The notes under the pieces are model-generated. The model was not told the origin of the DNA, did not search any database, and saw nothing but the letters and a program-made list of their open reading frames with translations. Shown piece after piece: positions 1 through 64,000 of a DNA stretch of 64,000 nucleotides (position 1 is the first letter of the stretch; each line of letters opens with the position of its first letter). The stretch lies in the NCBI GenBank assembly GCA_027603945.1, contig JADIIU010000065.1, forward strand, positions 1 to 64,000, in the 5' to 3' direction. The position numbers were made by a program, and so were the translations under genes. This stretch comes from Terramyces sp. JEL0728 (Eukaryota; Chytridiomycota; Chytridiomycetes; Rhizophydiales; Terramycetaceae).

Positions 1-818
1 GAAAAAAATGCGGACTAAACAAATAAATGCCTTTTTCCAAAGTGGAGAGGTCTATGCGAAATGCTTCTGAAAGCAAATTAAATGGTTTGTTGTACAATTT
101 GATGAGATCATTTTTCCACTGCAAAAATCCATCGACTGCCTTTTCGCAAGTGATATGTACTTTTTCAGTAATATTTTTATCATATAATATTTCTCTAGAA
201 CTCTCCAACAGGGAGTCGATACCTGGATTAAAAATCAAAAACCTTTGTTTTCATGCCTTGGTGAGTGTAAATTGAGATTTGAGCCTCTGTCTCCACATCT
301 TTTCTTGAAATCGTATAGAATTTGATTAGAACACTTTCTCTTGAATTGAGCATAAGGAGTAGGGTTTTGATCAGATATGAAGGTGGATGAAGATTGATGA
401 TTGACGGTTGGTCTAGTACTCCACGATATTATTGAACCATGTTGAATAAGAGTTGTTCCATTTTCTTGGTCATCTTCATAAGCTTCTTCGTCGCTGGAAG
501 TTACGGAATATGCTCGCAAATCAATTGATATCTCGTTACTTATATTTGGAAATGAAAAATTGGTAGTCAAAATGGATATCATAGCAGGAATCTCTGTTAC
601 CTGAGACGGGATAGTACTAAATCCAACAGCAGTAGTTGGCAAAGCACCTAAAATAGGGCTGTCAGCACTTTCATTTTCTGAACTGTCATCAGATTGCATC
701 ATAAGCTGTGGTAAATTTCCATTTGATTGTATGTCTGCGATACTTTCATTTTCCGAACTGTTATCGGTTGGGGCCATCAATTCAGGTAATTCTAAATTAA
801 AAATGTAATACCATCCAT
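1..818 (-). CDS. Unknown Ser/Asp-rich protein, partial at window edge
   Basis: I do not recognise this protein. The reading frame opens at an ATG at 818 with a 7-nt first exon (812-818), then a 20-nt intron (792-811), a long exon (243-791), a second 20-nt intron (223-242) and a final exon running off the window at base 1. The N-terminal part is acidic and low-complexity, with repeated SSENES motifs and long Ser/Thr stretches, so it is probably disordered. The part after the second intron looks like a folded helical segment. No signal peptide or membrane segment is visible. Joining the exons keeps one open frame for the full visible length, which is the main support. Confidence 0.6.
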
Positions 819-993
819 TTTATTTTGTATTTGTATCGAAAATAGAAAGAAGGTTTTATTGGTTTTCGCTGCGGTCCCAACTCATGACAGAATGTTGCAC
901 AATTTTCTCAATTTAGCACCCCTGTAAAGTACTTGTACTTTAATTATTTCTCTGTATTCAATCGGAAAACGCCATTAAATAACACATTTACAT

Positions 994-1035
994 AAAATAG
1001 TGATTGATAACATTAAAATAGTGATTGATAACATT
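994..1035. repeat. Two direct copies of a 21-nt unit
   Basis: The unit aaaatagtgattgataacat(t) occurs twice head to tail in the AT-rich gap between the first gene and a short secreted-peptide frame. It is probably simple slippage; no function is implied. Confidence 0.7.
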
Positions 1036-1162
1036 AAATTACTGCAGTATACTCTGTAGTATAGCTAAATTATTTGGTTGCTTTTTCCCTGTGTTCCAAA
1101 TGTGGGTGTGGCGCAACGTGATTGGGATTCGAAATCAAGTGATTTCCCTTTTCAACAAAAAT

Positions 1163-1303
1163 ATGAATTCAATAAAATTAATCTCCTTATTGATTGCAAC
1201 TGTATTTACTTCCGCAATCCCTAGCACTTCCAATAATGACTTGGATGTAGAGGTTGTACAATTCGAGCTCGGAGAAGGTTCAGCAGCATCAGGAAGAAAG
1301 TAA
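1163..1303 (+). CDS. Possible small secreted peptide (46 aa)
   Basis: A short frame starts at ATG 1163 and encodes a textbook signal-peptide profile: Met-Asn-Ser-Ile-Lys followed by a hydrophobic run (LISLLIATVFTSA) and a likely cleavage site near IPS. The mature part is about 27 residues, acidic, and ends in GRK. A GT right at the stop could begin a 23-nt intron that would change only the last residues. There is no homology I can name. The frame lies upstream of the ABC transporter on the same strand and may be chance. Confidence 0.3.
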   Translation: MNSIKLISLLIATVFTSAIPSTSNNDLDVEVVQFELGEGSAASGRK

Positions 1304-1627
1304 ATTCTTCAATAAAATTTAGCTCATAGCATTTTTTCTATTTGATTTATTTAAAAATAATTGTTTATTGTAAGATTATTATTCGATTTTGAAGATCGAA
1401 TACGAAATGGAACAAACTTGAATTATTGGCTGGTTCGATGATAGATTGTTGAAACATATACTTTCATCGAACAAGAAACCCCTCTCTACATTTTCCACTT
1501 GTTTGGTATTTTCCTTCACTTTCGCTAAATTGTCATTTCTGAAAAACATGGGATCTCATTCACGTGGAATGGTACAAAAATGGATGTGGCAACAAGAAAA
1601 AAGACTGGTACCGAAAGTTTGTCCCCA

Positions 1628-4600
1628 ATGAAAAAAATCCCAACTGATATTTACAACCTTTTAACAAATGCATGGATGACGCCTATAATGAAACAAGTTG
1701 AAGAGGGAAAACTCCAGGATGATGTAATACGATACTAACCAAGATTCAATTAGAATTACCTGAAAATTGTCGAGAAATTAAACCATTTCTTCAACCATAT
1801 TTAGATCATTTGGAAGGATTTCAAAGAGGTGAATCAGCACCTCCTAATCTCTATTTACATTTATTTAAAATATTCAAATTTCAAATGTAACGATAATTTA
1901 ACTTTAGATTGGCAGTAACTATTCTTCAGCTGATATCGATGACGCTTGATGCAATTAAACCGTTATTAATTGCACAGGTAATTTTTAAGCTAAATCAGTT
2001 TCTGGTATTTCTGGACCCGTTCAGTACCGATAGTTTGTGGTTTAATAATATTCAATACTCATTGATCATCTTGGTTGGTATTATTCTGATAAAGCCACTA
2101 TTAGAATCCTTCACGGCATCACTGGATCAAAAATTGGAAAACCGATTTTGGTGTTATTTTTCAGTTTTACTGTACAAAAAAACATTAAAACTGAGTCCAA
2201 TTAGCCGGTTGGTAAATTTAAATAATATTAGAAGTACGAAACAGGAAATATTATGAACCTGTTCTACAGGGATATGAATAGAGTTTACTCTGGGCTAACA
2301 GTGATTAAAAATGCCATGTACCCGATAGTGCTAATCCTCCTCAACTTTGTATTTCTGCATCAATTAATTGGTATTCCGGCAATTATTTCAGGAATATTCT
2401 ACTTTTTGTTTCTTATACCAGTCATCATCTTAGAAGTGAAGAATGTAGCTTACAATACAGAATCAAATATACTGCAAGATAAGAAAGCCAACCTTCTCCG
2501 TGAACTTTTCAAAAGTAATTATATTTAATGTAGATATTAAAAAAGTTAAATTTTCAAATATTGAAGATTACTTTTCCAAGCGAGTAATTAAAAATGTGAC
2601 TGATGATATTAAAGTGGGTGCCAAGACCTACTTTATTAGCCGAATGAAACTCACACTTACTCAATCTCTTACCACTGTCCTTAGTTGTATGACATATATT
2701 ATTTACAGTTTCTTGGGAAATGCTATTACTCCATCTGTTGTATTCCCAACATACTTGTATCTTGATGCGATTTCATATCAATTGAGTTCGCTCAAGAATG
2801 TATTTGCAAATGTTTTGAATATATACGAGGGATACCAGCTAATGTCGGATTATCTATTGGCAGAAGAGTTTGTAGATGTTACTCAAAAGTCAGAAGACAG
2901 CGAGGTTGCACTCCAGATGAAAAATGTAACTTGGAAATGGCACGATGCTAAATACATCAAGGAACTGCACTCACAATACATTACGCAGCTAAGATATATC
3001 ATAAAGACCAAACAGGAAGCACTGGATTGCAAGGAGAATGAAAACACATTTGAGCTACAGGTGACTGATCTGACCATCAAGAAGGGCAAGTTGATTGGCG
3101 TAGTTGGGACAGTTGGCGCAGGAAAAAGTACTCTATTTGCTGGGTTAAAGTCCATACCAGCCCTCATCGAAGGAAATGTAAGCAATGCTAAGAATAGGTC
3201 ATCAGCAATGGGGAAACCGCATACTATTCCCAGGAACCGTGGATCATGACTGACGACATTCAAACTAATATAACATTTGGAAAAGAACTAGACTATGCAA
3301 AACTTGAACGGATAGTGAAAGCCTGTGGTTTAGTCAAAGACTTGAACTCTCTCGACGACGGGATTTTTTCAAAACTGGGTGAAAGCGGGATAAACTTGTC
3401 TGGAGGACAAAAAGCACGGGTTGCTCTCGCTCGCTGTATGTATTCAGATGCGGATATCTATCTCTTGGACGACCCGCTTGCTGCTTTAGATGCATATGTC
3501 GGGAAGCAAGTGTTTGAACGGGCTGTGAAACGAGAGCTTGCAGGGAAAACAGTGTTGCTGGCTACTCACCAACTTCAGTACATGCAACAGATGGACGAGA
3601 TACTAGTGCTGGAAGAGGGAAAAGTGGCAGAATTTGGATCATTCGACGAGTTGATGAAGATAGATGACGGGAAATTGAAAAGAATGATGCTGAACTTTTC
3701 AGTCGACGAAGGGCCAGGCATTCCTGTCGCCGAAGAAGAGTTACTTCAACCATTATCCCAAAAATCAAAAGTTCAAGAATTTGTCAAAGTAGAGAAAAAG
3801 CAAGAGGTAGCTACTAGTTAATCCCCAGGGAAAGATTACTTTTTCGTTGTTTAGAAAAATCTTTTCAGGAATCAAAAACCCTCTTTGGCTTCCAGGAATT
3901 GTTTTTGGATTTATTCTAAATTTCGCAGTGGAATTTATTGGGTTGCTAATCATAACAGCTTGGTCGAACGATGCTTCGAAAAGCTCCTATTATATTAATC
4001 TGCTCTTAATTACAACTGCTTCTAGATTAACAATCTTTTGTAACTCACATTTCACAGTAGATTTGCTCAATTTGGCGTGGTTTATCGCTGGCAACGATAC
4101 TTTCCAATATTTCTCTATTGAATTACTGAATTCTGTTGTGAATGCTCCACAATATTTCTTTGAAGAGAATCCTCTTGGAAGAATTTTAAGTCGGTTTACA
4201 TCTGACCTTACAGTTTTGGATCATCGTATATTTAATTCCATTTATGTGTCTATTACTGGATTCCTTACATTTGTTGGGAAAAGCGCGTTGGTTTGTGTTG
4301 CTAGTCCAGCATTAATAGGTAAATTTAAGTAACCCAGTACTATTGGCAATTGCCTATTCAATTATATGGCATGTTCGAGAAGTCTTCGACACAGCAACTT
4401 TGGAATTCAAAAGATATCTTTCAGTTTATTCTTCATCATTTACCGGATTGGAAGTTGAAACTATTAATGGAGTTCAAACAATAACTTCATTCACTACAGG
4501 TCAGAAACTATTCAAAGAACGATTTTACAAATTCTTTGACAAACTCAGTGGATGGGTGGCAATGGTGCAGTATAACAACTTGTGGTATCAATTCCGGGTA

Positions 4601-7600
4601 TCCATGGTTAATGCCTTCATTTGTATAGGGGTCTTGGTTGGTGCACTACTAACTAATCAACATTCCACTCTTTTTAGTGCACTGGTTGGTCTGGCTATCA
4701 CCCAAGCTGAAAGTTGTTCAACGCAACTTGTGCTACTAATTATTAATTTAGCCTCGGGGAAATCTCAGGTAAATACTTCTCATTTCAGATGAATTCCTTT
4801 GAAAGAGTGGTCGAGTACATTCACGATTCTCCCCAAGAAGCACCAAGTGAACTGCCAAAAGATCCGCAAGAAAATACATGGCCGTCACAGGGATCTGTCG
4901 AAATTAAAGAACTCACTCTGGCTTATCACAGCAAGCCAGACAAGAATGTGATCAATAAGCTATCCATGTCAATCAAACCGGGAGAAAAGGTCGGTGTTGT
5001 TGGGAGAACTGGCTCTGGGAAATCCACATTGGCACTGGCATTCTTTAGACTCCTTGAACCAAAGAGCGGAAGCATTATCATTGATGACAGAGGTGACTGT
5101 TTACTGATTTAGACATTACCAAGATGGGATTAAAAGCTTTGAGATCAAACATCCAAATTATTGCACAAGAGGCAAACATCTTTCCTGGCACTATCCGATA
5201 CAATCTCTGTCTCGAATCAGTATTCACGGATGAGGAGCTGTGGCAGGCTTTGGACATGGTTGGAATGAAGGACTATGTGTCACAGCTGCCAGATAAGTTG
5301 GATCACGAATTGATTGGCAACGCAAGCAATCTCTCTGCTGGACAAGGACAGTTATTGTGTTTGGCTAGAGCACTGGTCAAAAAGCCTAAACTGTTGATTT
5401 TGGACGAAGCCAGCTCTTCAATTGACGGAGAAGCAGACAAGATGCTGCAAAGTGTATTGAGAAAGACCCTGCAAGACACAACCATCATCAGCATTGCTCA
5501 CAGACTAAACACCATTGCAGATTTTGACAGAGTGTTGGTTCTCGACCAAGGAGAAATGAAGGAGTTTGATGCTCCACATGTTCTTTTACAAAACGAGGAA
5601 TCTGAATTCACCAAACTGGTAGACTCGTCTGGTCCTTCAAGGGTTGCACTCCAGATGAAAAATGTAACTTGGAAATGGCACGATGCTAAATACATCAAGG
5701 AATTGCACTCACAATACATTACGCAGCTAAGATATATCATAAAGACCAAACAGGAAGCACTGGATTGCAAGGAGAATGAAAACACATTTGAGCTACAGGT
5801 GACTGATCTGACCATCAAGAAGGGCAAGTTGATTGGCGTAGTTGGGACAGTTGGCGCAGGAAAAAGTACTCTATTTGCTGGGTTAAAGTCCATACCAGCC
5901 CTCATCGAAGGAAATGTAAGCAATGCTAAGAATAGGTCATCAGCAATGGGGAAACCGCATACTATTCCCAGGAACCGTGGATCATGACTGACGACATTCA
6001 AACTAATATAACATTTGGAAAAGAACTAGATTATGCAAAACTTGAACGGATAGTGAAAGCCTGTGGTTTAGTCAAAGACTTGAACTCTCTCGACGACGGG
6101 ATTTTTTCAAAACTGGGTGAAAGCGGGATAAACTTGTCTGGAGGACAAAAAGCACGGGTTGCTCTCGCTCGCTGTATGTATTCAGATGCGGATATCTATC
6201 TCTTGGACGACCCGCTTGCTGCTTTAGATGCATATGTCGGGAAGCAAGTGTTTGAACGGGCTGTGAAACGAGAGCTTGCAGGGAAAACAGTGTTGCTGGC
6301 TACTCACCAACTTCAGTACATGCAACAGATGGACGAGATACTAGTGCTGGAAGAGGGAAAAGTGGCAGAATTTGGATCATTCGACGAGTTGATGAAGATA
6401 GATGACGGGAAATTGAAAAGAATGATGCTGAACTTTTCAGTCGACGAAGGGCCAGGCATTCCTGTCGCCGAAGAAGAGTTACTTCAACCATTATCCCAAA
6501 AATCAAAAGTTCAAGAATTTGTCAAAGTAGAGAAAAAGCAAGAGGTAGCTACTAGTTAATCCCCAGGGAAAGATTACTTTTTCGTTGTTTAGAAAAATCT
6601 TTTCAGGAATCAAAAACCCTCTTTGGCTTCCAGGAATTGTTTTTGGATTTATTCTAAATTTCGCAGTGGAATTTATTGGGTTGCTAATCATAACAGCTTG
6701 GTCGAACGATGCTTCAAAAAGCTCCTATTATATTAATCTGCTCTTAATTACAACTGCTTCTAGATTAACAATCTTTTGTAACTCACATTTCACAGTAGAT
6801 TTGCTCAATTTGGCGTGGTTTATCGCTGGCAACGATACTTTCCAATATTTCTCTATTGAATTACTGAATTCTGTTGTGAATGCTCCACAATATTTCTTTG
6901 AAGAGAATCCTCTTGGAAGAATTTTAAGTCGGTTTACATCTGACCTTTTAGTTTTAGATCATCGTATATATAATTCCATTTATGTGTCTACTACTGGATT
7001 CCTTACATTTGTTGGGAAAAGCGTGTTCGTTTGTGTTGCTAGTCCAGCATTAATAGGTAAATTTTAGTAACCCAGTACTATTGGCAATTGCCTATTCAAT
7101 TATATGGTACGTTCGAGATATTTACGACACAGCAACTTTGGAATTTCGAAGATATTTTTCAGTGTATTATTCAACTTTTATGGGAATAGAGGTTGAGACT
7201 ATTGCTGGAGTTCAAACAATAACTTCATTCACTACAGGTCAGAAACTATTCAAAGAACGATTCTATAAATTCTTTGATAAATTCAGTGGATGGGTTGCAA
7301 TGGTGAAGTATAACAACTTGTGGTATCAATTTCGAGTATCCATGGTTAATGCCTTCATTTGTATAGGGGTCTTGGTTGGTGCACTACTAACTAATCAACA
7401 TTCCACTCTTTTTAGTGCACTGGTTGGTCTGGCTATCACCCAAGCTGAAAGTTGTTCAACGCAACTTGTGCTACTAATTATTAATTTAGCCTCGGGGAAA
7501 TCTCAGGTAAATATTTCTCATTTCAGATGAATTCCTTTGAAAGAGTGATCGAGTACATTCACGATTCTCCCCAAGAAGCACCAAGTGAACTGCCAAAAGA

Positions 7601-8431
7601 TCCGCAAGAAAATACATGGCCGTCACAGGGATCTGTCGAAGTTAAAGAACTCACTCTGGCTTATCACAGCAAGCCAGACAAGGATGTGATCAATAAGCTA
7701 TCCATGTCAATCAAACCGGGAGAAAAGGTCGGTGTTGTTGGGAGAACTGGCTCTGGGAAATCCACATTGGCACTGGCATTCTTTAGACTCCTTGAACCAA
7801 AGAGCGGAAGCATTACCATTGATGACAGAGGTGGCTGTTTACTGACTTAGACATTACCAAGATGGGATTAAAAGCTTTGAGATCAAACATCCAAATTATT
7901 GCACAAGAGGCAAACATCTTTCCTGGCACTATCCGATACAATCTCTGTCTCGAATCAGTATTCACGGATGAGGAGCTGTGGCAGGCTTTGGACATGGTTG
8001 GAATGAAGGACTATGTGTCACAGCAGCCAGATAAGCTGGATCACGAATTGATTGGCAACGCAAGCAATCTCTCTGCCGGACAAGGACAGTTATTGTGTTT
8101 GGCTAGAGCACTGGTTAAAAAGCCTAAACTGTTGATTTTGGATGAAGCCAGCTCTTCAATTGACGGAGAAGCAGACAAGATGCTGCAAAGTGTATTGAGA
8201 AAGACCCTGCAAGACACAACCATCATCAGCATTGCTCACAGACTAAACACCATTGCAGATTTTGACAGGGTGTTGGTTCTCGACCAAGGAGAAATGAAAG
8301 AGTTTGATGCTCCACATGTTCTTTTACAAAACGAGGAATCAGAATTCACCAGACTGGTAGACTCGTCTGGTCCTTCAAATGCAGCCGCTATTAGAGAAAT
8401 GGCTAGATTAAAGCATGAAATAAACTGGTGA
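1628..8431 (+). CDS. ABCC-type ABC transporter enlarged to 4 NBDs and 3 TMDs
   Basis: Removing 14 introns of 19-22 nt (1724-1743, 1887-1907, 2212-2231, 2515-2533, 3178-3197, 3807-3828, 4319-4337, 4769-4788, 5093-5112, 5916-5935, 6545-6566, 7057-7075, 7507-7526, 7831-7850) gives one frame of about 2,173 residues; ordinary ABCC proteins have 1,300-1,500. Order: TMD1 (to about residue 395), NBD1 (Walker A GTVGAGKST, signature LSGGQ, Walker B YLLDDP), TMD2, NBD2 (GRTGSGKST, LSAGQ, LILDEASSSID, IAHR), then a second NBD1-TMD2-NBD2 joined in frame at 5641. NBD1 carries a charged insertion of roughly 40 residues before Walker A. ABCC proteins export organic anions and conjugates, or act as vacuolar transporters; the substrate here is unknown. 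The ATG at 1628 is the first usable start but an upstream exon is possible. Every Walker and signature motif is intact, so it is not a pseudogene. Confidence 0.85.
2904..5640 (+). repeat. Tandem duplication, copy A (NBD1-TMD2-NBD2)
   Basis: This 2.74-kb block is repeated at an offset of 2,738 bp. After removing its five introns the offset equals 879 codons, so the duplication is exactly in frame. Introns sit at the same places in both copies. Confidence 0.95.
5642..8378 (+). repeat. Tandem duplication, copy B (NBD1-TMD2-NBD2)
   Basis: Copy B differs from copy A by only a couple of bases across NBD1 and the first part of TMD2. Replacements cluster in the second part of TMD2 (about 6945-7330). 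NBD2 again has few changes. Only copy B carries the native C-terminus after the shared DSSGPS. Confidence 0.95.
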
Positions 8432-8691
8432 TTTCAATTCCATATGCCTTTCAAGAGAGTATGCATTTTGAACAGGACAAATGATGACGAGGCTATACCA
8501 CAGTGAATACTGCTGCAGTTAATGGTACCAATCGCAATGTATGTTAATTTGATGACGATTATCGATTCAGATAGCGTACAGAGGTGCGATCATCTATTGA
8601 GAGTGATTGTTTGTGCCATTCATTGTAATATCTCTCTTTCCATATATTTGTGTAATTTATTCAACTTTTCAAAGAAAATTCAGACAATTTA

Positions 8692-9312
8692 ATGATCAAC
8701 AGAATGCAAGCACCAGGAGAGAATTGGATCTTACCAGTTGAAGTTTGGGATAAGATATGGTTGTTTTGTGACAAAGCAACTTTAAAAAACACAAGAGAAT
8801 TACAGAGTGAATATGTAAAGAAAACAACAGAGTTTTTTACATTAAGGGAAGCAGTAATAAATGGAAATTCAGAAAACATGAAATGGCTAAAAGAGGACAA
8901 TTATCCCTGGAATAAATATACATTTGCTTATGCAACGGAAAATGGAAATTTAGAAAACATGAAATGGATGAAGGAGAATAATTGTCCCTGGGGTGTAGGT
9001 ACATTTATTAGTGCAGCAGAAAATGGAAATCTAGATAATATGAAGTGGTTGAAAGAGAATAATTGTCCTTGGGATGATGATACGTTTAGTAGTGCAGCTG
9101 AAAAAGGAAATCTAGAAAACATGAAGTGGTTATTTGAAAATAACTGTCCTTGGGGTGTTGGTACATTTAGTAGTGCAGCAGGAAATGGAAATTTAGAAAA
9201 CATGAAGTGGTTGAAAGAGAATAATTGTCCCTGGAATAGATTGACATTTTGGATAGCAGCAGAAAATGGAAATTTAGATAATATGAAATGGTTGAAAGAG
9301 AATTTAATTTGA
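8692..9312 (+). CDS. Ankyrin-type repeat protein, giant-virus/oomycete style
   Basis: A single-exon frame of 206 residues. After a leader that resembles a degenerate F-box (LPVEVWDKIWLFCDKATL), the rest consists of about five to six near-identical units of roughly 27-28 residues with the core GNLENMKWLKENNCPW followed by a TF-(S)-(S/I)AAE turn. This ENGN/H-LE-xxKWLxExxCPW pattern is the divergent ankyrin repeat typical of giant-virus (Mimiviridae-like) and oomycete or amoeba proteins. F-box plus ankyrin proteins in those groups are thought to recruit targets to SCF ubiquitin ligases. No intron is seen, unlike most neighbours. High repeat identity implies recent unit amplification. Confidence 0.75.
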   Translation: MINRMQAPGENWILPVEVWDKIWLFCDKATLKNTRELQSEYVKKTTEFFTLREAVINGNSENMKWLKEDNYPWNKYTFAYATENGNLENMKWMKENNCPWGVGTFISAAENGNLDNMKWLKENNCPWDDDTFSSAAEKGNLENMKWLFENNCPWGVGTFSSAAGNGNLENMKWLKENNCPWNRLTFWIAAENGNLDNMKWLKENLI

Positions 9313-9674
9313 CAAGTATTTGGACCTGATTCTGTCTTGCTAATAAATGAATTATGACAAGAATACTTGATGTATTGAATATAAAAGCAATAATAGGTTG
9401 ATCGAACAATAAGACTGCCATTCTGTTTTGGCCAGTATAAAATTGATTTCTGAATGATAGGGATACTGATAGGCTTTCCTGCCATTGGATGATTGGATGT
9501 TTGAATCTTCAGCGCGTCACAACAGAATTTAATAACAGTACTTTACGGCCATGTTTTAAATGTTTGTATACGTTGATACTGCGCTCAAGTACATCATCAC
9601 AAAGTAGCTATTGTAATGCTAAATCGTTCAAAGATAACCGTTCACACTCTAAAGTCAACTGAACCAAACCATGT
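9313..9674. other. Intergenic, no gene seen
   Basis: This stretch lies between the convergent ankyrin and YIPF6 genes. I read both strands and found no frame that survives with mini-introns, and no tRNA or snoRNA signature. Confidence 0.5.
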
Positions 9675-10411
9675 TTATTCAGAAATCAATATTAACCAAC
9701 TAATCATGAAATAGAATAAAAAGATGGGATAAATCGCCAGCAACCGCTTATTGTCCAAATTCATGTCAGTCAAGAAATTCAGTGACGCTAATCTCAGATT
9801 TCAATTACCATAAGTCGCCCACATGTACGCAACAATCACACATACAAACTTGATAATGTAAGGTATAGCCCAAGTAAACATGGACACTGCAACCAGCGGG
9901 AAAATACAGTACCCTAATACACATACAGATTGGTAGAATGAACTAGGTTAATGATACGTACATTGTTCCTCCCAATAATTTAGAGTTTAATGTCACTACT
10001 GCTGATCCAAACCATATAATGAAAAATGTCGCTGAAAAGACTGCAGGCCCTTGATCTTTCAAAGCAGTCAAACTTAATCTCCTGATATTCAATTTACAGT
10101 TACACTGATAATGCAAGACATAGCAGTAGTGGTCCCCACCAATCCCAATCTCGCAAAAGATTCTGTTTGTTTGTTTGACGAGGATCGAGTACATGGCGGA
10201 TTTTATTCCATATATTTGTTACATCTCTCATCTTGAGTTAGCTGATTATTACGATTGTGACTTTTATAGGTTCATCGAGTGTATTTTCCATTTTTGGTTG
10301 TTCGGTTTGTGGTGTGGATCCTGCTCCTATGTTCCCCTCGACATTAGTGATATCTATAGCGTGTGAAAATTCAAGTTCTGGTTCTTCTAGCTGTGTGTAT
10401 TTTCCAGCCAT
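9675..10411 (-). CDS. YIPF6: Yip4/YIPF6-family Golgi membrane protein
   Basis: Five exons joined over introns 10232-10252, 10082-10103, 9943-9961 and 9788-9808 give 217 residues. The N-terminus is cytosolic and polar. The Yip1-domain hallmark follows: VLDPRQTNKQNLLRDWDWWG, then about five membrane segments, with the conserved LNSKLLGG turn, YQSVCVLGYCIFP and a final ALAIYP-like motif (LLAIYPIFLFYFMISWL). YIPF6/Yip4 proteins sit in the Golgi and bind Yip1-family partners and Rab GTPases to help vesicle formation and Golgi structure. Length matches the family. It is divergently arranged with the Phi-1-like gene, sharing a gap of about 350 bp. Confidence 0.9.
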
Positions 10412-10763
10412 TTAGATTGAATTTTCAAATGGTTTTTGAAAAGCAAACGATTTGAGCTAGTTATTTCAAGAGAGTGATGGCATCCAAAGAAGGGCTTAAC
10501 TAGTGCAGAGGCTATATTTAGAGGAGCGCATTGTACACCAGTCTGTATATTCAACGTGGACTTTGAGTAGATGAAACTTTGGATCTAAATATTACTCTCT
10601 CGATGACTGGAGCAATTCGAAAATATACACTGCGCGAGCAGTCCTAATTGACAAAGTAATTGCCTCTGGGATTGTTCAATTATTTGATCCGTTAGAATTC
10701 TCTCTACAGCCATATTATTTGTGCAAGCCTCTTGCATTTTAATTTTGAAAAACGAATTTCAGA
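10412..10763. promoter_or_regulatory. Divergent promoter region
   Basis: This 352-bp gap separates the divergent starts of the YIPF6 and Phi-1-like genes and so must hold both promoters. No gene or clear motif is visible inside. Confidence 0.4.
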
Positions 10764-11790
10764 ATGAAATCGATTGTACTTGCAGCCTTGGCACTGGCTA
10801 GAAGAAACCATGACGAAAGATACTCTCTTCACCCACACCGTGAAGATGGCAACTACCCACACTACGATCAAATGGATTACTCTCAATACCAGTACGATGA
10901 CTATCAATATGGAAATGGCAAATACAACAAAGATTACGACCAGGACATGCAATATGCAGACTATGTTCAAGATCATGCTTCTCTCCATCCGCATGGCAAG
11001 TCGCTTCCCGGTGAATTGAATGTATTTGCATTTTCAAATTCATTCCACAAAGGCTTCTCTTTGAATAGCGCAAACGCACCTTCTGGCGATTTAAAGTACA
11101 AGGGCGGTCCGGTAGTTTCCAATGTTGAAGTAACCCCAATTTACTACGGCAATTTCAAGTACAAGAGCGAAATTACTGCATTCTACAAAGGTATCGTTGA
11201 TTCCAGCTATATGGACTGGTTGGCTGAATACAACACGAAAACACAAAAGATTGGAAGAGGAAAGGGCTTTGATGGGATCATTGTCAACAAGCCTAAAAAG
11301 TCTGTTACTACCAATGATTTGGAAGAGTTGTTTGAAGCGCTCATCAAGCAAAATTACATCAAGCCCAACCAGAATTCCTACTATCCAATTCACTTTGCAA
11401 AGGGTATTACTATCACTTCAGAATCTGGGATGTGTAGTAAATGGTGTGGTAATTGCTTTTTAATTTTTAGCATACCATTCTTCCTTTACCACCAAATCCA
11501 AGCAATTGATCTTGTATGGTATCCTTCCTGATTTGGACGATCAAGGATGCGCTGACGGTTGTGGACAGAGCAACGATTTAGAAAATATCATGTCGACTTC
11601 TGCCCACGAGTTGATTGAAACTGTAACAGATCCGATCAGCGATAATCTCGCTTGGTATGATGACAGAGATGATAAAGGTGAAATTGCAGATATTTGCAAC
11701 CAATTGCAAGGTACAGTTGTCGGCGGTGATGGTAAGGGCTACGTTGTTCAAATGCAATGGAGCAACAAGGAAAAGAGATGTCGTTTATAA
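10764..11790 (+). CDS. Secreted Phi-1/EXORDIUM-like protein
   Basis: Two exons joined over a 22-nt intron (11449-11470) give 334 residues. A short signal-like N-terminus (MKSIVLAALALA) precedes a Tyr/Asp/His-rich low-complexity stretch (about residues 20-75). The remainder is the phosphate-induced-1 domain: GGPVVSNVEVTPIYYGNF, ITAFYKGIVDSSYMDWLAEY, YYPIHFAKGITIT, then YGILPD, a CADGCG cysteine cluster, STSAHELIETVTDP, LAWYDD, GEIADICNQLQGT and the end motif GYVVQMQWSNKEKRC. In plants the family (EXORDIUM) is apoplastic and growth-linked. Bacterial, fungal and protist members are secreted, and the conserved HELxExxTDP has suggested a zincin-like fold, though activity is unproven. The Tyr-rich linker is unusual. 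Confidence 0.85.
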
Positions 11791-11911
11791 ATGATTTTAT
11801 CCATTTCGCAATTTTCGGGCAAGTATCTCAAGGATTGTAATTGTCGGAATATTGCGCCAATAAGACGGCACATGAAAACCTTATAAATTAAAAAAAGGAA
11901 ACTCGACCAAC

Positions 11912-12439
11912 ATGACTCGAAAAGATCCAGAATATCAATACTCGCCGCCAGATCTCACTAAGCCAGAAGTTTACCCAAGTGACTTTATCATCAAAGAGTT
12001 CCATTTCCACACCTACTGGTTCTTGCACGATAAAAAGACACAGGAAAAGGCTCAAGAATTGTTTAGCAAGGTGCAGAAAGCTAGCTTTGGAAAACCACTA
12101 CGATTGAATTATGAACCAGTAGGGCCGCATCCAATCGGTTCGTTCGAAACTTGGGTTCCCATCGAATATTTTGCCCAAGCTTATTCATTCTTTACCCTGA
12201 ACAGAGGCGACTTGAGTGTACTCTTGCATCCGCTAACTAGAGAACAACAGCGGGATCATACAGAAAGAGCTGTTTGGTTGGGGAAACCGATCCCGCTAAA
12301 AGTAGATGAACTGCCAGAGTTGTCAGATGCTGAACCAAAACAGTATCCTGAATTGGGGTTGGGATACAGCAAGAAACCAGAATATACTGTTTTGATTTAC
12401 ATCTTTTTCATTTTAATATATATCTACTTTTTTTACTGA
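11912..12439 (+). CDS. DOPA 4,5-dioxygenase-family protein with hydrophobic tail
   Basis: A single-exon frame of 175 residues. It matches the small DOPA-dioxygenase family: FHFHTYW near residue 31 (the metal-binding His pair), GPHPIGSFETW, LNRGDLSVLLHPLT and DHTERAVWLGKPIPL. Family members cleave catechol rings extradiol-style, as in betalain-type pigment chemistry, or act on related catechols in fungi and bacteria. The last 16-18 residues (VLIYIFFILIYIYFFY) are strongly hydrophobic, which is not usual for this soluble family and could act as a tail anchor. A missed mini-intron near the end could also explain the tail. Confidence 0.85.
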   Translation: MTRKDPEYQYSPPDLTKPEVYPSDFIIKEFHFHTYWFLHDKKTQEKAQELFSKVQKASFGKPLRLNYEPVGPHPIGSFETWVPIEYFAQAYSFFTLNRGDLSVLLHPLTREQQRDHTERAVWLGKPIPLKVDELPELSDAEPKQYPELGLGYSKKPEYTVLIYIFFILIYIYFFY

Positions 12440-12475
12440 ATCTGATTATTGAATAATATCAAGGAAAAGTTGCCA

Positions 12476-13307
12476 ATGAATCTGGAAAAAGAAATCTTGG
12501 AGTTCTGCCAGCAAAGCAGAGAAAGCGAAAGAAAAAAGAAATTTGCAGAGATAATATTCAACCAATACAAAGGCAGGATCCAGGGGCTATTGAAAAAAGT
12601 GAATTTAACTGACGATTTCTTTATTCTGGATCTTGGGTCGTTTGAAAGTGATATTTACATGTGTGAATCTAAACTATTGGAAATTGGATTATTTTCAAAT
12701 ACCTTTCCCAATACAAAATCAATTATCCATGAACTGATTCATGCTTCCTTGCTGTCGATTGACAAAAACACAAAGAATCTATCAGGTAAAAATCACTGAC
12801 TCAGGATTATTCAAATTTCAGGATTTGGCTGGTTACACGATAGTAATTAAAAAGATCCAGCCGATAAATAGCAAAACCAATATTACTGAATGGCTGAATT
12901 CCATCACTTGCAAATACTTCAAGGAGCTCTGTTTTATTATTAGGACCTTGTATTCAAAGTACAAATTCGACCAGAACGACTCATTTTCTAGCTTGTCAAT
13001 TTATTACCAGGTAAAGGTATTCCTACAGCTCTACGATCAATTTTACACTGACACGAATCTAGGGCTGATGTTGCTGAATTACTTTGAATTTTACGCTGTA
13101 TTTCCCTACAAGTATTTGATGCTTGTGCCCAACGGGTTTGTAGATGGCGCTTTGCTCGTTAGAGGGCAGGGTATTGTTGATATTTTTACTTGTGATTTAC
13201 TTTCAAAACAAAAGCATAGAATCCCCTACAGGAATCTGTATTGCTATCTTAGGGATTTGATGCTTGAACACAATAGTTGTTTGGAGCTGCTTCTGACAGC
13301 TGAATAA
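12476..13307 (+). CDS. Degenerate Trf4/TENT-like nucleotidyltransferase
   Basis: I start at ATG 12476; a 19-nt intron (12786-12804) joins two exons into 270 residues. The layout follows non-canonical poly(A) polymerases: an N-terminal helix (LEKEILEFCQQSRES), a GSF motif (LDLGSFESDIYM), a central helical domain with a VPxxKFxD-like LFKFQDLAGYTIVI, and a C-terminal PAP-associated segment (NLGLMLLNYFEFYAVF). In active enzymes the GS motif is followed by the catalytic SDxD pair. Here the equivalent positions read CESKLLEI, so the metal-binding aspartates appear to be missing. It may be an inactive paralogue or a very divergent member. Family assignment is moderate and rests on motif order. Confidence 0.5.
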
Positions 13308-13469
13308 ACAGAACCTTGTCTAATTTAATCATTGCTCGGAGCGGTGCAAACCATACTGCCCCGTTGATGGCATACAGGCTCTTGCTTTAGTAAGCCGGCA
13401 CTCGAGGCAGTGATAATATTATGTACACGCTAAAATGACGTCGTGGAAATTTTGTAATTTGACAATCAA

Positions 13470-14494
13470 ATGGAGCAGACTAGTAGGGAATCGTAAGATC
13501 AATTAATATAGCGCTTCAAAGAAAAACAAAGAGATTGAAGATTATTTAAAAAAAGAAAAAAAGGAATACAACAAGTACGCTACTGATCCAAAAGTACTTA
13601 TCCTTGGGTCTTCAGACAGCGGGAAATCTACTTTATTAAAACAGTTGAAGATTATTTATGGAAAAGGATTTGGAGCTGAAGAAAAGGAAGCTACAAAAGC
13701 ATTGATACGCAAAAGTATATGGAACTCGATCATTACACTAATCAACGAATCTAAAGTAAATACTGAAAATAGCCAGCTAATATTAAAAATGGCAGAGCCA
13801 TCTAATCCTAAAATCAATGTAATTCCGCTTGACGTGCAAACCGCAGTTCTAGATGTATGGAACAACCCTACCATACAAACTTCATTTGAAAAATCATCCG
13901 TACCACCCACTCTGTCATAGTACATATAACTAATGCAGTTTTATGCCACATATTAATCGGATTTATGACGAAGCATATATAGCCACGGATTTGGATATAC
14001 TGAATTTACGAACAGTGACACAAAACGTTTCCGAAACCGTATTTGTTGTGAATAAGGAAAATATGCACTTTTTCGATGTAAGCGGACTGCTCCATCACCG
14101 AAAGGTATGGCTCAATTACTTTGATAATGTAAACTCGGTGCTATTCGTAATTTCCCTGGCTGCGTATGATCAGGTGCTAGTGGAAGACGAAAAGACAAAC
14201 AGAATGGTAGACTCAATTGAACTCTTCCACGAACTAGTTGAAGAAAAGCTGCTTGCGAAACCGCAATTCATCTTATTCATGAACAAGAAAGATTTGTATG
14301 AGCAAAAGGTAAAAAAATCAAAGATTGTAAAGTATTTTCCTGATTATGAAGGGAAAGCTGGCAGCGTTTCGCAAGGAATCAATTTCTTTAAAGCTAAATT
14401 TACAAACGAGGTCAATAGGAGCATTTTCACACACGTCACTTGCTGCACGGATACTTCCTCAATGAAAATCATTATTGTTTCAACAATGTATTGA
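13470..14494 (+). CDS. Divergent G-protein alpha subunit (G-alpha-like 1)
   Basis: Exons joined over two 19-nt introns (13493-13511, 13920-13938) give 328 residues. P-loop GSSDSGKST with LLKQLKIIYG, switch I region DILNLRTVTQ, switch II FDVSGLLHHRKVWLNYFDN, base-recognition FMNKKDLY and a TCCTDT motif place it in the heterotrimeric G-alpha family. Switch II reads DVSGL, so the catalytic Gln of DVGGQ is Leu (codon at 14086-14088). Classical Q-to-L substitutions block GTP hydrolysis. The N-terminus (MEQTSRES) lacks the MGxxxS myristoylation signal, and the protein ends soon after TCCTDT (IIIVSTMY), without a normal alpha-5 tail for receptor coupling. First of two tandem copies here. Confidence 0.88.
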
Positions 14495-14884
14495 GTGTTA
14501 ATAGTAGGTATAGCATTTTAGATAGCAATCTGAAAGAGTCTGGAATGAGGTTTTAATTCTGCTTGAATATATTGTTTACTCGGAATAATTTTCAAAGAAA
14601 CATGAGCATGAATTCCTTTTCTGGAACGGCCACAGTTTCAACCAGTGGATTGATACCCGGCTTTTCTCAAAGTGAGCATTCCGAACTAATTACGGTGCAC
14701 ATCAGCTGCCGTATGGTAAAACAAAAAGGATAGGAAAATATAATCAACAGGCAATAGCGCGGAATATTTACAGATTAAAACCCTTCCCATATAAACATTT
14801 GGTCTATTTACCCATACATGCTTTTGGGCAAAGTCACGTGCATCCTTGCTTAATTTCCTTCATTGTTGCAAAACTTTCCATTCG
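14495..14884. other. Intergenic gap between G-alpha-like 1 and 2
   Basis: About 390 bp. It contains one 42-codon frame (ATG at 14602, Ser/Thr-rich, ending near 14730) that I cannot support as a gene. The remainder is AT-rich and holds the promoter of the downstream G-alpha-like gene. Confidence 0.35.
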
Positions 14885-15963
14885 ATGGAAAAGAAAGAGT
14901 AGTGAAGATCTAACAAACAGAAGAAAAAAAGTATCCGACCAGATAGAATCGTATCTCAAACAAGAAAAGAAGACTTTCCAGCAGAAACAGATGCAACCAA
15001 AATTGTTGCTTTTGGGAAGTTCAGATTGCGGCAAATCGACTCTGCTAAAACAAATGAAAATTATATACGGAAAAGGGTTTACAGAGGAAGAAAAAAATAT
15101 ATCCAAAAAGAATATTTTGCAGGGAATTACTAATACCATGTCAGAGTTACTTGCGGCACACAAAGAAGCCGATGAAGTAAACAAACAAGCTAAACTAGAA
15201 TAACCAGCAAGTGCAGAAATTCCTCAATGAATGCACAGAAGGCACCCTGATCCCCACGAATATAGCGTCAATGATGTCTGCAATCTGGAAAAGCAACGAA
15301 TACAAAGAAACCAAAACACATTTAAAATCGATACCAGAAAACCTAAATTAGTACATATTATTAACACAGTTTTATCGATGATATCTGCAGGATAATAGAG
15401 CCAAGTTACGTCCCAACAGATTTAGGTAAGCTTTTGTTAACAAGATATTCTAAATTTGCGTGTGGTAACGCAAACAATTTCAGAAACAGTATTTGAAATC
15501 GAAAACGAGATTTTTCATTTCTTTGATGTCAGTGGGCTACGACACCATCGGAAGCACTGGCTCACTTACTTTGAAGATGTTCAATGCGTGTTGTTTGTCG
15601 TTTCATTATCGTCCTATGACCAATACCTGATAGAAGATCCAACAGTCAACAGAATGGTGGATTCGCTAGTCTTATTCGAGCAAACAGTCAATCATCCGTT
15701 GCTAAAGAAGCCAGATTTCATCCTTTTTTTCAACAAGAAGGATTTGTACTTTGAAAAAATCAAAACAATTCCTATTGAAGCTACCCTTCCTGAATATAAA
15801 GGTAATTGGTTGTAACGTAGATAAACCGCATTCTGTATCGAAAGGAATAAAGTTCTTTGAAAAGAAATTCACTGCTCAAAGCCCAAAGAAACAGTTAATG
15901 TTTCATGTTACATGCTGTACAGACACAAAGTCTATGGAAATTATTATCGCGTCTTTATTGTAA
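14885..15963 (+). CDS. Divergent G-protein alpha subunit (G-alpha-like 2)
   Basis: Start ATG 14885; five introns (14899-14920, 15177-15198, 15351-15369, 15426-15444, 15802-15820) give 325 residues. Motifs: P-loop GSSDCGKST, YVPTDLDILNLRVVTQ, switch II FDVSGLRHHRKHWLTYFED (Gln replaced by Leu, codon 15537-15539), FFNKKDLY, TCCTDT. The N-terminus (MEKKERKK) is basic and lacks a myristoylation motif; the C-terminus stops at IIIASLL. The intron before the FIDDICRI segment sits at the same place as in copy 1, supporting tandem duplication. Confidence 0.88.
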
Positions 15964-16057
15964 TGATTTGCTAAACTAGACATTCATTAATTAGTGGTCA
16001 CCTAAAGACTGCCGGTCTGTAAGAATGTAGGTAACACTAGACAAATTTAATAATAAA

Positions 16058-16168
16058 ATGGATAACCATCTAGCGCTGTTTTATTATCTGGGAGAGTCCA
16101 AACCGAGCAGGATATTTGGAACAGCCTTTCAATGGGCAAAAAGTGCCATTCTATCTATTACAAGTTGA
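16058..16168 (+). CDS. Possible 36-aa small protein
   Basis: An uninterrupted frame of 37 codons with ATG preceded by an A-rich context (ataaaATG). It contains a possible amphipathic segment (FGTAFQWAKSAILSI). It ends 29 bp before the stop of the convergent Argonaute gene. I know no homologue; it may be a short mitochondrial or membrane peptide or chance. Confidence 0.25.
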   Translation: MDNHLALFYYLGESKPSRIFGTAFQWAKSAILSITS

Positions 16169-16196
16169 ATCGGAAAGAAATATTTATTCAAAAATC

Positions 16197-18853
16197 CTAC
16201 ATATAATACATTCTGTTTTCAATGCCTCGAGCAAAAGCACGCAACGTGACATTAGACTCGCCACTGGAAATGCTAGTATCGTCACCTGCAATGAACATGC
16301 GTGCGAAATAAGCAGCCAAATGGGCTCGATAAGCAGGTGCGACCATTGAAATTGATCTAGTTGCTCGTTCGGCCAAATAGCACAGATTGAAACACAGTTG
16401 CTGGAGCTCGTCTGGCTTCATTTTTTGCTCGTCGTACAGTACGTGGTAGATTGTTGGTCTTGACATTCCTTGAATACCTGCGTGTGATTGCAAAATGAAA
16501 TTATATTCTGCAGGGTGAGTAATTGTCTTGTCAATGACAGTTCCAGGCAAGCAATTGCCGGAATGATCCTTGTTTTGGTCAATGGGGAATAAGCGAATAT
16601 GGTGACGTTTTTGAACAACTACAAAAGTCAAATTGCCAGTGATTTTCATTTTTTCCATTGCTGTTTTGACGGCTTTGACTTCTGTTTCCAAAACTACTTT
16701 GAATTGCCCGTTTGATACGCCGTCTCTAAAGAATACGATACGCTTTGGCAGCATCTTGTTCTTGTTCTGGAAATCAGCCAACGCTTGCATTGTAATGTCG
16801 TGCAACTCAGTAATCATTTCTACACGCGCGTCTTGAGCACGGCAATAAGTATTGTAGTTGGTTGCATTCTTGTCAGTGGTAGCGACAACAGCTGCGATAG
16901 ATGGAGCACAAGAAGAAGGCGCAGGATGGGTTACATCGGCACCCATAAACTATATAAAATCAGAATTACCATTGTAGCGACTTCAGTCAGAGGCAGACGA
17001 TCAACATGATTGGTAGCACCACCCAATTTGATATTTGCCTTTAGCGCAACATTGATAATATACTGATCCTTGATCTCATCAGGAGAGCGCACATGTTTAG
17101 ACTGCATACATTGGGTCATAATTCCACCTTCACATAATGCAATGGTTTTGATTTGTTCATACACACCTTTACTTTCCTTGTTAATAATACACACGATGAT
17201 TTTACATTTGGCTTTCATTTTTGAGCCGGCTTCATTAAACGCAGTCATCATTGATTTCTTGATATTTCCAGGAATGTCCGGGTTTTGAACAAGAACCGGG
17301 CAATTGGAATTTGGAATATTCATTCCTGCCGTGGACCATTTCTTTAATATTACATCCTTGATTTGATAAGCAACATTTTGTTTAATATCGGTGAAAAAGA
17401 TGAATGCAAATGAATCCATAAGTGGTGCGCTAACAAGTTTGGCTTTGTTCATATTCCATGCCCCTTCAGCGCCATTGGACTTGTTATTTTTGAAAACTAC
17501 ATCCGGTGCAGGCAACACACGTGCTTCAATTTCCATCATTTTGCCATCAACTTTAATGCCAAATGCTTTCATGTATGCATTATCGCCATACTTTAAACTC
17601 TGAGCAACCGCGTTTTCAATTTGCCTCTTTCTGTCTTGTGGTTTTTGACAAGTAGCTCTGATCATATTCGCTGTTTGGTTGCCAGAAAGACGATCTTTGA
17701 ATCTTTGCGCCGGCTGGATGGACAAACACTCTAAAGGGAAGGCTGTCTTTCCGTTTGCTTTTCTACATTAGTAATTGTTACAGAGCCAATGGCATATTTG
17801 GAAACTTTAATCGAATATTGAATTCAGATTCAAAGTACTGCTTTACAGAAACCGTTTTCCCGTCTTTTTCAAACATCATGGAAGCAGCGCTATCTTTGGA
17901 TATTTTTTTGATATTGAAGCGCTGTTTCATTTCACCACGATGAGTAGTAATACAATTAACCCCCTTTAGCCCCTTTTCAATTTGGGCTATAGATAATCGC
18001 TGTACTTTGTTGAATTCAACATTATAGATTTCACACAGGTAATCCAAAACAGAGATATTTCCCTTTCTAAAGACAGTTGACGCGACATCAACATTGATGC
18101 CTAAATGCCCGGCAACCATGGCTCTAATAGACTGGTGGTACCTACATAAATTGCAACTTACCCTCGCCATACTTCTAAACCGCCAGCAATAGGAACTCTG
18201 TCTACAGGAGTAAAGAAATTTGAGCCAACAGGAGTAAACAACATTGACGGGATATGACGCAATACAACCGACAATGCGTTTTCACAATGCAGAACGTTTT
18301 CAGTTGCTAGTCCTTTTCCTTGAGCAAACATGAGCAATTCGTGTAAATTGATAGTTGCGGTTTTCTTAATGGTCAATTTGACAGCCAAACTCTTTCCAAC
18401 TATGGTATCTTTGGTCAAGATTTTAGCAGGCACCAGTTTCATTTCAATAGTAGATGGTCTTGATGCGGTGTTGGATGCACCTCTCCCTCCAGTACTGCCT
18501 CTCTGTTCAATTTGCGGCAGTTCATAATCAACAATTTCGGGAATGACAATTTCAAAGGTCTGGGCATATTTCAAATCAAACGTTGAAAACGCATTCTTTT
18601 TACCATCGTAAACAATCCAGCATCCCTTGTATTTCTGAGCAAGCAATTGTTCAAGCTGCGCAAACACCCGTCGCTGTTTTTCCTGGGGTAGCTCTGGGGT
18701 GATACTGATATCGTATTGAAAAGCATTTTTAGAAGCTATTTGCTGTACAGGAAATATGTTCACTGCTACTTTGATTGGTCTTCCACTTGAACCAAATCCA
18801 GGTCGTTTTGGAAGCATTCGAGATTTGGGAAAAATTGCACACATAATTTTCAT
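16197..18853 (-). CDS. AGO: Argonaute (Ago/PIWI protein)
   Basis: Introns 18142-18161, 17763-17781 and 16950-16969 join four exons into 865 residues. The N, L1, PAZ (around residues 230-380, with LDYLCEIYN), L2, MID and PIWI domains are recognisable in order. In PIWI the slicer tetrad looks intact: Asp in GADVTHP, the downstream Glu finger region (QDARVEMITEL), Asp in FFRDGVSNGQF and His in PAYRAHLAAYFAR. LQSHAGIQGMSRPTIYHVL is the usual family signature, and the protein ends in RMYYM. It should bind small RNAs and cleave targets. The start ATG lies 128 bp from the divergent bL36m-like gene. Confidence 0.95.
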
Positions 18854-18981
18854 TGAAGAGCTTGTTTTCTTGATAGTCTACTCGTTTGGATTGTAGTGCC
18901 TGCACATCTAACCTGATTACGCAATCCGGCTTTAAAAAGTGGTATCTTTCAAACTCTACTTTTTTTCACTCCAAATCAAAA

Positions 18982-19197
18982 ATGCTCAGCTTGCTAAAGC
19001 CAGTATTTAACCCACTGCTAAAACCAGCATTAAAACCACTTTCTCCGTTCCTAGCATTACCAATTACGATACAACAAAGGACGAAATTCACTTCAAGGCT
19101 GCGTAAAAAATGCAATTACTGTTACTTTGCCAGACAAAAGAACAAGAAGCGAGTCTTGTGTACGGATAACAAGAAGCATGAACAAAAAGAAAACTAA
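18982..19197 (+). CDS. Divergent bL36m-like mitochondrial ribosomal protein
   Basis: From ATG 18982 this 71-residue protein has a Pro/Leu-rich presequence-like start and a C-terminal L36-type zinc ribbon: RLRKKCNYCYFARQKNKKRV, then LCTDNKKHEQKEN. The CxxC...C...H ligands are kept. Compared with the next gene, the arginine-rich rRNA-binding positions are altered. It appears to be a tandem paralogue of bL36m. Confidence 0.75.
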   Translation: MLSLLKPVFNPLLKPALKPLSPFLALPITIQQRTKFTSRLRKKCNYCYFARQKNKKRVLCTDNKKHEQKEN

Positions 19198-19264
19198 TAA
19201 ATTACTTTCTGTATTTTTCCCCTCATGATATTGCATATCCAAGTATTCTTTACTTTTTTTTTTC

Positions 19265-19453
19265 ATGTTCCATCTCAGACTTTTCCAGCGACTGCCAACA
19301 ATACAGATACAGCCAACTAGAATATTCACAAGAGATTACAGAGTCAAATCATCATTAAAAAAGAGGTGCGAACACTGTTATTTTTGCAGAAGGAAGGGAG
19401 TGCTGAGAGTTGTGTGTAAAGATAATCCAAGACATAAACAAAAACAAGGATGA
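19265..19453 (+). CDS. RTC6: Mitochondrial ribosomal protein bL36m
   Basis: A 62-residue protein with a basic, mitochondrial-type presequence ([19 protein letters not shown]) followed by the canonical bL36 core [19 protein letters not shown] and [15 protein letters not shown]. The zinc ligands CxxC...C...H are complete. bL36 sits in the large ribosomal subunit near the peptidyl-transferase region. It lies 67 bp after a diverged copy on the same strand. Confidence 0.92.
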
Positions 19454-19589
19454 AATAAATTGGTTTTAAAATTATTACTTCTGGAGCATGGATTAGGTGC
19501 TGGCCTTGGAATTGTTGCTGGGCTGTATCTACATGCAGGAACAGTACTTTGAGCAACCAAGTATTACAAATCAAATATCCGAATGAAAT

Positions 19590-20689
19590 TTATTTGGGGA
19601 TGGTGCAGGTAAAGTAGTCAAAGGCACAGTGAACCTCCTCATTAAACTCACCAACAGCCAACAGCCGAATTTCTTCCATTACTTGCAAACTCTCTTCAGA
19701 GGTATCTCCCTTGTACCGACTACTGAAATGATTCAGTATCAACACTTTTGCATTAATCTTTTTCGCATACTCGCCCGCCATTTCTGGTGTCGAATGGCCA
19801 TGAGATATCGTTGTTTCTTTTAGTGTTTCTTTAGTATCGGCATCGCCTTTGAGGAACGCATTCGTTGCTTCATGTACAAGCACAGTGGAATCTTGTGCAA
19901 TGGGAATCATCTGGTCCGCGTTATTGCAGTCCCCAAGTATTGTAAGTTTACGACCCTTGATATCAGGGCCAGTGTAATCCTTTGGATCGACAAATAGACC
20001 AGGTATATCTATTGGCACTCCATTCTTGAAATCTTTTAGTAGCAAGTGTGGATTTCCTGTAAATTTGTCTTTATGCCTGTCCAGAATTGGCTGTAATTCA
20101 TTCATCCGTAATTTGCCCTTGCTATCTGGTTCTTGTATCACGTATCCTATAGATGGAACTGTATGGGTGATACTCGCTACAATTAGAACAAGTTACAGGC
20201 TCTCACATGTTCATCAATCACCCAAATATTATCTGTCTTGTAAATTTCCGTTCCTTTTAATTCTTCCGGATGCAATTCATCTGTATCCACTGGATCATTT
20301 ACTTCCAGTAATTCATGTACGACAAATGGAACTCGTAAGCGGCAATACGTACTTTTTAATGCCTTTCTCAAGTACTTTCTTAATCCACAGGGGCCGTAAA
20401 CTTGAATCAGCGAGTGTTCCTCCATATTCTGCGCAACAGTACAAACCAATCCAGGTAACCCGAATAAATGATCGCCATGCAAGTGAGTAATAAAAACCCG
20501 ATTGACTTTACCCATTTTTATATTTGTATGTGGTGGTTGTCGGATAATCTGGTGTTGCGTTGATTCTCCACAATCAAAGACCCAGTAATCTGCATCTACT
20601 TTTAGTAAGAGTGACGATTGGTTTCTTGTTCTCGATGGTTGTGCTGAACTGGTTCCCAGGAAAATGAGTTTGAAATCTTGAAATGCCAT
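19590..20689 (-). CDS. ELAC1: tRNase Z, short form (ELAC1-like)
   Basis: Two exons around a 20-nt intron (20177-20196) give 359 residues. The metallo-beta-lactamase fold motifs are clear: FLGTSSAQPSRTRNQSS near the start, ITHLHGDHLFGLPGL (HxHxDH zinc site), ILGDCNNAD, LVHEATN and the late TISHGHSTPEMAGEYA and LNHFSSRY. Short tRNase Z removes 3' trailers from pre-tRNAs. The length is normal for the short form. There is no obvious mitochondrial presequence. Confidence 0.93.
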
Positions 20690-20732
20690 TCTGTGGATGG
20701 TTTGCCAAACAGATATTTTTCAAAAAATTATA

Positions 20733-23700
20733 TTACAAATCATTCAACTTTGAAACAAGTGTAGAAATATCACTTGTGCTGCCCTTGAAATATACCAAAC
20801 CATTACCGCTACAAACACGCATAATGCTTTCCCTAGCTTCATTCATGACGTGGATCGGCATAAAACTAATCCTTGTGTTTACATTGATTGGGAAACAGCC
20901 GCACAGCTTCCAATCGCTATTGGCGATTACAATCAAATCACTTAGCAGAATAAAGTGGCATTTCTTGCCCAGGATAAAGGGAACGTCGTATCGCGATATT
21001 GGGCCGCCTTGTTCTACTAACCGCGCCATCTTACTTGACGACTGGTCTTTGCTGGGTTTGAATTTGTACTCTGTAAAAATATCAAATTGGCTGAATCTGA
21101 TTTGCGGTTTTTTGTTTGACACCAATACTAGCGGATTCAATTGATCTTTTTCAAACCCTTTCTTCAGGTATTTAAGCACTACAAATGATTGGGAGTAATA
21201 AAGCAACTGTCTTGACGGCGAAATGTCTTTGAAATAAAATGATGTTAGTTTGGCTGTTGGTTTGATTTTACCGAGGATAGAGAGTGAAGCCTGTTGCTGA
21301 TCAAACACTCTTTTAAGGTCATTGCATTTCTCTACTGTATTGTGGATATCTCTAGATGCTTCAAGTAAAGAATGGTAATCTGGATGGTCTTGTGGAGTCT
21401 TTTCAATCAACGAAGACAACAAGAGTTTGTATCTGGGCAGCCTCTGGATTGGCAGAATCAAGTACGAAGAAAGATTAATCTGCGAGTGCCTTTCATTTGC
21501 TTTTGCATGTTCCATATGGTACTGAAATGAAGTTGCCAGGGAATCTGAAATTGAAAGCCATGGTAATAGATAACTGGAATTTGCTTTTCCTAAAAATGTT
21601 TGAATAATCAGTTCAGAGTGATCATAATTATTCATAAACGCACTGTACATCATTAAATTACGGCTGATATTGCTAAAGAATTCCCCCATCGTTTGTGCTG
21701 GTGTCTGGGATAATTTCATAATGCATGGTAATATAGTTCTACGGTCAATTTAGATTACCTTTGATGGAACTTTAGGATATGATCAATATTACCAAACAGC
21801 ATCTTCATGATAAATGGAGGGAAATTCTTTGATTCAATCATAGGGATATAGTACAGATCATACATTATTTGCAACTGCTCGACATATGTCTTTTCAGTTT
21901 CAAGGATTTCTTGCACGACACGTTCTCGCTTTGGCAGTTGTTGATACGAAGTAACAAGGATTCTAGATAAAATAAATTCTGGGGGCACAAATTCAGGCTG
22001 CTGCTGCTGCTTTACCGATGGTTTTTGCGTTTGAAGATCGTATATATCCATCAAAAAGCCCTGCAGTCGTTCCAAATACCCCTGACTGGGCTGTGAAAGA
22101 TGGACCATCTTTTTCTTTTGTTTTTGAGCTTCCGTGTTGTTCCAAATCGATGCCTGGTAGTTTGAATAGTTCTCTTTCATGGATTTGTTCAAAGGAGAAA
22201 CCACTGGGTCAAATAGGGGGTTGAATGGATTGCCAAGCAAATTCAATTCTTGAAGATAAGTCAAGTGGCCGATAGAAGTAGGCAGTATAGACAATTGGTT
22301 GTAGCATAAATCGAGAGAAACAAGAGACTTCATATTGATAAAAACAGAAGGATCTACAGTCAATAATGATTACCCAGCGAGTGTAATTGGTTGTATCCCA
22401 AGCTGCAAATCTTTAGTCTCTTGAGAGATTTAAATTCGTTAGGAAGCTAGAATCAAAGCAAAAGTACCTCCACCAGTCTATTGTTGTTCAAGAATAGATT
22501 TTCCAAATGAGTCAACATGCCAATGTCTGACGGCAAGAATTCCAACAAATTGTGTGCTAAATTCAAGATTTTCAGGTATCGCAAATGTTTCATTGAATGG
22601 CCTGGTATTGTTGTAAGCAGATTCTGGTCCAATCGCAAGTGAGTAACATTGTGATAGAGATTGGTTTTGAATGGCAGTTGAGACAGGTTTTGCAAAGACA
22701 AGTCTACAAACTTGGTTTCAATGTCTCTTTTTGGTGTGAAACTTATCGCTGAATCTCTATTTGAAGTTCTCCTGTCTTCGGGTCGCTCTGTTTCCACCAT
22801 AGTTTCAAACGAATCTGATTTTTCTATTTCAGTCTTTTCAAATGAAGATTCATTCAAAGTCAAAGTAGCGGCTTCAGACACGGTCAAGGTGGAATCGATT
22901 GAATCCCTTTTGCTATTCATATGATCGAAATCATCAAATGATAAATCAATTCCTTTTCTGAAATACGACAGAGTTAATTTTCTTGTAAATGGCTCGCTTT
23001 CAATTTCAGGCTTGGGTGGTGGGTATTCTTCCTTCTTTTCTTCAGCAAACGACAGGTCCAAATCAGCACTAATAGCATTAAACAAACTGTTTTTCAATTG
23101 CGGTTGGTATGAATCTAAAGATATTGTAGTAGTGGTTTTTTCTATTCGTAAATCTTGTTCATCCTCGCTCTGAGATTCGTTAGTTCCGCTAAAATCAATA
23201 TCGCTCCTTTCTTCATATTCTCGACGCTCAACTTTGGTGTCAAACGAAACTTTAAACTCTGGAGAAGAGAGAACAATATCTGGTATTTGAATATCTAGTG
23301 GTGTAGGGTATGGAAGAGACTCTACACTGTGTGTTGATTTTTCATCTTGAATCTCAAAAATTGGCATTTCTTTTTCCAATACAGGAGTAATCACTTCCTT
23401 TATAATTTCAGGCTCATTTGTATGGTTGACTAGAGTTTCCACTTTGCCAATTGAGATTGTTGGTTTTGCTGCAGAGCCAATCTTTTTCAAGTATTCTTTT
23501 TTCGCTGAGATGGCTACACGTTCTTTTTCAAGCTGTAAAATTCTCTCCCTGACGCTGAGCTTTGACGCAGTATCTGGTATGGTAACTTTTTCCGCTGTTG
23601 GTTTGATTTTGCCCTCTATTCCCTTGACTGCTGAAATCTGTTCTGACCTGGCAGGTGAAATCCGCGCTTGTTGATTGGACTTGTTTTCCCTAATAGACCC

Positions 23701-24066
23701 GACTTGTTTTACACTTGATTTCTCTGCAGTAATCGCATCCTTGGGTTTACCCTCTTTAACAGGTTGGAATCCCTTTTGAATAATCGGCTTCAATTTAGTT
23801 GAACTCTGATTCACTACGACGGTATCTACAATTGCCAAGTCGGAGGGAGCTCGCCGCTTCCTGACTTGCGAGCTGTCCAATAATTTAAATGTACTATAAA
23901 TAATAGTGAAAATAACTAGTAATCCACAATGCTGCAGCAAAAATCCTGAATTTTCCATTAGAAGAGAGATTTTTTCTTTAGGTAAAAGCACGACACGATT
24001 TGAAATTTTTAAATATACATTGGCGAGTATCAAACTGAGTAGGAGGATCCTTTCTCTGTTATTCAT
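20733..24066 (-). CDS. LRR-RhoGEF (DH-PH) with N-terminal membrane segments
   Basis: Introns 22447-22467, 22354-22373 and 21739-21758 join into 1,090 residues. The N-terminus has hydrophobic segments (LLLSLILANVYLKI and LLQHCGLLVIFTIIY) followed by about 370 residues of low-complexity, Ser/Thr/Glu-rich sequence. Leucine-rich repeats follow (HLRYLKILNLAHNLLEFLP, LENLFLNNNRLVELP and others). A DH domain (VVQEILETEKTYVEQLQIMY; YLILPIQRLPRYKLLLSSLI) and a PH-like domain to the end complete it. DH-PH proteins load GTP onto Rho-family GTPases. The membrane anchoring is unusual for LRR-RhoGEFs and would place activation at a membrane. Confidence 0.85.
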
Positions 24067-24496
24067 TTTTGCAGAGTTTTTTGTGCTTCAATCCGAAACC
24101 AGGTGGCGTCTGGTTTCTGTTGCATTTGATTCACTCAAGAGCTGGTTGTTTTGCCAGTTGGTTTTATTAGTGCAGAATTATTAATCGCATTCATGTATTG
24201 GTTATCCACAATGCTTTGTATCATTACTGTTTACTTTGCCTGTCTGTGTGAGGGACATTGACAATCGTGCAAGTAACAAAATGCATGAACTATGGAACCA
24301 ATACTGGTTGCATATTTAGAGTACGGCGAATTAATTCGCGACGGTGATGAATCTCAACGTGCCAGCGAGAATTAGCCTTCCATATACGAGCAAAATGCTG
24401 TCGTTGCAGTTAGTAGGAAGTTAGTGCAATTATTCCACAGATGCCTCAGCTCATCCCGATGTTAATACCAAATATATTAAAGCAAGTATATTACAA
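24067..24496. other. Intergenic, no gene seen
   Basis: About 430 bp between the RhoGEF start and the syntaxin stop on the same strand. A small perfect inverted repeat (aaaccag...ctggttt, 7-nt loop, near 24100-24120) lies just upstream of the RhoGEF. A box-C-like gtgatga occurs near 24345 but no matching box D, so I do not call a snoRNA. Confidence 0.4.
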
Positions 24497-25505
24497 CTAG
24501 TTTTGTTTTTGGTTCTGGCAGAATCCCAAGTTACATCTCTGGAAGTAAATGACACCAGCAACAATCAGCAAAAGGAGTAAAATCAACCCAGTGATATACC
24601 ACATCTTTTTTCTTGATGATTTTCTTATACTGACTGCTTTCGTAATTTCAGTGCCACCTTCTTCTATATGGCGAACTGTATCTTCGACTTGAGTATCAAT
24701 GACATTAATCGTGTCTTGTTGTTGCTAGCGTTAGTGAAAATTACATTTAGTAGCATTTGCATGTCCATAAACAATGTCGCCAATTCTTCAATTGAAGATT
24801 CAAGCTTTTCAAGTTCCTGGTGTCTGCCTTGGACTTCTTGCAGGATTTGGCGCTGTTTCCCAATACGCGGATTCAATAGTTGAGAAGCGAATGCGGAGCC
24901 GCCTCTTGAATCTTCCACAGCTCTTTGGATTTCTTGGTCGGATGCGTCAGGACGAGCTAGATTAACTAAAAGTACCAATACGCATTTCACGTTCAATTCT
25001 TCGTTTGTACTGTTCTCTGGCAGTCTTTTGGATCGATCCTAATTTCTTTACTGAATTTTGCAATTTCATTGCTACATTGGACTCTTGTGCTTTTCTTGAA
25101 GATTGCTCCGACCCGCCTTTGTTTTTCGTATCTTGGCTCAGACTTTGTAAAGTTGAACGGACGTTATTCATTTCATCATTGGTTTGGTCGGTCAAATCAT
25201 CAATCTTGCGAGTGATTCCTTGTTAACTTTATGCTTACTGTTGGTTTCGTCTTGACTCACTCCAACGAGCGCACGCTCATGCAACCTACCAATTTCATTG
25301 ACCGTGTCATCAATGTTATCAATGGTTCTTAGTAATTTATTTATCTATGTTAAATTGAAGGTACTGAAGAGCCGAAATCGTCCTGTTGGTAATTGTAATT
25401 TCTTGGTGGTTGATAGGATCTTGGTTGTCCTCTATCTACAGTCTGGTGTTAATCAGCGCATACTCTTAACTCCCCTAGCCGATCCCTTCCTGCTCTGTTT
25501 GACAT
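24497..25505 (-). CDS. SSO1: Plasma-membrane syntaxin (Sso1/2-like Qa-SNARE)
   Basis: Five introns (25443-25463, 25345-25364, 25219-25238, 24957-24975, 24725-24744) give 302 residues. After an N-terminal linker come the Habc helices (INKLLRTIDNIDDTVNEIGR), the EREMRIARPDASDQEIQRAV linker typical of Sso proteins, the SNARE motif (EVQGRHQELEKLESSIEELA, LFMDMQMLLNQQDTINVID) with central Gln, and a C-terminal anchor (WYITGLILLLLIVAGVIYF). It should mediate fusion of secretory vesicles with the plasma membrane. A short Cys-containing tail after the anchor is a little unusual. Confidence 0.93.
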
Positions 25506-25836
25506 AAATAAAAAAGTAAACAAAATTTCCTCTTGGTGGCTTTCTAGTTTCACGTTTATAATACAGCCTCAAAACCATGGGGTGTAACAATCAAAGCGAT
25601 TCAGTTTTGCCAAGTCAGAGTTATTTCAATTTGGCTGGGCCGATTGGACCGAATCCCAGGATCAAATAACCTCATGTCTGAACTGTATCTGGTTGTATAA
25701 ACATGGCTGGCTGTTAAATTCTCAGTGAATTGAAAATACACACTCAATTTATTCAGTTCAGTTGCTCCGCACTTTCCAATAGATTGTCGTCGTCAAAAGT
25801 AGTGCTGGTAGGCATATCACTAAAATCAAATAGAAA
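25506..25836. other. Intergenic with one possible 30-aa frame
   Basis: Between the syntaxin and PTM1-like genes. On the plus strand, 25577-25669 encodes a 30-residue frame beginning MGCNNQSDS, which would be a myristoylation/palmitoylation signal if translated. No other gene is visible. Confidence 0.3.
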
Positions 25837-27426
25837 TTACTTGAGAGTGTTTTGGTCATCCTTTACATTGTTCTCTGCCCATTCCAATACTTGATCATCA
25901 TCTTCATGGTGCTTTTGGAAATCCAGTTCAATTTCATTATCGCCTTCTTCCATATCTTCTGAATCTAATTGTGTCAGTCCAAGCCGTGAATTGTTTTTGG
26001 TTGGCATCCACATCAGACCGATTAGAACAAAAGTAATGAAAAAGTTGGCACCTAAACTTCCATCTAGCAACAGCCATCTCCATTTCCATTGGTTCGCAAT
26101 CCAGTTGTCATTGCTTCTAAACATCATATTGATTGAATTAACAACGAATATCACCACAAGCATTGAGATTGAGATTGTAAGGATATTGAACAACTCTAAA
26201 ATTAAAGCAATAGTTACTGTTGTACATTTCCAACTTGACCGACTGTCTCTTTGATTCCAAATACTTGACAGTTTTAGAAATACTGGCCAAGATCCAAATG
26301 TAAAATGTCATTAGAGTGACTGCCAGAGGAAGACCCAGCAAAAATACCAACGAAGCATTAGAATCCTGGGTCAGCATTGCATTTGTAAAGTACAAAGCAC
26401 CAAAAATAAAATGCAGGACCAATAACGCAACACAGACATACATTGTCTTTCCCAATGTCGGCCATACAATTCCATATCCCAACGAGATCAACAAAATCAT
26501 AAAGAACGAAATAGAATTTCTCGCCGCATTAAAAGTAACCTGGATTAACAATTTCTACCTTGACTCCGAGCAAGTACCTTGAAATATAACCGTGAGCATT
26601 AAAATCTTCAAAGAAAACAATATTTGCAACATTCTCGATAATCAAAAATAAAATCATTCCTCCAAACAAGTTTTGGATTCGAAGTAACTCCTAATATTAA
26701 GAGATGTTACTGCTCTGTTTGCATATGATCTGTAGGACCAAATACTGAAAAACAAAATATATCCACAAAGGATTGCATAGTGGAACGGAATTGCAGGGTA
26801 AAAGATTGCCGGGAGTGATCCATAAGGATTGCGGACCCTCATTGAAATCGCATAATCAACTCTGCTGAAATCTAGTTCATTTATATCAGAAATGACACAA
26901 TATAATCCATCTGCAGTGACATTGTACACAAATTTCAATTCATTGGGGGTAGCAGCTTTTACTGCCGGAGTGCTAGTAGCAACTGGTGCTGTAGTTGTTG
27001 TGCTATTAGTTTCAGTGGTGTTGGTGGTATCGGTAATGTTGTCTCTCTTTTGTAATGGAACACCCCATACTGCGGCAGTATTCATAATCGGGCTAATTGT
27101 ATTATTGGCTTCCGTAAGTATAAATGTATTCAATTCCTTTGCAGTGCATGATTGGTTTACTTTTGTTTTTGTACACAATTGATAATTGTTAAAGTACGGA
27201 TTGCTTTCTAAATGAAATCTGTCCTCGTATCTGAACACCGATAGAGCTACCGCTCCAGCGCTGCTGTAGGGATCAATTAGAATTTCAACTGTTGACTGAG
27301 TACCGAACGGAATTGAGGATTGCGCATAGACTGCCTCGCAGACTATCAATGACGAGTCCAATTGGTTCTGCGTTAATCGTTAATTACAAATCCTTGAGCA
27401 TTGATCAATCCAAACAAATAAATCAT
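25837..27426 (-). CDS. PTM1/GPR107-family seven-TM Golgi/endosomal protein
   Basis: Introns 27368-27387, 26691-26710, 26540-26558 and 26196-26217 yield 502 residues. A short signal peptide (MIYLFGLINAQG) is followed by a luminal domain with many N-glycosylation sites and a Thr-rich linker, then the Lung_7-TM_R domain: RNPYGSLPAIFYPAIPFHYA, a long helix array with ENVANIVFFEDFNAHGY, MILLISLGYGIVWPTLGK and a C-terminal MWMPTKNNSR motif ahead of an acidic tail. Relatives (yeast Ptm1, animal GPR107/108) sit in Golgi and endosomes and affect trafficking. Length and order match the family. Confidence 0.9.
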
Positions 27427-27551
27427 AAAGAAATTTAAAGCCACAAAATTCTGGAACAACCCCGCTCAGCCTCCGACCCAATGCAGTGATGTTACAGCTG
27501 TTTTATATAGCCAGAGATATCCTTTGCTGGAATTGAAACGTTGATCAAGCA

Positions 27552-27752
27552 ATGGGTTTTCGCAAATTGTACTTCCACCACTAGCAGACAGTGCGCGTTC
27601 AATGTTGGATTTGTTCACCAATATTTCCACGGTATAAATTATCTGCTTGCAATATTTTAGTTTTCACTGGGGCAGTTGGCTACCCAATCGATCCTCAATC
27701 TCTAATTCGACTATTCAATCGCCGTATTCCCGCAGTCATCCAAAGAGTGTAA
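27552..27752 (+). CDS. Possible small protein with two introns (50 aa)
   Basis: ATG 27552 opens a frame that stays open through a 19-nt intron (27569-27587) and a 29-nt intron (27632-27660), giving 50 residues. The C-terminal part (VGYPIDPQSLIRLFNRRIPA) is basic. No homologue is recalled. Support comes from the good 19-nt intron and correct phase, but the second intron is longer than usual. It lies in the divergent gap between the PTM1-like and lipase genes. Confidence 0.35.
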
Positions 27753-27814
27753 ATCGAAAGCACATGAAAACTCAAAAATCAGGTGATTGATTTCACACTG
27801 AGAAAACTTTCCCA

Positions 27815-29868
27815 ATGTTGGACCACGCTCTAGGCCGACCTTCTCCAGGAATAAAGAGACTTCAAGTCGTATTCTCCACTCTAGCTGCGTATATGATTAT
27901 TAACCCAGCGTATATTTTTTACGAAAATCTTCCAGAAGACCGCCTTACAAGATATTCAAAATCATTAATAAATGGTGCAAGAATATGCCGGCTTGGAAGA
28001 TCGTCATGTACACATATGTATTGAATTATGTCTCTCACAATTTATTTTTGCTAGTGGGGTTAAATCCGCCGGAACCGTTGGCAAAGATGGTATCTTGCTT
28101 TAATTTAGTATACAAGGAGCTTTTTCAGAGCTACATGGATTATGAACGCGATGGATGCCGGTTTCCTTACTTGTATGGGGATCAAGACTAAATGGCTGCG
28201 GGATATTTTGTCCGTGCTGATGTCTGTATTTTACCTGTTCTTTCCTGATTCAGCCCATGAAAAGGTATTTCCTATTAATTCAGGTCAATAAATATCCAAC
28301 TACTATTGAAGTGATGCGTACCTGTTGGGAGAAATCAACAAACCCAATATTTTATGCATTTACTTATTTTGACAGAGGATATTTGCGAATTCGCAGGGAT
28401 GTGATTATTCCAAGACCGGAAGAACCTTCGGTTTCTTCATTTGATATGGATTTGCCTGATATTAAAGCCCGACTGTATTTCCCAGGGACTGCACAAGAAC
28501 TAGCAAAAGCAACTCAGTTGATTTTCAATATCCCTGGAGGTGGTTTTGTTACCATGCATCCAAAGAACCATGATGATTACCTTTCTTGTTGGGCTAGAAA
28601 TATGAAAATCCCAATTATTGCAATTGATTATGGAAAGGCACCAGAATATCCTTATCCATGGGCTGTGGAAGAATGCTTTGATGCATATCGCACCATTCTG
28701 GAAACTAACGGAGCCTGTATTGGTCTTGAAGGATGGTACACTACCGATGAAAAAGGAGAAAGGAAGAGAAAGGATCCAATCAAGATTGTAATGGTTGGGG
28801 ATTCAGCGTAAGTTTTAGTTCATTATAGCGGTGCAAATCTGTGCTCTGGAGTGGTGATGAAATCTATTGAATTTGAACAAGGCCCAATAAGAACACCAAC
28901 TTCTCTTTTCCTCATTTATGGATGTTTATCGTTTGATATTGCTTGCTGGTAATAATCAGCTTATCATAGGATGCCTTCCGAACAAATGGAACTTATTCGC
29001 ATTGAATCTGCGCAGTCAGTCGGCAAATATGTCAGAACAAAAACTGAATTGGACATGACTGCGCCATTACAAGTAGATGAAGCCCCAAGGGCCGTCAATT
29101 TATTGACTGACGAAGTAGATTCTACGCCATCATGGTACACCAAATACACTCCAAAGGCGTTGATTGCAAAGAAAGCAACCAAAATTCATTCGGGATTGAG
29201 CATGACGAGCAGAATGAGTTATTTCTCTGACAGGATCATTAAACCAGAATGTAATTGACATTAATCATAGTGATTAGGGCTATGGCAATTATGTATCTGG
29301 CAAATTCACCTTTCAAACCTGATGTTTTGACTGACTATTACCTCAGCCCCATCAATGCACCTGAGTCAATCCTAGCACAATTCCCAAAGACGTATCTGTT
29401 GTGTGGTGAAAAGGATCCATTTATCGATGATACTGGTAAGAAATTGCTAACATTGTCATTTTTGCAGCAAGAATTCGAGACGCAAAGAGGAAAGCAAAGC
29501 TAGAATGGCAAAGGCTCCGCGGACGGAATCATGATTTTAACGACCATTTGACAATTTCTCCTAGAGATACTTCTGCAGAAATGGACAGCCATCCATTTTC
29601 CAAAGATCCAAATTCAATGGTCAAAGTAAAAGTATTGCCGGGAATGTCTCATGCAATTTTCCAAATGACGAGCTTCTTGCCAGAAGCAAAGCAAGCTGTC
29701 AGACTCACTACAGATTGGATCACTGGAATGTTTAACGAAATACCGTCTGAAGAAAATCCTGAAATTACATCAATGATTATATCTGAAATGAACGAGATTT
29801 GTGAAAAATCAGTGTTTTTACGAAGACGAAATTCAATGGCATCTAGAATCGGTTTTGGCAAAAATTGA
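27815..29868 (+). CDS. Hormone-sensitive-lipase-like alpha/beta hydrolase
   Basis: Seven introns (27889-27908, 28090-28108, 28265-28283, 28808-28828, 28949-28969, 29251-29270, 29436-29455) give about 637 residues. The N-terminal region (ATWIMNAMDAGFLTCMGIKT) precedes the hydrolase domain: oxyanion FNIPGGGFVTMHP, IAIDYGKAPEYPYPWAVEEC, nucleophile GDSAGANLCSG split by an intron, acid LLCGEKDPFIDDT and base GMSHAIFQM. HSL-family enzymes hydrolyse di- or triacylglycerols or steryl esters. The last intron appears to end in TG; an alternative 32-nt GT-AG form also stays in frame but deletes VIFA from a conserved strand. The C-terminal tail is Arg/Ser-rich. Confidence 0.88.
29436..29455 (+). other. 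Candidate GT-TG mini-intron in the HSL-like gene
   Basis: The sequence GTAAGAAATTGCTAACATTG has the standard 5' end, a CTAAC branch motif and the usual 20-nt length, but ends in TTG. Removing it restores DDTVIFAARIRDAK, the form I expect for this family. A 32-nt GT-AG alternative (29436-29467) is also in frame. Confidence 0.6.
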
Positions 29869-29953
29869 GTGTAAAATAAACCAGAGTTTTGTGATTTACT
29901 TGTTCCGCATTTAACAGGCCACAGCGATTGGTTAACATTCTATCTATATTTTA

Positions 29954-32280
29954 TTATGCTTTACAAATTGACTCTATAGTATCGATGGACAACAGCAAGC
30001 TGTGGCAGCCAAGAGAGTCGGGGGAGTAACAAGGAATTTTTTGAATAAACCCGTATTGAATGTCAACAGACGGGACTATGTCGTGATTTGGAACTATGTT
30101 GATGAAATTCTCCATCAAAGTTTCCCTATAGTTAGTAAATATTACAATGTAAAGTTATATGTGAGTGTTTGGTAGCCTAAACCTGGTGCTGAAAATCCAA
30201 TTCCACTGACACCATAGTGTGCAGCAACTATTCCCGATATAGCGCCTCCCAGGGAATGTCCTGTAACAACCACAGTCCGATTTTGCGCTAATAATATTTC
30301 TGCCTGTTTTCCTATAATTTCCCAATCAGCCAGCATCGACCCTGTTTGGCCGATTTTCGATATTGCGTAAGAGAGTATAGCAACGATTTCTACTGGCCAT
30401 TGCTGCACAAACGTGCCCAAATAAGACGACGCTGATAATAAGGAAGATGTGCTGTACATGTACAGATCTTGAAATACATCATCCAGAGAATAAGTGCCTC
30501 GCACAGCAATCACTGACAGAGATCCTGGATGTGGAGCATTAAAGATATGATACAGCTCTGGATTGTCTGATTGGCTTATCGAATAATCGGCGATAGCGCT
30601 GTAATTTGATATGACTGACAGTGCGTCGATGGTGTTTTCATGATACGCCGAGTTGGCAAATGCTGCATAGTTGATCAAGGACAAATTTGCGACATGTAGA
30701 TTGCAAAGAGGGGGTTTTTCAAATTGGCTAAACACAGGCTCTGAATCCTGCCGGCCAAAGGAAAACTTTGTCTGTTTTACAAGGAACGACAATCCAAATG
30801 AAGATATTCCAGTAATCACCAATACTCTGAATATTGTAATCACGTTCCTAAATGTGCGGTTTTTCCTTCTGGATTGTACTGCGGTTTCGATGGTGCATGG
30901 GCTGTCCCATTTTATTCTAGGATCTATTGTTAAATTTCGACTACGTCTGAAATCAAAATCGAGGTAAGCGATCAACACGGCAAGACTTGAAGAGTATCCT
31001 CCAACAAGACATCTGGTAGCAATAGCAAATGCGATTTCGGCAACGCTAAAGAACAGCACCAACCATCTCCTCGCAATATGATTTCCAAAGATTGACCTTT
31101 TGTACACTGGGATAAAGAAGAGTGCTTCTTTGACTAAAAAGCAAATCAAAAACATCAACATGACAATAACTGGCTGGTTTGAGAAGGTTTGGGTTGTAAA
31201 CTTTCTAACTGAAGAATAGTTGGCGTCAAAATAAATCAAGGAAGATAATCCAAGTCCGTATAGCAGAATTCTAGCAAGCAACACTGCGTACGCTGGCCAG
31301 ACTCTCTTTCCATTGTAGTATCTACGATGTTTTATCATAGTGTAAGTATCTTCACATAGTCCATTTAACCATCGCATGACCATTGGGATTTGAACTACAA
31401 GAGATACGCAACAAATAGTGAGTCCCAAGTAAATCAACACCTTTGATTGCTAGATTAGCTTGAATTACTTGAAAGGTGCTGAATAAGAAAACTCCAAACA
31501 CGGTCCAAAATCCTGTATAAGCTCCTTGTCTTGCAAATACTTTAATGACAGTGTCTCCAGAAGCATATCCAGCAGACTCGACGTAGCTGGCAAGGGCGAC
31601 ATCGTCATTGAATATGGTAGATAGCACAGCATAGCATTTTATCCATTTGGCATAGAAATTAGTACACAGGATCGCTGCTGTCGCCGATACACATCCAATC
31701 ATTGAAATATATGAAACCAGAACCCAATAACCAAATAATATGCTCACTACATATAGCGGGGTTCCAATAATTAAAGTGAACGTAATCCAATAAAGAATTC
31801 GACTAGTATAATGCACAGCGTCTTCAATTTTTTCCTTTTCATCATCCCCAACATTGCTGACATTCTCAAAATCCTTCCCAAGTTCAAATGTCATTGTATC
31901 TTTGGTGTATATAAACTTTCTAACGACGTAATTTGAAATTGCAATCACATAAACCCTGTATTTGGTTGACTGTGAATTTTCGTCCCACAACCAAATTAGC
32001 AATCGGATGAATGTTCTGGCCAATCTATTGACCAAGAAGCAGATGCATGAAATTATAACCCCAAGGCCATAAATGGGACTCCAAGTACTGATGATCGAAG
32101 CGTCTGAAAAGGTTGTGTATGCAATGATTACGATAGTTGAAATGGTCATTGTAAGTATCAATGAAACCCCGGATAGTAGCCAGAATGAAAGCAACAAATT
32201 CAAGCACTTGGTTAGCAACTACTTACTGTTACTGCGACTGTGCTGGGATGTATTCTTGTGCTCTTTGGAGGTCCTATCAT
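29954..32280 (-). CDS. Multi-TM class-3 (diacylglycerol) lipase
   Basis: Introns 32207-32226, 31450-31468 and 30126-30145 give 755 residues. The first 430 or so hold many hydrophobic helices in two blocks. The C-terminal third is a class-3 lipase: VIAVRGTYSLDDVFQDL, nucleophile elbow VVTGHSLGGAISG, a partner Asp region, and INIVPNHDIVPSVD followed by CYSPDSLGCHS, which supplies the catalytic His. The plan (membrane domain then lipase) recalls sn-1 diacylglycerol lipases and fungal relatives. It converges on the HSL-like gene, 85 bp apart. There are more helices than the four of animal DAGL. Confidence 0.88.
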
Positions 32281-32431
32281 TATTTTTTTTCAAAACGATC
32301 TTAATCAAAATGAGAAATCCCGAATAAAATATTGCAGTGCTTGCTCTGCTCTTGGTGCACCATCTGCCAAGGTTTCGAGATCAAAGCAGAGATCATTACA
32401 TACTTGCGATTTACAATTTCAAGATCAGCTG

Positions 32432-32526
32432 AATTTGTCTCCAAGAGATTTGTCTCCAAGTAGAGAGATTTGTCTCCAAGTAGAGAGATTTGTCTCCAAG
32501 TAAAGAGATTTGTCTCCAAGTAAAGA
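32432..32526. repeat. Tandem repeat, about 4-5 copies of a 20-nt unit
   Basis: The unit tagagagatttgtctccaag recurs with small changes (taaagag and a shorter first copy). It lies upstream of the lipase start and is non-coding as far as I can see. Confidence 0.9.
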
Positions 32527-32531
32527 GCGAG

Positions 32532-32701
32532 TTACTCTATGTCTACAGAGCCCAAACGGTTCATTCTCAGCGAAAAGAGCAAAAGTACGCAATAAAATTC
32601 AATACAAGTCCCCAACAAATCCAGCGCACTCAAATAATATCTAAAGGCGGATATTATCAATACCTACCGATTGGTTGATCGACAATGGTTCCTTCTGCCA
32701 T
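32532..32701 (-). CDS. Doubtful 48-aa small membrane protein
   Basis: ATG 32701 opens MAEGTIVDQPIGR and, after a 23-nt GT-AG segment, a hydrophobic frame (LLGTCIEFYCVLLLFSLRM) to a stop. The phase works, but no homologue is known and the opposite strand has comparable frames. Confidence 0.2.
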
Positions 32702-32797
32702 TTTAAGCTTTCAGCCCTAGCTCTCTCTCAACCCTAGAAAAAAAATTTTAGGCTTTCTCTTTTTAACCTTCTCGCAGAAATTGGTAGTTAAATACCA

Positions 32798-34008
32798 ATG
32801 CAGAGTTTTTTTGGATTCGTAAACACTCCAGCAGATGCAGCCCTATTGATTTACTCTAGTACTGACGGGTCAAATAGGGTGCAATCAGTAAAAAGACGCC
32901 TTGCATCTCAGGAACGCAACCAAATCAAATCAGGTTCCGTTTATGTTTTCTGCGAACAAGAATCTGGAATGCGGAGATGGACAGATGGAATGCGCTGGAG
33001 CAAGAGCCGTGTTGAAGGTCAGTTTCTGGTGTATAGAAGAATAGAACCCGAACCTACAGATGTGGAAAATGAACAAGCAATCCCAAACAAAAGACGGCGA
33101 GTACTTTCACAGCAAACTGATTCTACTATAGATGACGACTCTATAGAAGACGACAACTCTTCTAAATCTCTCTCTGTGGACTTTGTTAGGGAAGGTTCAG
33201 AGTCTAGCTTGATTCCATCTAAAGGATATAGAGATGATGTCTTGTGCAAAAAGACCTTTGCTATATCCATAAAGGGAAGGGTTTCTCATGTGGTACATTT
33301 TTACTAATTAAGATTTGCTACTATTCCAAACAAGATGTTATGGATGGTGTGTTAAAAACCCCGTCATCAATGGAAATGTTTGCGGACATCAAAGTACCAA
33401 ATGAATATGTCGACCCTTCCAACTTTAGGCTTCATCCGAAAGGCAGCACGGTCGTTGAAAAGCCATTGAACAATACTTTTGTCACCATTTCTCCGCGTAA
33501 CACTCCGCCTAGAAAACGTGAAATTCTTGTTCAAAAGGAAGCTTCTGATAGAACTGTTACAGTTCATTGCATCGGAGATTACCAACCAATTAAACTGCTG
33601 CTTACCAGTGATTTCAAGGTTCTTTTAGTTTTATTTTAGGATTTCCAAAGAATCATTAAGCATGCCTTTCACTTTCCAACCACCGATTCAATCAAGATTA
33701 CTGTAGGCAACAACACGATTATATCCGATCAAGTTGCGTACTCGATGATCTTTCCCGGCGACACCATAACTGTTAGTCGCTATCAAAACAAATCTGAACT
33801 ATTGTGGCTCCCGCCTAGTGAAGAAAAGGAGGAAGCCCTTACTCCGCAATCTCTTCCGGAGGATGGATACTGTGTTGCAACTAATGAAGCTGCAATGGCA
33901 CTTGCATCCCTGGCTGGGATTTCCGGACGTGGGCAGCCGCAAGATTCACCATTATGGGGGCTATCTACAGATAGTAAAAGTAATTCTGCATATGCATCTG
34001 TCATGTAA
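32798..34008 (+). CDS. WOPR-domain (Gti1/Pac2/Wor1) transcription factor
   Basis: Introns 33293-33312 and 33619-33639 give 389 residues. The first 95 residues are WOPRa: FGFVNTPADAALLIYSS, RRLASQERNQIKSGSVYVFC and ESGMRRWTDGMRWSKSRVEG followed by FLVYRR. After an acidic linker, WOPRb follows (LCKKTFAISIKGRVSHVICY then YSKQDVMDGVLKTPSS). WOPR proteins are fungal-specific DNA-binding regulators of morphological switching, sporulation and pathogenesis (Wor1, Ryp1, Gti1). This is among the best taxonomic markers in the window. The C-terminus is Pro/Ser-rich and probably activating. Confidence 0.93.
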
Positions 34009-34057
34009 CCAGTTCCAATTGGATACCTAAATATATAAAAGCCAAATAATTAGATAA

Positions 34058-34707
34058 CTATTTATTTAATTGATCTTTTTCTACAATATTATTTTGAAGG
34101 TGCTCCAACCGCTCTTTGATTTCCTGCTCAACAAAGCGCAGCTGTCTTTCCAGCTCAAACAGCTTAGCCTGTTTCTCTTGAATCAGCACATTCTCGGGAA
34201 TCTATGTTAACGATAATTACAGGTGCTGCTACCGGCAATTCAATCTTGCTCCATTCCTCCTCGCCAATCTCATACATCTCCTTGTTTTGCTGGATCCGCT
34301 TCAACAGCTCTGGCCTCGATAATTTACCTTGTTAGTTTAAACAAACCTCCTGTATTTACAATAAATCCATTCTTTCTCTTGATATGATCGCCAGTCAAAC
34401 CTGCATTCTTTTCCCCAATAACTGCTGGATCTATATGCAGTCCTTGGAATTCCGCAGTGCTCTGCTGCCCTAGCAATCGCTGAAGTTGTAAATTCAATTG
34501 GGCATTTGTTTTTCCTGGTAGTACTCCTGCTTCCATTACATCCTTCCAATTCCCTATTCCAAACTTCATCAGAGCATTTCGTAGGATATCTGATTCTTCT
34601 CTCGTCCATCCTGGCACCAGTGTACAGTTCCATAGGGACGCAGAGTCGTTTGGACGGATTATATTTCTTTGTCCAGTTGTCATTGACTTTGGTTTTTCGA
34701 TTGTCAT
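34058..34707 (-). CDS. SANT/Myb-like domain protein
   Basis: Two 19-nt introns (34328-34346, 34202-34220) give 203 residues. A SANT/Myb domain occupies about residues 30-85 (PGWTREESDILRNALMKFG then GNWKDVMEAGVLPGKTNAQL). A short linker and a C-terminal coiled coil (QEKQAKLFELERQLRFVEQE) follow. Proteins with this plan are conserved but little studied; a nuclear, chromatin-related role is likely. Confidence 0.75.
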
Positions 34708-34881
34708 TTGGTTTTTACAGAAAAAAGATATCCAGCTGAATGAAAATCCATAAAGTCTGATTTTGGCTGTAAATTCAAATGGGAAACTGAATCACGCCAA
34801 GCTGCTCCAACGAATTTCGCATCTATAAACCTAGAGTAAACGAAATCGATCATCCATGATGTAGAATCTTTTCGCGTTTCG

Positions 34882-35799
34882 ATGGGTGTATCGCATTCAA
34901 GGATAAAAATTGAGCCGATAGTAGAAAAACAAGAGCAAACGGCCAGAATATACACCTCAGACACAGTAGTTGGAGATGAATTTGCCCGCCAACCTGAACT
35001 ACGCGACAGTAGCATTTCTCGGACAGATTTCGAGTGTCCTGAAGTATTCTATGCTCAACCCCTCTCCAGCTCAGGCCAAAGCAGATCTGAAGAATCTCAG
35101 ACTATCTGTGTAGAGTATGCAGATTTTGAATGCCAGACAATTGAATTACAGCCAGACGAATTGTCTGGGCAATCAATAGTTGCAAATCCAGAGAGTGATG
35201 AATTGCCCACTGTTAATGATACAGACCTCAACCAGGAAGCTATTCAGGAATGTTTTTTACAAAATATGAAATTAGAACAGCGACTTGCAGAAGCCTTGGA
35301 AACCAATGAAGGACTGAAAAGGCAATTGATTACCCAAAGCAATTTCGTGCCGGTACTTTACATTAACTAGAGACAGAACAAATGAAGCCGCCATTGCTAA
35401 TGCCAAATCTCTCCAAACCGCCAATTGTACCTCATTATTTACATAGACCAAACCTGCACAGATTATTCAGCCAGATATAAATAACTATTACCGGCAGAAA
35501 ATCGTAAATCTTGAATTGGAATTGATAAACTCAAAGAAAAAATTGACGGAATCTTGTCTGCAGTATACAGAAAAGATTAGCAAGATTAGGGAGAGACACA
35601 AGGCGAGACAGACAGAGGCTGCCATCAAGATTTTTGAACTGGAGCAAGAGATTAACAGTAACTATGGCTAATTGAAGGATTAAAGAGAAGACCAATTAAT
35701 CGATTGGAGCCGATAGAAAGACAAGAAATTGAAAGGCTAAAGTATGAACTGGAGAAAAAAAGGCAGTTAATTGTAGCACTAAGTCAAAATACACAATAA
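34882..35799 (+). CDS. Coiled-coil protein of unknown function
   Basis: From ATG 34882, introns 35353-35372, 35427-35446 and 35658-35677 give 285 residues in phase. The N-terminal half is acidic and disordered. The C-terminal half forms coiled coils (NMKLEQRLAEALETNEGLKR; YRQKIVNLELELINSKKK; ERQEIERLKYELEKKRQL). The start could lie further upstream in a small exon. I recognise no family. Confidence 0.6.
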
Positions 35800-35821
35800 A
35801 AGTACTAGTAAATCATTTCAT

Positions 35822-36990
<1,169 letters not shown>

Positions 36991-37031
36991 TCAAATGGGT
37001 TGCAAAAAAAGGAAACAACAAAACTACAAAT

Positions 37032-37784
37032 TCATATTCTATTTGTATCCGCAAAAGGATCGAATTCTTGAATATCTCCGTATTTCGCAGCCATTTGATC
37101 AGAAAATGGATTTTGATTCCTAATATCAGCAAATTTTTACGTGTTTTGTAAAGTCGTATTATTTACAGTTGAGCGAGAGCTATTGAAATTTCCTGCTGGC
37201 TGATTGGTGAACGGATTAGCATTCCAATTTGAATTTACAACCCCTGAGCTGTTGGGATCCCAGCTTTGTGCATTTCCAAACGAATTTTGTCTCGCAGAGT
37301 AATTCGGGAGATCCATAGCCTTTGGAGCAATTTGCTGGATATTACCAGTCTTTTGTCCCGAAAACATACTTGATAACGTATCATTTTCATCCATCAATTT
37401 AGCAACTGCGTTTTCTAGATCCCAATTGGAAAGCGTAAGTGCATGCCTAATTTTCCCTTCATCATTAAATCCCATTGAAGCAATCGTGAGCACCTTCTCT
37501 GCTTTATCTGCATCGAGCCTAGGAAAGATGTACTCTGGCAGCTTTGGCTGAGGATCAGGTCGAGAAGGTGGTATATTGGAACGATAGCTTGATTGAGTGT
37601 TCGAAGGCTGGCTTGGCCGTGGGGGAGCTACTGGTTCATGATCTAGCAACGCAGGATCAGTAATGTATTCAATGGCTGCTTGAAATTGCCCTCCAGTTTT
37701 GTAGAGAGCTCTCTTATTTAATTCAACATCTGTAAATCCCATGATTGCCAGTTGCTTTAACTGCCCTTCCCATTCGTGTGTCAT
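37032..37784 (-). CDS. Double UBA-domain protein with NPF motifs
   Basis: Start at ATG 37784 (MTHEWEGQLKQLAIMGFTD); a 21-nt intron (37120-37140) gives 243 residues. Two UBA domains are visible: QLKQLAIMGFTDVELNKRAL and, after a Pro/Ser linker, KVLTIASMGFNDEGKIRHAL. The C-terminal third carries NPF motifs (NANPFTNQ, NQNPFSDQ), which bind EH domains. This combination suggests an endocytic ubiquitin adaptor. It starts 49 bp from the divergent YME2 gene. Confidence 0.8.
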
Positions 37785-37833
37785 TATTTTGGTTGAAATT
37801 TTCAACTGCGGCTGAAAACTTGACTCACCAAAG

Positions 37834-40306
37834 ATGAACTTGTTGCGAACAAGAATATCAACACTGCTTGGTAGGCGGCTTCGGGATAAAATCGCAAGAT
37901 ATTCCACCAGCGTAGAAAAGGAGCTTGAATCCGGCCCAATGGAGGATCCCGGAATTCACCGAGGTGTTGTGTGGTATGATAACGTATTCCCTTTCAAAAT
38001 GGCAATCATTGACCCTCGCTCATACTTTATTAAAAGCTATGCCGAAGACATGATTAATGGAAAGTTTCAGTCGCTCTTGCCCAGAAGATTCCCAGAAGGA
38101 GCGGAATTGATTACAACAAAAGTAGAGCCGAATTTAAAGGAAGGCGGTTTATACTTGGAATTTAAATACAAAGGAGGTACAATTGAGGAGGCAGTTAGTG
38201 CTATCCAAAAACACGTCAAAGAAAACAATATTCGGTCCAGTTTCAATTACGGTAAAATCAATGCTTTCGAAGTAAAAGGAACTCCATGGGTTGAAGACTT
38301 GGTGTCTCGAAAACCTTCGACTAGACTTCATGTTGAATTTCACGGTCCAGATTTGACGGTTGAGTCGCTTTTTAGAGAATTTAGAGGTTTTGGTAGAATT
38401 GTAGATATTACTTTGCAGCCGTCATCTTCAAAAGATTTACCAAAATATGCGTCTGTAGAATTCCTGTCTAAACGATCTGCTACTTCTGCCAGAAACTGTA
38501 TTCACGGCGAAGTATTTGGCGGGACAAGATTAGCGATTGGATATGAAAAAGTATCTGTTACTCACCCTAGACTCCTAACGCTTTCCAGCAGTTTAACCAT
38601 TGGGCTCAGAACAATATTCGTATTTCCATGTTATTGTTGCTGGTGTTGGTTGCTGGCTTTACCTATGCAGTGTTTGATCCTTGGCGAATATTCGCAATTA
38701 AAAATCACATTACTGGAAATTTGGATATCAGAAGATATACAAAGGCTGCAGGAAAGTGGGTTGAGCTAATTAAATCACTGATCCACCAAATTTTGAATCC
38801 AGACCCTATCTATCAAAACATTGATAAGCAACCAGATGCCTCTACTGAACAGTGGAGCGAACGGGAATTACAAGAAAGAGCACTGGGGGCTCATTTAAAG
38901 CAAGATCCAGATTCATTCTATTTAATTTCTGGCCCAAGAGGCAGTGGGAAAAGCGGTTTCATCCAAGACGCTCTTATTGGACGTAGGTACAAGATGATTA
39001 TCCGCTGTGACGAATTGGTTGGCAAGAATGATTTCCAGCTACTCTCAAACTTGTGCTCCCAGGTGCACTTCTTCCCTGCTTTTGGATTCTTGGCCCAGAT
39101 TGGAGGATTTATTGACGCTCTGGTTACTGCTACTACTGGGGCAAAAGCAAATATTTCCACCACTAATGAAGGCGAAATCACTAAAGTTCTTGAGTGTGTT
39201 ACTCTTGCCTTGGAAGAAATCACTGAAAAACAAAAAAAGTCCAGACAATTACTGCAAAAGAGATTTGAGGAAGGAGGTATTGATGAAGAAGAACTGAAAA
39301 TTATTCAATCCATCGAGTATCCAGTGGTGGTTATTGAAGATTTCCTTGCCAAGGAAAATATCAAAGGGCATCACATTTACAACCGACTTGCAGAGGTGAT
39401 TACCTTTTAATTACAGTGGGCAGCTCAAATTGCCGAATATCGATCAGCACATGTAGTGTTTGTTAGCGAAAATCCTTCGGCGTCTAGGGTATTGGGAAAA
39501 GGTATTTCCAAGCTGATCTAGTTTTGCCAAACAAATCGATCGAGCATTTCCACTTGGCAGATGCTTCACCTGAAGGCGCTCTGGCGTATGTTAAAAAGAG
39601 ACTTGGCCATGAGCTGCTTAATGAAATCAAGGAGCCTATCCAACAGCTTGGCGGGAGGTTACACGATCTGGACATTTTCATAAACAAAATCCAAGCAGGA
39701 AGATTGCCGTCTGGTACAACTTTACTAATGTAAGACGCGATTGCTGATATGGTTCAAAGAGCAGTTGTCGATTTACGCAAGCTGGGTCACATGGAAGATT
39801 TCAAAGACGAAAAAACTGGTTGGACATCAGTTCAATTTTGGAAGATTGCGGAAATCCTCTCAAAGAATACTGAAGCATCTTACGATGAAGTTTGTTTCCA
39901 TCCACTATTCAAAGGGGATCCAACAGCATTGGAACAGATGGAAAGGGCAGGGATCATTTCCAGAGTTCACCAAAATGGAAGACCATACGTTGTTAAGGCT
40001 GGTAGACCGTTATTTGGATTAGCATTTTCAGAAATGACAATGGACAAGCGATTAAGATCTACGATGGGAGCCATAACTTCAAAGCAATTAGCCGCAGATT
40101 ATACCAAGAAGGTACATGAACTTGAAGCGGAATTGCAAACGTTAGCTGGTATTGTTGCTGGATTTAATGGCGGCGGTGGTTGGGCTGACCCAGTGCAATC
40201 GCGAAGGCAATGGCTTCTAAAGATGGTCAACCTGAACTCTGCCAAAGCCCAATTGTATGCAGAAAAAGAGATGGATTACAAAGCTCAGTTAAAACTAGCC
40301 GAATAA
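37834..40306 (+). CDS. YME2: Mitochondrial escape protein 2 (YME2/RNA12)
   Basis: Introns 38551-38570, 39396-39416, 39502-39521 and 39714-39734 give 796 residues. An Arg-rich presequence (MNLLRTRISTLLGRRLRDKI) precedes an RRM-like domain (TRLHVEFHGPDLTVESLFRE), a membrane segment (MLLLLVLVAGFTYAVFDPWR), a P-loop ATPase domain (ISGPRGSGKSGFI, VVVIEDF) and a coiled-coil C-terminus. Yeast Yme2 is an inner-membrane protein affecting mtDNA maintenance and escape. The family is essentially fungal. Confidence 0.93.
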
Positions 40307-40322
40307 ACTTTCAAGCATTAAT

Positions 40323-40643
40323 TTATTTCTTTTTATCCAGCAGTTCTTTGGCTTCATTGATTTTCGAGGCTAAATATGGACTGCCGCCTCTGTCAGGATG
40401 ATTGGCAAGCATTATGCTTCTGTGGGCTTTTTTTATTTCTACATTAGTAGCTCTGTCATTTAATCCTAAAATTTGAATTGCTTCTCTGGAAGACATTTGT
40501 GATTCAAAACCTCCTCGAAGATATTTCCCCCCTGATTGGACAGCCCCTAAACCGATTCCTGACTTTGCATACGCTTTAATAGCTGCTCTCCCTGCTAATG
40601 CAGCTATGGTTACTCCAGCTCCAAATAAAATTGCACTGGCCAT
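40323..40643 (-). CDS. PAM18: Pam18/Tim14, J-protein of the TIM23 motor
   Basis: From ATG 40643 this 106-residue protein has an N-terminal membrane helix ([19 protein letters not shown]), then [20 protein letters not shown] and a J domain with the HPD triad ([20 protein letters not shown]). It stimulates mtHsp70 during matrix import. It is convergent with YME2 (16 bp) and divergent from Isd11 (34 bp). Confidence 0.95.
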
Positions 40644-40677
40644 TTTGTTTTTTTCAAAAAAAGTTTCGGATCCAACA

Positions 40678-40929
40678 ATGGTAGGCAAAGGGCAAGTATT
40701 ACAGCTGTACAAATCATTTTTGAAATCAGCCAGGTTATTCGATTACACTTTCAAAGCATACGTCCATCGCAGGGTGAGAGATGCATTCAGGGCTTCAGCA
40801 AAGGAAACCAATCCAGACACAATCAAGCAGCTCTATGAACATGGATTGGATGAATTGGTAGTTGTAAAACGCCAAGGATTGATTCAGTCGCAATTTAAAA
40901 GTTTTGAAATGGTTATAAATCCAAAATAA
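40678..40929 (+). CDS. ISD11: LYR-motif protein Isd11 (LYRM4-like)
   Basis: An 83-residue protein from ATG 40678. [20 protein letters not shown] includes an LYK variant of the LYR motif, followed by [11 protein letters not shown] and [14 protein letters not shown], all typical of Isd11, which stabilises the cysteine desulfurase Nfs1 with ACP. It is divergent from Tim14. Confidence 0.85.
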
Positions 40930-41079
40930 ATTCTGTTCATAATTTCATCCATCCGGATATTCAAGTGTTGCTTCTCAACAGCTACCGGAACATTCAGTTC
41001 TCGATAATAAAAAAAGAGTACTGTAGAAGCTGGTTGCAGGTAAAAGCAAAAGCTGTTTCCCAAAAGCAACCAACTCCAT
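40887..41079 (-). CDS. Doubtful 56-aa frame between Isd11 and Mad1
   Basis: ATG 41079 opens MELVAFGKQLLLLPATSFYK and, with a 22-nt intron (41000-41021), continues to a stop that overlaps the end of Isd11 on the opposite strand. No homologue is recalled; the phase works but support is weak. Confidence 0.2.
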
Positions 41080-41206
41080 TTATATATGCAAACACAAAGT
41101 AAGGCGTACATGCATAAGCAAGAGTCTAGGCAAAGGTGCAATATTCAATCCTCCTAGAAGCTGCGCTGGCAGGTTCGAGGGATTTATTTTTTGAAAGAAA
41201 ATTTTG

Positions 41207-43151
41207 TTAGTCATCAAGCTCATTTATTTCGTTGAATAAGTACATGGTAAAGCTATTCAAAAATGCGGGTATGCTGTTGTACTGGTCAATGTAATACTCC
41301 TTCAACTCCCCAGCATAGTGTTGTGTCTCTGGACTGCCACCAACGATTAACAGCTCTCCCCCGTTCTGACTGTTGTCGTCTGGGATCAATTTAAAGTATG
41401 GATCGCTATCTCTTGCGTAAATTGAGCTTAATCTGCAAGATCCATCTTCCGGGAATTCAATTTTATATCCCAACATGAAATACACGTACTTTTTGTACTC
41501 TTGAACTTTTCTCCCAAATTCCTATGTTAACAATGCGTACTTGTTTTAACCTCTTGATTTTAGTTTCTCTGTTTTGCAATTCTTCTTGCAATTCTTGGAT
41601 TTGGCTGTGCAAATTTTTGAGAGTTTGTTCTGATACATTTGACTTTGCGTTTGATCTCAACTCTTGGTTTTCTAACCGTAGAGACTCGATCGTAGTAATA
41701 TAGTTCATTCTGAGAGTTTCTTCCGGGCTACTTTTCAATGATAAAACCCAAATTAATGTGCAGGTACCTTAATACTATCTTGATTGTATTCTCCTGTTCC
41801 TAATCTTTTCGCGTAACGGTCCAGTTCCACATTTAGATTTTCAATTGTTTCTTCACATTTGGATTGGCTGGATTTCACTACTTCATGTTGCTTCTTTAAC
41901 GATTCAAATTCTTGATTAACCAAATTTAATTGAGCGCTGTAGTTCTCTTCTACGATTTTATACGTTTCTATTTGAGCATTCAATTGTGATATATTTTGCA
42001 AGTGTATGTTGTTATTGTTTTCAAATTGCTGGATTTGTAGTTGTTTTTGATTCAGCATCTGTTCGTATTCTGTTATTTGGTTCTTGTAAGCATTGATTAC
42101 ATTTTCATTTGACAGCTGAATTTCATTTCCAAAAGATTCTTTGAGAAATTTGATTTCTTGTTCTTTGATTTTCAGAGTAGTTAGCATTCTACGCGAATTC
42201 GTCGTTGATTCATCCACTTTTGATTGCAAAGTGTCCATGTTTGCAGTCATTTCCATTATTTGCACTTCCTTATCCTTCAACCCTGCCACAGTGCGAGTGT
42301 TTTCTGATTTGAGGGAAAGTAATTGATCATTTAAAAGTAAGATCTCCTTGTGCTTTTCAGCTAATGTTCGCACCAATCCGAATGGGGAAGTAAATTCGAT
42401 ATTGCGTTCCTGCAATAATGTTTGCCAGCTCTGTTTCTCCTTTTCATACTCTGTAATTTTCAACTTTGTTTCTTCCAGTTCCTTGACCACCTTTTCCATC
42501 AACCTCAGCTTGAATGACAATGAATTATTTTCTTCCAGTAATTTTGCTGAATTCGTCTGCATTGATTTCAGAAAACCGTTTTCACTCTTTAAAGTTGATA
42601 TTTCTGTTTCCAACTTCCTAGTTAAATGTTGATAATCTGCAAGTGAGGCTAGTACATACCTGGTATTAATGAAATCCCGTACCTGCTACTTTTTGCAAAG
42701 TCGATTCAAATTCCGGATCTTTCTCTTTTACTGTTATCGTCTCGGTCTTGTAAATGATCTTTGGCTCTTCCTTCACAAACACCTTTTCCAATTGGAATTT
42801 GGGGACTTGAATATCCAGTCGTTCATCTTTAAGACTGTTTATCGTCCTGAATTAAGCCCATGATACCTAATACGTTAGGATCCTCAACCTTTCCTTTTCT
42901 TGGATAATTTTTTTCAAATTCGCAATTTCTCCATTCTCATTTTGTTTAATCTCTTGTAACTGTCTGTTTAATTCGTGATTCTGTTGGAATAGCAATTTGC
43001 TGTTTGCTTGCAAATTGGTAATCTCATTCACTTTTGTATTTATTTCCAATTGGTTATTCTCATCCTGCTGCTCGAGGGAAATGATCTGCTTGTTTAGTCT
43101 CGTCTCCAATTCAACCATTTGTCTCTTCAAGAGATTAGCCTGGTACGACAT
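41207..43151 (-). CDS. MAD1: Spindle checkpoint protein Mad1
   Basis: Exons combine to about 605 residues. Most of the protein is coiled coil. Near the end of the coil is RLGTGEYNQDSIKV, then VLSLKSSPEET, and a C-terminal RWD-like domain (EFGRKVQEYKKYVYFMLGYK; YNSIPAFLNSFTMYLFNE), a plan and motifs characteristic of Mad1. It recruits Mad2 to unattached kinetochores. Introns: 42847-42888 (two abutting units, or a 27-nt alternative), 42637-42682 (unclear), 41748-41767 (apparent GT-GG) and 41522-41540. Splicing is less certain here than in other genes, but the domain order is clear. Confidence 0.85.
41748..41767 (-). other. Candidate GT-GG mini-intron in Mad1
   Basis: GTACCTGCACATTAATTTGG carries a good 5' end and an ATTAAT branch motif but ends in GG. 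Removing exactly 20 nt joins DSIKV... to VLSLKSSPEET in frame. No GT-AG alternative keeps the frame. Confidence 0.55.
42847..42888 (-). other. Two abutting mini-introns in Mad1
   Basis: A 22-nt and a 20-nt GT-AG unit lie back to back with no exon between them; each has its own branch motif (CCTAAC and CTTAAT). A single 27-nt intron (42847-42873) would also keep the frame. Confidence 0.5.
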
Positions 43152-43169
43152 TTAAAAGTGAAAATTACT

Positions 43170-44057
43170 CTAAAATGAAAATATATTAAATGGTACAATG
43201 CGGTTTCCATTTTCTAAATGCAAATGGTGTTGAGCATCGCAATGCTCTAATTTTACCAAAGCAAGACCAACATTCCCCAAGCACGATCCTGTTTTGCCGA
43301 CACTTTTTGGTTTATCAGAAAGAAAGATCTCTTGATGCGGTACAAATCTGTTGGATCCGTTGATATGACTGAATTCGCGAACTAGTTCTTCACTTTTGTC
43401 GAATACTCGTATTGGTAAAATCTGCTTTCTTATCACGCCAGTATGATGAGTTCTAATCGTCAATTCAAGGTTAGAAACCCCTTACCTTGCCCTAAATAGC
43501 AACCTTTTTTAAAATCAACCCCATTGAATAAATCTAAATTGCATTCCAATGGTAAAGAAACGTTTTCAATCATATCGTCAGGACCTTCAGGTATCCCAAG
43601 TTGAATCCTCTTGAGCAGATATTCGTTGTCATTTGCTTCAGAATCCAGTGTTTCAGCAGACAACATCCTATACCCCATTTGTTGATGCCTTGGGTCTGCA
43701 ACCAAAACTGCATTTCCTTGTTGAAGACATGAGTATGACTGATATACATTCATATCCAGTGGGCTTAATTTAACTTTTGAACGGAGGATATACTTTTCCA
43801 AGTGCTTAACTAAATTTTCAATGCTTCTATGGTCGACTTCCACAATATAATCTTTATCATGTCGATATATGAATGCATCGGTTATAATCCGTCCCTATGT
43901 TAATGTTTTATACTTTTGGATTCAAGAAGGCAGTAAATATTCCAGACTGACTTTCAAGTTTGGCGATTTGATTTGTAATTAAACCCTGAAGAAAATTTGT
44001 TGCTCCATTCCCTGTTACCCGGATGCATTTTCTATTCAGCTTGAACAATTTGCTCAT
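43170..44057 (-). CDS. IBA57: IBA57, mitochondrial Fe-S assembly factor
   Basis: Introns 43895-43913 (19 nt) and 43466-43485 (apparent GT-TG) give 282 residues. The GcvT-like fold shows LFKLNRKCIRVTGNGATNFL, QGLITNQI, FTAFLNPKGRIITDAFIY, a hydrophobic core and the diagnostic KKGCYLGQ motif followed by ELTIRTHHTGVIRKQILP. IBA57 works with ISCA1/2 in [4Fe-4S] cluster formation. The protein is short but complete. Confidence 0.93.
43466..43485 (-). other. GT-TG mini-intron in IBA57
   Basis: GTAAGGGGTTTCTAACCTTG has a normal 5' end and a CTAAC branch motif 4 nt from its end, but ends in TTG. Removal joins GCYLGQ to ELTIRTHH, the invariant IBA57 sequence. The next AG downstream gives a premature stop. 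Confidence 0.8.
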
Positions 44058-44213
44058 TAATTATTTTTGATTTCGTAAATTTTTGCAGAAAAATTCAGAT
44101 TTGTTTATTGAATATTATTGGTACACAACATAGTCCGCTATTGGATCAAACTTAAGTGCTAATTAACACTGCGAGAACAACCAATATCAATATTAAATAT
44201 ACATGGTGATTAT

Positions 44214-45386
44214 TTATGAAAGTTTGTGGTTTCTGTTTTGAGGATGGTGCTTTTGTAGATGTAGTTCCATTTCTCCCAAGCGTATTTTCACGGAATTTAG
44301 CTCTTCAACCTCTTGTTCCAGCTTAGAAAATAGCTTGGTTTTCGTATCTAATTTATCCCGAAGAGTTTTAATTATCTCCATCTGTTTAATATATTGCGTT
44401 TTCAACTTTAATCTACTCACATTGGACTGTTTCAACTCATCTTTCAGTTTTGCAATCAGTGAATTACCAGTCCCGTCCCTAGTAATGTTATTATGCTGGG
44501 TATCTATATTTTTCGTCTGATTAAACAATTGTTTGTAGGCGGCATCCTTCTCTATCACCTCCTTATTTTTCTTATCCAGCAGCTTTTCTAGTAAAACAGT
44601 CAGCAGGCACTTTTCTTCCAGTTTAACTTTCAAACCTTCAATCGAATTAAATTTTTTTGTTATCCTCCCAACTTCAATTTTCATGCAGTTCATGATTTTT
44701 AATGCTTCCTCCACATTTTGGTTTCTCATTGTCGAATTGTGGTTATTTTCCTTATAAAAATCCCGTTCAGATTCAGTCTCCAATAATCTCTTCATCAGGA
44801 TGTCTACTTTCTTGCGCAATATTGTATTTTCTCGTGTGAGTTTATCAAGCGTATTTCCTTCTACCTCACACCAATTATTTAACTTTTGGTTAATTTTGGA
44901 CCGAGTCCGATATTCTTGTCGAATAACATTCAAATCCTTTATCATCATGATACTAATTTCTTGATATTCCCACTGCTGAATATTTAGTTTGGAAACTTGC
45001 TCATCTAGTTGATCACACACTAATTTGAGTGTAAGTTCAGGAATTTTTGGTTGTTTGTCAGCAGTATTTTCTAGATAAGATTGACGGCAAATTTTTTGTT
45101 CCTGCTCCACAAAGATTTCAGAATTAATTCCCAATGTTTTGTTCTCGTTGGAATTTGAACACTGTTGGACGACTTCTGAACGTTTTTCAAACATTGGAGA
45201 GGTAGATTTTCTGTTTTCAGAAATCAGTTCGTTATGAAGGTTAGAATTTATTTCCAGTGTATTTGTCAGATGACATATCTTACTCAATTCCAATGCTAAT
45301 GTTCTATGACTTTCTAAATTTGCTGCAATTGCTTCAATTTTTTTGAGAAAGGCCTCCACTAATTCTTCCCATTTCGCGTTTTCCAT
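44214..45386 (-). CDS. Coiled-coil protein of unknown function
   Basis: A single-exon frame of 390 residues from ATG 45386. It is highly charged with coiled coils from about residue 130 on (YRTRSKINQKLNNWCEVEGN; RENTILRKKVDILMKRLLET; LFSKLEQEVEELNSVKIRLG). Its last residues are basic. It starts 35 bp from the divergent SCAPER gene. Spindle-pole or cytoskeletal roles are possible; I cannot name a family. Confidence 0.7.
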   Translation of the reverse strand: MENAKWEELVEAFLKKIEAIAANLESHRTLALELSKICHLTNTLEINSNLHNELISENRKSTSPMFEKRSEVVQQCSNSNENKTLGINSEIFVEQEQKICRQSYLENTADKQPKIPELTLKLVCDQLDEQVSKLNIQQWEYQEISIMMIKDLNVIRQEYRTRSKINQKLNNWCEVEGNTLDKLTRENTILRKKVDILMKRLLETESERDFYKENNHNSTMRNQNVEEALKIMNCMKIEVGRITKKFNSIEGLKVKLEEKCLLTVLLEKLLDKKNKEVIEKDAAYKQLFNQTKNIDTQHNNITRDGTGNSLIAKLKDELKQSNVSRLKLKTQYIKQMEIIKTLRDKLDTKTKLFSKLEQEVEELNSVKIRLGEMELHLQKHHPQNRNHKLS

Positions 45387-45421
45387 TTTAAAAAACACGA
45401 AAAAGTTTTTAACATTAAGAT

Positions 45422-47764
45422 ATGGATACCTCCAGGTATATAGCAACTTACATATGAAATATTTGGGACAATGTCTGTTATTTGAAAGTAGAGCCAGTTG
45501 TCGAACAATTGGAAAAGGCAGCAATCATAGGAGATTTAAAATCGTAGAAAGAAAAGCCTAATTGTAGAGCGCTAGAAAAATGTCTTCTTGTTGCTAAATC
45601 CGGAAATTTGAAGAACGAGATTATAAAAGTATTGCAATCATACATGCTAAAATTTTCAATGGCTGGAAGGCAGATTTCGTATGAAAAACAAGAAGCGCAC
45701 AAATCTATCCATACAGTAATTCCAGCTTACTTGATCCCGTCGCCTGCTGAAGAACCAAGTTCAGCATACATTAGCAAAAACGCTCATATAAATAGTTTCA
45801 AGCGATCACGATCGACTAGCTGGTCAACGCCGTATACTTGAACTAACTTTAGATTACGGCCGCCTGGCTTAGTGGCCTCTCCTAAGAGAATTCTTTCGCC
45901 TATCTTTTTCAAAAAGACAAATTATAACTTGAATGACCTGAATGCAAAACAGGTTACTACTTGCTAATTCGAGGAAAAGGCTCAAGAAAAGCGAGATTCA
46001 CTTGTGCATTTGAAAGTAGAAAAGATTAAGGAAGTGGAGGCATACAAAGTAATTGTCTGGCGCTAAATAACAGGCTGAAAAAGTATCCTTGAAGCTTTCT
46101 GTGCAAGAAGAAAGGCGGAAGCTGCAGAGGACTGCATTGGAAGAAAAGTTGGAAAAAGCTAAATTGAAAAGAGAGACACAGTTTTCCAATACGATAAACA
46201 AATTGAAAGAAGAGGATAAAAAGAGAGAAAATGTGTTCATTACTAATTCGAAGCAGTGCATATACATACTAATTGTAGAATTGAAACCAAAAAGCTAACC
46301 CTGGAGAAGAAATTTGAAAATTGTAAATCACGAGTAGAAGAATTGAAGCTATCAAAGAGAAAAAGAGCGCAAGATTTTCATCTCCATGCCAATAGCAATT
46401 CTTTTATTTGCGAAACAAATAATGAGATAATTGCTGTCGCTGAAAAAACTCGAACAAAGATAAATCAAACCAAGCTGCAATTAGAAAATCTCAGCAAAAA
46501 TTATATTTACTCATTTGCTCCTGGTGGTGCTAAATCAACGATGGATCGCTCGATTGCAAATATTATGAAATTGGCTAAATCTCATCAACCAATAGGAACA
46601 GAGTTAGAAGCGATTAGTTCTTTGCTTGAAAAAGAGGACTTGAATCCTATACTCACCAGTGGATTGTTAGAAAAATTGGTATTATATCTGCCACAATGTC
46701 AGAAGCCAAGGTAACCATATCCCTCATGTAGTGAAGCAAATTTAATTGGTTCATTTGTCGTTAATTCTTTGAAAGTATCAACTGAGGTCATTGGCTATAT
46801 TTGTTCTAAAAATTTACTTAGTTCGCTAGTTGAAGACTTGTTTCGTGTCTTTAAATGTCAACACACATATACGCTTGCTATTGCAACAAATGCTTTCAAG
46901 ATCCTCTCAGAAATAATAGGAGCAAGTGAAGAATTCCTTGACATGCAAATTGAAATTGCAAAATATTTGCTATTGCTTGGACTATCTGATTGCATGAAAG
47001 CCATCCAGCTGCCAGCAAATGCAGAAAATGTGGAAACTTTGGAGTTCGTATGTCAATATGTGTGGTTAATTAAAGGGATACTTGCGCTGTCGAACAAGGT
47101 TACGCAAACGGCCATTAAACGTAAATATCGTCGGTGTCTGGTTAATAACTTGCCAATTTCAGATATTACTAATTTACTTTTCATGATGAATTCTCTGATT
47201 TTGAGTGACGGAGGATCATATAGATGCGCTGGAGAGGCGCTGATGGCATCGCAGATCAAGCAAATATCTTTGGGAATATTGAAAACTTTAAATTGCTGGT
47301 GTACAATCAACTGCAGTAAAGTCCAGCAAGTAGTGCAAACATTGGACAGTACGCCGCAAATATTCCATTTTATGTTATTTTGGATGCATTACAGAGACAG
47401 CGGGATTGAAAACTGCATCACAGTGAACGAAATAGTTGATGAGTGTCTGAAAGTTTTGTACAATGTAATGAAAACTTGACCCTAGATTTGCTGGGACAAT
47501 GAAATAATTAGAGCAATGATGTTGATAGGGCTGCCTGACAAATCGTTGGTTCAAAGGTTAGTCCAATTCCCCTTTAGATACTTCAATACGAAAGAGGGCA
47601 GGGATCTACTATTCCCTTTGTTGTTGTCACTATCATTAGATGAAAACAATCGCAGAGTCATCAAAGATGATTTGAGTGTTGAATTTTTGTTAATTTACTT
47701 GGAGCGAAACAAGGAAAAGTTTCCGAAATCATTATATGAAAGTTTAAAAAAATTAAGTAAATAA
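45422..47764 (+). CDS. SCAPER: SCAPER homologue
   Basis: Eight introns (45436-45456, 45544-45567, 45832-45852, 45953-45973, 46049-46073, 46256-46278, 46711-46731, 47465-47485) give 721 residues in phase. An N-terminal helical region (VEPVVEQLEKAAIIGDLKSA) precedes a charged central coil (RRKLQRTALEEKLEKAKLKR) and a C-terminal helical repeat domain ending with LIGLPDKSLVQRLVQFPFRY and LLFPLLLSLSLDENNRRVI, matching the SCAPER C-terminus. Animal SCAPER is linked to the ER, cyclin A, centrosome and cilia. The start depends on an apparent GT-TG intron; without it the 5' end is uncertain. Confidence 0.8.
45436..45456 (+). other. Candidate GT-TG mini-intron at the SCAPER 5' end
   Basis: This 21-nt segment begins GTATATAG and ends ACATATG. 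Removing it links the ATG at 45422 in frame with the rest of SCAPER (MDTSRNIWDNVCYLKVEP). I found no other start codon that joins the frame. Confidence 0.55.
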
Positions 47765-47786
47765 TTGCTTGTACTTTACTGTACCT

Positions 47787-49235
47787 TTATATATGCTGTT
47801 GTTGCCATATTTGAATACAAGATTCCGAAATATTTAGCATTTGAGGCATAATTTCATCTACAAAGATGTCCTAATAGATCAAACAGAATGTACCTGGATT
47901 TGATACCACTGATTGGAGATAGGACAGGGAAACTGAACCTTGTAACCAGAATTCAGCGACTTTTCGTCTCCATCATGAATTACATTTGCAATAAGATCGT
48001 ACTTTGTGCTTAAATCACAGTTGTCGTCAGATAAATCTAAATTAAATTCCACATACACGGTGACATGTCCAAGCTTTTCAGGGGAAAGTTTACAATAGTG
48101 GGGTTTCTTTCTATATTAAAGCCGCCTTTGGATATCCTCTTTACACATAGTATTAGGAATGGTGGGAGCTGGGAAATTGAATACCTTTTCAAAGTCCCAT
48201 TTGATTCAACTGTCGTCTTTCCATCGAACTTGGCCAATAGCGATGCCAGTGTGACCTGCGGCACTACATAGTTGGAGTCGCCTGTGAATAAAGGTGTTGG
48301 TGGTAAATCCAATGAAAGAAACAAAAACGGAGACTTGGTCCCACCGAACCCAGTTTCATTGAAACTCTGAGAATCACCTTCTGAACGTCCAATTGAGACT
48401 ATTGATTGCGATTCAATAAACATTTCTCCTTGAAATATTTCATATAGCATACTGCTCCTGAATTTCTTTGTGCCTCCGATTCCTCTATGAATTTCATTCA
48501 AGAACCAAGATGTAAAGTCAATAGGATCTCCAGCTCGTCCAAGTTTAAATCGTTTTCCACTCGCATTGGAGACTTCCTGGACCAGTTCATGCGGGCTGAT
48601 ATGAGATTTGAATGCTTTGGGATTCCATATTTTTCTTATTATCATTCCAAATCTTTTCAGCAACTCCAAAGGAAAAGAAGCTACAAGAAAATAGTCTCGC
48701 AGTGGAGGGACATGGGCTAATGCAAGCACCACAACATTAATAAAGTCGTTCAACTTGATATTATTCAAACCAATGTATCCTATATTTAAGTGTATGTTAC
48801 CTGGGAGATATTTTTTACCCAGCAAATCAACAGAAAATGAAGGATTCTTGTCTAGATGACAGACTACTTCTTTTGTAAAGGTTGGTTTAACCACATACTG
48901 GATCAATAGAATAATACCTTGATATCGTTTAATGATGAATCTGTGACTTCGTAATTTTCTGGTAAAACATAAACTTTCAAAGATTCCAAATTAATGAATA
49001 CATGATGATCTTCATTCATTGAGTGGTAAAACGCATGGGATTGCTGTCCCCTTCCTTGGTAGTACTTTCCGCAAGTGAGACATCCATACACATTATTGTT
49101 TGTCAAACTCACGCAGCACAATTTCTCAAAGTCAAAATCCAATACATTCCTATTGATCGTTTCCAGATATAATCCTTTCACTTCAACTGTTTTCTGTTTT
49201 TTTCTTGGTTTTACTTTATAATCGTGATCTTCCAT
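47787..49235 (-). CDS. SAD1: Sad1/USP39 tri-snRNP splicing factor
   Basis: Three introns (48898-48917, 48037-48056, 47871-47893) give 461 residues. A ZnF-UBP (LCCVSLTNNNVYGCLTCGKY, YQGRGQQSHAFYHSM) precedes a USP-like domain. The usual catalytic Cys box is replaced by GLNNIKLNDFINVVVLALAH, as in USP39, which is an inactive ubiquitin-specific protease acting in spliceosome assembly. FFxxEIHRGIGG-like and LPPFLILCVKR motifs follow. Loss of the Cys is therefore normal for this family. It converges on SCAPER (22 bp). Confidence 0.93.
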
Positions 49236-49253
49236 TCAAAAAAGACAAAAATG

Positions 49254-51390
49254 TTAAAATGCAGTTCTATTAGTTTTTGATTCAAAAAAGTTGGGAGCAA
49301 TTTCAGAAAGCCAGTCCGAGTCAATTTGAGTAATGCCATTCATATATGTTTTGCTCCCCACTTCCTGAATATCGTAGAACACGACCCAATCAGGGGGACT
49401 ATCAAATACAAACGAAGAAGGATGGAGCTCAAGGATTTTTTGCCCCTTAATGGTGATATACGAACCATTTGACCTCAAACGCGCAGCATGGGGAAAGTAA
49501 GCAGATAGGATGCATTTGCGCAGACTAGTCAAGTTTGATCCACAACTTTTGATTGGGATTTTCAACCTTTTTAACAGCTTACAGATCATGGTGCGCAAGC
49601 CAACAGCATGATTCATAACTTTGTGATTCACAAAATTTGCATGACACCATTTTGCTGATTTTCTCCCTTGAATAAAGGATTGATATACTACATTAGGCAT
49701 AAATTACCATTGATTAGAGAAAGCAAGTCGCCTTCTTGCACTGCAAACTAACATTAGCATAGAGTACCTGATTCCGAGCTTCATCGGCCTCACTTTGCTT
49801 TTCTTTTGGTCTAAGGAATACATTCTACAGTCAATAAAATGTACATCTGCCAGAAGAAGGGCAATTATTGTCGCGATTTCTTCTGTGCATGAATACTTTT
49901 CAGCAGCGAGCAGCTATAGTTAGTGGCTTCATACCATAGTGGAAAGCTTTAAATCAAAGGGGAGTTCTAATAGTAATATTGCAGCGGGTAGTAACCTTCC
50001 ATGTGAATCCAAATATTGGTAGCCGTGTAACAACTAAAGTTAGGTAGTAATACATCAAAGGAGTTTAGCAATATTTCAGGCGACGGATTAGAAATAAAAT
50101 CAAAACCAAGAATATTTTCAATTCCTAGAGATTTGAGGTGAATTATTGCGAGTGTAAAGTCCACTCTTTGAATTTCCGGAATTTCACTATCTAACACATC
50201 GCCGAACGATTTTTCTGTATATAACCGAATACATTTTCCCGGTCTAGTCTTCCCTGCCATTATCGACCGCTCGATCGCAATGCTTTTCGACACCGACATT
50301 TTATGCGTGTATTCCAAATTGTCCTTTGGGTGATAGATTGGCATTCTTATGAAACCAACGTCTATAACCAGCGATACCCCATCGATAGAAAAGGTTTCAT
50401 TGGAGCATGAAATCATAACTGTGCGGGTGCGGGATTGGATTGGCTGCAGCTCATGCTTCTGTACCCCGTCAATTGCAACCGCTGTCAATTGGTATTTTTT
50501 GCTAGATCAAGAAAAACTTACTCTGAAGCGAATTCATTGATTAGTTCAATAACGGTATCTACTTCTTCTCTGCTAGACAAAAAAACCAAAATATCTCCAA
50601 TTTTTTCGCTGTCGTTCAGCTTCAATACGGTGTTGACAGTTTCTTGGATATAGTCACTGCACGGTGTTGTAATATAGTAATCTTGAACAGGAAAGGATCT
50701 GCCTTCTAGGGAAAGAACAATCACCGAATCATTTTCCTTTTGAACAGTGGTGTTTACGTTAAAGTAATCGAAAAATAACCTGATATCCGAGCTGGATGAA
50801 TACAGAATAATTTTCAAGTCAGGTCTTTTTTTAATAATCCTATGGTTACTAGCATCTACTTTTTCAATATGGACAGCAGCAAGTCAGTATATAACTTCCG
50901 CTCAGTTATCTGGTCAATAATTATCACAGAATAAGCACTGAGTAGAGGGTCCTTTAGTGCTTCCCGAAACAGTAATTCAGCAGTCAGATATTTAATCTTG
51001 GTGTAGGTAGGATGGAAAGATTCATCAAAGGGGACGGCATATCCCACTGCTAGCGATTCATTAACTTCTGCGGAAGCTTTGGAATAGCTCGCAATGCATG
51101 TCTCTTGCCTTTGAGTGCAGCCTATCATATACCCATCACAATACCCAGATTCGTACAAATATTGCGGTAGTTGGGTTTCCTTTCCGCTCTGTGATCCACC
51201 AACGAGGATGGACACTTGGTATTTTTCAATTAGATATAATAGTTGATCCTCTACAAATAAAATTCAACATACTGGATTTGTAAATTGGCAAACTTTTACG
51301 GTAGTCGTTATATCCTGAACTTTTACTGTCGTCCCTGCGATCCCTCTCCTTTCTTTCCTCTCCTTGGTTTGATCCTGGTTTCCAAAACAT
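49254..51390 (-). CDS. DHX35-like DEAH-helicase-fold protein with lost catalytic motifs
   Basis: Eight introns (51251-51272, 50840-50859, 50502-50521, 50034-50053, 49914-49934, 49825-49844, 49748-49767, 49688-49707) give 657 residues. Domain order follows DEAH helicases, starting with FWKPG (as in DHX35), RecA1, RecA2, HA2 (SLIN..., ARNQ...), and an OB domain (SPPDWVVFYDIQEVGSKTYM). Yet motif I reads GGSQSGKETQ (Thr to Glu), motif II reads IIIDQITER in place of DEAHER, motif III reads SSSS for SATL, motif V CSNETFS for TNIAETS, and motif VI ERSIMAGK for QRAGRAGR. It should not hydrolyse ATP. The frame is clean over 2 kb, so it seems to be a maintained pseudo-helicase, perhaps a structural splicing factor. 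Confidence 0.85.
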
Positions 51391-51398
51391 TTGAAAAA

Positions 51399-52082
51399 AT
51401 GGCAAATCTTGAAGCTGGAACTTTACCTCAACCGGAACAGTCAATTTTGCAACTATCAAGGAAAGTGATTTTTAATTACAGACACCCGACAGTCCTTTTA
51501 TTTCATTTGCTATTCAGGAGTCTGGCAATAGCCATCTACATGTTTGGATGGATTTTCACTTCCAATTTCATTTTATCATTCGTATTAATCATACTAAATC
51601 TCGCATTTGACTTTTGGACTGTAAAAAATGTATCTGGAAGATTGTTGGTTGTAAGTACAGTCTTAAATAGGGATTGCGATGGTGGAATGAGATTAAAGAA
51701 GATGGCACAAACGAATGGGTGTTTGAATCGAGAGAGGTAGGGATAATTTAATATAGAATCGAGTTCTAAATCCCACCGACTCTCGAGTATTCTGGACAGC
51801 ACTGTATGCTGCGCCATTAAGTATTTCAAATTAACGCAGTTTGGATCGCTCTTGCCGTATTGGCCGTGCTGAGATTGCAAGCCAGTTGGTTCTTAGTGAC
51901 GCTAGTTGGAATCTCTATGAATACAGCGAATGTGGTTGGATACACCAAATGTGAAAAAGTAATTCCAAGCTAAAATACAGGACGCCAAAAAGAAACTGAC
52001 TCAGTATGTAGCGGAACAATCCTTTGTTCAGAATATGGTTGGTACTGCCATTACTTCAAGACTTGGATCGTTCTTGGGTTAA
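51399..52082 (+). CDS. TVP23: TVP23/FAM18-family Golgi membrane protein
   Basis: Introns 51651-51670, 51737-51756, 51821-51839 and 51959-51980 give 200 residues. Family marks include [37 protein letters not shown], a DxRVFW motif and the C-terminal membrane helices followed by VGYTKCEKDAKK. Tvp23 is a late-Golgi/TGN protein with about four membrane segments. Its ATG lies 8 bp from the divergent start of the DHX35-like gene. Confidence 0.9.
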
Positions 52083-52124
52083 ATATAAATATAAATTTTC
52101 CTTAATTTTTTTTTCAAAAAAATA

Positions 52125-55100
52125 ATGGTGTCAGACTTGGAGAGAGCTATAGGGATGGCTCTAGACCCATCGACAAGGGGGCCCATAAAAGACCAAGCGA
52201 TTCAGTATTGCAATCACATTAAACAATCCAATAATGGGTGGGAAATGTGTGCAAAATTGGCTGATGAAACGAGGTATTAGATTTTTAAATTAGTATTCCT
52301 GAAATCAAGTTTTTTTGCTTTCAAGTTATAGAAGAATCTTTGCGCAACACACCTGGAAATGCGGATATCAGAAAATTGCTTTGGAAATGGCTGTATGAAA
52401 ATATCACGGCAAACTTTCCATATTATCTTCGGAACAAATTATATGTGCTGATTGTACTCTTGTTTAGAAATCAATATCCTCATCAATGGCCAACTTTTTT
52501 TGACGAGTTGTTTTCCCTGATTGATGATCCTAAAGGAGTGTTGCCATTTTTACAAATTCTGATTACAATCGACGAAGAAGTAGTGTGCTTGTTGATTAAT
52601 CGGAGCCAGGAAGATCTTGCTAGGAATACACTTATCAAGGATACCATGAGGGAAACCGTTGTCCCGCGGTTGCTGGAAACCTGGCTTTCAATTCTAACAA
52701 CTTTCAACCAATCAAATATGGAGTTGTCCGCCGCATGTTTAAAGTTATTCGGGTTGTATGTATCATGGGTCGATATCAACTTAATTCTACAACCAAAGTT
52801 CATTTCCATATTATTAGAATCATTCTCCAATGCCAAATTACGGATACCTGCTTGTGAATGCCTATCTAATATGATTATGAAAGGAATGAAATCTTCAGAT
52901 AAATTAAAAATGATCCAAATGCTTAATATTTTCAATATTTTAGGAAATTTGAATTTCAGCGACGAAGAATTTGATGGACAGGTTGCTAAATTGATCAATA
53001 ATGTTGGATTGGAATTGTGTCACAGCTATGACGATGCATCTTCGACGGATCACGACAAATACACTGCCATTCAACTTTTAGGTGGTCTGTTCCCTTTTTT
53101 GCTTAAATATATCTCCAGTAACCACGAAGAAACCACTAGCGCTCTATTTCAATTCCTGGGCAGTTACTTGTTGCTTTTGAAACGGCTCAAAAGGCTAAAC
53201 ATCGAGGGGATTTCTCAAGACAGTTTGGCTACTTTGTTACAAACGTTGGTGGCAAAATTAAAATATGACCCTGAGACCGAGTATCGGGTCAAAGAAGATT
53301 CTGGGGAAGATGAGGCAATATTTACCGAGCTGCGAAAAGTAATGTCTCATTTAAATATAGGCAATTAAAGTGCATACCGAATCAATAGCTGCTATAGATG
53401 AAGACTTGTATACAAAATGTGTCTCTGAAATTGTGCTTAAAGTATTCGACACCGCAATTAATGCTAAAATGCGTGCAGGGTTTGCAAATCTCAACTGGTA
53501 CGACATTGAAGGTGCAATGTATTTGCTATACATTTTAGTTGAAGCAAAAGTGGGAAAAGGTCCGCCTGTTTATATTAATAGTAACGGCAATTACACTCCA
53601 ATTGGCTTACTATTATCAAAATTAATGGAGTCAGGTAATTTTAGACTAAACCAAGGTCTTTCGTCATTCCCACACCCATCTATACCAACCATTTATTTTG
53701 AAATTATTTTTAGATACTGCCAATTTTTTGAACAACGACAAAATTACCTGCCAGAAGTATTACAATCTTTTTTGGATACAAGGTTTGTGTTTTTAACCAC
53801 TAGGGGCCTCTTCCATCCAGTCAAGTCGATCAGATTGCGAGTGAATTATTTGTTCTTGAGATTTGTGAAGCTTCTACGCCAATTCTTGGGCCAATATGTT
53901 GAAAGTATTCTTTCGGCATTGACCGAATTATTGGTGATTAAACAACGAATTCTGCCAACCTCTAATGATCCCAGCGTGGCAAGTGATTTTGACAGCCAGA
54001 TTTATCTGTTTGAGGCAGTTGGATACCTTATTTCTGTAGATACCATTACTCCGCAAAGACAAGGCGAGTTGTTGACGGTATTTTTGTTTAATTGTAGATT
54101 GTCATGATACCTCTGTTGCAGAAAATTGAGGAAATAATGCACCACTCTGACTCTACTTCTCTCAATGATATTTACATTGCCGAATTGGCGGATTTGGTCA
54201 GTGCAATTGGAGGGATCAGCAAGGGGTTTCCAGAGTTTGAAAAATCAAAAGTCACCAACTACAACCCAGAAGTATGGAGAAATCCATTTAATACGACAAT
54301 CCAAGGAATATTGGTGGTGCTGCGGAAATTTAATCGCTATCCTCCGATTAGAGAAGCTGTAATATCAGAATTAAAAACTAGAGCCGTTTTGCACTGCAAA
54401 GAATGACAGGATGCATGGGGCCAGAGCTGCTAGAATACATACCGGTTTTTTTATCGTCTGGACTGCTATCTAGCGAAACAGCTGTGGAAATTATTGATTT
54501 CCTGCCATTCATTTGTCTAACAATTTACAAATTTCAGCAATCAGTGGAGCAAATTTTGAAAGGAGTGTGGAAACCACTCAGAGAAAAGATTTCATATTTT
54601 CTGTCACAACCACCGGTTGGAACAGACGATGCTTTGAACTTGCTAAACCTTCGCAAGGCCGATTTGACGCTAATTACTACACTCTTCAACTCTCAGCTGA
54701 ATGACATTATGACCTGTCCCGGTAATTTAATACTAATTGAGAAAATATTTCAGAGTTGAATTCAACGCTATCGTCAATCTTGGCATGCTTCGACAGTTAT
54801 TCAGATCTACCAGCCCAGAAACTAGCCGTGTCCCTGTTAAATAAAATGGTATTTTGCTGGGGAGGAATGGGAAATACTATTCAAGAACAGCTGGAAGTAA
54901 AGAAAAAAGGGACAGCTACCAGTGCCAGAGATCCACTCAAAAGAAACCCACTGGCAGGATTTGACGCATTTATATACGAACAAATTATCCCAATTTCGTT
55001 TTCAATCCCAATGAAAGCAGGGTTTAATCTGAACGATGGACAGAGTGTCGTTTTGCTGGGCGAAATATCGCAGCTATTCAAGTCAACCCATCAAGTGCTA

Positions 55101-55244
55101 GGGAGATCTTTTCTGGAATATCTATCGAGCACATTCTTCCCATCAATTTCGTGTAATTCAACTTTAACTGCTCAATTTATAACCGCTCTAGAACAATTAG
55201 ACAAGAAGAGCTTCAAAAAATACCTACATGTAACTAAGAATTAA
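52125..55244 (+). CDS. LOS1: Exportin-T (Los1/XPOT), tRNA exporter
   Basis: Five introns (52274-52293, 53339-53360, 54078-54097, 54359-54381, 54722-54741) give 1,004 residues. The N-terminus (MVSDLERAIGMALDPSTRGP) and the importin-beta-like region RNKLYVLIVLLFRNQYPHQW, PTFFDELFSL and ITIDEEVVCLLINRSQEDLA then RNTLIKDTMRE match Los1/exportin-T closely. The C-terminal HEAT repeats include RFALQRMTGCMGPELLEYIP. It carries mature tRNA out of the nucleus with RanGTP. At the last intron a 32-nt alternative also keeps frame, but the 20-nt form fits the local pattern. Confidence 0.9.
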
Positions 55245-55314
55245 CGATAGACATTCTACTCTCAACCTGCATCATAATATGTACTAATGTCTACATAATA
55301 ATATATACGATAAT

Positions 55315-57777
55315 TTATTTGTCTGGCTTGTAACAAGTGGTTATGTAGTTTGTAATAAAAGATGCCTCTTGAAAGGTAGTAATGGAAGGATGATTATCTT
55401 CATTTCCTAGTTTGTCTACGAGCGCAATGAGTTTGATATTCTATATTAGTCCATCGCACCTTTCTCTTAACTTCCGTAAGATCATTGAAACATCTTGCTC
55501 CACCAGCTTCAAGCAATCGTTTATAGTTTGCTTTGCGGTCACTATTAAGCTGAATAAGTACATTCCACCCTACAGTTAGTTGCTGGCACCTTGAAATATC
55601 TTTTTGCCAGTACTCGCAAATTGGGTTTTCCAAAATCGAGATATTTTTCCTGATTCGCCTTGAAATTAATTTAATCTACCATCCAGTTGATAGTCTTCTT
55701 CATTTAATATTGCCTGTTTACTGGCGCAGTCCAGTATAAATTGCGGTGTCAAAATCCAGGCACCGCTAGCACAAGCAGACAGGAATTTTTCTGTATGCAT
55801 CGGAGTTTCTACTATTAGATGAGTGCATTTATTGTCCCACATAGCAGATTCTAATATTTCGGCATCGAAAAGTGGAATTTTTTGTGTCAGTGCAGATTTA
55901 ATACTGTTGGACAGTCCAGAAAATAAAAAGAAGCATTTCGCTGCCTTGATCTTTTTTGGTACGTTGTCCACAAACAACTTTTCTTTTGTAGCGGGACTCT
56001 GTGAATTCGCGAGATAGCTAATCTTTCCGGAAGTAGCGTGCAGAGGAGAAGAATCCCAAGTTTCGTTGTATCTTCTTTTTACAGTCTTACTCTTGGGTTC
56101 AATGTTTTGTAAATTTTCTAATGTTGCATTAATGGCGTTCATATCTATCGTTTCTTCCGGTTCTGCAGTTTCAAATTCATGTAAAGTAATTGGAGGGAGG
56201 TCGCTTACTTTAAGTGAAGATTGCGAGCTGGTTTCTATCCTGGAATCATCCAATGTAGGTAGTTTTATTCGTCTCTTTCTGATAACTGGCTGAGATGAAT
56301 GCATTAATTTCAAAGCCCCACCATTTCGTCGTTCTCTTTCCGATTTGTATCCCTGAATAAGTAGATCTTACATTTTCCAAGATATCATATATCCATTTTG
56401 TTTCAATCAAAGGAATCCTCCATTTTTGCGCCATTTTTGATTTCTGAGAGGGATTTTCAGTCCATATTAAATGTGTGTTTTCTCTTGAAAATGTTTCGGT
56501 CAACTCTGCACCCATAAGAGTCACAACCCTGTTTATCCACAGTCTTTCAATTTCCTGAAACCCGCTAATCCCAAATTTAAAGTTGCCAAATCCTTGTATT
56601 GGAAGATCATGCTTGGTTGGGGAATATAGAACAGAATCATCATCAACCACCCGTTCTTCTTGGATACACCTTTCTATCCAAAATTCGCTCTTGCTCTCAA
56701 CTTGGGTTTTAATTGCAAAAGGACAGATATTAATACCATCTTCTGATATCGCACCTCCCTGATCAACTATCCCTTTGTGAATTAAGAGTTTCTATTTAGT
56801 AATTCCTTACCTCAATCTCTTGAAATCCAACGATATTAAATTTCATTCCAGCGAACACTTTTGGTTTCCTTTGTATTATTTCTTTTTCTTTCTTGTTTGT
56901 AGTTTCAGGGATCCACTTTTGATAGTCGATTAATTGCTTGGTAATAAAACACTCACTCAGCCACTTGTAATTAACGACTACAGGAACTCTAAAGTAAGTA
57001 GAGGATACGTGTGCCTACATTAAATCCATCTACTTTATGATTTCCCTGTCATGCGCTGTTGGGTCGCTTCCAGACATAATAAAATGCGTAACGATTGAAT
57101 CATAGGAAGTCATGAAATTCCCTCCTCCTTCCCTGATAATTGTCTTTAGGTATTTACTAAGCGACGTTTCAAACCCTTCCCCGAAATAAAAGTAGTGGTT
57201 TTCCAAATACAATTCAGCTTTTTCCATTATCCAATCTATTTCCTTTATAACAAGATTCCATTTCTTTGCAGCCTTCAGCTTTTCCGATTGGTGATCCTGT
57301 GATTTTACAATTAAATGAGTAGTGGAGGTGGACAAATTGGGAGAATACATCCCTGCAATTAATAGCCAAATTACCACCCTTTTGCTTGATAGTCGGAATC
57401 ATTTCATTCAATTCTGCAGACTGGAATCCAGTAGTCGAAATAACACACCCGGAAAGCTCTCGAATCTCATATCTAACAGTTGATTTCAGCAACTCTTTAA
57501 TATTGCAGTCTCTGTTATCAATTAGCCAGTCTACATTAAAACCGAGTACCAGGAGAGATAATTGGGATCCCAAGTCTCTTTGCTGCCTGAATTAATACAG
57601 AATACTAGGTATTTCTCTGATCCTGCGTTTTGAGCAATCAAATGGGTGACTTTGGTGGTGAAAGCGCCAGAATATTTAGCTCCCAAGTCCTTTGCGATTT
57701 CTTCAATCTGTTTCTGGATTAGCATCTTTTACTTTTTTATCTTCTGAAAGACCAGTGGAACAAAAAACTAGATCCAT
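55315..57777 (-). CDS. DPB11: Dpb11/Rad4/TopBP1-like multi-BRCT protein
   Basis: Ten introns, all 18-22 nt (57714-57732, 57587-57605, 57531-57549, 57353-57374, 57016-57033, 56792-56810, 56353-56371, 55659-55679, 55570-55589, 55441-55459) give 755 residues. At least five BRCT domains can be seen: GAKYSGAFTTKVTHLIAQNA with the GSEKY motif; GGMYSPNLSTSTTHLIVKSQ; GGGNFMTSYDSIVTHFIM; MGAELTETFSRENTHLIWTE; and a C-terminal one (MWDNKCTHLIVETPMHTEKF). Spacing matches Dpb11/Rad4, which links CDK-phosphorylated Sld3/TRESLIN and checkpoint factors to replication origins and DNA damage. The fifth intron needs an 18-nt (or 21-nt) length to keep frame. Confidence 0.85.
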
Positions 57778-57791
57778 AAATTGGTTTTATT

Positions 57792-58814
57792 TTATTCGGA
57801 CAACATTTTGCACTTTTTGTGCAAAGTCTGATCAGGGATGTCAGTAGATTGGACAGGCGAATAGTCATTTCCACCTTCAGGGATTTCGCCATTTGCAGTT
57901 TGAGAAGCGGAACCTGTTGGTCCATTGTTTGTAGTTACTTGGGAGGCAGAATATTCGGGATTTGCGGTTACATTGGGTGTTGCTGTGGATTGAGGATTGA
58001 ACAAATGCATAGAAGTAACTTCTTGCTGGCCTGGAAAAGGATAAAATCCTGGCACCGAAGTTGGAGTGTAGGAACTAGAAACAGTAGAAATGGTTACTTG
58101 AGGGACATCAGTAGCGCTATTGGAAATAACAGGATAGGTAGCGGATAAAGATTGAAAAGCTGGCAATTCAGTGGGTTTGCTGGATGGAGCAAGTTGAGTT
58201 ATTAAAGAAAGCGGTGTGGTAGTATAATCAGGATAAGCAGCATAACCGTATTCTATGGTAGTTCTAGTAGCGGCTGTTTCCACATTTCCAGTAGTTTGAG
58301 CGAAAGTTATGGCATTTGCAACAGTTGAAGTTACACCGTGTGGAAGATACTCGCTGTGGATAAAGATGTCTTGCTTGACAGTTTCGGCGAAATCGTGTTT
58401 TCTTACCAATGTGTAATCCCCCTGTGGATTCTTGTCTGAACCAGCAAAAGAAAAATAATTCCTGTTAAACAAGTCCACCGGAACAGAGAACGAGTACGCC
58501 ATACCAGCCCAAGAAGGAGAAGGAACGGCCAAATCAACTATTTTTGCACTGGGATTTTCATTTTTAACAGGAAGGGAGAATGCAGTGGCCCTAGACTGAA
58601 CAAGTGAATAGTCCCCAGAGTAGTCTTTGAAAACAACAAACAAATCCGAGTTCAGCATCCCTTGGCCATTGCCAATAGCTGACCATCCTTTAGCAGCACT
58701 ATGGACTGTAATAATAGCCGAACTGCCGTTTTTACTTCCGTAGACACAGTAATGATTTTGATTGCAGTAAGCATGGATAAAAGAAACCAAGAGGGAGACG
58801 GAGGCCAAATACAT
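57792..58814 (-). CDS. Secreted DOMON-domain protein with STP-rich tail
   Basis: A single-exon frame of 340 residues. A signal peptide (MYLASVSLLVSFIHAYC) leads into a DOMON-type beta-sandwich (ITVHSAAKGWSAIGNGQGML, NSDLFVVFKDYSGDYSLVQS), related to the haem or sugar-binding domain of cellobiose dehydrogenase. The C-terminal 140 residues are Ser/Thr/Pro-rich and likely O-glycosylated. It is probably a wall or extracellular redox or carbohydrate-binding protein. It begins downstream of a 108-bp gap from the RIB7-like gene and ends 15 bp before Dpb11. Confidence 0.75.
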   Translation of the reverse strand: MYLASVSLLVSFIHAYCNQNHYCVYGSKNGSSAIITVHSAAKGWSAIGNGQGMLNSDLFVVFKDYSGDYSLVQSRATAFSLPVKNENPSAKIVDLAVPSPSWAGMAYSFSVPVDLFNRNYFSFAGSDKNPQGDYTLVRKHDFAETVKQDIFIHSEYLPHGVTSTVANAITFAQTTGNVETAATRTTIEYGYAAYPDYTTTPLSLITQLAPSSKPTELPAFQSLSATYPVISNSATDVPQVTISTVSSSYTPTSVPGFYPFPGQQEVTSMHLFNPQSTATPNVTANPEYSASQVTTNNGPTGSASQTANGEIPEGGNDYSPVQSTDIPDQTLHKKCKMLSE

Positions 58815-58922
58815 TTTCTAATTGGACGTGTCCAGGATTTGCTTTTATACATTTTACACTTCATTTCTGTCACTTTTTCATTGTCGCCAAAGACCCGGAG
58901 AAACGGCTAAAAAGAATTACTT

Positions 58923-59804
58923 TTAGATATGACGATATTCTATTATACCACGATGAAATATAAAATGCTCGCCCATCATTCTGATCCCTTTCCAGTATAT
59001 TAAAGGCGAAAAAGATGGGTGGAAGTTTGCTTCGCTGTTTTCATCAAACAACTTTGGCCGTTTTTCGTTTTTGGAATTCAATGGGCCAGCATATTGCCCG
59101 CTGACAGTCTTCCTGATCTCCCTCAACAGCCCGCTGCCAATCAAGGTTCGAATCACTTTCCCGCCTGTGCTTACATCTAAATAGTTTATTCCAATTTGCT
59201 TCATCCTGCTGAAAACCCAATCTAGGCCAAGACTGTCGTTTGAAATAATTTGGACCGTAGAAGTAATTTTGGAATCTTTAAACACATTTTCTAAATTGCA
59301 TTTCCCAGCAGACGTGGTGAACACAATTACTTTTAATCCTTCGGTTTGGAATATAGGACGATCAACTGGAAATTTGCATTCTCTCGAAACCACGCATTGG
59401 ATTGGTTGAAGGCTGGCCCTTCCTAAAGACTTTCGAAGTTCAAGCAAATCTTCAAATACTACAATGCATCCTGCGGTCTTTTCAGTTCTAATTATTTCGC
59501 CAGAGATCAACACTGCATCTGCATAAGCCCAACCAGCATTAAGCAACCGGAAGTCAGCCAGTTGCAATGGTTTAACTTCCTGTACATGTTTTAATCCAAC
59601 AGCACTGGGTTAGTAATAAAGGTACTCTACCGTGTATCCGTCCTCCAGGAAACTTAAAACCCCATCCAGAGTAACAATTGAGTTTGACCAAGAATAGGGG
59701 TATATGTCGCCAAGGTCCACGTTTTCCAGCGTATAAAATGCTTTGATTTCATCGATTGGTATGCATGGATCGCTGAATTCACCTATCCTAGGAGTGATAT
59801 GCAT
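58923..59804 (-). CDS. RibD-C (RIB7-like) reductase domain protein
   Basis: A 21-nt intron (59605-59625) joins two exons into 286 residues. The DHFR-like fold of riboflavin-pathway reductases is clear: YPYSWSNSIVTLDGVLSF, LLNAGWAYADAVLISGEIIR, an Arg/Asp loop, INYLDVSTGGKVIRTLIGSG and LLREIRKTVSGQYAGP. RIB7-type enzymes reduce a ribosylaminopyrimidine in riboflavin synthesis; many fungal paralogues have unknown substrates. This resembles the fungal paralogous group, so the exact substrate is uncertain. Confidence 0.8.
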
Positions 59805-59883
59805 TTTTTGTTTCCACGAAAATCAGACAAAAAATCCCATTGTCTTTGGTCATACAAACTGTCAAAGATTTTCCATTCCCTTT

Positions 59884-60977
59884 ATGGCTGATAAGTAATC
59901 AACTGATAACGATAGCGTACAAGAAAAGAAAAAGAATCATTTCAGATTAGAGAATTATCTCAAGAATGAAAAGAGAGCTTACCAAGAGTATAAAATGCAA
60001 CCAAAATTGTTGATTCTGGGGTCATCGGATTCAGGAAAGTCTACCTTATTAAAGCAAATGAAGATAATGCATGGAAATGGATTCTCTGATGAAGAAAGGA
60101 AACAAGCCGCGCAGGGAATCAAAGACAACATTTTGACAGGAATCCACCAATTACTCAGCGGAACAGAGTCGCTAGATAAAGAGGTAAGTAATTAATGATT
60201 CCAGAACTACGTAGAGTTTTTTGATTTTTATGAATGCTGGCAAGATAAAGAGGTGAAAATACCACCGCATATTATAGATACAATTGTACAATTATGGAAA
60301 TTACCAGCTGTACAAGAAATCCTAAAAGAAAACAAAGTAAGGATACCAGATACAACCCCACAGTAATACTGTTTGACTCTAGATTCTTGGAAAACGCGTC
60401 AAAATATTTGGATGAATCCTATATACCTACAAACGACGATATATTAATGCTAAGGACGGTTACTCAACATGTCTCTGAAACAATATTTACTATCAAAAAG
60501 AAAATCGTGCGGTTTTTTGATGTCAGTGGTCTGATTCACCATCGCAAGACCTGGCTGAGTTACTTTGACGATGTCCAAACAGTTCTCTTTGTAATGTCAC
60601 TAGCATCATACGACCAATTCCTTGCTGAGGATTCCACCATAAATATGATGGTGGATTCGCTGGTGCTATTCGAGCAAGTGATCAACAACCCAATCTTGTC
60701 AACGCCAAACTTTGTGCTGTTCTTCAACAAAAAAGATATTTACGAAAAGAAAATTAAACTAGTGCCACTGAACAGCTTCTTTCCGGAATACACAGGTAGT
60801 TAATTTGATAATCATGCAGACAAACCATTCAGCGCTTCCAAAGGAGTGTCTTTTATCAAAAAGAAATTTCTCTCGCAGATAAAAGGAAAGAAATCCATAG
60901 TGTGCCATATCACTTGTGCTACCGACACAAATTCTATGCAGGTGGTGCTGGAAACAATGCTGTACGAACATTATTAA
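59884..60977 (+). CDS. Divergent G-protein alpha subunit (G-alpha-like 3)
   Basis: Start ATG 59884; introns 59895-59915, 60184-60204, 60363-60382 and 60796-60819 give 335 residues. P-loop GSSDSGKST, DESYIPTNDDILMLRTVTQ, switch II FDVSGLIHHRKTWLSYFDD (Gln to Leu at 60531-60533), FFNKKDIY, and a canonical TCATDT. The C-terminus reads VVLETMLYEHY, not a classical G-alpha tail. There is no N-terminal MGxxxS. First of four copies in this cluster. Confidence 0.88.
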
Positions 60978-61244
60978 CTGTAGCGCTTCCATTCTAGAAG
61001 GGAACTTGAGAGATGCTGGAGTAATTTAGTAATAAAACTAGCTTTATACATACTAATAAATGCTTGTGGACAACAGAACAGAGTCTGCAAATATTTTGAA
61101 GCTTCCAATAATAGATCCTTAGCCAGTACTAGTAGCTATGGTTTTGTTAGTCCCGGAACTGGCAAATACTATTTGTCCATTATTAAAATAGGGTGGGGGT
61201 TTATTTACATTTACCTCAGGACCGTCACCTCTCCACTCACTTTC

Positions 61245-62365
61245 ATGATGGAGTAATCAACTTCTAACGTAGAAATAAAGCGATTGAGAAATATTTAAAC
61301 GAAGAACGGAAAGCTTACAAGATTTTTAAGCAACATCTAAAGCTATTAATTCTCGGATCTTCAGATTCTGGAAAATCGACACTATTGAAACAACTAAAGC
61401 TTATGCATGGGAATGGATTTACTGATAAAGAGAAATTGCAATTTGCTCAAGGCATCAAGGAAAATATTATCCATTCCTTACATTTATTGGTTTCCAATAC
61501 GGAAAAGCTGGAAAAGGAGGTCCTGAAAGACTAATGTAGAAATACGCTGTATTTGATCAATTTTACAAGGATTGGAGTGCAAATCCGGATTTTCCAATCA
61601 CTGGCGAGATAGCAGGTTTGATGGCGAATCTTTGGAAGGAAAAACTGGTCCAAGATACCTTTGATTCAGGTGAATTAGTGCTGCAAGATACCATTTCCTA
61701 GTATTTAAATAGTTAAATTAGCTTTTTACAGGATATTCCCGGTTACTTGTCCAGCGCGTTTTCGCCGACAAACAACGGTAACTTCCACTTATTCAGATAT
61801 ACTAAATTTACGAACAGTCACCCAGCATATTTCCGAGAGCGTTTTCAATATAGATCAGAGGGTGGTACGATTTTACGATGTAAGTGGATTAAAATACCAC
61901 AGAAAGTCCTGGCTGACTTATTTTGACGACGTTCACTCTATTTTATTTGTAGCATCCTTGTCTGCTTATGACAAGTACCTAGCGGAGGATTGCACTATTA
62001 ACATGATGGTTGATTCGCTTGTGCTATTTGAACAAATCATTAACCACCCGCTACTGGACAAGCCCAGCTTTGTCTTGTTTCTGAACAAAAGGGATCTCTA
62101 TGACAAAAAGGTGCTTAAAGTGGACATTGTAAACTTTTTCCCAGAATACACCGGTGAGTAGAAACTAACAGTAGACAAGCCGAAAAGTCTGTCCAGGGGA
62201 TTGTCCTTTTTCAAAAAGAAATTCTTGAGTCAAGCCAAAAAGGAGCGGTCGATTGTTGTTCATATTACTTGCTGTACCGACACAAATTCAATGAAAATCA
62301 TCATAAGCAACTTGGTAGCGTCTGTCATGAAAGAAAATCTAAAAGACCTTGGTATCTGGTATTAA
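61245..62365 (+). CDS. Divergent G-protein alpha subunit (G-alpha-like 4)
   Basis: Start ATG 61245 (or the adjacent 61248); introns 61253-61272, 61520-61539, 61701-61721, 61778-61796 and 62154-62174 give 339 residues. P-loop GSSDSGKST, NNDILNLRTVTQHISE, switch II YDVSGLKYHRKSWLTYFDD (Gln to Leu at 61889-61891), FLNKRDLY, TCCTDT. It alone keeps a long alpha-5 tail, ending VMKENLKDLGIWY, close to the classical ENLKDCGLF receptor-binding end. It may therefore be the only member here able to couple to receptors. Confidence 0.88.
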
Positions 62366-62502
62366 TATAGGCATTGTTCAATAAATCTTCAATTACACTT
62401 TGTAGACATGAATACCACATATTAATATAAAGCCGCATTATTATAGATACAAAGATTTGTTGCATGACAATAAAAATTATCTCATTGTGTGAATTTGGAA
62501 AA

Positions 62503-63583
62503 ATGTCAGAAAAGCTGTCAAGGGCAGACGAAAGGAGGTTGCAGCCAAATTGATATTAGGATAAGCAAAGAAATAGAAGCATTTCTAAGAGAGGAGAAGA
62601 AGAAATATGAAAAATTTCAGGACACACCAAAAATGCTCATCCTCGGATCGTCTGATAGTGGAAAATCAACTCTTCTCAAGCAGCTAAAGATACTACATGG
62701 CTCAGGATTTGAAGAGTCTCAAAGAAAAGACTACGCACTGCAAATCAGAAGGAATGTCCAGACTGTCCTATCCGTGTTGATAAGCAAATTGAAAGAAGAA
62801 CAGTTGCAAGTAAGAACGACTAAATCAGGACTATACGCCATTAGCGCAGTTTCTCAGACACAATGACGGTACTTTTCCCAAAGATATTCAGCAATTGATT
62901 CTCCAGTTTACCAAAGAGAAATTTGTGGTGGAAATAGGAGAATCGCTGCCCACAGATATTATACCAGACAACACGTTTCAGTATTTGTAGCTTAACTGTA
63001 GTTTCTTTTCGGATTCGAGATTTTTCAATGATGACTATGACCCAACAAATGAAGGTTGAAATATCTTATCCTAGACATTCTAAATCTTCGAACAGTCACC
63101 CAAAGTGTAACTATGGAGACTTTTGCGATACAAAAAGATAAGGGGACTTTTTTACACGTATTCGATGTCAGCGGATTGATAAATCATAGAAAACAGTGGG
63201 TACAATACTTTGATACTGTTAGTCTAATATTATTCATAGTTTCGCTGTCATCCTACGACCAAGCTCTTGCTGAAGATCCCACAAAAAACCGAATGATTGA
63301 CGCGATTGTGCTTTTCGAACAGATGATTGAGCACCCCTTGCTAAAGAAACAGGCGTTTGTGATATTTTTCAACAAGAAGGATGTCTATGAAAAGAAGGTT
63401 AGAAAAGTGAATATTATTGACTTTTTTCCAGAGTATCACGGCAAACCGCAGAGCGTATCGCAGGGAATCAAATTCTTTCACTCAAAATTCTTGGCAAATG
63501 TTAAAGAAAGAAAGGTCACTTCACATATCACTTGCTGCACAGACACAAACCTCATGAAAACGATCGTTGCAGCAGTAGTGTAA
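62503..63583 (+). CDS. Divergent G-protein alpha subunit (G-alpha-like 5)
   Basis: Start ATG 62503; introns 62538-62559, 62810-62828, 62981-63001 and 63055-63074 give 332 residues. P-loop GSSDSGKST, NEDILNLRTVTQSVTMET, switch II FDVSGLINHRKQWVQYFDT (Gln to Leu at 63176-63178), FFNKKDVY, TCCTDT. The C-terminus stops at KTIVAAVV. There is a two-residue insertion before switch II (GTFLHVFDV). N-terminus MSEKLSRADERR has no myristoylation signal. Confidence 0.88.
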
Positions 63584-63736
63584 GCATTGATGCTAATCAC
63601 AGGGAAAATATCATACAAACAAACATTAATAAAATAGGATTTTGATTTAGCTAGCACTAGCATTTTGGTTTTACAAACTATTGTTTCATTGTTTATTCAA
63701 TCCACCTAAGAAAATGACGTTGATTTTTTCCTGACA

Positions 63737-64000
63737 TGAGTGACAGCACACCTAAAAAGTAACTGCGAATTGCTCACAATAGAAAGGATAGCGTGAAAAT
63801 AAGTAAGGATATTGAAAAGTATCTAAAGGAAGAAAAACGGACGTTCGAGCAATACAGGAGGGAGCCCAAATTACTCCTGCTGGGATCTTCAGATTCAGGG
63901 AAATCCACTCTGCTAAAACAAATGAAAATATTGCACGGAAGTGGTTTTACAAAAGAGGAAAAGGAAAGAAGCGCTGTGAATATCAGAAGAAATATTTACG
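63737..64000 (+). CDS. Divergent G-protein alpha subunit, 5' part only (G-alpha-like 6)
   Basis: ATG 63737 starts MSDSTPKKKDSVKISKDIEK; a short intron (about 63760-63782) precedes the P-loop LLLLGSSDSGKSTLLKQMKI followed by LHGSGFTKEEK. The gene continues past the window end. It is the fourth tandem copy in this cluster; switch II is not visible. Confidence 0.8.

Follow-up and report, generated by a model that had tools for sequence, protein, structure and literature searches.

Probable U2-type spliceosomal introns of about 20 nucleotides in the protein-coding genes of the chytrid Terramyces sp. JEL0728

Genes and introns of the 64-kb window

The window analysed here is a stretch of 64,000 nucleotides from the genome of Terramyces sp. 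JEL0728. An ab initio gene finder called 119 introns on both strands of the window (1-64000), and among them 112 are 19-22 nt and 118 are 18-25 nt long. Since this finder has a length prior obtained by training on calls it had made previously, the runs without a prior and the dinucleotide-pair controls give less biased evidence on length. Homology added two introns which were missed by the finder, at 53783-53803 and 54359-54381, both in the exportin-T gene. Along with a join at 43895-43913, the number of introns comes to at least 122, which makes the figure of about 125 given in a first-pass annotation of this DNA a fair one. The same annotation described almost all introns as 18-25 nt long, and this was confirmed by 118 of the 119 calls of the finder with its length prior.

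Three joins had been named individually in that annotation. The intron of an ABC gene at 3178-3197 (plus strand, 20 nt) was called exactly by the finder, and an identical copy is situated at 5916-5935 in a tandem duplicate. The join at 41522-41540 (minus strand, 19 nt), in a gene for which the name Mad1 is that of the first-pass annotation, was also called exactly, both with and without the length prior. The join at 43895-43913 (minus strand, 19 nt, GTATAAAACATTAACATAG) was borne out by a strict-motif match while the gene finder made no call there. We take the gene carrying it to be IBA57 on account of a KGCYLGQ motif recognised by eye. A candidate GT-TG intron of 20 nt in the same gene (43466-43485, minus strand, GTAAGGGGTTTCTAACCTTG) was obtained in the run which permitted any acceptor.

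Two further genes of the window contain several introns. The USP39/Sad1 gene, modelled at 47879-49235 on the minus strand, contains introns at 48898-48917 (20 nt), 48780-48800 (21 nt) and 48037-48056 (20 nt). All three were called by the finder and are supported by alignment to USP39, in which residues 23-427 of the spliced protein align to chain 6qw6_U with an E-value of 1.9e-124. The G-protein alpha gene, modelled at 59884-60977 on the plus strand, contains four finder-called introns at 59895-59915 (21 nt), 60184-60204 (21 nt), 60363-60382 (20 nt) and 60796-60819 (24 nt). Its spliced product matches PF00503 over positions 14-329 in one stretch.

Introns supported by homologous proteins

Foreign proteins were aligned to the DNA with free jumps and without any splice-site rules. 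In Prp8, five introns of 20, 19, 22, 21 and 21 nt were each returned by four of four references. All 20 intron-by-reference cases, from two end pieces of the gene, gave the exact length with GT-AG ends within 9 nt of the jump, even though GT-AG was not required. Alignment with human U2AF1 gave all three introns of that gene at 19 nt. For RNA12 and exportin-T, 12 of 16 and 18 of 24 intron-by-reference cases were recovered; the first introns of both genes were left unplaced by the distant references, and some spurious jumps were also produced. The longest of the 20 homology-supported introns in these four genes is 23 nt.

The RNA12/Yme2 gene (37939-40306, plus strand) possesses four introns, all called by the finder and all jumped by the deposited Terramyces protein P0121 and the Boothiomyces protein P0122. 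The first, at 38551-38570 (20 nt), was returned by none of four references from other families; one reference, P0127, jumps 20 nt at a place 28 nt downstream which has no GT-AG. The introns at 39396-39416 (21 nt), 39502-39521 (20 nt) and 39714-39734 (21 nt) were each returned by four of four references. The spliced model is 100% identical to the deposited Terramyces protein over 741 residues, and the deposited annotation, the method of which is unstated, agrees at all four joins.

Eight introns were placed in the exportin-T gene (about 52125-55278, plus strand), by comparison with the deposited Terramyces protein P0241, the Boothiomyces proteins P0242 and P0243, and three distant references. 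The intron at 52274-52293 (20 nt) was found by the finder, P0242 and P0243 and by none of the distant references, which jumped 17, 17 and 23 nt. The next one, at 53339-53360 (22 nt), was found by the finder, P0241, P0242, P0243 and two distant references, and that at 53635-53655 (21 nt) by the finder, P0241, P0242 and all three. The intron at 53783-53803 (21 nt), one of the two missed by the finder, is retained in P0241 and supported by P0242 and all three distant references. Those at 54078-54097 (20 nt, called by the finder) and 54359-54381 (23 nt, the other one missed) are supported by P0241, P0242, P0243 and all three distant references. At 54722-54741 (20 nt), the finder, P0242 and all three distant references agree, while P0241 cuts 83 nt instead. 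The last intron, at 55230-55250 (21 nt), was found by the finder, P0241, P0242 and one distant reference. At its loosest setting, the finder misses two of these eight introns and one of the three in U2AF1.

The Prp8 gene matches that of Boothiomyces at 98%, and on this ground, with the 100% match of RNA12 to Terramyces, an aphelid origin of the DNA was rejected. At the position of the first Prp8 intron, the Boothiomyces protein (P0001) has seven extra residues which, at the protein level, read as a retained 21-nt intron, so the element seems to be conserved between the two genera. A search of viral contigs for DNA of relatives gave none for Prp8 and one weak match for RNA12.

Intron length in a wider genome sample

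A wider sample of about 281 kb, representing about 2% of the 15-Mb genome, yielded 406 called introns, of which 393 are 18-25 nt long by the finder with its length prior. Nine calls longer than 30 nt and two shorter than 17 nt are predicted only. For introns of 17-26 nt, the density in real loci is 1.64 per coding kb, and extrapolation from the sample suggests about 20,000 introns genome-wide. That such introns are a genome-wide norm, as had been proposed from the window, was upheld without any length prior: 20 stretches of 10 kb were sampled on other contigs, and 18 yielded inferred introns of 17-26 nt, the other two (L017 and L018) yielding none in this run. A narrow distribution below 30 nt was thus the norm in the runs without prior, in the homology alignments and in the finder with its prior.

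The length peak was analysed with GT and AG as the sole splice motif and with no length prior. When the coding model was built from long open reading frames only, 57 of 202 coding-rescuing cuts were 19-22 nt long. After retraining, the count was 95 of 298, and every other length up to 59 nt was represented by at most five cuts. In a comparison of dinucleotide pairs, made with a coding model previously retrained on GT-AG gene models, 121 of 271 GT-AG cuts fell at 18-24 nt, while 18 control pairs gave 10 to 35 of 210-312 cuts and no such peak. The total path score failed to single out GT-AG (6520, against 6520-6573 for three AT-rich control pairs), so it is by the length peak only that GT-AG is distinguished among the pairs.

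A strict motif occurs 69 times in the window (29 on the plus and 40 on the minus strand). Over both strands of 100 dinucleotide shuffles the mean was 4.7 (SD 2.2, maximum 13), and the reversed, uncomplemented window contains nine. Sixty-three matches are situated in a gene on the same strand, one in a gene on the opposite strand and five in neither. With the full finder, only 0-7 introns were called in 144 synonymously shuffled coding sequences (189.5 kb), four penalties being run three times each, as against the 1.64 per coding kb of real loci. This control took the place of a test on already spliced coding sequences, which gave zero calls but was discarded as circular.

Anatomy of the introns

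The plan of the introns starts with AAG|GTAWTT, continues with YTRAY, in which the branch A is at position 14-15, and closes with a YAG whose end is 5-6 nt past this A. With a branch model seeded with YTRAY and spacing left free over 0-8, 318 of 366 introns had the branch A at position 14 or 15. It is followed by 5 or 6 nt in 340 of the 366, close to the branch-to-acceptor distance of 4-5 nt proposed earlier. TTAAT, CTAAT, TTAAC and CTAAC, which are able to pair with the GUAGUA of U2, make up 214 of the 366 branch pentamers. The commonest donor is GTAATT (67 of 406 introns), and the G at donor position +5 is mostly lost (present in 71 of 406). In the run open to any acceptor, with a penalty, GT-AG still accounted for 364 of the 391 cuts; eight GT-TG and six GC-AG cuts occurred among one-off pairs, and only single cases of these non-canonical ends look real by eye.

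Spliceosome components

U2, Prp8, U2AF1, U2AF2, SF1 and USP39/Sad1 were found in the genome. The U2 snRNA is canonical and carries GUAGUA within GUGUAGUAUC, and U2AF1 is 66% identical to the human protein over 177 residues. For U1, the Rfam search gave nothing, and four matches to the canonical 11-nt 5' end were not U1 by Rfam. For U6, Rfam gave two weak matches, scoring about 27 bits against a cut-off of 44; judged by eye, neither has the AGC triad and both resemble repeats. A 29-nt core pattern with three mismatches and a 107-nt U6 query gave nothing, in searches that had no positive control. RED_N, representing the human factor RED for short introns, had no match in a search with no usable control.

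The available Prp8 sequence, which lacks the 3' end of the gene, departs at 28 positions from a residue common to at least 97% of 114 other Prp8 sequences, and Boothiomyces has the Terramyces residue at 24 of them. A second count gave 22 deviations against a median of 3 among 116 sequences. The RNase H domain has seven deviations against a median of 0. These values are above most, yet Terramyces is no outlier: in the RNase H domain, more changes are seen in five sequences and equally many in two. We therefore claim no adaptation of Prp8. The first-pass annotation had suggested that U2, SF1, U2AF65, U2AF35 and Prp8 be examined for changes matching the small introns; all of them are present, and those checked are ordinary or undecided.

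Nature of the segments

Coding sequence is interrupted by the segments, homologous proteins do not contain them, and their donor, branch and acceptor motifs are found at fixed spacing on the coding strand. Judged from sequence, they are almost certainly U2-type spliceosomal introns, of which nearly all have been reduced to 19-22 nt and follow a single rigid plan. This supports the earlier reading of spliceosomal-type introns near 20 nt in a fungal-like lineage, the host being a fungus of the order Rhizophydiales in the Chytridiomycota. Many segments break the reading frame, which might be ascribed to sequencing or assembly errors, programmed frameshifts or translational bypasses. Such an origin is hardly conceivable: errors would have neither evenly spaced donor, branch and acceptor motifs in common nor a length peak at 19-22 nt. 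At the same places, the segments are missing from the proteins of animals and of other chytrids, and the extra residues of Boothiomyces Prp8 read as a retained intron. Excision from DNA, as in the internal eliminated sequences of ciliates, would suit segments which are short, frame-breaking and present on most sampled contigs. The GT-AG ends, the YTRAY motif, the canonical U2 snRNA and the coding-strand position of 63 of the 64 strict-motif matches inside genes make it just as improbable, and we know of no DNA elimination in chytrids.

Somewhat less remote, but still unlikely, is a substantial class of ordinary introns longer than 30 nt which was missed here. As many as 133 of the 271 GT-AG cuts are 25-120 nt long, and some gene models contain cuts of 35-249 nt. 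However, GT-AG gave fewer such cuts than the control pairs, both at 25-60 nt (57 against 73-115) and at 61-120 nt (76 against 93-137), and none of the 20 homology-supported introns, all in coding regions, exceeds 23 nt.

As spliceosomal introns, the segments would be cut from RNA by a spliceosome of ordinary parts, with U2, U2AF1, U2AF2, SF1 and Prp8 all present. There is no room for a polypyrimidine tract, so the 3' end would be set mainly by a fixed distance from the branch. One study gives a human minimum of about 50 nt from donor to branch in extracts, and an estimate that the B complex accommodates a minimum of 52 nt (PMC6692369). The donor and branch helices could probably not be kept separate in the way known from the human B complex, and the machine would then have to engage donor and branch in turn or more compactly. 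An adapted spliceosome, as suggested in the first-pass annotation, is in line with a distance of 14-15 nt, far below the human one, on grounds of geometry only; the parts checked look ordinary or undecided.

Comparison with known short introns

Heterotrich ciliates, mikrocytids and nucleomorphs are known to possess ultrashort introns (PMC10245619), and the first-pass annotation was right to compare the segments with those of ciliates, nucleomorphs and reduced parasites. Stentor coeruleus has U2-type introns of 15-16 nt genome-wide, a U2 with GUAGUA, and orthologues of U2AF1, U2AF2 and SF1 (PMC9505925), and Terramyces is alike in all these features apart from the exact length. In most 15-nt introns of Stentor the branch A is at position 10, which leaves 5 nt as in about half of the Terramyces introns, and its most abundant intron starts with GUAAUU, identical to the commonest Terramyces donor (PMC9505925). 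Stentor differs in having no strong branch consensus, a donor-branch distance of 10 nt and a U1 with ACUUACCU (PMC9505925); Terramyces has a strong YTRAY and a distance of 14-15 nt, and its U1 was not found.

The mikrocytids, with introns of 16-17 nt, resemble Terramyces in having many introns of highly uniform length and strong sequence conservation (PMC10245619). Mikrocytos mackini is an intracellular parasite with 224 predicted introns and 17-19 identified spliceosomal proteins (PMC10245619). In Terramyces the intron density is about 1.6 per coding kb, and U2AF1, U2AF2 and SF1 are kept. The introns of chlorarachniophyte nucleomorphs, at 18-21 nt, have nearly the Terramyces range and a narrow spread, but belong to the relict nucleus of an endosymbiont, where about 300 genes contain more than 800 introns (PMC10245619, PMC2483917); Terramyces has a 15-Mb fungal genome. 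Among fungi, Yarrowia lipolytica also has its branch site a few nt from the AG and no polypyrimidine tract; its introns are long and few, and the 3' spacing alone is common to both (PMC2483917). Blastocladiella, which like Terramyces is an early-diverging aquatic (zoosporic) fungus and whose splice and branch sites are likewise canonical, has introns of 55-333 nt, about 3 to 17 times as long (PMC2773782).

A wider interpretation is offered tentatively. Terramycetaceae may have independently turned their whole intron set, about 20,000 by extrapolation, into near-identical 20-nt modules, with a spliceosome that accommodates a donor-branch distance of only 14-15 nt and sets the 3' end by distance. 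Alongside, U1 and U6 may have changed, as the +5G of the donor is lost and standard models gave no match for either RNA. The 5-nt tail and the GTAATT donor, both also present in Stentor, would in that case reflect convergence on the smallest size which the geometry of the spliceosome physically permits.

Significance and deposited annotation

Among titles and abstracts of the open-licence literature, nothing was found on ultrashort introns in chytrids, and publications on the genomes of these strains may fall outside that set. A chytrid norm of 14-15 nt from donor to branch makes splicing below the human limit testable in a cultured fungal strain which keeps U2AF1, U2AF2, SF1 and Prp8, in place of a reduced parasite or a giant ciliate. 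There is also a practical side for annotation in Terramycetaceae: the three deposited proteins of this family which were inspected (P0001, P0241 and P0243) all contain errors at tiny introns, which are retained or miscut.

Intron length in the window and sampled stretches

Intron length was analyzed with a coding-only gene finder that charges every intron the same penalty, contains no model of length and requires only GT and AG. The input was the window together with 10-kb stretches, 20 in all, taken from other contigs. In the first pass, when the coding model was built from nothing but long ORFs, 57 of 202 cuts fell at 19-22 nt, and after retraining on its own models this became 95 of 298. 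The retrained run gave 21, 47, 13 and 14 cuts at 19, 20, 21 and 22 nt, respectively, and at most 5 at every other length up to 59 nt. As a control, the same run was made with 18 other end-dinucleotide pairs, the coding model there being already trained on GT-AG models. Of the 271 GT-AG cuts, 121 fell at 18-24 nt and 54 of these at exactly 20 nt, while the control pairs placed 10-35 of 210-312 cuts in this range with a maximum of 11 at any single length. The total path score does not set GT-AG apart (6520, compared to 6520-6573 for three AT-rich control pairs). At 25-60 nt GT-AG made 57 cuts against 73-115 in the controls, and at 61-120 nt 76 against 93-137. Because GT-AG was below every control in both ranges, the data give no indication of an additional class of longer introns.

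The full finder works with models of the donor, the branch, the acceptor and the intron length. Applied to the window, to the 20 stretches and to four loci picked for spliceosome genes, it called 406 introns, 379 at 19-22 nt and 393 at 18-25 nt, proportions which are aided by the length prior. Among these, 119 were in the window, in 48 gene models (112 at 19-22 nt and 118 at 18-25 nt). At its loosest setting the finder recovered 6 of 8 introns of the exportin-T gene, all four of RNA12 and two of three of U2AF1. The first-pass annotation had estimated that the window contains about 125 introns 18-25 nt long; this is a fair figure, as the 119 called, two missed in exportin-T and the predicted IBA57 join at 43895-43913 (minus strand) make at least 122. 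Extrapolated from 406 introns in about 281 kb, the whole genome may contain around 20,000. On synonymous shuffles of 144 coding sequences (189.5 kb; four penalties, three repeats each), the full finder called only 0-7 introns.

The strict motif GTR-N7..9-YTRAY-N1..2-YAG was found 69 times in the window, 29 on the plus and 40 on the minus strand, compared to a mean of 4.7 (SD 2.2, maximum 13) on both strands of 100 shuffles and 9 in the reversed sequence. Sixty-three of the matches are in a called gene on their own strand, one is in a gene on the opposite strand and five are in neither; 61 of the 69 are identical to called introns.

Homology support for the predicted introns

Foreign proteins were aligned to the DNA with free jumps of 4-150 nt at a flat cost and with no splice-site rules. 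For Prp8 the jump range was 4-120 nt, and the two end pieces of the available part of the gene were aligned with four references (Entophlyctis luteolus, B. dendrobatidis, Gorgonomyces haynaldii and a bird). All four agreed on five jump sites, with lengths of 20, 19, 22, 21 and 21 nt, and in 20 of 20 introns-by-reference a GT-AG segment of the same length was present within 9 nt. The human protein placed jumps of 19, 19 and 19 nt in the U2AF1 gene. In the RNA12 gene (37939-40306, plus strand), introns 2-4 were given their exact length by all four references from other families; intron 1 was placed by none of these and by both family members. Three distant references recovered 18 of 24 introns-by-reference of exportin-T (about 52125-55278, plus strand) exactly, the misses being mostly at the divergent ends, and a few jumps were spurious, chiefly those with proteins P0249 and P0250. 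The spliced USP39/Sad1 protein (47879-49235, minus strand) aligns with solved USP39 over residues 23-427, spanning three joins.

Anatomy of the introns

The layout was analyzed in 366 introns of 17-26 nt using a branch model which was seeded with YTRAY and learned the spacing. The branch A is predicted at position 14 in 169, 15 in 149 and 16 in 32 introns, followed by 5 nt in 168, 6 in 172 and 7 in 22. Introns of 19 nt show a 14+5 layout in 80 of 84 cases, those of 20 nt are 14+6 or 15+5, and those of 21 nt are 15+6 in 61 of 77. GTAATT is the most frequent donor (67 of 406 introns), with A at +3 in 87% and T at +6 in 59%, while G at +5 is found in just 71; at the acceptor, 264 introns have TAG and 97 have CAG. 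The G+C content is 30%, and there is no space for a polypyrimidine tract between the branch site and the 3' end.

Two candidate GT-TG introns, at 43466-43485 (minus) and 29436-29455 (plus), possess a strong donor, a CTAAC branch and a TTG end; a run allowing any acceptor made 8 GT-TG cuts. A candidate GC-AG intron of 21 nt is situated in the SF1 gene (locus L037, 1757-1777, minus). Judged by eye, its removal appears to restore the conserved part of SF1 that follows the KH domain.

Splicing machinery and a possible mode of recognition

U2 snRNA was found full length with the branch-binding GUAGUA intact. U2AF1 and SF1 are present in the genome. U2AF2 matches solved U2AF65 in the two RRMs that bind RNA as well as in the third domain; its genome match, read exon by exon, is under the family cut-off. 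The U2AF1, U2AF2 and SF1 genes themselves contain introns of the 20-nt class. The number of odd residues in Prp8 is higher than in most sequences, yet it is no outlier. U1 snRNA was not found in the genome by Rfam models or the 5'-end pattern, nor U6 snRNA by Rfam models, core pattern and DNA search, nor RED; these searches had no positive control in the genome and do not show that the three are missing. Two near-identical weak U6-like sequences lacking the AGC triad, at position 1501 of loci L033 and L034 (contigs C199 and C111), are probably a repeat.

The donor, branch and acceptor motifs stand at fixed mutual spacings. The compact YTRAY-YAG block may be recognised by U2AF1, U2AF2 and SF1, with the AG chosen by its distance from the branch. 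As published, the donor and branch helices of the human B complex are 15 nm apart, the estimated minimum accommodated being 52 nt, and efficient human assembly has a minimum near 50 nt (PMC6692369). With 14-15 nt from donor to branch both helices could not sit as in that complex; going by this published geometry, either the donor would have to be passed on sequentially or the complex would be more compact than the human one. The first-pass annotation had likewise taken the introns to imply an adapted spliceosome in a fungal-like lineage.

Known ultrashort introns and deposited annotation

Ultrashort introns as a norm are already known in Stentor, where they measure 15-16 nt and the branch A is nucleotide 10, with 5 nt after it (PMC9505925). 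They are also known in mikrocytids, at 16-17 nt, and in chlorarachniophyte nucleomorphs, at 18-21 nt (both PMC10245619). The donor of the most abundant Stentor intron is also GTAATT (PMC9505925). In Blastocladiella, introns measure 55-333 nt (PMC2773782). No report of ultrashort introns in a chytrid was found in the open-licence literature searched. The norm itself is thus known, and the chytrid is its unexpected host. The deposited Terramyces RNA12 (P0121) and exportin-T (P0241) already splice some such introns; the raw fact is in public records, and a description of it was found nowhere in the open-licence literature searched.

The deposited annotation also misses some tiny introns, which are retained or miscut in Boothiomyces Prp8 (P0001) and in exportin-T of Terramyces (P0241) and Boothiomyces (P0243). 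P0001, read from the protein alone, appears to retain the first intron as seven extra residues, and P0241 retains the 21-nt intron at 53783 and, at 54722, has 83 nt removed where the intron is 20 nt.

Source genome and other features

The genome assembly is 15.0 Mb in 231 contigs, the window being bases 1-64000 of C65. Judged by protein identity, the source is Terramyces sp. JEL0728 or a near-identical strain (Chytridiomycota, Rhizophydiales, Terramycetaceae), because the model-spliced RNA12 is 100% identical to the deposited protein of that strain across its 741 residues and exportin-T is 99% identical at 98% query coverage. The 1408-residue exon of Prp8 shows 98% identity with Boothiomyces sp. 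JEL0866, 86% with Entophlyctis luteolus and 85% with Batrachochytrium dendrobatidis. Terramycetaceae are known as free-living saprobes.

An Argonaute gene with N, PAZ and Piwi domains is situated at 16197-18817 (minus). No Rfam family at gathering score and no tRNA gene was found in window 1-64000. The same 25-mers occur twice on contig C4 (250290/281557 and 277034/308286, about 31 kb apart) and on C29 (29850/56826, about 27 kb apart); these are large segmental duplications or assembly duplicates. An ABC transporter gene is tandemly duplicated at about 2900-8430 along with its introns. The intron pairs 3178/5916 and 3807/6545 are identical, and 4319/7057, 4769/7507 and 5093/7831 differ by 1-2 changes with length unchanged.
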